A DNA stretch of 26,633 bases, taken from positions 1 through 26,633 of the IMG/VR virus record IMGVR_UViG_3300033153_004267, one strand, 5' to 3'. The stretch comes from a virus. This document shows positions 1 to 26,633 of the stretch, piece after piece. Within the stretch, counting starts at the first letter, position 1, and every line of letters starts with the position of its first letter. Below the pieces are notes generated by a model that saw only the letters and a program-made list of their open reading frames with translations, did not search any database and was not told the DNA's origin. Both the position numbers and the translations under genes were made by a program.

Positions 1-65
1 TATGCTACGAGTCCAACTGATCCGTGCTTAAGTGCTTTTCTATAACTAAGTTTTACTTCTGGCAT
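1..65 (-). CDS. 5' end of an unidentified gene (runs off the left edge)
   Basis: An ATG at 65-63 is preceded by a strong Shine-Dalgarno (AAGGAGGTACAGAAATG). The frame stays open to the window edge and gives 21 residues that start MPEVKLSYRKALKHGS. Too little is visible to assign a function. The HNH gene in front ends at 46, inside this gene's first codons, so the two overlap by 20 nt. The same 17-bp ribosome-binding-site/ATG segment occurs in front of the HNH gene, which suggests this gene originally followed the SNF2 helicase gene directly. Confidence 0.6.
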   Translation of the reverse strand, partial: MPEVKLSYRKALKHGSVGLVA

Positions 66-546
66 TTCTGTACCTCCTTGTTAGTAAGTTAAGTTTATGT
101 GGTAGATCATTATACAATATAAATTTATCTCTCGCTAATGCTGCATCAAACTGAGTATTAAACCCATACTTGTATAAGTGTTCTCCTTGGTATTTTATAG
201 CCCACCGCCATCGCGTTCCGTTAAGTGATACTCCTAAGTATTTACTGAAAGAGTTTTTATGTGATCTACGATTCATATTATTTATAGATCGTGATACAAA
301 CCTACAATTATTTGGAGTATAACCCCCATCGTTATCTATGCGATCTAATTGTAGCCCCTGTTTATACCCACTATCTAAAGCCCACAATATAAATGCTATC
401 GTATCAGCTCTCCACTCGCTGCATACAGTTATACCTCTTTCACCGTAGTCTTTATATGCTGCGTTAGATGTTACATAGCATCTGCATTTTATATTTTTCA
501 GTATTCGATTTAACTTTAGTATGCGTGTAATTTTATGTCTGTTCAT
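46..546 (-). CDS. HNH homing endonuclease with AP2 DNA-binding domain
   Basis: This 166-aa protein is a probable free-standing homing endonuclease that nicks or cuts cognate DNA and spreads its own gene. Residues 31-46 (YGERGI...CSEW) and 67-92 (LDRIDNDGGY.P.NCRFV...NN.N) match the HNH family typical of phages, with Asp in place of the first His. Residues 102-145 (KYLGVS...RW.A.I...G......F.T...AA.A.D) form an AP2-type DNA-binding domain, a common partner. The ATG follows AAGGAGGTACAGA and lies inside the last codons of the SNF2 gene (13-nt overlap, 533-546). The gene is bounded by two copies of a 17-bp sequence (63-79 and 544-560), as expected of a mobile cassette. Family assignment is secure; activity is inferred. 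Confidence 0.9.
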   Translation of the reverse strand: MNRHKITRILKLNRILKNIKCRCYVTSNAAYKDYGERGITVCSEWRADTIAFILWALDSGYKQGLQLDRIDNDGGYTPNNCRFVSRSINNMNRRSHKNSFSKYLGVSLNGTRWRWAIKYQGEHLYKYGFNTQFDAALARDKFILYNDLPHKLNLLTRRYRNARSKT

Positions 547-560
547 TTCTGTACCTCCTT
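63..560. repeat. 17-bp direct repeats bounding the HNH cassette
   Basis: The sequence CATTTCTGTACCTCCTT occurs at 63-79 and again at 544-560. On the minus strand each copy reads AAGGAGGTACAGAAATG, a Shine-Dalgarno plus start codon. One copy starts the HNH gene and the other starts the next gene. The copies are 481 bp apart, the size of the HNH cassette. Both also encode RRYRN at the end of the protein in front (SNF2 and HNH respectively), so the same DNA serves as coding end, ribosome binding site and start. Confidence 0.85.
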
Positions 561-1945
561 AGCTCCTGTAAAAATCCTGACTGAGTTATATGTTTATTAC
601 TCAACGCACGTAACACCGCTTGATCTATAGTCCCTCGCATGATAAGATGGTGAATAGTAACTGCGTTCTTCTGTCCCTGCCTATGGAGCCTACCATTCAT
701 CTGATGGTACTGCTCTAAACTCCATGTTAGCCCTAGCCATAGAAGTATGTGACCACCGCTTTGTAAGTTAACTCCATGACCGAGTGACGCAGGGTGGCAC
801 AGTAGTAGCGGTAAGTTACCCTTGTTCCACTCCCGAATATAGACGGTTGCCTCATGTTGTTTCGTGCCGCCCGCGATACATGGAACCCCTTTGATTTGTT
901 TTTCAATTTGCTTACGTTCAAATTTAAACTGTATAGGACATAGGATGGGCTGGTTAGTCGATTCACGAAGTTCCTTAAGAGCCTCGATCTTGATGTTATG
1001 GATCTTTGTATAGTCCCCATCTTTATTAGTATACATGCAACCTTGAACGAATTGTCGCAGCTTACCACTAAGTGCCACTGCATTAAACACCTCCACTTCT
1101 GCGTCCTCTAGTTGTAAGAAAAATTCATTTTCGAATTCCTTGTACTGTGCCTGTAACTTAGGTGTAAGCACTAAGTTAATGGCATTGTAGGTGATAGGCT
1201 CCATCTTCAAATAGTCTTTAGCGTCTAGCCTGAATGTTATATCCTTTACCTTATCAAACATACGCTGTGCTGTATTCTCAAATGGTATAGTCTTATATAT
1301 TGGTGGGCCAGAGTAGTTAAAGTAGCTATTCCTAAATGAGTAGAACGTCTGGCCTAGTCTCTTACCCTTGTCCAGCATGAAATACTGTGACCACAATTCA
1401 TGTAGTCCGTTGGGTGCAGGTGTAGCTGATAAACACATGCGATAGTCAGTAAATATTGACATCATTTTCCTCAGCAGTTTAAACCTCTGTGTTGATGCTG
1501 ACTTCACAAACGACGACTCGTCTAAAACTAAGTTTAATTTTCGTGGTAAACGGAACTTGTTTAATATCGCACTGTAAAACCACTTCAAACCGTCGTAGTT
1601 CAGTAGGTAAATCTGCTTCTTCAACCTCAATTTCGAATCCTTCTGTGTCCCATGTAAAATGGTGTAGCTTTGATTTGGTGTCCATAATTTAATCTCCTCT
1701 GGCCATGTAGCATATGTAGTTCTCAATGGTGCAAGCACTAGAGTTGGATTCGGCAACTGTTCTATAACCTTTAAAGCTATCGCTGTCTTGCCAAGCCCAA
1801 GATCAACCATCAAGAACGGTGTCTTGTTCTCAAGGGTAAACGCTATACCCTTCTTCTGATAGTCATGCAATTTAAGAGAGGGGTGTTTTGAAACACCCCT
1901 TTCCGAGTCTGTAGGGCTACAGACTCTAGGTAGTTTCAAAGACAT
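533..1945 (-). CDS. SNF2-family (superfamily 2) DNA helicase/translocase
   Basis: This 470-aa ATP-dependent DNA translocase of the phage SNF2 type probably acts in replication or recombination. Visible motifs are Walker A DLGLGKT (48-54), the DExx box DESS (142-145), motif III SATP (173-176) and motif VI QMNGRLHRQGQ (415-425, the SNF2 QxxGRxxRxGQ signature). The family domain begins near residue 26 (LHDYQKKGI). The first 25 residues are unusual: residues 7-24 are encoded by a family B palindrome (1905-1926) and a family A palindrome (1879-1900) read in frame. The ATG at 1945 has AAAGGAAC in front and overlaps the primase end by 20 nt. A TTG just after the palindromes has no ribosome binding site, so the palindromes are probably translated. 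The family is certain; the exact N-terminus is less so. Confidence 0.93.
   Translation of the reverse strand: MSLKLPRVCSPTDSERGVSKHPSLKLHDYQKKGIAFTLENKTPFLMVDLGLGKTAIALKVIEQLPNPTLVLAPLRTTYATWPEEIKLWTPNQSYTILHGTQKDSKLRLKKQIYLLNYDGLKWFYSAILNKFRLPRKLNLVLDESSFVKSASTQRFKLLRKMMSIFTDYRMCLSATPAPNGLHELWSQYFMLDKGKRLGQTFYSFRNSYFNYSGPPIYKTIPFENTAQRMFDKVKDITFRLDAKDYLKMEPITYNAINLVLTPKLQAQYKEFENEFFLQLEDAEVEVFNAVALSGKLRQFVQGCMYTNKDGDYTKIHNIKIEALKELRESTNQPILCPIQFKFERKQIEKQIKGVPCIAGGTKQHEATVYIREWNKGNLPLLLCHPASLGHGVNLQSGGHILLWLGLTWSLEQYHQMNGRLHRQGQKNAVTIHHLIMRGTIDQAVLRALSNKHITQSGFLQELRRYRNEQT
1879..1900. repeat. Family A palindrome, in frame within the SNF2 gene
   Basis: The element has a 10-bp stem AGGGGTGTTT/AAACACCCCT around TG. 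It is read on the minus strand as RGVSKHP near residue 17 of the helicase. It lies 4 bp from a family B copy. Confidence 0.9.
1905..1926. repeat. Family B palindrome, in frame within the SNF2 gene and touching the primase stop
   Basis: The perfect 10-bp arms GAGTCTGTAG/CTACAGACTC flank GG. The element is read as VCSPTDS in the helicase N-terminus and abuts the stop codon of the primase gene (1926-1928). Confidence 0.9.
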
Positions 1946-4355
1946 AGAGTTCCTTTCGCGCTTCCTCGGTTAATGGTGGGAATATCCACTTCTTGTGGAT
2001 ACCCTGTTTTAAACATCCTTTCTCTATCACACCCACTGGACGTGATAGAGTTCTTGATTTTCTACTTGTCCCTGTATAGTCACCGCAGAATCTTTCAAGT
2101 GCGTGCTTAAGTATAGGCCGTTTAATGTTTATGGAACTATCATACTGAGCTATTAAGTTATGTATCTCTCGGGTGGTGAATAGCCTACCAGATTTATCAT
2201 TCTGTACACTAACTATACCTTTGATACCTTGTATACTCCCACTTGCGTATAGTATTTTAACAGACGTATCAAACATCTCAGTAAATAGCATGTCATAATC
2301 TGTACTAGATTTAACCTTAACATGGCACTGGTATTGAAACTCTAGTTCTTCTTCTGTTAGTAACCACGGTTGACTCCCTTTCTCCACCGCCATACGATGT
2401 AGCTGTAGTAGCTCATGAAATATGGGATGCCAGCACAGGCTCATCATTCTATCAGTATCCACCCAAGCAATAGGGATAATAAACATACGTCTACTACCTG
2501 TATCCCCGAGTTTAAATTCGCGCTGATTAGAAGTAGCCCCATATATAGCAACAGGAGAGATAGTCTTTTCATGTACTTCATATTTATCCACAAATGTTTG
2601 AGGGTTATTGTCAATTATCTTCTTGAAATTTGATTCTGTACTAGGGTTAAGGAACTGCTCTACCTCATCCCACACTACAACTAGCTTAGATACCGCTATC
2701 TTAGCTAAGTCTCGCATACTAGCTGAGTTCGAAAACCCATGTGGAGTAAATGCAATATACTTCTCACGCATGAATACTGGAAACAGACATTTAAAGTGAG
2801 ATGTCTTTCGTATCTGCTCTATCCCTGTCAATACTAGAACACAGTTGTTTACGTTAGGCTTGCCGTCATTATAATACAGGTTACGCATAAGCCCAAGCAA
2901 CCATGCAAGGTAGTATTTACGATACAACTTTAGCTCTCGCTCGTGGTCATCTGTTATGAATTCTATGGTAAGACAGTCAAATAAATCTGTAAGTGATGAC
3001 GCAGCTATGTTGTTCATGTTCTCCTGATACTCTGACGGTAGTAATTCAAGCGGAGTATCAATGTATTCCTTTACAAAGTTGATAGTTTTCTTATTTCTGG
3101 ACAGCTCGTTTTTTAGAAACTCTTTAGTCTTTGCGTGAGGTAGGCTCATAAATCCTAGCCTAGTTAGCAGCACATTAAAGCACGGGATCAAAGTCTCTCT
3201 ATTGAACGGGCCATAATACTTACCAAAGTTAAGACGCCCTGCGTATGTACTAAATTCTCCGCCGAGTATATCATCATCACCCGTGATATAGACTTCAAAC
3301 ATTGTGCCAGCACTTAGCTCATCACGGTAAAACTCTATGTTATAGAATTTTATAACGGCCTCGAAGTTTTCATATGCTGAGATGTTTGGCTTTCTTGATA
3401 TGCCTGCATCTATCTCAGCCTGCGATTGTTTCTTAGGCTTAGGCCATACAAGGGTAGCTGTATGTTGTAATTTCATCAGCGTCTTATATGTTATGTGTAT
3501 GTCAGTTGTCTCGCTGAATGAAATCCAGTGTTTAAATACATCATCGTCACTCTTAAATGCTTCATCATCACGTGACCACTCAGTTACTAAACTCAAGCAC
3601 TCAACATTCTTATCCGCCAACTGTGCATAGTTATGTACTGCCATTAGTATTTTCATCCAGAAATCATAATGGTGGTACTCCTGATTAAATACATTTTCAT
3701 AGGCTCTCCTAATTCTTGGGTTCTTATCAAGTGGGATAGCTAACAATGCCTGCTGTATCACTATCATAGATGGTAACGAACTTGGAATAACATTCGCAAT
3801 AGGCATAGCCTCTTGTGTGCCACCGCTAATATTAAATACCTCACCCAATTCTTCAAGTGATATAGTTGCTATCTTTTGTACCGAGTAAGGTGTTTCATTA
3901 CCTGTAATTGTCATCCACGGTGCGCCAAAATGTATCTCTGCTTCGGCACTTGTACCATCACCACTTTTAAGCAGCGCACGTTTGGTTTGTAGTTCGAGTT
4001 TAACTTCACTAGAGGGGAGTTTTAAAACACCCCTTAGACCTTTTCCACTGGGTGACGCTTCCCAATATGTTTCCCGCGCTAACATGAACGAGCTTATAGT
4101 ATCTGGCAAGTCATTCCACGGATCATCAGGGTTATCTACATGGTCTATATCTATAAGAACATAAGGGTCATGCTCTGTAACGTAGAACCCACGATAAAGA
4201 TTACCCGAGGACGCTAATACATCTGCTTGTTCTGCTGTCAACGCACCATCAGGAGTGTATCCAGTATGCAGTGGTCGCTTTAGTTCGAGCGGGCTATAAG
4301 AAACAGACCACTGCTTTACTTCTCGTATCTCTTTAGGCACATTTTTAATGGTCAT
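1926..4355 (-). CDS. Primase-helicase (archaeo-eukaryotic primase domain plus VirE/D5-like P-loop helicase)
   Basis: This 809-aa protein probably primes DNA synthesis and unwinds at the fork. In the N-terminal primase domain, YVLIDID (65-71) gives the paired catalytic aspartates, followed by SPSGKGLRG (101-109) and EIHF...TITG (140-152), the arrangement seen in phage primase-polymerases. The C-terminal helicase has a P-loop at 511-518 (GIEQIRKT) in which the glycine before Lys is Arg, a Walker B VVVWDEVE (559-566), and a later TGSRR that could hold an arginine finger. Residues 107-116 are encoded by a degenerate family A palindrome. The ATG overlaps the ligase stop as ATGA, so translation is probably coupled. 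Domain identity rests on motif order; the polymerase activity of the N-terminal domain is inferred. Confidence 0.85.
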   Translation of the reverse strand: MTIKNVPKEIREVKQWSVSYSPLELKRPLHTGYTPDGALTAEQADVLASSGNLYRGFYVTEHDPYVLIDIDHVDNPDDPWNDLPDTISSFMLARETYWEASPSGKGLRGVLKLPSSEVKLELQTKRALLKSGDGTSAEAEIHFGAPWMTITGNETPYSVQKIATISLEELGEVFNISGGTQEAMPIANVIPSSLPSMIVIQQALLAIPLDKNPRIRRAYENVFNQEYHHYDFWMKILMAVHNYAQLADKNVECLSLVTEWSRDDEAFKSDDDVFKHWISFSETTDIHITYKTLMKLQHTATLVWPKPKKQSQAEIDAGISRKPNISAYENFEAVIKFYNIEFYRDELSAGTMFEVYITGDDDILGGEFSTYAGRLNFGKYYGPFNRETLIPCFNVLLTRLGFMSLPHAKTKEFLKNELSRNKKTINFVKEYIDTPLELLPSEYQENMNNIAASSLTDLFDCLTIEFITDDHERELKLYRKYYLAWLLGLMRNLYYNDGKPNVNNCVLVLTGIEQIRKTSHFKCLFPVFMREKYIAFTPHGFSNSASMRDLAKIAVSKLVVVWDEVEQFLNPSTESNFKKIIDNNPQTFVDKYEVHEKTISPVAIYGATSNQREFKLGDTGSRRMFIIPIAWVDTDRMMSLCWHPIFHELLQLHRMAVEKGSQPWLLTEEELEFQYQCHVKVKSSTDYDMLFTEMFDTSVKILYASGSIQGIKGIVSVQNDKSGRLFTTREIHNLIAQYDSSINIKRPILKHALERFCGDYTGTSRKSRTLSRPVGVIEKGCLKQGIHKKWIFPPLTEEARKELYVFETT
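4013..4034. repeat. Degenerate family A palindrome inside the primase gene
   Basis: AGGGGAGTTT/AAACACCCCT around TA, with one mismatch. It is read in frame as RGVLKLP right after the conserved SGKG turn of the primase domain, in the same frame as the SNF2 copy. Confidence 0.8.
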
Positions 4356-5119
4356 TTGTCCACCCTTATGCGGTCAAATGAGGGGTGGCGTAGACTCCCG
4401 TCTTTTGTTCGCTCCTTGTAGGTGACTCTGATAGTTTTACCAACAAGCCCATGAGGATCATCCCAGTATGCTGCTCTATCGGAATCGTTGAATCCAGTAC
4501 CTACCTTAACTTTGACTCCTTCACCCTCACACTGTACTCCACCCATCATACCAATATACTTACCCTTGCCCTCATACATAGACATTACTACAACATCAAC
4601 CGACCTCTCAGGAATTATACGCATCCAATCCCACGACTGTTTGAACTGGTATACATGATAAGGTGTCTTGATTACTGACCCTTCAAATCCAGCATCTATA
4701 TTACGTTGGTGCATATCTAATAGGTGTGATAGTGTATGCACTAAAGTATGTTTAATCACATGAATCTTATCCGAGTAGAATTTTTGAGCCAGCAAGTTTA
4801 TATACCTTGTATCAAATGGTAAGATACTGTTCATGTAATCAAAGATATAATAGTGTGCTTCTTCTGTACTGTTATGGCTTCTTATTAACCCCGAAGACTC
4901 CTGAAATATCATCCCCGGAATCAACAGTTCTCCATCTGGAACCATACCTCTTGGCAAGAACCTATAGATATGTTCGACACCCCACACAGGCTTGCCACTT
5001 CTAAATGTCATACTATATTTGCCCCTGTATGCTCTGACGCCATCAAATTTTGCCGAGATATAGCACGGCAGTACTAAGTGTTTGGCATCATAGTCGAAAG
5101 GCTGCATAGTTCTAAGCAT
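4352..5119 (-). CDS. ATP-dependent DNA ligase
   Basis: This 255-aa nucleotidyltransferase seals nicks in duplex DNA. Motif I is KFDGVR, with the lysine at residue 24 that would be adenylated. Further motifs are DGE (62-64), IFDYM (92-96, motif III-like) and EGSVIK (146-151, motif IV), followed by an OB-fold-like tail. The length fits compact phage ligases. The ATG at 5119 has GGGGGT about 6 nt ahead; a GTG two codons upstream is in frame but too close to that site. The start overlaps the end of the VRR-NUC gene by 8 nt and the stop overlaps the primase ATG. It probably joins Okazaki fragments beside the primase and polymerase encoded next to it. Confidence 0.92.
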   Translation of the reverse strand: MLRTMQPFDYDAKHLVLPCYISAKFDGVRAYRGKYSMTFRSGKPVWGVEHIYRFLPRGMVPDGELLIPGMIFQESSGLIRSHNSTEEAHYYIFDYMNSILPFDTRYINLLAQKFYSDKIHVIKHTLVHTLSHLLDMHQRNIDAGFEGSVIKTPYHVYQFKQSWDWMRIIPERSVDVVVMSMYEGKGKYIGMMGGVQCEGEGVKVKVGTGFNDSDRAAYWDDPHGLVGKTIRVTYKERTKDGSLRHPSFDRIRVDK

Positions 5120-5426
5120 GTTCACCCCCTATTTCTCGCAGCACTACCCGTATCAGATGATCTACTCCTTGTTTAGAATCTATAACCCACACGGGATGCT
5201 CCATATTTCTCAACCGCTTTATCTCACGTACTTGTGCAGGGCTTGGGTATTTACCAGTAGCTTTAACTTCAACAAAGAAGTGGCGTCCCTCAGGTAGAAT
5301 ACACAAACGATCAGGCACACTTCTTCTTTGCGGGCTAACAAACTTATATGCTATCCCCTTCAATCGGCTCTCTACTGCGTGACATAGATATTTTTCTACG
5401 TCTTTCTCGGTCTCTTGTTTTAGCAT
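5112..5426 (-). CDS. VRR-NUC domain nuclease
   Basis: This 104-aa single-domain nuclease of the VRR-NUC branch of the PD-(D/E)xK superfamily probably acts on branched or recombining DNA. E7 and the helix EKDVEKYL start the domain. SPQRRSVPDRLCILPEGR supplies the catalytic Asp, FVEVKATG the ExK pair, and PSPAQ the conserved end of the core. Small phage VRR-NUC proteins have this length. The ATG has GAGGAGA in front. It overlaps the gene in front by 83 nt in another frame; both starts have good ribosome binding sites and the VRR-NUC N-terminus is complete, so the overlap looks real. Confidence 0.9.
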   Translation of the reverse strand: MLKQETEKDVEKYLCHAVESRLKGIAYKFVSPQRRSVPDRLCILPEGRHFFVEVKATGKYPSPAQVREIKRLRNMEHPVWVIDSKQGVDHLIRVVLREIGGEHA

Positions 5427-5682
5427 TTTTAGTCTCCTCTATAAAGTCTAACAGTTCATGCCACTCCCGTCTACGTTTTAGCTTTGCATAGCGGGCCATC
5501 ATACGGTGCAGTAGGTCGATCCGCTGTCTATTAACAGCCTCAAAAATTATTAGCTTACCAAGAGATTCTTCTGTAAAGTCATACTCATTGGTAAGACATA
5601 CAATTATGTTGCTGTACCTTTCAGCCCACCGCTTACACCATACAATATCTTCCTCCGTTAATTGGTAGTTTAGTATGTTCAT
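5344..5682 (-). CDS. Hypothetical protein, 112 aa
   Basis: No family recognised. The protein is charged and probably helical (WCKRWAERYSN; RMMARYAKLKRRREWHELLDF) with a very basic C-terminus (RDRERRRK) that could touch nucleic acid. The ATG at 5682 has AAGGATAA ahead and starts 3 nt after the stop of the polymerase's second reading frame. Its last 83 nt are shared with the VRR-NUC gene. Its place between polymerase and nuclease genes suggests a replication or recombination accessory role. Confidence 0.75.
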   Translation of the reverse strand: MNILNYQLTEEDIVWCKRWAERYSNIIVCLTNEYDFTEESLGKLIIFEAVNRQRIDLLHRMMARYAKLKRRREWHELLDFIEETKNAKTRDRERRRKISMSRSREPIEGDSI

Positions 5683-5685
5683 TAG

Positions 5686-6117
5686 TTATCCTTTATGGTA
5701 TCGCTTAGTTATAAATCCCGCAGCGTCTAGCGGAAGACTACGCGCCCAGCTAGGTGGGATTCTCATTAGTCTAATCATTTCGCTGAGAGTCTGTAGGGAT
5801 ACAGACTCGACGGCTTCAACTATTATTTCATCGTGAACTGACATTATAATCTTGTAGCCTAAGCCATCCATACGTAGCTTAGCGTCAGCCATAATATCTC
5901 TCGATGATGCTTGGATAATATTCTCTGTAATTCTTCCGGGAATAAGTTTAAGCCTGTCCCACTTACGGGTGTAAGAGTTTATGCCCATGTGAGTGGGCAG
6001 TAACCCATACTTATCATCACGTATTTCTGGTGAATTATAAAATAGTGAGCGTCCTGACGGTAGCTCTAATGCTAGCCAAGATGTACCAACACGATCCTGT
6101 ATCACAGTATAGAACAT
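5686..6117 (-). CDS. Family A DNA polymerase, C-terminal part (motif C) in the -1 frame
   Basis: These 143 residues continue the polymerase palm and end: LPSGRSLFY (19-27), ENIIQASSRDIMADA (65-79) and motif C SVHDE (93-97) with the catalytic Asp. They fit directly onto the end of the 481-codon frame in front. The ATG at 6117 lies 14 nt inside that frame, shifted by -1. Adding one A to the AAA before TGTTCT would join both into a single protein (GKMFY). I see no classic slippery heptamer and only a weak ribosome binding site. The possibilities are a split polymerase made by re-initiation, a natural frameshift, or a sequencing error. Residues 104-111 come from a family B palindrome read in frame just after motif C. 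Confidence 0.85.
   Translation of the reverse strand: MFYTVIQDRVGTSWLALELPSGRSLFYNSPEIRDDKYGLLPTHMGINSYTRKWDRLKLIPGRITENIIQASSRDIMADAKLRMDGLGYKIIMSVHDEIIVEAVESVSLQTLSEMIRLMRIPPSWARSLPLDAAGFITKRYHKG
5787..5808. repeat. Family B palindrome inside the DNA polymerase gene
   Basis: GAGTCTGTAG/ATACAGACTC around GG, with 9 paired bases per arm. It is read on the minus strand as ESVSLQT, a different frame from the copy in the SNF2 gene, and lies 6 codons after the HDE motif. Confidence 0.88.
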
Positions 6118-7547
6118 TTACCAAAGGTACATTTTATTCCGGGGTTCTGGATAGCATGAATCATAGTGTCTTTAGCCTTATACCAATACTTCACCACATT
6201 CGGGTACTTGGTACGGTATGTTTTGATAGCTGTGTTAGCCTCATCATCTGTGAGCTTTATACCATACCCACCAGCATATGCTTGGAATCCTTTGCCGCCT
6301 AAGTTATACCCCGCACCTAGGATTAGAGTCTTACCCAAAGCACGTTGACTCTTGGTTACTTTATCATATTCTATTGCATATAGATCAGCAGCCATATCTA
6401 TGTACTGATCCCACCCTTGACTTACCAGTCGCAGGGCTGCAAATTCATCACAAGTCCACTTAGGTGGAGCGCATATCATAGCCCTGATAAGAGATTTTGC
6501 AGAGCCGAGCGGATCACCTGCAAAGATTGTCTTGTCATAAAACTTCTCAATCTCTGCCTCTGGATCTTCTACTTGTGCGCGAGGTAAGTTATGAAGTTGC
6601 GCTCCCATACCTGCCCATCTACCAGTGGCTGCACCATAATATCTTAGGTTGTCATAGATTCTACCCTCATAGTTCAAGTCCCTTAGCTTCTTGTACTTTG
6701 CAGTAGATGTAAGAGCAAGTTGCTTTCGAATAGTCAGCACCTGCAATACTTTCATTTCATTCTCATCTTCCGTGTTTTCCAAATCGCTCATGAACTTTGC
6801 CACGGTAGCCTTAGTTAGGTTGGGCAGCTCCACACCCATGTTATAAGACCACGCGATTATCTCTTTGATCTGGTTGTGCGAAGTCACTCTGCCGTCAGTG
6901 ATTGCTGGCAAGTCACGCTTACGTCGCTCAAGGAATAGCTGTAGTGTGTAGTAGATCCGCTTGATAGCGTATGAATCTATTGGTACACCACGAAGATTTA
7001 TTCTCTGCGTAAGTAACCATATATCCTGTTCATCCGGCGACAGTACGGTGGTAGGTAGAGCTTGTACTATCTCATACATCGCTTTCACGTCACGTATACA
7101 GTAGATTAATAAGTCTCGCAGCTCCTCTTTGGTGTGTCTAAATGGTGGTATACATATCTTTTTGATCAGCAATTTACCGCGCCGGTCTTTAATTACATTA
7201 ACTCCGAGAGTTTCCCCAGCTTGTTGTAGGTTCTGGAACAGTGTGTACCTGCCTGCTAGTGCCATTACATCTACAAGTTGCTCGATTGGAAATGGTTTGA
7301 GTCCATGCTTCGGCCCGAGTACATTCCACACAAGCCAGTCAAACATGGCATGGAACGCATACACTTTATCCTCTGGTTCTAATGTGAATGGTATAGGCTG
7401 GTTCGGCAGCCATATATTAGCATCACCATCATCTTTCTTCCACCCCATGCATATGATACTGGAGTGTGATGATGTTAGATAATTGTGGATGCCATGTTGA
7501 ATTGGTACAGAACTCCTCGTTTCAAAATCTATGTAGTAGTTATGCAT
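6102..7547 (-). CDS. Family A DNA polymerase, exonuclease and N-terminal polymerase part; motif A missing
   Basis: These 481 aa are the replicative DNA polymerase of the T7/Pol I type. The 3'-5' exonuclease motifs are DFET (7-10), HAMFD (66-70) and YCIRDV (149-154). ATGRWAG (307-313) and motif B, QRALGK with GAGYNLGG (401-418), mark the polymerase domain. The segment after RAMICAPP (355-362), where motif A (D-x-S-x-I-E-x-R and the following LAWLAG-like helix) should be, reads KWTCDEFAALRLVSQGWDQY; about 15-20 residues seem to be deleted in frame. Without that Asp the enzyme should not polymerise. The frame stops at 6104-6102 and the rest is in the -1 frame. The ATG at 7547 follows GGAGGACTAA. 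The family is certain; whether the gene works is not. Confidence 0.9.
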   Translation of the reverse strand: MHNYYIDFETRSSVPIQHGIHNYLTSSHSSIICMGWKKDDGDANIWLPNQPIPFTLEPEDKVYAFHAMFDWLVWNVLGPKHGLKPFPIEQLVDVMALAGRYTLFQNLQQAGETLGVNVIKDRRGKLLIKKICIPPFRHTKEELRDLLIYCIRDVKAMYEIVQALPTTVLSPDEQDIWLLTQRINLRGVPIDSYAIKRIYYTLQLFLERRKRDLPAITDGRVTSHNQIKEIIAWSYNMGVELPNLTKATVAKFMSDLENTEDENEMKVLQVLTIRKQLALTSTAKYKKLRDLNYEGRIYDNLRYYGAATGRWAGMGAQLHNLPRAQVEDPEAEIEKFYDKTIFAGDPLGSAKSLIRAMICAPPKWTCDEFAALRLVSQGWDQYIDMAADLYAIEYDKVTKSQRALGKTLILGAGYNLGGKGFQAYAGGYGIKLTDDEANTAIKTYRTKYPNVVKYWYKAKDTMIHAIQNPGIKCTFGKCSIL

Positions 7548-7566
7548 TTAGTCCTCCGGTTGGGGA

Positions 7567-7594
7567 GAGAGGGGTGTTTTGAAACACCCCTCTC
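7567..7594. repeat. Family A palindrome after the ssDNA-binding protein gene
   Basis: 13-bp arms GAGAGGGGTGTTT/AAACACCCCTCTC around TG, starting 8 nt beyond the stop codon (7603) and lying before the polymerase start. There is no T-run on either side, so it is not a classic terminator. Confidence 0.92.
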
Positions 7595-7602
7595 GGTTAA
7601 GG

Positions 7603-8364
7603 TTAGACCAAATCCGCGAATGGATTGGTTGATGGTGCGGGTGCTGCCGGAGCCGCTGGTGCTGCCGGAGCCGCTGGTGCTGCCACTGGTGCTGCCACTG
7701 GTGCTACTGGTGCTACTGGTGCAACAGCAGGTGCTGCCACTGGTGCAACAGCAGGTGCTGCTACAGGTGCTACTGGTGCTGGCGCAAGTCCAGCTACGGC
7801 AGGTATGGCAGGTGCTGGAGCATCTTCCAGTAGAGCAAACACATCCTCGGCTTTATCAACGCCATCAAACCTCGTGTCCTCACGCATCTTCTGAACGAGG
7901 TTTATCTCAACACGTATACCCTTGCTGCCTTTGGTATTGAAATACTTAAAGGTGATCTGAACATTCGCCCAGCACCCTGAGTACAGCTCATCCGGGTCAA
8001 TGATTGGTAGGTTCTGTCCGTTTACTATACCAATAGGAACCCACGATTTAGCGTTCATGAATATCATACCCTCGTATTCTTTGCCACGATTTCCAGCAAT
8101 AATTTCCGCATCACCATCACGGGCGGGCATTTTAAGCTGAGTCGATGACTTCACCAATTTGGCAGCGACACATGCGTTTGCCATTTTAGTGAGGTTGTCT
8201 GCGATCACCTGAATACAACGGGTGTCTGACTTAGGGAATAGCAGAGACACAGACCGAACCGGATCTTGCGTAGGATCAGGGCCAACCTTAGCTTCAAACA
8301 GTTGAACGTAGGACAGACGTGCGGGGCCAGACGGTACAAACTTGATTGCAGTAATCTGAGACAT
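7603..8364 (-). CDS. ssDNA-binding protein, gp2.5/DUF2815-like
   Basis: This 253-aa protein would coat single-stranded DNA and interact with polymerase and primase. The core (to about residue 175) has the DUF2815 pattern: RLSYVQLFEAK, the LLFPKSD block, EYEGMIFMNAKS, then IIDPDELYSGCWANVQITFKYFN and KGIRVEINLVQK. Residues about 190-245 are an Ala/Pro/Val tail built from repeated PAAP and PVAP units, ending NPFADLV, which may be the partner-binding tip, as C-terminal tips are in other SSBs. The ATG has AAAGGAAT ahead. Family A palindromes lie on both sides of the gene. The codon third positions are richer in G+C than in neighbouring genes, which fits high expression. Confidence 0.85.
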   Translation of the reverse strand: MSQITAIKFVPSGPARLSYVQLFEAKVGPDPTQDPVRSVSLLFPKSDTRCIQVIADNLTKMANACVAAKLVKSSTQLKMPARDGDAEIIAGNRGKEYEGMIFMNAKSWVPIGIVNGQNLPIIDPDELYSGCWANVQITFKYFNTKGSKGIRVEINLVQKMREDTRFDGVDKAEDVFALLEDAPAPAIPAVAGLAPAPVAPVAAPAVAPVAAPAVAPVAPVAPVAAPVAAPAAPAAPAAPAAPAPSTNPFADLV

Positions 8365-8388
8365 AATAAATTCCTTTCATTAAATAGT

Positions 8389-8416
8389 GAGAGGGGTGTT
8401 TTGAAACACCCCTCTC
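8389..8416. repeat. Family A palindrome after the 175-aa gene
   Basis: 13-bp arms GAGAGGGGTGTTT/AAACACCCCTCTC, identical to the copy at 7567. It begins 9 nt after the stop at 8426 and lies 24 nt before the next start (8364). Confidence 0.92.
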
Positions 8417-8425
8417 TAGTTAAAA

Positions 8426-8953
8426 TTAAGACGCAGCCTTGATCTCATCCTGAGTCGAATCCAAGTCCACAATGTCCTGATAGGTACTGAAATCAATACT
8501 CAGTTCCCGGCACATTTTTTTCTGGAAGTCGGACAGCGTAAGGTTGGCCAGATGGAACTCGCAAATAGCTACTGTGTTTTTCAATTTAAGTGCTACATCG
8601 CGAGGCTCGGCGTCAAATTTACGTCTAGCTGCGTTCATTCTTGACACTTTGGTATTCAATCGAGCTTCCAGAGTAACGCGTTTGTTCTGCGGGTGCGCAG
8701 TCCACTTCTTCTCCGCCTCTTTACTTACTCCGGCTGCTTCTTGAACTTCATCCCACTCAGCCTGTTCGAGGATGACATACGTGCCAGTTTCCTCATTCAG
8801 GTGGGGAAATTTCTTCATCACGTTGATGAACTTGAACTGCATCTTTACTGCGCGGATACCTTTGGCTCCAAGCAATTCGATGAGAGTTTCGTCAGTCTGT
8901 CCACCAGCTTCGATAGCTTCCAATACCAATTCATACTTTTCTTTCTCGGACAT
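8426..8953 (-). CDS. Hypothetical protein, 175 aa
   Basis: The start at 8953 is chosen because AAGGAGAATTAAA stands directly in front; the frame is open further upstream but without a ribosome binding site, and that part overlaps the DUF2800-like gene. No family recognised. The protein is soluble and largely helical (MSEKEKYELVLEAIEAGGQ...; LTLSDFQKKMCRELSIDF). It sits between the DUF2800-like nuclease and the SSB genes, a location that in other phages holds replication accessory genes; a replication role is an inference from position. Confidence 0.85.
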   Translation of the reverse strand: MSEKEKYELVLEAIEAGGQTDETLIELLGAKGIRAVKMQFKFINVMKKFPHLNEETGTYVILEQAEWDEVQEAAGVSKEAEKKWTAHPQNKRVTLEARLNTKVSRMNAARRKFDAEPRDVALKLKNTVAICEFHLANLTLSDFQKKMCRELSIDFSTYQDIVDLDSTQDEIKAAS

Positions 8954-8954
8954 T

Positions 8955-10148
8955 TTAATTCTCCTTTTCGACCTTGTTAAATACTGCATCAGCAGTATCG
9001 TTGACATTGAAGTCGGGTCTACGATCAGACTCACCGACTAGTTGCGGCTTACCGACAGGTTTGTTGATCAGAACTTTAAACTCCTCGCTATTTTTCAAAG
9101 TCCTGTTCATCTTCTCAGCTTTTGCAGGGGATATAAACTTCTGTGTGAACATATTATCCTCGCTCAAAGCCTTGTTAGACATCAGCCACTTCATAGCTGT
9201 GGCTTCATCATGCCACTTACGAGTAGACCTACCTGCAACAATCTTCCATCCCGGCACTGCTTCACCATTCATAATGGTAGCTTGAATGTCAGCGTAGAGG
9301 GTTTTCTTTACTTGTTCCAGATTAGTGAGCAATCCTGCAAGATAAGACTTCTCCTCGGCTGATATGTTAGGCATACGCTCAGCGATTTTGAATACCTGCT
9401 GTGCCTCATGTACTGCCAATTCATGCTTAGCTCTACAACTAGTACGAGCTGGGCAGAACTTACATGACTTGGTACTTGGGACATACTCTGCATCAGGTGA
9501 TTTACATCGTTCTATTCCAAGATGAATCTCGTTCACAAACTCTTCCAGCTCTTTAGCATTTACAGTATAGTCGCTAAAGCTATTGAGTGGTGGCTGAAAT
9601 ACACAGCAAGTATACTCATCATACGCCAGAGGATAACCTGCTGCTCCCGCCGTGTACGTGAGCAGTTGCAAGTTTTTCTCAGCATATACTGGTACGCCAG
9701 CTCCGAACTTGTGGTCATCTACGATCATCCGCTTGTTATCTGGATCATCTATGACTACATCCGCTGTACCCCAAATATCTGGTAGATTCCAAGGCTCTAG
9801 GGTAACTCGAAGCTCAAACTGAATGGTAGCGTTAGGCCCACAAGTAACCAACTGCATTTTGATACGATCACAACACTCAAGTACCTCTTGATGATCCTCT
9901 TCTAGATAGGTAAACCCACCATCTATACGAGCTAGCTCCTGAGTCTGTGCAAATACCTTGTTCATCGCACTAATGTTATTGGCAACGTAGTGAGGCCATA
10001 TACTTACTACAGCCTCGTGCTTGAGTGAGCCTTTACGAGCATACTTAGACGATTCTTCTCTCTTAACTTTCAGAGATTCTTGGAACGAAGCAGGACATGA
10101 CAGTAATCTAGGCAACGAACTCGGTGCGTAAATACTATGCTCTGCCAT
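8955..10148 (-). CDS. DUF2800-like PD-(D/E)xK nuclease with Cas4/AddB-type cysteines
   Basis: This 397-aa protein is probably a RecB-family exonuclease used in phage recombination or host DNA breakdown. KHEAV (43-47), GTADVVIDD (127-135, catalytic Asp130) and VDDHKFG (143-149, Asp145-x-Lys147) form the nuclease core, followed by AEKNLQLLTY, the helix with the conserved Gln. Cys18 (LLSCPAS) together with Cys229, Cys232 and Cys238 (CKFCPARTSC) matches the four-cysteine iron-sulfur arrangement of Cas4 and AddB. The ATG has AAAGGAGAA ahead; the stop lies 1 nt before the next start. DUF2800 and DUF2815 genes occur together in many phages, and the DUF2815-like SSB gene is two genes downstream. Confidence 0.85.
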   Translation of the reverse strand: MAEHSIYAPSSLPRLLSCPASFQESLKVKREESSKYARKGSLKHEAVVSIWPHYVANNISAMNKVFAQTQELARIDGGFTYLEEDHQEVLECCDRIKMQLVTCGPNATIQFELRVTLEPWNLPDIWGTADVVIDDPDNKRMIVDDHKFGAGVPVYAEKNLQLLTYTAGAAGYPLAYDEYTCCVFQPPLNSFSDYTVNAKELEEFVNEIHLGIERCKSPDAEYVPSTKSCKFCPARTSCRAKHELAVHEAQQVFKIAERMPNISAEEKSYLAGLLTNLEQVKKTLYADIQATIMNGEAVPGWKIVAGRSTRKWHDEATAMKWLMSNKALSEDNMFTQKFISPAKAEKMNRTLKNSEEFKVLINKPVGKPQLVGESDRRPDFNVNDTADAVFNKVEKEN

Positions 10149-10178
10149 TTAATTCTCCTTTCTGTTTCGGTTAGGTTA

Positions 10179-10201
10179 GAGTCTGTAGGGCATACAGACT
10201 C
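10179..10201. repeat. Family B palindrome upstream of the DUF2800-like gene
   Basis: 9-bp arms GAGTCTGTA/TACAGACTC around GGGCA. It ends 31 nt before the ATG, immediately upstream of the ribosome binding site region. Confidence 0.9.
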
Positions 10202-10213
10202 GGTTCGGGAGAG

Positions 10214-10241
10214 TAAAGGGGTGTTTTGATACACCCCTTTA
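10214..10241. repeat. Family A palindrome after the 495-aa gene
   Basis: Arms TAAAGGGGTGT/ACACCCCTTTA. It lies 14 nt past the stop at 10256 and 12 nt before the family B copy, giving the order stop, A, B, start. Confidence 0.9.
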
Positions 10242-10255
10242 CCCTGTCTCCCTCA

Positions 10256-11743
10256 TTACTTGTCGAACAGTGACGGTACAGCCTTGTTTGCATACTCAAA
10301 CAGAGCCGGGACGAGTGTCTGAATTGCCTTAACCAGAGGGGCGTTCTCCTCTATGGCATAGTCAATGTTCTCATCCATCAGTCTACCTGCAAGCATCTCC
10401 AGATCATACGCGGAGTTGATGAACTGCTTTACGGTGGCAACCACATCCATATCACCTATGTCAGCGTTTTCAGGAACTTCTGCTGTTGCCGAAGCCATAG
10501 CAGTTTCATCGGGAATGTCAGGAACGTCTGACATTGCCGCGTCTGCTGCTGCTGCTGCACCTGCATCTACCGCTGCTTCTGCTGTTTCAGGTGATGCACC
10601 ACTACTGGTCGGGGGAGTACCACCTTTCAACTCCTTGACAGCCTGAACAATCTCTTTCTCGAAGCCCATGAATCCTTGCTCCAGCAGGGAGGCGGAATCA
10701 TACGCTTCACCAGCTTCTGCTGCAGCAGAAGCTCCAGCTTTAATGGTAGCCTTGAGTTTACCATTCAGATCAAACGGTACTTGGGTCTTGGTTTTCAGGT
10801 ACTTTACCGGATCAACATTCTGATTCAGCATGAAATCCCTTGCATCTGATATGACTTTAACAGTTGCGATAGAATTGGGATCACAAACAGCATCCAAACA
10901 CCCTCGGGCAGTCTCATCTTTGTAAGCCTGAGGCCACATCTTCTCATTCTGCAAGGATGTCATGAGAGTACCCACTGCATTAGCTACAGAGATACTCGGG
11001 AGCTTGGCAACTTCCTTGGTGGAGAATACACCACGCTCTACATTCTTGATCATGCGGAGCAGGTACGAGATGGCAGTAATAGTCCACGGTTTGCCGAGAT
11101 AGTACAGGAGTGTAGCTTTCCCAACACCCTGAACTACAACATTCTTCCAAGCTACCTCATTCTTGAACACGCCCGGATGAGCTGCATCCACGTCAGACCA
11201 TTCCTCATACTCTGAGGCATACCCAAACAGAATAAGACTCCCCTGCTTAATGGTTTCCATCTGAGCCAACGGGTGAGCAGAATACGTATCCAGATTCTCA
11301 TTCGCCATCATCCTGTATCTGGTATCACTGTCAATAATCCTGACCGTACCAGCATGAAAGCGAAACTTCAGATCATCCGCTGCCCATCCCCTGTGATGAC
11401 CGGACACACGTCTGAGGGGAAACTTATCCTCGATGTGCTTGGTCTGGGGAAATGCCGTGACATACCCTTCATCGTTAAACTCAATGCCATCGACGTCAGG
11501 CACACCAAATATGGCAAACTCCTGATTCCACCACAGACCTGACTCAATGTCCTCTGTGGTTCTGGATGCCTTAATGGATGCCATAATGTCTGTGACCTTT
11601 GAGTCTATACGAGGATAGTTCTCTACATCACGATGATCATTCGGCCCGAGGATACCTGACTCTGCGTCAACGAGAAACTGTACACCTTGACTCCAGTCAT
11701 GCGCTTCCAACGATTTGAGGTCTTTTTTAGATTTTACGATCAT
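10256..11743 (-). CDS. Hypothetical protein, 495 aa, first gene of the P1 operon
   Basis: I do not recognise a family. Residues 1-340 look like an ordered globular part without membrane segments or an obvious catalytic motif (GHHRGWAADDLKFRFHAGTVR; LLYYLGKPWTITAISYLLRMI). Residues about 345-435 are Ala/Glu/Asp-rich and low in complexity, and about 440-495 form an acidic helical tail (AYDLEMLAGRLMDENIDYAIEENAPLV). The ATG has AAGGAGAATTTCAA ahead. It is the first gene after the strong promoter at 11974-12002, and its G+C-rich codon third positions, like those of the SSB gene, suggest abundant product. It heads the replication gene block, so an abundant DNA-metabolism or host-directed protein is plausible, but that is a guess. 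Confidence 0.85.
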   Translation of the reverse strand: MIVKSKKDLKSLEAHDWSQGVQFLVDAESGILGPNDHRDVENYPRIDSKVTDIMASIKASRTTEDIESGLWWNQEFAIFGVPDVDGIEFNDEGYVTAFPQTKHIEDKFPLRRVSGHHRGWAADDLKFRFHAGTVRIIDSDTRYRMMANENLDTYSAHPLAQMETIKQGSLILFGYASEYEEWSDVDAAHPGVFKNEVAWKNVVVQGVGKATLLYYLGKPWTITAISYLLRMIKNVERGVFSTKEVAKLPSISVANAVGTLMTSLQNEKMWPQAYKDETARGCLDAVCDPNSIATVKVISDARDFMLNQNVDPVKYLKTKTQVPFDLNGKLKATIKAGASAAAEAGEAYDSASLLEQGFMGFEKEIVQAVKELKGGTPPTSSGASPETAEAAVDAGAAAAADAAMSDVPDIPDETAMASATAEVPENADIGDMDVVATVKQFINSAYDLEMLAGRLMDENIDYAIEENAPLVKAIQTLVPALFEYANKAVPSLFDK

Positions 11744-11766
11744 TTGAAATTCTCCTTTTTCGGTTT

Positions 11767-11789
11767 GAGTCTGTAGGGTCTACAGACTC
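11767..11789. repeat. Family B palindrome in the leader of the 495-aa gene
   Basis: Perfect 10-bp arms GAGTCTGTAG/CTACAGACTC around GGT, ending 23 nt before the ATG, in the 5' leader of the P1 transcript. Confidence 0.92.
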
Positions 11790-11889
11790 GGTTTTGGTTT
11801 GTCTTGCGTTTGTCCTTATCCTTGTCTTACCATATACACATCTTATATGATGCGGTTAGATTTATATGGCTGCCTTAATTAGCTCCTAT

Positions 11890-11917
11890 GAAAGGGGTGT
11901 TTCGAAACACCCCTTTC
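11890..11917. repeat. Perfect 28-bp family A palindrome downstream of P1
   Basis: The 14-nt half GAAAGGGGTGTTTC is followed by its exact reverse complement, so the whole 28 bp is self-complementary. It lies in the early part of the P1 transcript. Confidence 0.92.
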
Positions 11918-11936
11918 GATTCGGTCAGTCCGGTCA

Positions 11937-11952
11937 ACGCATGGTTCGCGAC
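11937..11952. repeat. Solitary copy of the 14.8-kb tandem-repeat motif
   Basis: ACGCATGGTTCGCGA matches the first 15 bp of the 23-bp units at 14745-14854. It sits about 15-30 nt downstream of the expected P1 transcription start, a position suited to an operator or leader element. Confidence 0.8.
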
Positions 11953-11973
11953 CTGTCTCTATTTTACCCTTAC

Positions 11974-12002
11974 AGTATACCACACTTTAGCTAAAATGTC
12001 AA
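11974..12002 (-). promoter_or_regulatory. sigma70 promoter P1 (leftward, replication operon)
   Basis: On the minus strand the perfect -35 TTGACA (12002-11997) is separated by 17 nt from -10 TATACT (11979-11974). Transcription would start near 11967 and run into the 495-aa gene and the replication genes. Confidence 0.88.
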
Positions 12003-12035
12003 GCGTTTTCTGTGCTTTTTTGAAAAATAATTAAC

Positions 12036-12320
12036 TTAATTTAAATTTTCCTCTTTAATTTTTTCGAGGATAGTACCTACAAGTGCATGTTTCTGCTTGT
12101 TAAGCGTTTCTGCTATGGATATGAATACATTTTGAGCAAGCTCAGGGTGTATGACTATAAATGCAGCTAAGTCTATAAGTACCTGACCAATCAAATTTAC
12201 CTCGGCACGCTTACTTGTCTCTACCAATATCTTAGCATCATGTACAAGCCCGCATGGTTTTAATTGGTTGAGTAAGTCCTCCAAAAGTCCAGCCAGTTCA
12301 TGCATACTTTTGTCTTCCAT
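12036..12320 (-). CDS. Hypothetical protein, 94 aa
   Basis: No family recognised. It is a helical, soluble protein (MHELAGLLEDLLNQLKPCG; VLIDLAAFIVIHPELAQNVFISIAETLNKQKH). The ATG at 12320 has GGGGGAAG ahead; an internal ATG five codons later is possible. It is the last of the small early genes from promoter P2 and is followed by promoter P1, so the two transcription units meet here. Its length and place resemble host-takeover or anti-defence genes of other phages, but nothing in the sequence proves such a role. Confidence 0.8.
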   Translation of the reverse strand: MEDKSMHELAGLLEDLLNQLKPCGLVHDAKILVETSKRAEVNLIGQVLIDLAAFIVIHPELAQNVFISIAETLNKQKHALVGTILEKIKEENLN

Positions 12321-12337
12321 GTGTACTTCCCCCTATG

Positions 12338-12544
12338 TTAGTCGGTTGTAGATATAGTTAGGGCAACATACCCTCTCTTCCAAAATTTTAGAATCTGCTT
12401 TGAGTCCGCGAGCATGAGTTTATCATCTTCTTTGTTATCCATCTCAGACTCATGCACCTGCTTCAGCCATATAATTTCAGTCTTCTCTGCCGCGTCCTTG
12501 CTCAGCCTGTTACATTCAAAGAACAAAACATTTACATCTGTCAT
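12338..12544 (-). CDS. Hypothetical protein, 68 aa
   Basis: No family recognised. The product is small and acidic to neutral, mostly helical (SKDAAEKTEIIWLKQVHESEMDNKEDDKLMLADSKQILKFWKRG). The ATG has AGGGGAGAATTTTACC ahead and follows a family B hairpin by 25 nt. It belongs to the small-gene cluster 12036-13904. Confidence 0.75.
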   Translation of the reverse strand: MTDVNVLFFECNRLSKDAAEKTEIIWLKQVHESEMDNKEDDKLMLADSKQILKFWKRGYVALTISTTD

Positions 12545-12569
12545 GGTAAAATTCTCCCCTTTGGATAAA

Positions 12570-12596
12570 CCGAGTCTGTAGGGTCTACAGACTCGG
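12570..12596. repeat. Family B palindrome before the 68-aa gene
   Basis: 12-bp arms CCGAGTCTGTAG/CTACAGACTCGG around GGT, ending 25 nt before the ATG at 12544. Confidence 0.92.
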
Positions 12597-12625
12597 CTTT
12601 TCTCGTTTTGGTGGTTTAGTTTAGG

Positions 12626-12793
12626 TTAGGTGGGCTGGAACGTGATCGTAAAGGAACTGATGGGCGCACCCTTGTCCGGTCTGGAAATATCCTGCGGAAT
12701 GTAAGGCGTAAATTTTCCATCTATGCTCTCATACTTGTCCCCACCAGATTTCTTCGCTGCCTTTACCAAATTAACTTGAATGATTGCTGCCAT
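12626..12793 (-). CDS. Small hypothetical protein, 55 aa
   Basis: The frame starts at an ATG with AAGGAGAATTTAATC directly in front and ends TAA at 12628-12626. It translates to MAAIIQVNLVKAAKKSGGDK, then a short segment ending SSFTITFQPT. No family recognised; the alternating hydrophobic ends suggest beta strands. The strong ribosome binding site, the placement between the 26-aa peptide and a family B hairpin, and the tight spacing argue that it is a real gene. Confidence 0.72.
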   Translation of the reverse strand: MAAIIQVNLVKAAKKSGGDKYESIDGKFTPYIPQDISRPDKGAPISSFTITFQPT

Positions 12794-12816
12794 GATTAAA
12801 TTCTCCTTTTCTATGA

Positions 12817-12897
12817 TTATACATTTTCCATGACTAATGCCATGAAATAGAAGCCAGCGTATACACCGGCAAAGAATGATATAATTATCCAGTTCAT
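12817..12897 (-). CDS. 26-aa membrane peptide, translationally coupled
   Basis: The frame MNWIIISFFAGVYAGFYFMA plus LVMENV is almost wholly hydrophobic, one transmembrane helix with aromatic residues at the edges. Its ATG overlaps the stop of the 86-aa gene as ATGA (12897-12894), with GGGG about 7 nt ahead in that gene's last codons. The next gene starts 24 nt after its stop. Coupling and composition support translation. A small membrane peptide in an early cluster could affect the host membrane or superinfection; this is an inference. Confidence 0.6.
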   Translation of the reverse strand: MNWIIISFFAGVYAGFYFMALVMENV

Positions 12898-13154
12898 ACT
12901 TTTACCCCAATCAGTTCCTTCAACTCCTTACGTACTTTCTTAGCCTGCGCTCCACGCCATGAGGTCATATTTCCGAGGATATACCTAACCTGTACATCTA
13001 TCTCCTCTTTCCGCGTCATAAACAGACCGGCATGAGCGTAAGGCACACAATAATTTAACGCCTTAGTCGTTGGTTTGCCATCAGATTTGGTCGCAAGTCC
13101 AGCAGCTATAATAGCTCGGCAACATGATCTAAAATTTTCAACTTTCTCAGTCAT
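12894..13154 (-). CDS. Hypothetical protein, 86 aa
   Basis: No family recognised. The protein is basic (VRKELKELIGVKV tail, RGAQAKKVRKELK) with an N-terminal helix containing a Cys pair (SCCRAIIAAG). The ATG has AAAGGAGGAATTGACAA in front and lies 20 nt after a family B hairpin. Its stop overlaps the start of the 26-aa membrane peptide. Confidence 0.8.
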   Translation of the reverse strand: MTEKVENFRSCCRAIIAAGLATKSDGKPTTKALNYCVPYAHAGLFMTRKEEIDVQVRYILGNMTSWRGAQAKKVRKELKELIGVKV

Positions 13155-13174
13155 TTGTCAATTCCTCCTTTGTT

Positions 13175-13202
13175 GCCGACTCTGTAGCTCTACAGAGTCG
13201 GC
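13175..13202. repeat. Family B (variant) palindrome before the 86-aa gene
   Basis: 13-bp arms GCCGACTCTGTAG/CTACAGAGTCGGC around CT, ending 20 nt before the ATG at 13154. In the variant arm, GACTC replaces GAGTC. Confidence 0.92.
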
Positions 13203-13214
13203 TCGGTTGGTTGG

Positions 13215-13559
13215 TTACAGGGTTGATTCTTCCATTCTCCATTTCCATGAGGTACTTTCTCTCGACAGTTCTTCTTTAATGGCCTCAACCATAGTTTTAG
13301 CCAGATACAGGTTAAGCTCGAACACGTTCTGCACAAGCCTTATGGCCGTGATGCGCATATTATTTTTAACGAGCATGGCAGCTATTCTCATAGCATCTGC
13401 GCCATCTATGTCATACAGATCAATAAATTTAAAGTTCATGTTATCTTCATACTCTATGATGGTATGCTCCAAGAGCTTGTCAAGCGCGCCTTCACGGGTT
13501 ACTGCTGTAGACAGGTGGGCATTACCATTCAGCATAATCAGATGTTGAAATTTTTTCAT
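13215..13559 (-). CDS. Hypothetical protein, 114 aa
   Basis: No family recognised. It begins MKKFQHLIMLNGNAHLSTAV and continues as an acidic alpha/beta-like chain (FKFIDLYDIDGADAMRIAAMLVKNNMRITAIRLV). The ATG has AAAAAGGAGGAAATTAACA ahead, one of the strongest sites in the window, and follows a family B hairpin. It belongs to the P2 small-gene cluster. Confidence 0.8.
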   Translation of the reverse strand: MKKFQHLIMLNGNAHLSTAVTREGALDKLLEHTIIEYEDNMNFKFIDLYDIDGADAMRIAAMLVKNNMRITAIRLVQNVFELNLYLAKTMVEAIKEELSRESTSWKWRMEESTL

Positions 13560-13582
13560 TGTTAATTTCCTCCTTTTTCATT

Positions 13583-13611
13583 GCCGACTCTGTAGGGTCT
13601 ACAGAGTCGGC
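13583..13611. repeat. Family B (variant) palindrome before the 114-aa gene
   Basis: 13-bp arms GCCGACTCTGTAG/CTACAGAGTCGGC around GGT, ending 23 nt before the ATG at 13559. Confidence 0.92.
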
Positions 13612-13634
13612 TCGGTTAAGTTGGTTAGGTTAAG

Positions 13635-13904
13635 TTAGAAGTCCACTACCACTTTCATGGTAACGTAATCTATGGTTGTGTAGTTTCCAGTATTGCGATC
13701 ACCACCTACCCACACAGGGCAGAATGTACGCTCAGCGTTATTGCTATGCATACGGATTATGGAACCATCTTCGCGCACTATGGCAATTTGAACCGGGTCA
13801 CTCCAGAGCCTTTTATCAAGCTCACAAATTTCTTCCCGCGGCCCGGTCACTACCTCATGTGTCTGAATGTGTGTTCGCTCATACCTGTAATGTGGTTTTG
13901 GCAT
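13635..13904 (-). CDS. Hypothetical protein, 89 aa, first gene after promoter P2
   Basis: No family recognised. MPKPHYRYERTHIQTHEVVT opens a beta-rich sequence ending DYVTMKVVVDF. The ATG at 13904 is chosen over an in-frame GTG three codons earlier, because the GTG would sit 1 nt from the AAGGAGA site while the ATG is at a workable distance. It is the first gene transcribed from the promoter at 13983-14011, so it should be among the earliest leftward products. Confidence 0.78.
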   Translation of the reverse strand: MPKPHYRYERTHIQTHEVVTGPREEICELDKRLWSDPVQIAIVREDGSIIRMHSNNAERTFCPVWVGGDRNTGNYTTIDYVTMKVVVDF

Positions 13905-13933
13905 TTTATTCACTCTCCTTTTTGGGGGGGTTT

Positions 13934-13958
13934 CGACTCTGTAGGGTCTACAGAGTCG
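13934..13958. repeat. Family B (variant) palindrome in the P2 leader
   Basis: 11-bp arms CGACTCTGTAG/CTACAGAGTCG around GGT, ending 29 nt before the ATG at 13904 and starting about 20 nt after the expected P2 transcription start. Confidence 0.92.
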
Positions 13959-13982
13959 CCGAGTCGGTCAATTACAAATACT

Positions 13983-14011
13983 ACTATACCATATAAAAAC
14001 TGATTTGTCAA
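13983..14011 (-). promoter_or_regulatory. sigma70 promoter P2 (leftward, small early genes)
   Basis: On the minus strand, -35 TTGACA (14011-14006), a 17-nt spacer and -10 TATAGT (13988-13983). It would drive the small-protein cluster. Confidence 0.88.
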
Positions 14012-14068
14012 GGCTTTTTTACCATTTATCGGCGGAAATTAAAAAATAATTCAAAAATTTTACTCGCA

Positions 14069-14092
14069 AAGGGGTGTATCAAAACACCCCTT
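14069..14092. repeat. Family A palindrome (imperfect)
   Basis: Arms AAGGGGTGT/ACACCCCTT around ATCAAA, in the control region upstream of P2. Confidence 0.88.
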
Positions 14093-14154
14093 CAAGCAAA
14101 TCCCCGCCTTATTATACAAGGGTACATATATATATCCCCTCCTCATTAGCACTG

Positions 14155-14206
14155 ACTGTTGCATTATACTACACTTTTTGGAGCTTACTGTTGCATTATA
14201 CTACAC
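14155..14206. repeat. Two 20-bp direct repeats containing a -10-like hexamer
   Basis: ACTGTTGCATTATACTACAC is present at 14155-14174 and 14187-14206 (period 32). On the minus strand each contains GTGTAGTATAATGCAAC, whose TATAAT context resembles P1 (GTGTGGTATACTG). No good -35 is present, so these are either weak or activator-dependent promoters or protein-binding sites. Confidence 0.7.
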
Positions 14207-14409
14207 CTGTTAGAACATGAGACACTTAATATGAGACACTCTCAAACCCTCCTATATTTGATAGTCCAAACACCCCTTAGATAAACCGTGATTTGCCATT
14301 ATATTCCGGCTGATTTGGGTGGGGAGATATATATATCCCCTTGGGTGGGATAGTCCAAACACCCCTCCAAAGGGGTGGTTTAAAATAAAATTAAAGGTAG
14401 GGTCGCTCA

Positions 14410-14455
14410 GGGGGCATTTTGGGGGTGTTTGGGGGTGTTTTGGCCGTTTTGGGGG
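14410..14455 (+). other. Four GGGGG runs (possible quadruplex)
   Basis: GGGGG runs at 14410, 14421, 14431 and 14451 are separated by 6, 5 and 15 nt. Three of them are followed by TGTTT, as in half of a family A element, so they may be remnants of that repeat. Confidence 0.65.
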
Positions 14456-14670
14456 TGTTTCGGATTTGATATAAAAATAAAAAAATTCTGGCTAAAGACT
14501 ATTATAGAAACGTCTAAAACACCCCTTTAAAACAATCTAAAGTCTATAAGAACTATATATATTTTATATCTTTATATTATTTGCTCTAACATACTGAAAT
14601 GATTAGAAAAAATGAGATATAAACATAAAATAAAGAAATTCTATGATTATGTGAGCTTTTAATTCTATTT

Positions 14671-14686
14671 GTCTCACTATTGAGAC
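14671..14686. repeat. Short hairpin GTCTCA/TGAGAC
   Basis: 6-bp arms around CTAT, directly in front of a family A copy. The TGAGAC half also occurs at 14218 and 14232. Confidence 0.6.
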
Positions 14687-14687
14687 A

Positions 14688-14713
14688 AAAGGGGTGTTTC
14701 AAAATACCCCTTT
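14688..14713. repeat. Family A palindrome (imperfect)
   Basis: Arms AAAGGGGTGTTT and AAATACCCCTTT around CA, with one G:T pair. It is followed 14 nt later by TATAAT (14728-14733). Confidence 0.85.
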
Positions 14714-14744
14714 GCCTCCGCCGATTTTATAATAATGGCAAGGT

Positions 14745-14854
14745 ACGCATGGTTCGCGAGGACTCTAACGCATGGTTCGCGAGGACTCTAACGCATGGTT
14801 CGCGAGGACTCTAACGCATGGTTCGCGAGCACCCTAACGCATGGTTCGCGAGGA
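14745..14854. repeat. Tandem array of five 23-bp repeats (iteron-like)
   Basis: Units begin at 14745, 14768, 14791, 14814 and 14837. Each starts ACGCATGGTTCGCGAG and ends GACTCTA, with a variant fourth unit and a partial fifth. The spacing of 23 bp is about two helical turns, so bound proteins would line up on one DNA face. A sixth, isolated copy of the core lies at 11937. Candidate origin or operator array. Confidence 0.85.
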
Positions 14855-14961
14855 CAGCCGGACGCGCGCCCGCGTGTGCGCCCGCGCGCCTGAGCGCATG
14901 TGCGCATACATGTGAGCGCACACATACGGGGGCGCGCCTGAGCGCGCTCAGATGCCCGTGT
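14855..14961. other. GC-rich island with alternating purine-pyrimidine tracts
   Basis: This block is very rich in CG/GC steps and unlike the AT-rich DNA around it. It contains a direct repeat GCGCGCCTGAGCGC (14884-14897, 14932-14945), an inverted repeat TGTGCGC/GCGCACA (14899-14922) and the perfect palindrome CTGAGCGCGCTCAG (14938-14951). I see no convincing gene; the open frame across it has no ribosome binding site and a composition driven by the repeats. Confidence 0.65.
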
Positions 14962-14983
14962 ACGGGTGTTTTAAAATACCCCT
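14962..14983. repeat. Family A palindrome (degenerate)
   Basis: Arms ACGGGTGTTT and AAATACCCCT around TA, at the right edge of the GC-rich island, with two imperfect pairs. Confidence 0.75.
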
Positions 14984-15023
14984 ATGCCTATGTATACGCT
15001 CCCGCATTTAATGGCAAGCTATC

Positions 15024-15046
15024 GACTCTGTAGGCCCTACAGAGTC
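15024..15046. repeat. Family B (variant) palindrome
   Basis: 11-bp arms GACTCTGTAGG/CCTACAGAGTC around a single C, next to the terminator. Unlike most family B copies it is not in front of a start codon. Confidence 0.9.
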
Positions 15047-15051
15047 AAGGC

Positions 15052-15090
15052 AAAAAAAAAGCCTACACGGAAAAGATCCGTGTAGGCTTA
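15052..15090 (-). terminator. Intrinsic terminator of the solitary regulator-like gene
   Basis: On the minus strand, 12-bp arms AAGCCTACACGG/CCGTGTAGGCTT around a 7-nt loop are followed by a run of T (complement of the A-run 15052-15060). A second, T-less hairpin (GCCCCC/GGGGGC, 15098-15113) lies between it and the stop codon. Confidence 0.92.
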
Positions 15091-15122
15091 TGTGTATGCC
15101 CCCTTACGGGGGCGGGTTAATG

Positions 15123-15779
15123 TTAGTCACTCAATTCTGCGAGAATTTCAGAAAGGTCGCTACAGATGCCTTTCTGTTTGTCCGTGAATTCAACCGCATT
15201 TCCGTAAGCAATAAGAAGCTGAGCGATGGAAACCATAGAGTCCAGAGCTTCGGTCAATTCCATGCCCTCGGTCTTAATTACGCTCCCGGCTGCATCATCC
15301 TTATCTGCGCCCTTGCCCTTGCCCGCTTTCTTATCTGCGCCCTTGCCCGTGTTTCCAACCGAGGGGACTTTCTTGCCATCTTTGTCAAGCTTGCCATCTC
15401 TGATTGACCGGAATGTCCTGACAATTGTTTGGGGAGATGTTTTGGCTTTATGCGCCTTACGCTTAAGCATCTTAATCACGTCCGCTTTATTTTTGTACAT
15501 GCTAAGATAAAACGCCACGTAATTCTGATGTATTTTCGGGCAGTTATCAGACAACCAAGTTCCAAAGGCTTGCGTTTCCCCGCCGAAATACTCATCCTTG
15601 ACAATTGCAAGCTGCTCCCCAATATCAAACATGCGGGTCTGCATGACCGCGGCTGATTTCTCCTGAGCAGACGCAAGCTTGTTAATAGCGCGTTTAAACT
15701 CTTTAGGCACATGGAATTCAACTACGTTGCTGTTGTCAGATGCTTCAGTTGCGATGGCCAAATTTTGATTTTCCGTCAT
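15123..15779 (-). CDS. DUF3102-like protein, possible regulator, 218 aa
   Basis: The start at 15779 is chosen because AAGGAGAGTTACC precedes it and the promoter P3 lies inside the longer open frame. Residues about 35-100 (EKSAAVMQTRMFDIGEQLAIVKDEYFG..., FGTWLSDNCPKIHQNYVAFY) resemble the DUF3102 pattern seen in phage proteins. Residues about 125-165 form a Lys/Gly/Asp-rich linker (GKGADKKAGKGKGADKDD), and a C-terminal helix pair ends the protein. It is a one-gene unit with its own sigma70 promoter, a possible operator in its leader and an intrinsic terminator, lying between leftward and rightward operons. That layout suggests a regulator or an independently controlled early factor; the DUF3102 likeness is tentative. 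Confidence 0.8.
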   Translation of the reverse strand: MTENQNLAIATEASDNSNVVEFHVPKEFKRAINKLASAQEKSAAVMQTRMFDIGEQLAIVKDEYFGGETQAFGTWLSDNCPKIHQNYVAFYLSMYKNKADVIKMLKRKAHKAKTSPQTIVRTFRSIRDGKLDKDGKKVPSVGNTGKGADKKAGKGKGADKDDAAGSVIKTEGMELTEALDSMVSIAQLLIAYGNAVEFTDKQKGICSDLSEILAELSD

Positions 15780-15812
15780 GGTAACTCTCCTTATGTATGC
15801 GGGCTTAATTGC

Positions 15813-15840
15813 CCTGATCGACTTGATGATTGCCATCAGG
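15813..15840. promoter_or_regulatory. Inverted repeat in the P3 leader (possible operator or hairpin)
   Basis: CCTGAT at 15813-15818 and ATCAGG at 15835-15840 flank GATGATTGCCATCA-like dyads, with GATCGA on both outer sides. The repeat lies between P3 and the start codon, so it could be an autoregulatory site. Confidence 0.5.
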
Positions 15841-15858
15841 CCGATCGATTGAAGCCAT

Positions 15859-15887
15859 ACTCTACGCCTTTTTGATCCGAATGTCAA
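15859..15887 (-). promoter_or_regulatory. sigma70 promoter P3 (leftward, regulator-like gene)
   Basis: On the minus strand, perfect -35 TTGACA (15887-15882), a 17-nt spacer and -10 TAGAGT (15864-15859). It is about 80 nt upstream of the start codon at 15779. Confidence 0.82.
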
Positions 15888-15922
15888 GAACTATTTTCGA
15901 TTTATCTGACAGCGTAGCTGAT

Positions 15923-15948
15923 TCGAGTCTGTAGCCCTACAGATTCGA
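15923..15948. repeat. Family B palindrome behind P3
   Basis: Arms TCGAGTCTGTAG/CTACAGATTCGA around CC, with one mismatch. It is the most rightward family B copy in the window. Confidence 0.88.
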
Positions 15949-16097
15949 CGAAACCGACGGCAACTTCCCTCATGCCCGCAGGTATTAGAACGCATGTAGG
16001 CAGGAGTTTTTTTACGCGCCCGTTTTAGTACGCGCGCGCCTGTACGGGGGTACACCCCCGCGATCCCGCGCATGCACTGTCACGGTGGGACTTCTGA

Positions 16098-16150
16098 CGA
16101 TTTTTTTTTGATTTTCGATTTGGGCGATTTTTTTTTGATTTTCGATTTGG
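16098..16150. repeat. Two 26-bp T-tract direct repeats
   Basis: Each copy is CGA, nine T, then GATTTTCGATTTGG, at 16098-16123 and 16125-16150 (period 27). Phased A/T tracts of this kind bend DNA and are often found near promoters or origins. Confidence 0.8.
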
Positions 16151-16193
16151 CTAAAAATTTTGAACCATTTTCATTTTCAAATTTCCGTGAGAA

Positions 16194-16215
16194 AGGGGTG
16201 TTCCAAAACACCCCT
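16194..16215. repeat. Family A palindrome
   Basis: Arms AGGGGTGTT/AACACCCCT around CCAA, in the control region ahead of the late promoter. Confidence 0.9.
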
Positions 16216-16343
16216 CATATTTTCCCGATAATTTTTTGCCGCTCTGAGTAACCCTGTTCCGCCGCCTTATATAATATGGTAAAGTAGCTACATAAAAAGT
16301 TTCAAATAAGCTAAAATAAATTCCAAGATCCAGTCAATTACGC

Positions 16344-16372
16344 TTGACAAATTCCACCGGATGTGCTATAAT
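16344..16372 (+). promoter_or_regulatory. Consensus sigma70 late promoter (rightward)
   Basis: TTGACA (16344-16349), a 17-nt spacer and TATAAT (16367-16372) are perfect consensus. It is the only strong rightward promoter I see and stands in front of the packaging and virion genes, with the expected start near 16379. Confidence 0.92.
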
Positions 16373-16384
16373 GGTAAATAGCAA

Positions 16385-16402
16385 GTGGAGATATATCTCC
16401 AC
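16385..16402. promoter_or_regulatory. 18-bp perfect palindrome at the late transcript start
   Basis: GTGGAGATATATCTCCAC lies about +6 to +23 of the late transcript. It can be an operator for a dimeric repressor or a 5' hairpin that protects the mRNA. A related GGGGAGATATATATATCCCC is at 14321-14340. Confidence 0.7.
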
Positions 16403-16420
16403 GTTTTAGTCTTCCTCGGT

Positions 16421-16448
16421 CAAAGGGGTGTTTTAGAACACCCCTTTG
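16421..16448. repeat. Family A palindrome in the late leader
   Basis: Arms CAAAGGGGTGTT/AACACCCCTTTG around TTAG. It ends 24 nt before the small terminase ATG, the one late family A copy in front of a gene rather than behind one. Confidence 0.9.
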
Positions 16449-16472
16449 GCTAACCACTATTTGGAGCTTATT

Positions 16473-17018
16473 ATGAACGTTGATTGGGATGCCGTACAAA
16501 TTCAATATGAGATATTCCACGAATCGGTTGAGAATATCGCCAGTGAAAACCATCTTACACCGACAATGGTAGAATATGCTATTGCCGAGAAGGGCTGGAA
16601 ACGTACTAAGTTAAATGGTAAGATGCAGCAAGTAAAGGATATTGGCGATTTAGAGGACGTTACCGATGATGTATTATCTGCTGTGGGTGAACGGCTTTCA
16701 GCCATTAACATGCTGAAAGCCGCGACTATGAACCCACGGTATATTTCACTTGAGACATCTATATTGGCAAAGGCGCGAGAAATTGTAACTTCTATTGTCT
16801 CCGCTGCACCCAATGCAGGTGATCAGTTGAAGAAAGTCACGGAAATTTTAGAGAAGCTCAGATCGGCGGGGATTCCACAGTCAGTAAATTCTGGGGCGAG
16901 TGGGGACAAGGATGACGGTAGGGTTATTGTACAGATACTCAACACGGTGGGTGGTACTGCGGTTGATGCAGAGCCGGTGATTGAGATAACAGATGGCACT
17001 TCGGCAGGGGCGCGGTAG
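16473..17018 (+). CDS. Terminase small subunit (probable)
   Basis: This 181-aa protein would recognise phage DNA and start packaging together with the large subunit encoded next. Residues 3-37 (DWDAVQIQYEIFHESVENIASENHLTPTMVEYAIAEKGW) look like a helix-turn-helix of the small-terminase kind. A helical middle and a variable C-terminus follow. The ATG at 16473 has TTTGGAG 7 nt ahead; an upstream TTG in frame lies inside the family A palindrome and lacks a site. The assignment rests on the fold-like N-terminus and on position directly before the large subunit gene. Confidence 0.8.
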   Translation: MNVDWDAVQIQYEIFHESVENIASENHLTPTMVEYAIAEKGWKRTKLNGKMQQVKDIGDLEDVTDDVLSAVGERLSAINMLKAATMNPRYISLETSILAKAREIVTSIVSAAPNAGDQLKKVTEILEKLRSAGIPQSVNSGASGDKDDGRVIVQILNTVGGTAVDAEPVIEITDGTSAGAR

Positions 17019-17036
17019 TTTGATTCTCCTTTTGGG

Positions 17037-17064
17037 GAGAGGGGTGTTCTGAAACACCCCTCTC
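17037..17064. repeat. Family A palindrome after the small terminase gene
   Basis: Arms GAGAGGGGTGTT/AACACCCCTCTC with a 4-nt centre. It starts 19 nt past the stop and ends 21 nt before the large terminase ATG. Confidence 0.92.
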
Positions 17065-17085
17065 CTCATCCTTAAAGGATACTAA

Positions 17086-18399
17086 ATGAAAGTTGTGTTA
17101 CCACATAAGTTTGTACCACGAACGTATCAGACACCACTGTTCTCCTGTCTTGATTCAGGATATAAAAGAGGTGCCGTTATATGGCATCGCAGAGCTGGTA
17201 AAGATTTGACGTTTATGAACATCCTCACTAAAGAGTGTTTCAAGAAAGTTGGCACTTACTTCTACATTCTTCCATTCTACAAACAGGCTAGGATAATCAT
17301 TTGGGAAGGGATTACTTCTAATGGCACAGCCTTTATTGATTTTATACCTGAAGTTCTTATCGCTCATAAAGATAATCAACAGATGGTTATCAAACTCATC
17401 AATGGGAGTATTATCCGCTTTCTTGGTAGTGACAATATTGATAGTATTGTGGGGACTAATCCTGTTGGGGTTATATTCTCTGAGTATAGTCTGCATCGTC
17501 CTCAAGCATGGCAGTATCTACGTCCAATCTTGGTTGAAAACAAGGGCTGGGCGTTATTTAATTTCACGCCTCGCGGTATAAACCACGCATATAACCTCTA
17601 CACGGCAGCATGTTCTGATTCCGGGTGGTTCACGGAAAAACTTACTATAGAAGATACCAAAAGACACGGTGGTGGTGCTGTTGTCTCCTCGCGGGATATT
17701 GAGATGGAGAGAGCTTCGGGGATGCCTGAGGCTCTCATCCAGCAGGAGTATTTTTGCTCATTCACGGCGGGAGTTGTGGGGTCTTACTATGCGACGTTGA
17801 TTGACAGGCTGTACTCGCAGAAGCGGATAACTTCTGTTCCACACGAGCCAGCACTTCCGGTGTATACTGCGTGGGATTTGGGGATTGCGGACTCTACAGC
17901 CATTTGGTTTTTCCAGATTTGGGGTCGAGAAGTCCGGTGTATACGGTACTACGAGAACGAGGGTGAAGCTATGCCCCACTATATAAACTATTGTAAGACT
18001 CTGAGGGATGAAGAGGATTATAACTTCGCTGAACATTTTGGGCCACACGATATTGAAGTCCGTGAGCTATCATCCGGTAGAAGTCGTAGAGAGATAGCTG
18101 CTGATCTTGGGTTTTATTTCAGTGTAGTGCCTAAACTGTCTATAGCTGATGGCGTAGAAGCAGTTAGGTCTGTACTTCCTGTATGTATGTTCGATGATGT
18201 GAAGTGTAAAGTCGGAGTTGATGCGCTGATGAACTACCAGAAACGGTATAATGAAAAGCAGCAGTCGTATTCTGATACTCCGTTGAAGAATTGGGCTTGT
18301 CACGGTGCAGATGCGTATAGGTATTTGGCAGTTACGGTTAATTTCTTATTTGAGTCTAGTGTAACTAGGAAACCAAGAGTTCGTAGAGCAATGGGGTAA
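17086..18399 (+). CDS. Terminase large subunit
   Basis: This 437-aa motor ATPase and nuclease pumps DNA into the prohead and cuts it. Motifs in order: WHRRAGKD (33-40, Walker A), VGVIFSEY (127-134, Walker B with Glu133 as catalytic carboxylate), FNFTPRG (158-164, coupling motif), then the RNase H-like nuclease with AWDLGIADST (262-271, Asp264) and HGADAYRYLA near the C-terminus carrying the last catalytic Asp. Length and motif order fit the podovirus type. AAGGATACTAA stands before the ATG. The stop codon TAA shares two bases with the following family A palindrome. Confidence 0.95.
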   Translation: MKVVLPHKFVPRTYQTPLFSCLDSGYKRGAVIWHRRAGKDLTFMNILTKECFKKVGTYFYILPFYKQARIIIWEGITSNGTAFIDFIPEVLIAHKDNQQMVIKLINGSIIRFLGSDNIDSIVGTNPVGVIFSEYSLHRPQAWQYLRPILVENKGWALFNFTPRGINHAYNLYTAACSDSGWFTEKLTIEDTKRHGGGAVVSSRDIEMERASGMPEALIQQEYFCSFTAGVVGSYYATLIDRLYSQKRITSVPHEPALPVYTAWDLGIADSTAIWFFQIWGREVRCIRYYENEGEAMPHYINYCKTLRDEEDYNFAEHFGPHDIEVRELSSGRSRREIAADLGFYFSVVPKLSIADGVEAVRSVLPVCMFDDVKCKVGVDALMNYQKRYNEKQQSYSDTPLKNWACHGADAYRYLAVTVNFLFESSVTRKPRVRRAMG

Positions 18400-18421
18400 G
18401 GGGTGTTTCAAAACACCCCTT
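18398..18421. repeat. Family A palindrome overlapping the large terminase stop
   Basis: Arms AAGGGGTGTTT/AAACACCCCTT around CA. Its first two A bases are the end of the TAA stop, so it begins exactly where translation ends. Confidence 0.92.
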
Positions 18422-18436
18422 GCGAAAGAGGGTATT

Positions 18437-20116
18437 ATGGATTGCGAACAGTTAAGAGCAAGATACCAAGTATTAAAAGCAGAACGATCGACTACCGAGA
18501 GTGTGTGGGATACCATTTCTCGGTATATCATGCCGTTTAAGGGTGAGTTTTTTCGTACTATGACAGGTGAGACTTCTGTTGAATGGAAAAACCGGAGCAA
18601 GTTTGATGACACTGCTGTTGAGGCTAACATAACATTAGCTTCGTCTATACAGGGATCAGTTACATCACCTGTTATTCGGTGGTTTCATTTGGTATTCCGG
18701 GATCAAAAGCTAAACTCTGATCCAGAAGCAGCAGAGTGGCTCAGAGATTGTGCAGATACTATGTTTCAGGCTCTCATGGAGTCTAATTTTAATCTGGAAA
18801 TTAGTGAAGCCTACCTTGATCTTACGGGATTCGGGACAGCGATACTGGCAGAGGAGATTGAGGAGAAAGATCAAGAATTGGAGAGCTTGGTTTTTGCAGC
18901 AGTCCCTCTGCGTGATGGATTTTTTGAAGAGGATTATAAGGGCGATGTGCTTAGGTTCTATCGTAGGTACGAGTGGACGTCAGTGAAGATAATGTCTAAG
19001 TTTGGTGATAAAATACCCGACTACATTAAAGATCAGGCAGAATCATCTACTGGTATGCTCACTAAGCATGAAATTATATACGCTATATACCCTCGTAAAG
19101 GGAAAGAAAACTCGGATGTATCTAAGCCGATAGCAACTGAGGCCCGCCCCTTTGGGGCCAAATACATTCTCCTCAAGGATGCTACTCAGCTTGGTGACAA
19201 GGGTGGGTATTATGAAATGCCTGTGTTTATTACCCGTTGGGGTAAGGCAACAGGTTCTAAGTGGGGGTATTCTCCATCGCATATATGTCTAGGAGATGTT
19301 CTTACCCTGAACGCCATGGTCAAAATGATCTTGATTGCTGGAGAAAAAGTTATCGACCCTGCGACTCTCCAAGAAGAACGTGCATTAGTAGGCGATCTAG
19401 ATCTTGAAGCTGGCGGTGTTACTGTAGTCCGTAACGCAAAGGGGCTTGTACCCTATGAATCTAAGGCTCGGTTTGATGTGTCAAACCTGCATAAGAAAGA
19501 CCTACAAGATTCAATACGCCGGTGTTTTAAAGTTGACCAGCTAGAGATGAAAGAAAGTCCTGCTATGACGGCCACAGAGGTTCAAGTTCGTTATGAGCTG
19601 ATGCAACGACTTCTCGGTCCGACTCTTGGTAGGCTACAGAATGATTTGCTTGACCCATTAATTGGCAGAACATTCTATATCTTATATCGCTCTGGCAGAT
19701 TACCCCCTCCACCCGAATCCGTCGTGAAAAATAGTTCTGAATTGGATGTTGAGTACCTAGGGCCATTAGCTCGTGCACAGAAGATGGACAAGATTGTGTC
19801 TATGCAACGATGGTTCCAGCTTGCTTCTCCAATTGCAGAGTTTGACCCCGGTATTCTTGACTTGCCTGACGTTGATCAAATCGGTAAAGAGGCAGCTACA
19901 TTGTTAGGTGTACCTATCAAGGGTGATAAAGAAATTAAGAAGATACGTGAGGATAGGGCAGCTCAACAGGCTGCTGCACAGCAAATGGCACAGCATCAAG
20001 CAGAGGGAGAGGCTATGGGAGCAGTTGGTACAGGATTACAAGAAATAAGAAATGCTGAACAGAACCCGGGAGACGCACAAAATGCAGCACAAAACGCAGC
20101 CCAAGGAAAGAAGTAG
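18437..20116 (+). CDS. Portal protein (head-tail connector)
   Basis: This 559-aa protein would form the dodecameric ring through which DNA enters and leaves the head and on which the tail is built. The N-terminus (LRARYQVLKAERSTTESVWDTISRYIMP) and the DDTAVEANITLASSIQGSVTSP block match the T7-like head-to-tail connecting protein family, as does the length. The C-terminus (from about residue 510) is Gln/Ala-rich (AAQQAAAQQMAQHQAEGEA), a typical low-complexity end. The ATG at 18437 has AAAGAGGG ahead. The next gene starts inside its last 35 nt in another frame. Confidence 0.93.
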   Translation: MDCEQLRARYQVLKAERSTTESVWDTISRYIMPFKGEFFRTMTGETSVEWKNRSKFDDTAVEANITLASSIQGSVTSPVIRWFHLVFRDQKLNSDPEAAEWLRDCADTMFQALMESNFNLEISEAYLDLTGFGTAILAEEIEEKDQELESLVFAAVPLRDGFFEEDYKGDVLRFYRRYEWTSVKIMSKFGDKIPDYIKDQAESSTGMLTKHEIIYAIYPRKGKENSDVSKPIATEARPFGAKYILLKDATQLGDKGGYYEMPVFITRWGKATGSKWGYSPSHICLGDVLTLNAMVKMILIAGEKVIDPATLQEERALVGDLDLEAGGVTVVRNAKGLVPYESKARFDVSNLHKKDLQDSIRRCFKVDQLEMKESPAMTATEVQVRYELMQRLLGPTLGRLQNDLLDPLIGRTFYILYRSGRLPPPPESVVKNSSELDVEYLGPLARAQKMDKIVSMQRWFQLASPIAEFDPGILDLPDVDQIGKEAATLLGVPIKGDKEIKKIREDRAAQQAAAQQMAQHQAEGEAMGAVGTGLQEIRNAEQNPGDAQNAAQNAAQGKK

Positions 20117-20297
20117 AGATTACCACCATTTGTTCACTAGTACGACAGGACATAGTGTCCTAGAGGACTTACGAGACGCTTTTGATGGCGACTTGATAGA
20201 TGATAACCCCTATGTTATGGCGTGTAACGTAGGCAAACGCGATGTAATCAAATACATCGAAGAAAGGATGGAAGAGTATGCTAAGACCCAGAGTTGA
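20082..20297 (+). CDS. Bbp19-like small phage protein
   Basis: About 71 aa. The core DYHHLFTSTTGHSVLEDLRD, then NPYVMACNVGKRDVIKYIEER, matches the pattern of the small Bbp19-type protein that lies between portal and scaffold genes in many podoviruses; its exact role in assembly is not settled. I chose the ATG at 20082 because GGGAG stands 9 nt in front. An ATG ten codons upstream (20052) is also possible. Either way the gene begins inside the portal gene and ends inside the scaffold gene (20-nt overlap), so the three are translated as a coupled group. Confidence 0.8.
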   Translation: MQHKTQPKERSRDYHHLFTSTTGHSVLEDLRDAFDGDLIDDNPYVMACNVGKRDVIKYIEERMEEYAKTQS

Positions 20298-21198
20298 TTA
20301 CCCTTTTAGAACCCCACTGATGTTCTTTGCTGCCGATGGTGATGGTGATGGCGACAAAGGTGGTGGTGGGGGTGGGGGCCAAGACTGGAAAGAAGGACTG
20401 CCAGAGGAACTTAAAACGGAAGCTTCACTTGCGGATTTTACTGACATTCCAGCGTTAGCTAAAGCGTTTGTGGATACAAAAGCAATGGTCGGGAGAAGTG
20501 TTCGAGTACCGGGAAAAGATGCTGGTGCGGAAGATTGGGATAAGTTTCATAATGGGTTGATGGAGAGAGTTCCATCTCTCATGCTTAAGCCCGATATGTC
20601 TGATAGCGAAGCAATGAGTAAAACTTACATTGCTATGGGTAGGCCGGAAGAAGCAGCTAAGTATGTTTCTCCCGAGATAGACTCTAAGGGGCTGGAATTG
20701 AATCTAGCTTTTATAGATGCGTTTAAAGATACGGCGTACAAGAATGGATTAAACCAGAAGCAGTTTGACGGGTTTGTTCAGGATGTTGTAGCAGATTCCA
20801 TTGTAGTTGCACGTGACAATCAAGCTTTAATGGATGCAGACACGAAGAAACTGGTAGACACATGGGGTGCAGCATATGATAATAACCTTAAGATCGCTTT
20901 AGCTATAGCAGATAAGGTGGATGCTCCGAAATATATCTCGGAACCGTTACATTCTAATAACCCACCTTTCGCGACAGCAGTATTTATGCTCGGATTAGCT
21001 GATAGTCTTGGAGTTGAAACGAGCGAAATCATAAAGCATCCTAAAGGTGGGCCTGTGATGACTCCAGACGATGCCAAACTTACGATGTCTGAAATGCGTA
21101 GGAATTCTGATCACCCGCTGAACAACCCTTCTGATCCGGGGCATGAGGCGGCTATTACGAAGTTCACAGAGCTGGCTGGATTCGCTAGCCCGGCATAA
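20278..21198 (+). CDS. Scaffolding (capsid assembly) protein
   Basis: This 306-aa protein would guide prohead assembly and then leave. A short N-terminal segment and a Gly/Asp run (residues about 20-34, DGDGDGDKGGGGGGG) precede a helical body (KEGLPEELKTEASLADFTDIPALAKAFVDTKAM...). This is the usual look of podovirus scaffold proteins and the gene lies right before the capsid gene. The ATG has GAAAGGATGGAAGAGT ahead; a later ATG (MFFAADG) is in frame but lacks a site. The TAA stop overlaps the next family A palindrome. Confidence 0.85.
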   Translation: MLRPRVDYPFRTPLMFFAADGDGDGDKGGGGGGGQDWKEGLPEELKTEASLADFTDIPALAKAFVDTKAMVGRSVRVPGKDAGAEDWDKFHNGLMERVPSLMLKPDMSDSEAMSKTYIAMGRPEEAAKYVSPEIDSKGLELNLAFIDAFKDTAYKNGLNQKQFDGFVQDVVADSIVVARDNQALMDADTKKLVDTWGAAYDNNLKIALAIADKVDAPKYISEPLHSNNPPFATAVFMLGLADSLGVETSEIIKHPKGGPVMTPDDAKLTMSEMRRNSDHPLNNPSDPGHEAAITKFTELAGFASPA

Positions 21199-21220
21199 GG
21201 GGTGTTCTGAAACACCCCTT
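21197..21220. repeat. Family A palindrome overlapping the scaffold stop
   Basis: Arms AAGGGGTGTT/AACACCCCTT with a 4-nt centre. It begins in the TAA stop and lies between scaffold and capsid genes. Confidence 0.92.
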
Positions 21221-21285
21221 GAGGCCCCTGACGGATTACCTCGAACTAACTTTAACGATACATTACTTGCAAAGGAGTAAAGATC

Positions 21286-22182
21286 ATGGCAATTTCAATT
21301 CAGAAAGCGTATATCCAAACATTTGAGGCAAACATCCGTCATCTGGCCCAACAGTCCGATACTCGTCTTCGTATGCATGTTATGGAGAGCGGGCGTCAGT
21401 CTGAGAAGCACAACTGGGATAGACTGGCAGCATCGGCAGCTATTGAGAAGACTGCTCCTCGCGTTGCTACACCTGCGGGTGGTGGTGGGAGTGGCATTTA
21501 CGGATCGACTGATGGTCTTGAGTGGTCAAGGCGAGTCAGTATTTCCGAAACATGGCACACCGGTGAGATTGTCGAGATTGAAGATCCTCGGCAGATGCTC
21601 ATTGACCCCAATTCTGCGGTCACTCACAATCTGGCGATGAATATGCGTCGGGCTGTTGATGACATTATCATCGAAGCTGCAACTGGCCCGGCGAAAGATG
21701 GCGCTAACGCAGACCAGATCCTGCCTACCACGCAGGTTCTCGGTGACGGAACAGGAGTTATATCTTTGGATATGATTCTCGAAACTGCGGAGAAGTTCTA
21801 CAAGAACGACGTAGACCCGGACGAGGCTAAGGTCTTTGTCATTGGGCCTACCCAGCAGAGGAAGTTGATGCAGCTTCTGGAAGTTACGTCGGCAGATTAT
21901 CAGAGCATGCGTGCTCTGTCTACCGGCAAGCTGCCCAACTTTATGGGCTTTACATGGATCGTGTCCAATCGGCTGGAAGTCCCGGCAGCGACCAAGCTCA
22001 CTTGTCTTGCGTTTACCAAGAAAGCTATTGGTATGCACGTTGCGCACGACATTACAGCGAAAGTTGCTGAGCGTCCGGACATGTCCTTTGCATGGCAGTT
22101 CTACTGTACCATGACAATGGGCGCAGTTCGTGTTGAAGACGAACACATCGTGAGCGTGGTTGTCAAAGACGCGGTAGCGTAA
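21286..22182 (+). CDS. Major capsid protein
   Basis: This 298-aa protein would build the head shell. It follows the scaffold gene and has a HK97-like layout: a helical N-terminal arm, a long E-loop-like stretch (WSRRVSISETWHTGEIVEIEDPRQMLIDPNS), a spine helix (NMRRAVDDIIIEAATG), then the A-domain and a conserved-looking end (DMSFAWQFYCTMTMGAVRVEDEHIVSVVV) typical of podovirus capsid proteins. AAAGGAGTAAAGATC is the ribosome binding site. The gene is visibly richer in G/C-ending codons than its neighbours, as expected of the most abundant phage protein. Family A palindromes stand before and after it. Confidence 0.9.
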   Translation: MAISIQKAYIQTFEANIRHLAQQSDTRLRMHVMESGRQSEKHNWDRLAASAAIEKTAPRVATPAGGGGSGIYGSTDGLEWSRRVSISETWHTGEIVEIEDPRQMLIDPNSAVTHNLAMNMRRAVDDIIIEAATGPAKDGANADQILPTTQVLGDGTGVISLDMILETAEKFYKNDVDPDEAKVFVIGPTQQRKLMQLLEVTSADYQSMRALSTGKLPNFMGFTWIVSNRLEVPAATKLTCLAFTKKAIGMHVAHDITAKVAERPDMSFAWQFYCTMTMGAVRVEDEHIVSVVVKDAVA

Positions 22183-22190
22183 ACTTAACC

Positions 22191-22220
22191 AGAGAGGGGT
22201 GTTTCAAAACACCCCTCTCT
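22191..22220. repeat. Family A palindrome after the capsid gene
   Basis: 14-bp arms AGAGAGGGGTGTTT/AAACACCCCTCTCT around CA, the longest copy in the late region, starting 9 nt after the stop. Confidence 0.93.
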
Positions 22221-22239
22221 TGGGCGCGGGGGGAATATA

Positions 22240-22434
22240 ATGTCAATTATAGGTGTAGAAAGTGGATTGATTCAGTCGGCATTACCTGATTTGGTACTCG
22301 GTTCTTGTTTTGAAATTACAAGTGCGGGGGAAAAATTAGATGTATTGCTTTTCGCTAACTTGAGCGCAGGTACTAACGCAACTGCAGCAGCAAAGAGAGA
22401 CAAAGATGTAGATGCGGTAGCTGCAACACCCTAA
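22240..22434 (+). CDS. Hypothetical protein, 64 aa
   Basis: No family recognised. A hydrophobic, strand-like first half (VESGLIQSALPDLVLGSCFEI, LDVLLFANL) is followed by an Ala/Thr/Asp-rich tail. GGGGGGAATATA stands before the ATG. Its place between capsid and tail-tube genes suggests a minor virion or assembly protein. Confidence 0.75.
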   Translation: MSIIGVESGLIQSALPDLVLGSCFEITSAGEKLDVLLFANLSAGTNATAAAKRDKDVDAVAATP

Positions 22435-22445
22435 AAGGAGATAGC

Positions 22446-22652
22446 ATGAAATCAGGGGCAAATCCAAATGATAGAATCAACATCAAGCGTATGCACAGGA
22501 TGAAAAAAACTCCTGATGTTATCGCAAAGGCACTGAATTTAAGTGTCGATACTGTAACGTCTTTACTCGGGTTAGATACTCCGAAAAAGACTACGGCTAA
22601 ACCCGAATCGAATCGTGTAGTTATTCCGGGATTGCCTAAAACCGAAACTTAA
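22446..22652 (+). CDS. Hypothetical protein, 68 aa, with helix-turn-helix-like segment
   Basis: TPDVIAKALNLSVDTVTSLLG (residues about 20-40) resembles a small helix-turn-helix; the N-terminus is basic (RINIKRMHRMKK). AAAGGAGATAGC is the ribosome binding site. The gene sits 11 nt after the 64-aa gene. It could bind DNA, but position also fits a head-completion role; I cannot decide. Confidence 0.75.
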   Translation: MKSGANPNDRINIKRMHRMKKTPDVIAKALNLSVDTVTSLLGLDTPKKTTAKPESNRVVIPGLPKTET

Positions 22653-22663
22653 AGAGGTGAAGT

Positions 22664-23236
22664 ATGGCTTCAACAGTAGATATTTGTAACATCGCAATAG
22701 GTTGGCTAGCAGGTAATCTTATTACTGATTTATCAGATGACTCTGTTGAAGCTAAACTTTGCAAGGCTAACTTTGACTCCTGCCGGGATTCAGTTTTAGA
22801 AGATAAGGCTTGGACGTTTGCTGTTAAGCGTGTTAAAATAGCGCACACTGCTGACATTGCTATCCCGGAGTCATTCAAAACATTTTTAAAACCCCCAGAT
22901 TGTATTCGGGTATTACAGGTGAGCGCGTCCCCAAATTTTGATGACTACTTGTACTGGGTTTTAGAGGGTGATCATATATTATCTGAGGCGACAGTAGTTT
23001 TTGTGCGGTACATACATAGAGTAGTAGATACTGAAAAGTTTTCTGCGAACTTTGTACAGGCATTAGCTGCTAGATTATCTTCTGATTTGGCAATCCCCTT
23101 GACTGAATCCACCGGCATACACAAATCTATGTGGACGCTGTATGAAAATAAACTCTACGAAGCAGGTAATACTGATGGTATGCAAGGACGATCTGAGAAG
23201 TTTAGGTCATACCGTCTGGTAAATGCGAGGAGATAA
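22664..23236 (+). CDS. Tail tubular protein A (T7 gp11-like adaptor)
   Basis: This 190-aa protein would form the ring joining portal and tail nozzle. The start MASTVDICNIAIGWLAGN..ITDLSDDSVEAKLCKANFDSCRDSVLEDKAWTFA follows the conserved gp11 pattern (CN.AL..LG...I.sl...s..A..c...y...rd.vL....W.FA). The length matches the family. AAAGAGGTGAAGT stands before the ATG. The stop overlaps the next start by 1 nt (TAATG), so the two tail-tube proteins are coupled. Confidence 0.92.
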   Translation: MASTVDICNIAIGWLAGNLITDLSDDSVEAKLCKANFDSCRDSVLEDKAWTFAVKRVKIAHTADIAIPESFKTFLKPPDCIRVLQVSASPNFDDYLYWVLEGDHILSEATVVFVRYIHRVVDTEKFSANFVQALAARLSSDLAIPLTESTGIHKSMWTLYENKLYEAGNTDGMQGRSEKFRSYRLVNARR

Positions 23237-24942
23237 TGTCTAAAACTCATCCGATACAAACATCTTTTGCTGCTGGCGAATTAAGCCATGATCTGTGGGG
23301 TAGGATAGACACTGACATTTATAAAGCCGGTGTCTTTCGTTCTATGAATATGATCCCAGATCCTCGTGGGCCGATTGAAAGACGCGCGGGATCAGAACAT
23401 AAAAATGAAGTATCTACTAGCAACGTTGGTTGCGTATTAAAAACTTTTTTCTACAACCGAGAGCACACTTATGTATTGGCAGTATCTCCCGGCCATACAC
23501 ACGTTATTTTACCTAATGGTGATATGGTTAAGACTGTGCCTAATCTGTATACTTTAGAAGATTTGACTGAGTTACAGGCGGAGATGCATCCGAGTGGTCT
23601 TAGAATATACTTCACTCATAAACTTCATCATCCTACGCAGTTAGTGTATACTGTTTCAACCCGTTCTTTTGTGTACGAAGATGTGCCGTTTGCGCATATG
23701 CCCTCTGATTGGGGAGTGAACAACTATCCTAGAACTGTAGCAATACATCAAGGTAGATCATGGTGGGCTGGAACAGTTGAACAGCCTACTGGAATTTGGT
23801 CTAGTAAATCTGGAGACTATGATAATCTTTCTCCCGGTGGCGCAGATGATGATGGTGTGACTATGCAAGTTCCGCGTCATGGTACAATCATGTGGATGGC
23901 AGCTAGTAGAGAGTTATTAGTTGGTACAGAGTTAGATGAATTTGCGCTTTTACCTTTGACTGCTTCAGATTTTGTACTTAAAACAGATAACATTAAAATC
24001 GTACGTCAGTTATCAAATGGTACGTCACACATTAAACCTGAAATGATGCACACGTCTTTGATGTTCGTAAATGCTAACCGTAATAAACTTAGGTCTATGT
24101 GGTACTCGTGGACAGAAGATGGATGGCAGTCTACAGATTTAACTTTCAATAGTAATCACATACTTGAATCTCACGTACTAGATTCTACTGTAATGTACGA
24201 ACCTAATTTGCGTATGGTTCTCATATTAGAGAACGGAAATATGGCTATATGCTCATACTATCAAGATGGGGAGAAAGATCCTGTTCTTGGGTGGGGCTTG
24301 CATAATACTGATGGTATGTTTTTATCTGCTACTCGTCTACAGCTTAATACTGGAGATGAGTTATGGGTAGCAGTTAAACGCACCTTACCTACAGGGGATA
24401 GAATATACGTCGAAAAAATAGCGTTAAGCGGAGACAAAAAATTTTACTTAGATAGTCATAAGGTGACGAAATTTAGTACACCTACTAAAGTAGTGACTGG
24501 ACTTCTTCACCTTGAGGGTAAAGAAGTTCATCCAGTAGTAAATGAAGGTGCTATACACCGACCGCTAACGGTTTCTGGCGGAGAGATAACACTCGATAAT
24601 GAAGTTGATTCGGTAGTAGTGGGATTATTAAGCGAGTGCTACTTAGAGACTCTACCATTAATTACGCTAGCTCAGGGCGAATCCACGGCAGGACATATGA
24701 AGCGGTGGGTTACAGCTAAGATACGTTTGTGGGATTCGGCTAAGCCCCACATAAATGGCATACTCCCACCTGACAGATTCCCCTCTACTCTTATGAATAC
24801 TACTGAACCTAATAGGACTCAGTTACTTGACGTTACTAACTTAGGTAGATCGGTAGATGCGTCACTATACATAGACATGAGGATACCAAGAGCGTTAAAA
24901 GTTATTAACATAACAGGAGAATTAGGCGCAAACGCGCTCTAA
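23236..24942 (+). CDS. Tail tubular protein B (T7 gp12-like nozzle)
   Basis: This 568-aa protein would make the tail nozzle. The N-terminus (HPIQTSFAAGELSHDLWGRIDTDIYKAGVFRSMNMIPDPRGPIERRAGSEH) is the characteristic start of this family: T.F..GELSP.l.gR.D...Y..g...l.N....p.G...RR.G. AGGAGATAATG provides start and coupling to tail tube A. It is somewhat shorter than T7 gp12. The TAA stop overlaps the following family A palindrome. Confidence 0.92.
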   Translation: MSKTHPIQTSFAAGELSHDLWGRIDTDIYKAGVFRSMNMIPDPRGPIERRAGSEHKNEVSTSNVGCVLKTFFYNREHTYVLAVSPGHTHVILPNGDMVKTVPNLYTLEDLTELQAEMHPSGLRIYFTHKLHHPTQLVYTVSTRSFVYEDVPFAHMPSDWGVNNYPRTVAIHQGRSWWAGTVEQPTGIWSSKSGDYDNLSPGGADDDGVTMQVPRHGTIMWMAASRELLVGTELDEFALLPLTASDFVLKTDNIKIVRQLSNGTSHIKPEMMHTSLMFVNANRNKLRSMWYSWTEDGWQSTDLTFNSNHILESHVLDSTVMYEPNLRMVLILENGNMAICSYYQDGEKDPVLGWGLHNTDGMFLSATRLQLNTGDELWVAVKRTLPTGDRIYVEKIALSGDKKFYLDSHKVTKFSTPTKVVTGLLHLEGKEVHPVVNEGAIHRPLTVSGGEITLDNEVDSVVVGLLSECYLETLPLITLAQGESTAGHMKRWVTAKIRLWDSAKPHINGILPPDRFPSTLMNTTEPNRTQLLDVTNLGRSVDASLYIDMRIPRALKVINITGELGANAL

Positions 24943-24966
24943 AGGGGTGTTTTGAAACACCCCTTT
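24941..24966. repeat. Family A palindrome overlapping the tail tube B stop
   Basis: 12-bp arms AAAGGGGTGTTT/AAACACCCCTTT around TG. It begins in the TAA stop and ends 13 nt before the next ATG. Confidence 0.92.
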
Positions 24967-24979
24967 GAAAGGAAACGAA

Positions 24980-25708
24980 ATGGTACTTAATATATCACAG
25001 GGGAATGATAACAGCTATGCTAATAGAAATAGTAATGCTCCTGTTAGCGTGCATGATAGGATTTTTAATAGGGGAGTATCTTCCGTGGATACTACGCGGG
25101 ATGTTGTAGCAGCTTCTGAAGTTCAGGCTGCGCCTGATAGTCCACGTGGTCGAGGTGCATTGCGTAAGTCAGAATGGCATAATTATTCTGGCTGGACTAA
25201 AGATACAACAGACAAGTATGAAAAAGAAGCTTCTTCTATGCGAGCTTCTTTAGGATCGATGGGTGTGTCTCAAGATAGTGAACACTGGAAAAATGCTCTT
25301 GGTGCTATAGAGGGTAGATATGATGAGAATATGGCTAGACATAAAGACACAGTTACATACCGGAACTTGGAAAGGGAGTTTAATGCTAAAACAAGTGCGA
25401 GTGGATACCGTAGGTATCACGCTGATCAAACTGCGGGGAAAGACCCAAGGACTATAAGTGAAAGAGTTTCTGGCGTGGAGTGGTCTAAGACAGCTGATAT
25501 ATCTAGCGAAGAGTGGGCTGGTGTTGATGAATACTCTAAAGGGCTGCGGGATGCAGGTCTTGATTCATATTTTGAGACTGTGTACGGTCAAGAAGAGATG
25601 ACTGCAGAAGAACTGGGGAAGCAAGCCCAAGAAGATTCTGAAACGGCTGCGGCTAATGTAGCTTCTGGTGTAGCATACGAAAAACCTGAGGATGAAGAAT
25701 ATTTTTAA
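24980..25708 (+). CDS. Hypothetical virion protein, 242 aa
   Basis: The ATG at 24980 is chosen because AAAGGAAACGA precedes it; a TTG five codons upstream lies at the end of the palindrome. The protein is hydrophilic, with a disordered-looking N-terminus (SQGNDNSYANRNSNAPVS), a helical middle (DKYEKEASSMRASLGSMG...) and an acidic end (EKPEDEEYF). No family recognised. In T7 the position between gp12 and gp14 holds gp13, an internal or assembly protein, so a similar role is possible. Confidence 0.8.
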   Translation: MVLNISQGNDNSYANRNSNAPVSVHDRIFNRGVSSVDTTRDVVAASEVQAAPDSPRGRGALRKSEWHNYSGWTKDTTDKYEKEASSMRASLGSMGVSQDSEHWKNALGAIEGRYDENMARHKDTVTYRNLEREFNAKTSASGYRRYHADQTAGKDPRTISERVSGVEWSKTADISSEEWAGVDEYSKGLRDAGLDSYFETVYGQEEMTAEELGKQAQEDSETAAANVASGVAYEKPEDEEYF

Positions 25709-25720
25709 AGGGGGAATATC

Positions 25721-26188
25721 ATGGGCATAGCAATGATGGTAATTAGTCTGGCTATAACAGCTTACGGGGCGTATCAGCAGAACGAAGCTGGGATAGAAGC
25801 TAAGAAAATTGCTGATGAGAACGCTAGAAAAGAAGAAGAGGTAGCTGCTGAAGAAGCTGCACGTAGAGAAGATCAGTTAGATGCCGATATGTCAGAGTCT
25901 CGGGCAAGAATTTTTGCATCCGGGATGACTGAGGAAGGTTCGGCAGGAATGTACTTAGGTGATTTACTGGAACGTGGACAAGACGAGATAGCATGGATTG
26001 AAAAATCCGGTAAGTTAAGAGCTGACGTTCTGAGAGCTGAGGGTAGAATGGCTCGGTCTCAAGCTAGAATTGGAGCGTTCCAAACTCTAGCTACGGGGTT
26101 TGCTAGCTCTGGGTCGTTCTTATCTTCTTCCCCAACTACCGTTAATAATACTAGTACTTATACCAGTACTAGTTCTGTTTCTACTTGA
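25721..26188 (+). CDS. Internal virion protein (T7 gp14-like)
   Basis: This 155-aa protein would be part of the ejected core that helps DNA cross the host envelope. A hydrophobic N-terminal segment (MGIAMMVISLAITAYGAYQQ) precedes long Ala/Glu/Lys helices (EAKKIADENARKEEEVAAEEAARREDQ) and a Gly/Ser/Thr-rich tail, the usual layout of gp14-like proteins. AAAGGGGGAATATC stands before the ATG. Its order after the tail tubes and before a longer virion protein supports the call. Confidence 0.82.
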   Translation: MGIAMMVISLAITAYGAYQQNEAGIEAKKIADENARKEEEVAAEEAARREDQLDADMSESRARIFASGMTEEGSAGMYLGDLLERGQDEIAWIEKSGKLRADVLRAEGRMARSQARIGAFQTLATGFASSGSFLSSSPTTVNNTSTYTSTSSVST

Positions 26189-26199
26189 GGTGTAACTAA

Positions 26200-26633
26200 A
26201 TGAAACTTCCAAGAATAGAATACAAAACTCAAGTGCGCTCATTAGGTACACAGAATCCCTATGCTGCTGTAGCTCTTGGAAGTGCTTGGGGTAAAGCTGG
26301 ATTGGCTGGTGGTTCTGTAGCTGGGATGTTAGACGAGACTGTTAAGATGTTTGAGAAGCGACACGACGATTTACAGGAAGATCAGTTTAGAGTCGCTGAG
26401 TCGGAGTTTGAATCCGAGCTGCATGATAAGTACGATAACGAGCTATATCTTAAAACTGATTCGGTTGTTGAGAGTTACGCCGAGGGCGAAGAAGAAACGC
26501 ATGACACTACCATTGGTAAACACCCTGCGTATAAACACCGGCCCGGATTGTATAGGGAGAAACGTAAAGCCTTTATGGAAGAACAGATGGCTAAGATAGA
26601 TAACGACACTTTACGTGGGCCATTACGTTTGAA
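26200..26633 (+). CDS. Internal virion protein, partial (runs off the right edge)
   Basis: The frame starts MKLPRIEYKTQVRSLGTQNP with GAGGTGTAACTAA ahead and remains open to the window end (144 codons). The helical, acidic middle (MFEKRHDDLQEDQFRVAESEFESEL) and the position after the gp14-like gene point to a gp15-type internal virion protein. Only the N-terminal part is visible. Confidence 0.8.
   Translation, partial: MKLPRIEYKTQVRSLGTQNPYAAVALGSAWGKAGLAGGSVAGMLDETVKMFEKRHDDLQEDQFRVAESEFESELHDKYDNELYLKTDSVVESYAEGEEETHDTTIGKHPAYKHRPGLYREKRKAFMEEQMAKIDNDTLRGPLRL

Follow-up and report, generated by a model that had tools for sequence, protein, structure and literature searches.

The window (the whole stretch of DNA that was analyzed, 26,633 nt, positions 1 to 26,633 of IMG/VR record IMGVR_UViG_3300033153_004267) contains a leftward arm and a rightward structural operon, and two families of palindromes, A (16 copies) and B (10 copies), are dispersed along it. 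All copies were found where an initial annotation of the sequence had placed them, and the A copies have a common centre (16/16). The palindromes and the associated features are located as follows (L072 and L073 are records of related phages):

1873..1902, no strand: A copy 1, within the helicase N-terminus, just beyond the primase stop
4011..4035, no strand: A copy 2, degenerate, within the primase gene
7567..7594, no strand: A copy 3, SSB/PolA junction
8389..8416, no strand: A copy 4
10213..10242, no strand: A copy 5, parB-like/exonuclease junction, extended hairpin
11890..11917, no strand: A copy 6, parB-like gene leader, at about +64 relative to the leftward promoter start
14069..14092, no strand: A copy 7, central control region
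14687..14713, no strand: A copy 8, central control region
14962..14983, no strand: A copy 9, degenerate, central control region
16194..16215, no strand: A copy 10, upstream of the rightward promoter
16421..16448, no strand: A copy 11, centred at +55 relative to the rightward promoter start
17036..17065, no strand: A copy 12, between terS and terL, where L072 and L073 keep the flanks and have a swapped core
18398..18421, no strand: A copy 13, overlaps the terL stop, core swapped in L072/L073
21197..21220, no strand: A copy 14, overlaps the stop of the scaffold-position gene
22191..22220, no strand: A copy 15, behind the gene for the major head protein, with a swapped core in L073
24941..24966, no strand: A copy 16, overlaps a tail gene stop
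14261..14525, no strand: single A half-site cluster (AAACACCCCT / GGGGGTGTTT), control region, read from the sequence
1905..1926, no strand: B copy 1, in a coding overlap
5787..5808, no strand: B copy 2, within the PolA C-terminal ORF
10179..10201, no strand: B copy 3, 31 nt ahead of the exonuclease start
11767..11789, no strand: B copy 4, 24 nt ahead of the parB-like start
12570..12596, no strand: B copy 5
13175..13202, no strand: B copy 6
13583..13611, no strand: B copy 7
13934..13958, no strand: B copy 8, at about +18 to +42 relative to a leftward promoter start
15024..15046, no strand: B copy 9, control region
15923..15949, no strand: B copy 10, one mismatch, upstream of a leftward promoter
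16344..16372, plus strand: sigma-70-type promoter (12/12) of the rightward structural operon
13983..14011, minus strand: leftward promoter (11/12)
11974..12002, minus strand: leftward promoter (11/12) that precedes the parB-like gene
15048..15089, minus strand: ordinary intrinsic terminator, in contrast to A and B
10256..11743, minus strand: parB-like gene (495 aa), proposed A binder, based on PHROG/Pfam matches of homologues and Foldseek

Palindromes with perfect arms (arm ≥9, loop ≤6) number 27 in the window compared with a mean of 0.93 (maximum 4) in 30 dinucleotide shuffles. Judged against the 87.6% coding fraction of the window, the centres of both families are enriched between genes (14/16 for A, P=1.9e-11; 8/10 for B, P=2e-6), and the copies inside genes are those at 1879 and 4013 (A) and at 1905 and 5787 (B). 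Family A is present in both arms and family B only to the left of the rightward promoter, as annotated. The transcribed strand has no real T-run at any A or B copy, which rejects intrinsic terminators as the identity of the elements; the sole clear intrinsic terminator runs from 15089 to 15048 on the minus strand. A known RNA family was ruled out, as Rfam covariance models returned nothing beyond a chance mir-155 match (E=0.41).

The initial annotation proposed a division of labour with A behind stop codons and B in front of start codons. Eight A copies do overlap a stop codon or lie at most 18 nt after one (three share bases with the TAA), six B copies end 21–31 nt upstream of a start codon, and the order stop, A, B, start between 10149 and 10255 was reproduced from the measured distances. 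The separation from B is weak: besides the A copies at stops, seven A copies end 14–25 nt ahead of a start codon, so that both families end 14–31 nt before starts. Where a gap contains only one element, A and B do not differ in how far they lie from the start (P=0.30) and differ slightly in how far they lie from the stop (P=0.037, 7 vs 3 gaps). The division of labour as first stated is mostly a matter of gap geometry.

Of the initial annotation, the two families, their spread over the whole genome and the presence of comparable elements at conserved positions in related phages are supported; in the relatives the junctions are kept and the cores swapped. The A cores are exchanged at identical junctions with conserved flanks, and the terminases of relatives with swapped A sites are 82–83% identical. 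Four A types (window, L072, L073, and GAyTGCCAC) are mutually exclusive at all loci tested, each genome having one type with no leftovers of another. Besides the window, L072 and L073 types there is an A duplex GATTGCCACCAGTGGCAATC, and the L072 A sites include CCACGTGG, a point of likeness to the Noc and ParB sites described below. The position of the first A site past the rightward promoter start is also similar (+55 in the window and L072, +51 in L073). This conservation bears on the idea of selfish mobile palindromes (REP-like or Rickettsia-palindrome-like) spreading through the genome, which would explain the numerous near-identical copies and the few that lie in frame within genes (1905, 4013, 5787). 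However, relatives occupy the same junctions with other cores, each genome has a single type, and only one of the junctions compared (scaffold/head in L073) is empty, making such mobility extremely improbable.

Further afield, no named phage matches the window at the DNA level, their terminases reach at most 46.6% identity, their records contain no parB-like match, and no GAGTC-type B was found in viral contigs elsewhere. Similar GGGGTGT palindromes on an unrelated 62-kb contig resemble ordinary T-run terminators and are not accompanied by a ParB domain.

Both families had been interpreted as RNA punctuation, that is, as transcript hairpins that act as 3′-end protectors, processing sites or leader stabilizers. 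Within the window the A and B leaders fold far beyond their shuffles (z −5 to −6.5), and the B spacer varies between 2 and 3 nt. The outer A stem pairs covary in the window's own group (P=0.0002), and pair 8 of B switches jointly between G-C and C-G (9/10, P=0.004). The flanks of the L073 copies are compensated copy by copy, and 12 of 98 independent relative copies have six or more additional compensated pairs (shuffle mean 1.75, maximum 7). These 12 extended copies recur at particular junctions, including the parB-exonuclease junction where the A copy is extended in four relatives as in the window (copy 5). However, stem covariation is lacking in the remaining 86 of 98 copies (P=0.28), confining stem covariation among the relatives to the copies clustered at recurrent junctions. 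The half-site spacing is 2 nt in 128 of 129 relative A copies, the unpaired variants do not favour RNA wobble (C-A 25 vs T-G 18), the A centre is oriented inconsistently between genomes (CA vs TG about 23:20 in the four larger relative records), and several relative copies contain a GTG start codon. Furthermore, the whole-family swaps and the single type per genome make a sequence-specific trans factor hard to avoid, and a protein with a ParB/Noc fold accompanies the sites. Overall, RNA punctuation by both families is unlikely and is not supported as the general function of A; it may apply to the extended A subset and is plausible for the B leaders.

The fixed spacing, the inconsistent centre orientation and the absence of covariation outside the 12 copies point to A as a set of putative protein-bound DNA sites, a subset of which was lengthened into hairpins. 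The outer-pair covariation and the compensated L073 flanks speak against reading A as a dimer site, as a DNA dimer site needs neither. An RNA role may apply to the extended covarying subset (about one in eight copies). For B, leader hairpins are plausible given the one-pair covariation, the spacer of 2 or 3 nt and the position directly upstream of the Shine-Dalgarno sequence.

The annotation had also suggested that a protein possibly binds each family, and the analysis supports this. A protein of predicted ParB/Noc/KorB fold is encoded in all seven sampled records that have palindromes and the left arm, the seventh being G002, which matches the ParB domain. The gene is absent from 11 palindrome-poor relatives (7/7 vs 0/11, Fisher 3e-5), a co-occurrence that partly reflects ancestry since the records are few and related. 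With the A1 profile the gene is detected in five relatives as well as the window, and no palindrome-poor record gives a match. The homologues, one of which lies at 37595-38698 of G004, match ParB PHROGs (4.7e-6) and, below the Pfam cut-off, PF02195 (ParB_N) and PF17762 (HTH_ParB) in the correct order; the window protein alone has no family match and a PDB sequence-profile search with the five-member alignment gave no ParB match. Scans of GTDB contigs with the parB-like protein gave no match, scans of viral contigs returned already known contigs only, and scans with the exonuclease or the window protein singly gave no matches.

The predicted structure has a ParB N-terminal fold followed by a ParB-type HTH, with low confidence for the window protein (pLDDT 53.8, compared with 77.9 for a relative's protein). 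Foldseek matched the relative's model to Noc (3.6e-6), Caulobacter crescentus ParB (5.6e-6) and KorB (5.9e-4) with probability 1.00, and the low-confidence window model to Noc (probability 0.97, next best 0.25). The form of the sites, palindromes with a fixed half-site spacing, is that expected of cognate sites for such a putative ParB-like binder. The CTP-binding/CTPase motifs of the family (GxRR, ENxxR) are partly kept: GxxR (GHHR) and EN are invariant and the arginine of ENxxR is missing. The HTH segment is 76% invariant across five genomes that share one palindrome, compared with 16–50% elsewhere, and in the window both the exposed recognition-helix residues and the palindrome differ from those of the five genomes. 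This match between protein change and site change is one contrast, as neither the L072 contig nor the L073 contig includes its parB-like gene. The leader of the parB-like gene contains the genome's own B-type palindrome in 6/6 genomes.

It is very improbable that A is bound by another phage protein and that the ParB-like protein is incidental. The candidate would be the fast-diverging 218-aa product of 15123-15779, which adjoins the control region and has a leftward counterpart of similar size and motif pattern at the same place in several palindrome genomes; this product has no DNA-binding family match, while the predicted ParB fold with its conserved HTH would provide a ready palindrome binder. 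Immunity stoperators of a temperate phage, where a prophage repressor halts elongation at the A sites, are also quite improbable. The A sites are dispersed, mostly intergenic and variable in sequence among related phages, as in cluster A mycobacteriophages (PMC6550527). The probability is lowered by the absence of a tyrosine integrase (PF00589, none in 19 records, some perhaps incomplete) and of ParA (PF13614, no match in 8 records, which also leaves a ParABS partition system without its partner), and by the symmetry of A, which has no consistent orientation bias where stoperators are asymmetric and mostly in one orientation.

Taken together, A probably represents dispersed sites for a phage ParB/Noc/KorB-like regulator and B a second control element. 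The A copies would be palindromic DNA sites (parS/OB-like) recognized by the dimeric product of 10256-11743, their placement at gene junctions being explained by a 20-bp site that fits there between stop codon and Shine-Dalgarno sequence. The protein would be produced early from the leftward operon and most likely loads at A sites genome-wide, dampening or timing transcription in the manner of KorB of plasmid RK2 and of mycobacteriophage stoperators; binding to A, transcriptional effect and timing are inferred. The lengthened A subset, including the copy directly behind the parB-like gene, could form stable hairpins and may act on the transcript as well. B would be an element that evolves separately, present in the parB-like leader and ahead of other early genes, and may serve as a leader hairpin or as an operator for a second, KorA-like regulator.

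Known ParB-fold proteins serve in the partition of chromosomes and plasmids or belong to the KorB and Noc kinds. The literature searched contained no case of an apparently virulent phage that lacks ParA and integrase and combines a ParB-like protein with cognate sites across its genome; if true, this would be a new sort of whole-genome control for a virus that is apparently lytic. A bolder version is possible but doubtful: a non-integrating podovirus-like clade may control its whole genome through a ParB-type sliding clamp loaded at dozens of sites between genes, while a second family of elements controls the clamp gene. Site specificity would turn over in concert from one close relative to the next, and the system would be the phage equivalent of KorAB, with incompatibility among cousins built in. 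Relatives whose terminases are 82–83% identical differ by a concerted swap of all their sites, which makes operator-regulator coevolution directly testable, and the pairs, if real, would be new orthogonal ParB/parS-like pairs usable for DNA labelling.

Several known systems resemble parts of this arrangement. The SAS/ESAS repeats of cluster K mycobacteriophages are located at translation starts and about half have 17-bp inverted repeats with a variable spacer (PMC3203893), resembling B. B has a different sequence, is a perfect palindrome and has no known shared genes with that system, and reading the sequence at the B sites did not reveal the 13-bp SAS GGGATAGGAGCCC. The stoperators of L5-like mycobacteriophages are dispersed and differ in sequence between related phages, matched by the regulator (PMC6550527). 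A shares the dispersal and the sequence differences, but is palindromic, whereas the L5-like sites are asymmetric, mostly in one orientation and found in temperate phages; their regulator is a monomeric repressor and not ParB-like (PMC9283540). The Noc/NBS and ParB/parS sites are 16-bp palindromes (TATTTCCCGGGAAATA and TGTTTCACGTGAAACA) with a fixed centre and HTH-coded specificity (PMC7383237), and Noc and ParB provide the best structural matches (7nfu, 6t1f). The A sequences differ from these sites in being dissimilar, rapidly changing, about 20 bp long and located at gene junctions genome-wide without ParA.

KorB, a ParB-family CTPase of plasmid RK2, affects expression from distal OB operators, while KorA acts with OA at promoters (PMC11790492). 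A KorA homologue was not identified in the phage, and B, which may be a hairpin, lies mostly in leaders and not in core promoters. Unlike KorB, the system described here belongs to an apparently non-temperate virus and has sites behind genes throughout both arms. The likeness lies in the structural match of the predicted ParB-like fold to KorB (8qa8, 5.9e-4) and, for KorAB as a whole, in a second palindrome family that lies close to early promoters and within the leader of the parB-like gene.

A total of 27 palindromes were found in the window, far above chance (0.93 in shuffles), and the positions that the initial annotation gave for the 16 A and 10 B copies of the two palindrome families are correct. 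Its distances to stop and start codons, read there as a division of labour (A behind stops, B before starts) within a possible genome-wide RNA punctuation, are also accurate and A does lie slightly nearer to the stop codon than B; however, in gaps with a single element the distance to the start is the same for A and B, and seven A copies likewise end 14-25 nt upstream of a start codon. Most of the apparent division is gap geometry, because the elements occupy the short space between a stop codon and the next Shine-Dalgarno. One B copy (5787) lies inside the second part of a split PolA, which consists of two overlapping ORFs in the window (5686-6117 and 6102-7547) and of a single ORF of 653-666 aa in relatives; the split is a frameshift, either programmed or a sequencing error.

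The 26.6-kb virus record, for which the phage record collection holds no near relative, contains a leftward replication arm (helicase, primase, ligase, VRR nuclease, PolA, gp2.5-like SSB, and exonuclease) and a rightward structural arm (terminase, portal, head, and tail tubular-like genes) that diverge from a control region of ~2.5 kb. Strong sigma-70-type promoters of this region are located at:

16344, + strand
14011, - strand
12002, - strand

Within the control region, ACGCATGGTTCGCGAGGACTCTA is repeated five times in tandem (23 bp each; 14745-14859), and one additional ACGCATGGTTCGCGA copy lies next to the leftward promoter at 12002 (11937-11951); these repeats are iteron-like. An exact 26-bp duplication CGATTTTTTTTTGATTTTCGATTTGG (16098-16150) is found upstream of the rightward promoter, and a palindrome GTGGAGATATATCTCCAC (16385-16402) lies right where the rightward transcript begins, after the promoter and ahead of the first A site. 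For the leftward gene that adjoins the control region (15123-15779, 218 aa), relatives have in the same place counterparts of similar size and with a similar pattern (FGxWxxxxFP), whether homologues or look-alikes, that barely align with it, which points to very fast evolution. In the relative G004 a repetitive GNSxQxGxSxQ protein of a PHROG family of unknown function is encoded next to the control region (L167 703-1560).

A terminase search returned 55 viral loci. A-like palindrome families are present at terminase identities of at least 52% and mostly absent at 50% or less. Every locus tested contains exactly one A type and lacks the others:

AGGGGTGTTyrAAACACCCCT, window and its same-sample twin
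ATGGGTGCCAyrTGGCACCCAT, locus L072 (terminase 82-83% identical)
GTGGGTGTTTTAAAACACCCAC, locus L073 (terminase 82-83% identical)
GAyTGCCACyrGTGGCArTC, 52-55% terminase-identity group (41 stretches by pattern scan)

Between the window and its relatives the core is replaced within alignable flanks at the terS/terL, terL/portal, pre-terS, and post-head-protein junctions; a family that changes as a whole while its positions stay put bears the mark of sites recognised by a trans factor that evolves with them. A small conserved gene of the 52-55% group begins at a GTG that belongs to an A site (AAGGAGACTGCCACCAGTG; L075 5577, L163 5913, L165 2894, and others). An unrelated phage (62-kb contig G012, L175-L178) carries 18 GGGGTGTyCGAACACCCC-type palindromes, mostly at gene junctions (e.g., L175:11426, 12157, 13192, 18868); with TTTT after many copies, these look like a uniform intrinsic terminator set. 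The contig lacks the ParB domain.

Whether A acts as DNA or as RNA was assessed on 128 distinct TGCCAC elements, the A-type palindromes of relatives (98 once related contexts were merged), with a spacing of 2 in 128/129. Pair 7 varies between T-A and C-G, without covariation in 86 elements (P=0.28) and with perfect covariation in the 12 that have at least six extra compensated pairs (P=0.001). Mixed pairs (25 C-A, 18 T-G) do not favour transcript wobble, CA and TG centres are about equally frequent in the larger records, and several copies in relatives contain a GTG gene start; together with the constant spacing and the general lack of covariation, this argues that most A-type copies behave as DNA sites. 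A minority are real hairpins: stems with at least six extra compensated pairs far exceed shuffles (mean 1.75, max 7), and long-stem copies recur at the parB-exonuclease junction (G001, G003, G004, G006, and window 10213) and upstream of the tail tubular A-like gene. Covariation of the outer pairs is more widespread in the window and its closest kin (P=0.0002), so that A may act there as RNA or as a cruciform. For B in the window, covariation at pair 8 and a spacer that is either 2 or 3 fit a hairpin in the leader better than a rigid site for a dimer.

The candidate trans factor is encoded by a parB-like gene upstream of the exonuclease in the window (10256-11743, - strand, 495 aa) and five relatives. 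Every sampled record with palindromes and a left arm carries this gene, and none of 11 palindrome-poor records does. The protein of one relative matches ParB PHROGs, and others show sub-threshold ParB_N and HTH_ParB matches in the correct order. A predicted structure from a relative (pLDDT 78) matches Noc, ParB, and KorB (E 3.6e-6 to 5.9e-4), and the poor-quality model of the window protein likewise picks Noc alone. Among genomes with one common palindrome no other part of the protein is as conserved as the HTH segment (76% invariant), whose exposed residues are different in the window (SRQTIQDA vs TITAISYL). Neither ParA nor a tyrosine integrase was found in the records searched; solely on these absences, in incomplete or unverified records, the phage would be called lytic.

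All six parB-like leaders carry their genome's own B-type palindrome, a count that is descriptive because the B patterns were derived from these very genomes, and this suggests that B takes part in control of the gene. B sequences are mostly unrelated between genomes, with one type common to G003 and G004. The control region of one relative contains a 60-bp perfect palindrome around a B-type core (L084 6618-6677, CCAACATGTTGG).

The established sites, distribution rules, predicted fold, and co-occurrence lead to the conclusion that the A sites are putative loading or operator sites, comparable to parS or OB, for a ParB-like protein of the phage; we infer its binding to A, an effect on transcription, and the timing. 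Counted from the start of the rightward promoter, the first A site is at +55 in both the window and L072, at +51 in L073, and at +39 and +26 in two other genomes. A transcriptional role of A is most likely by analogy with KorB (PMC11790492) and with stoperators (PMC6550527).
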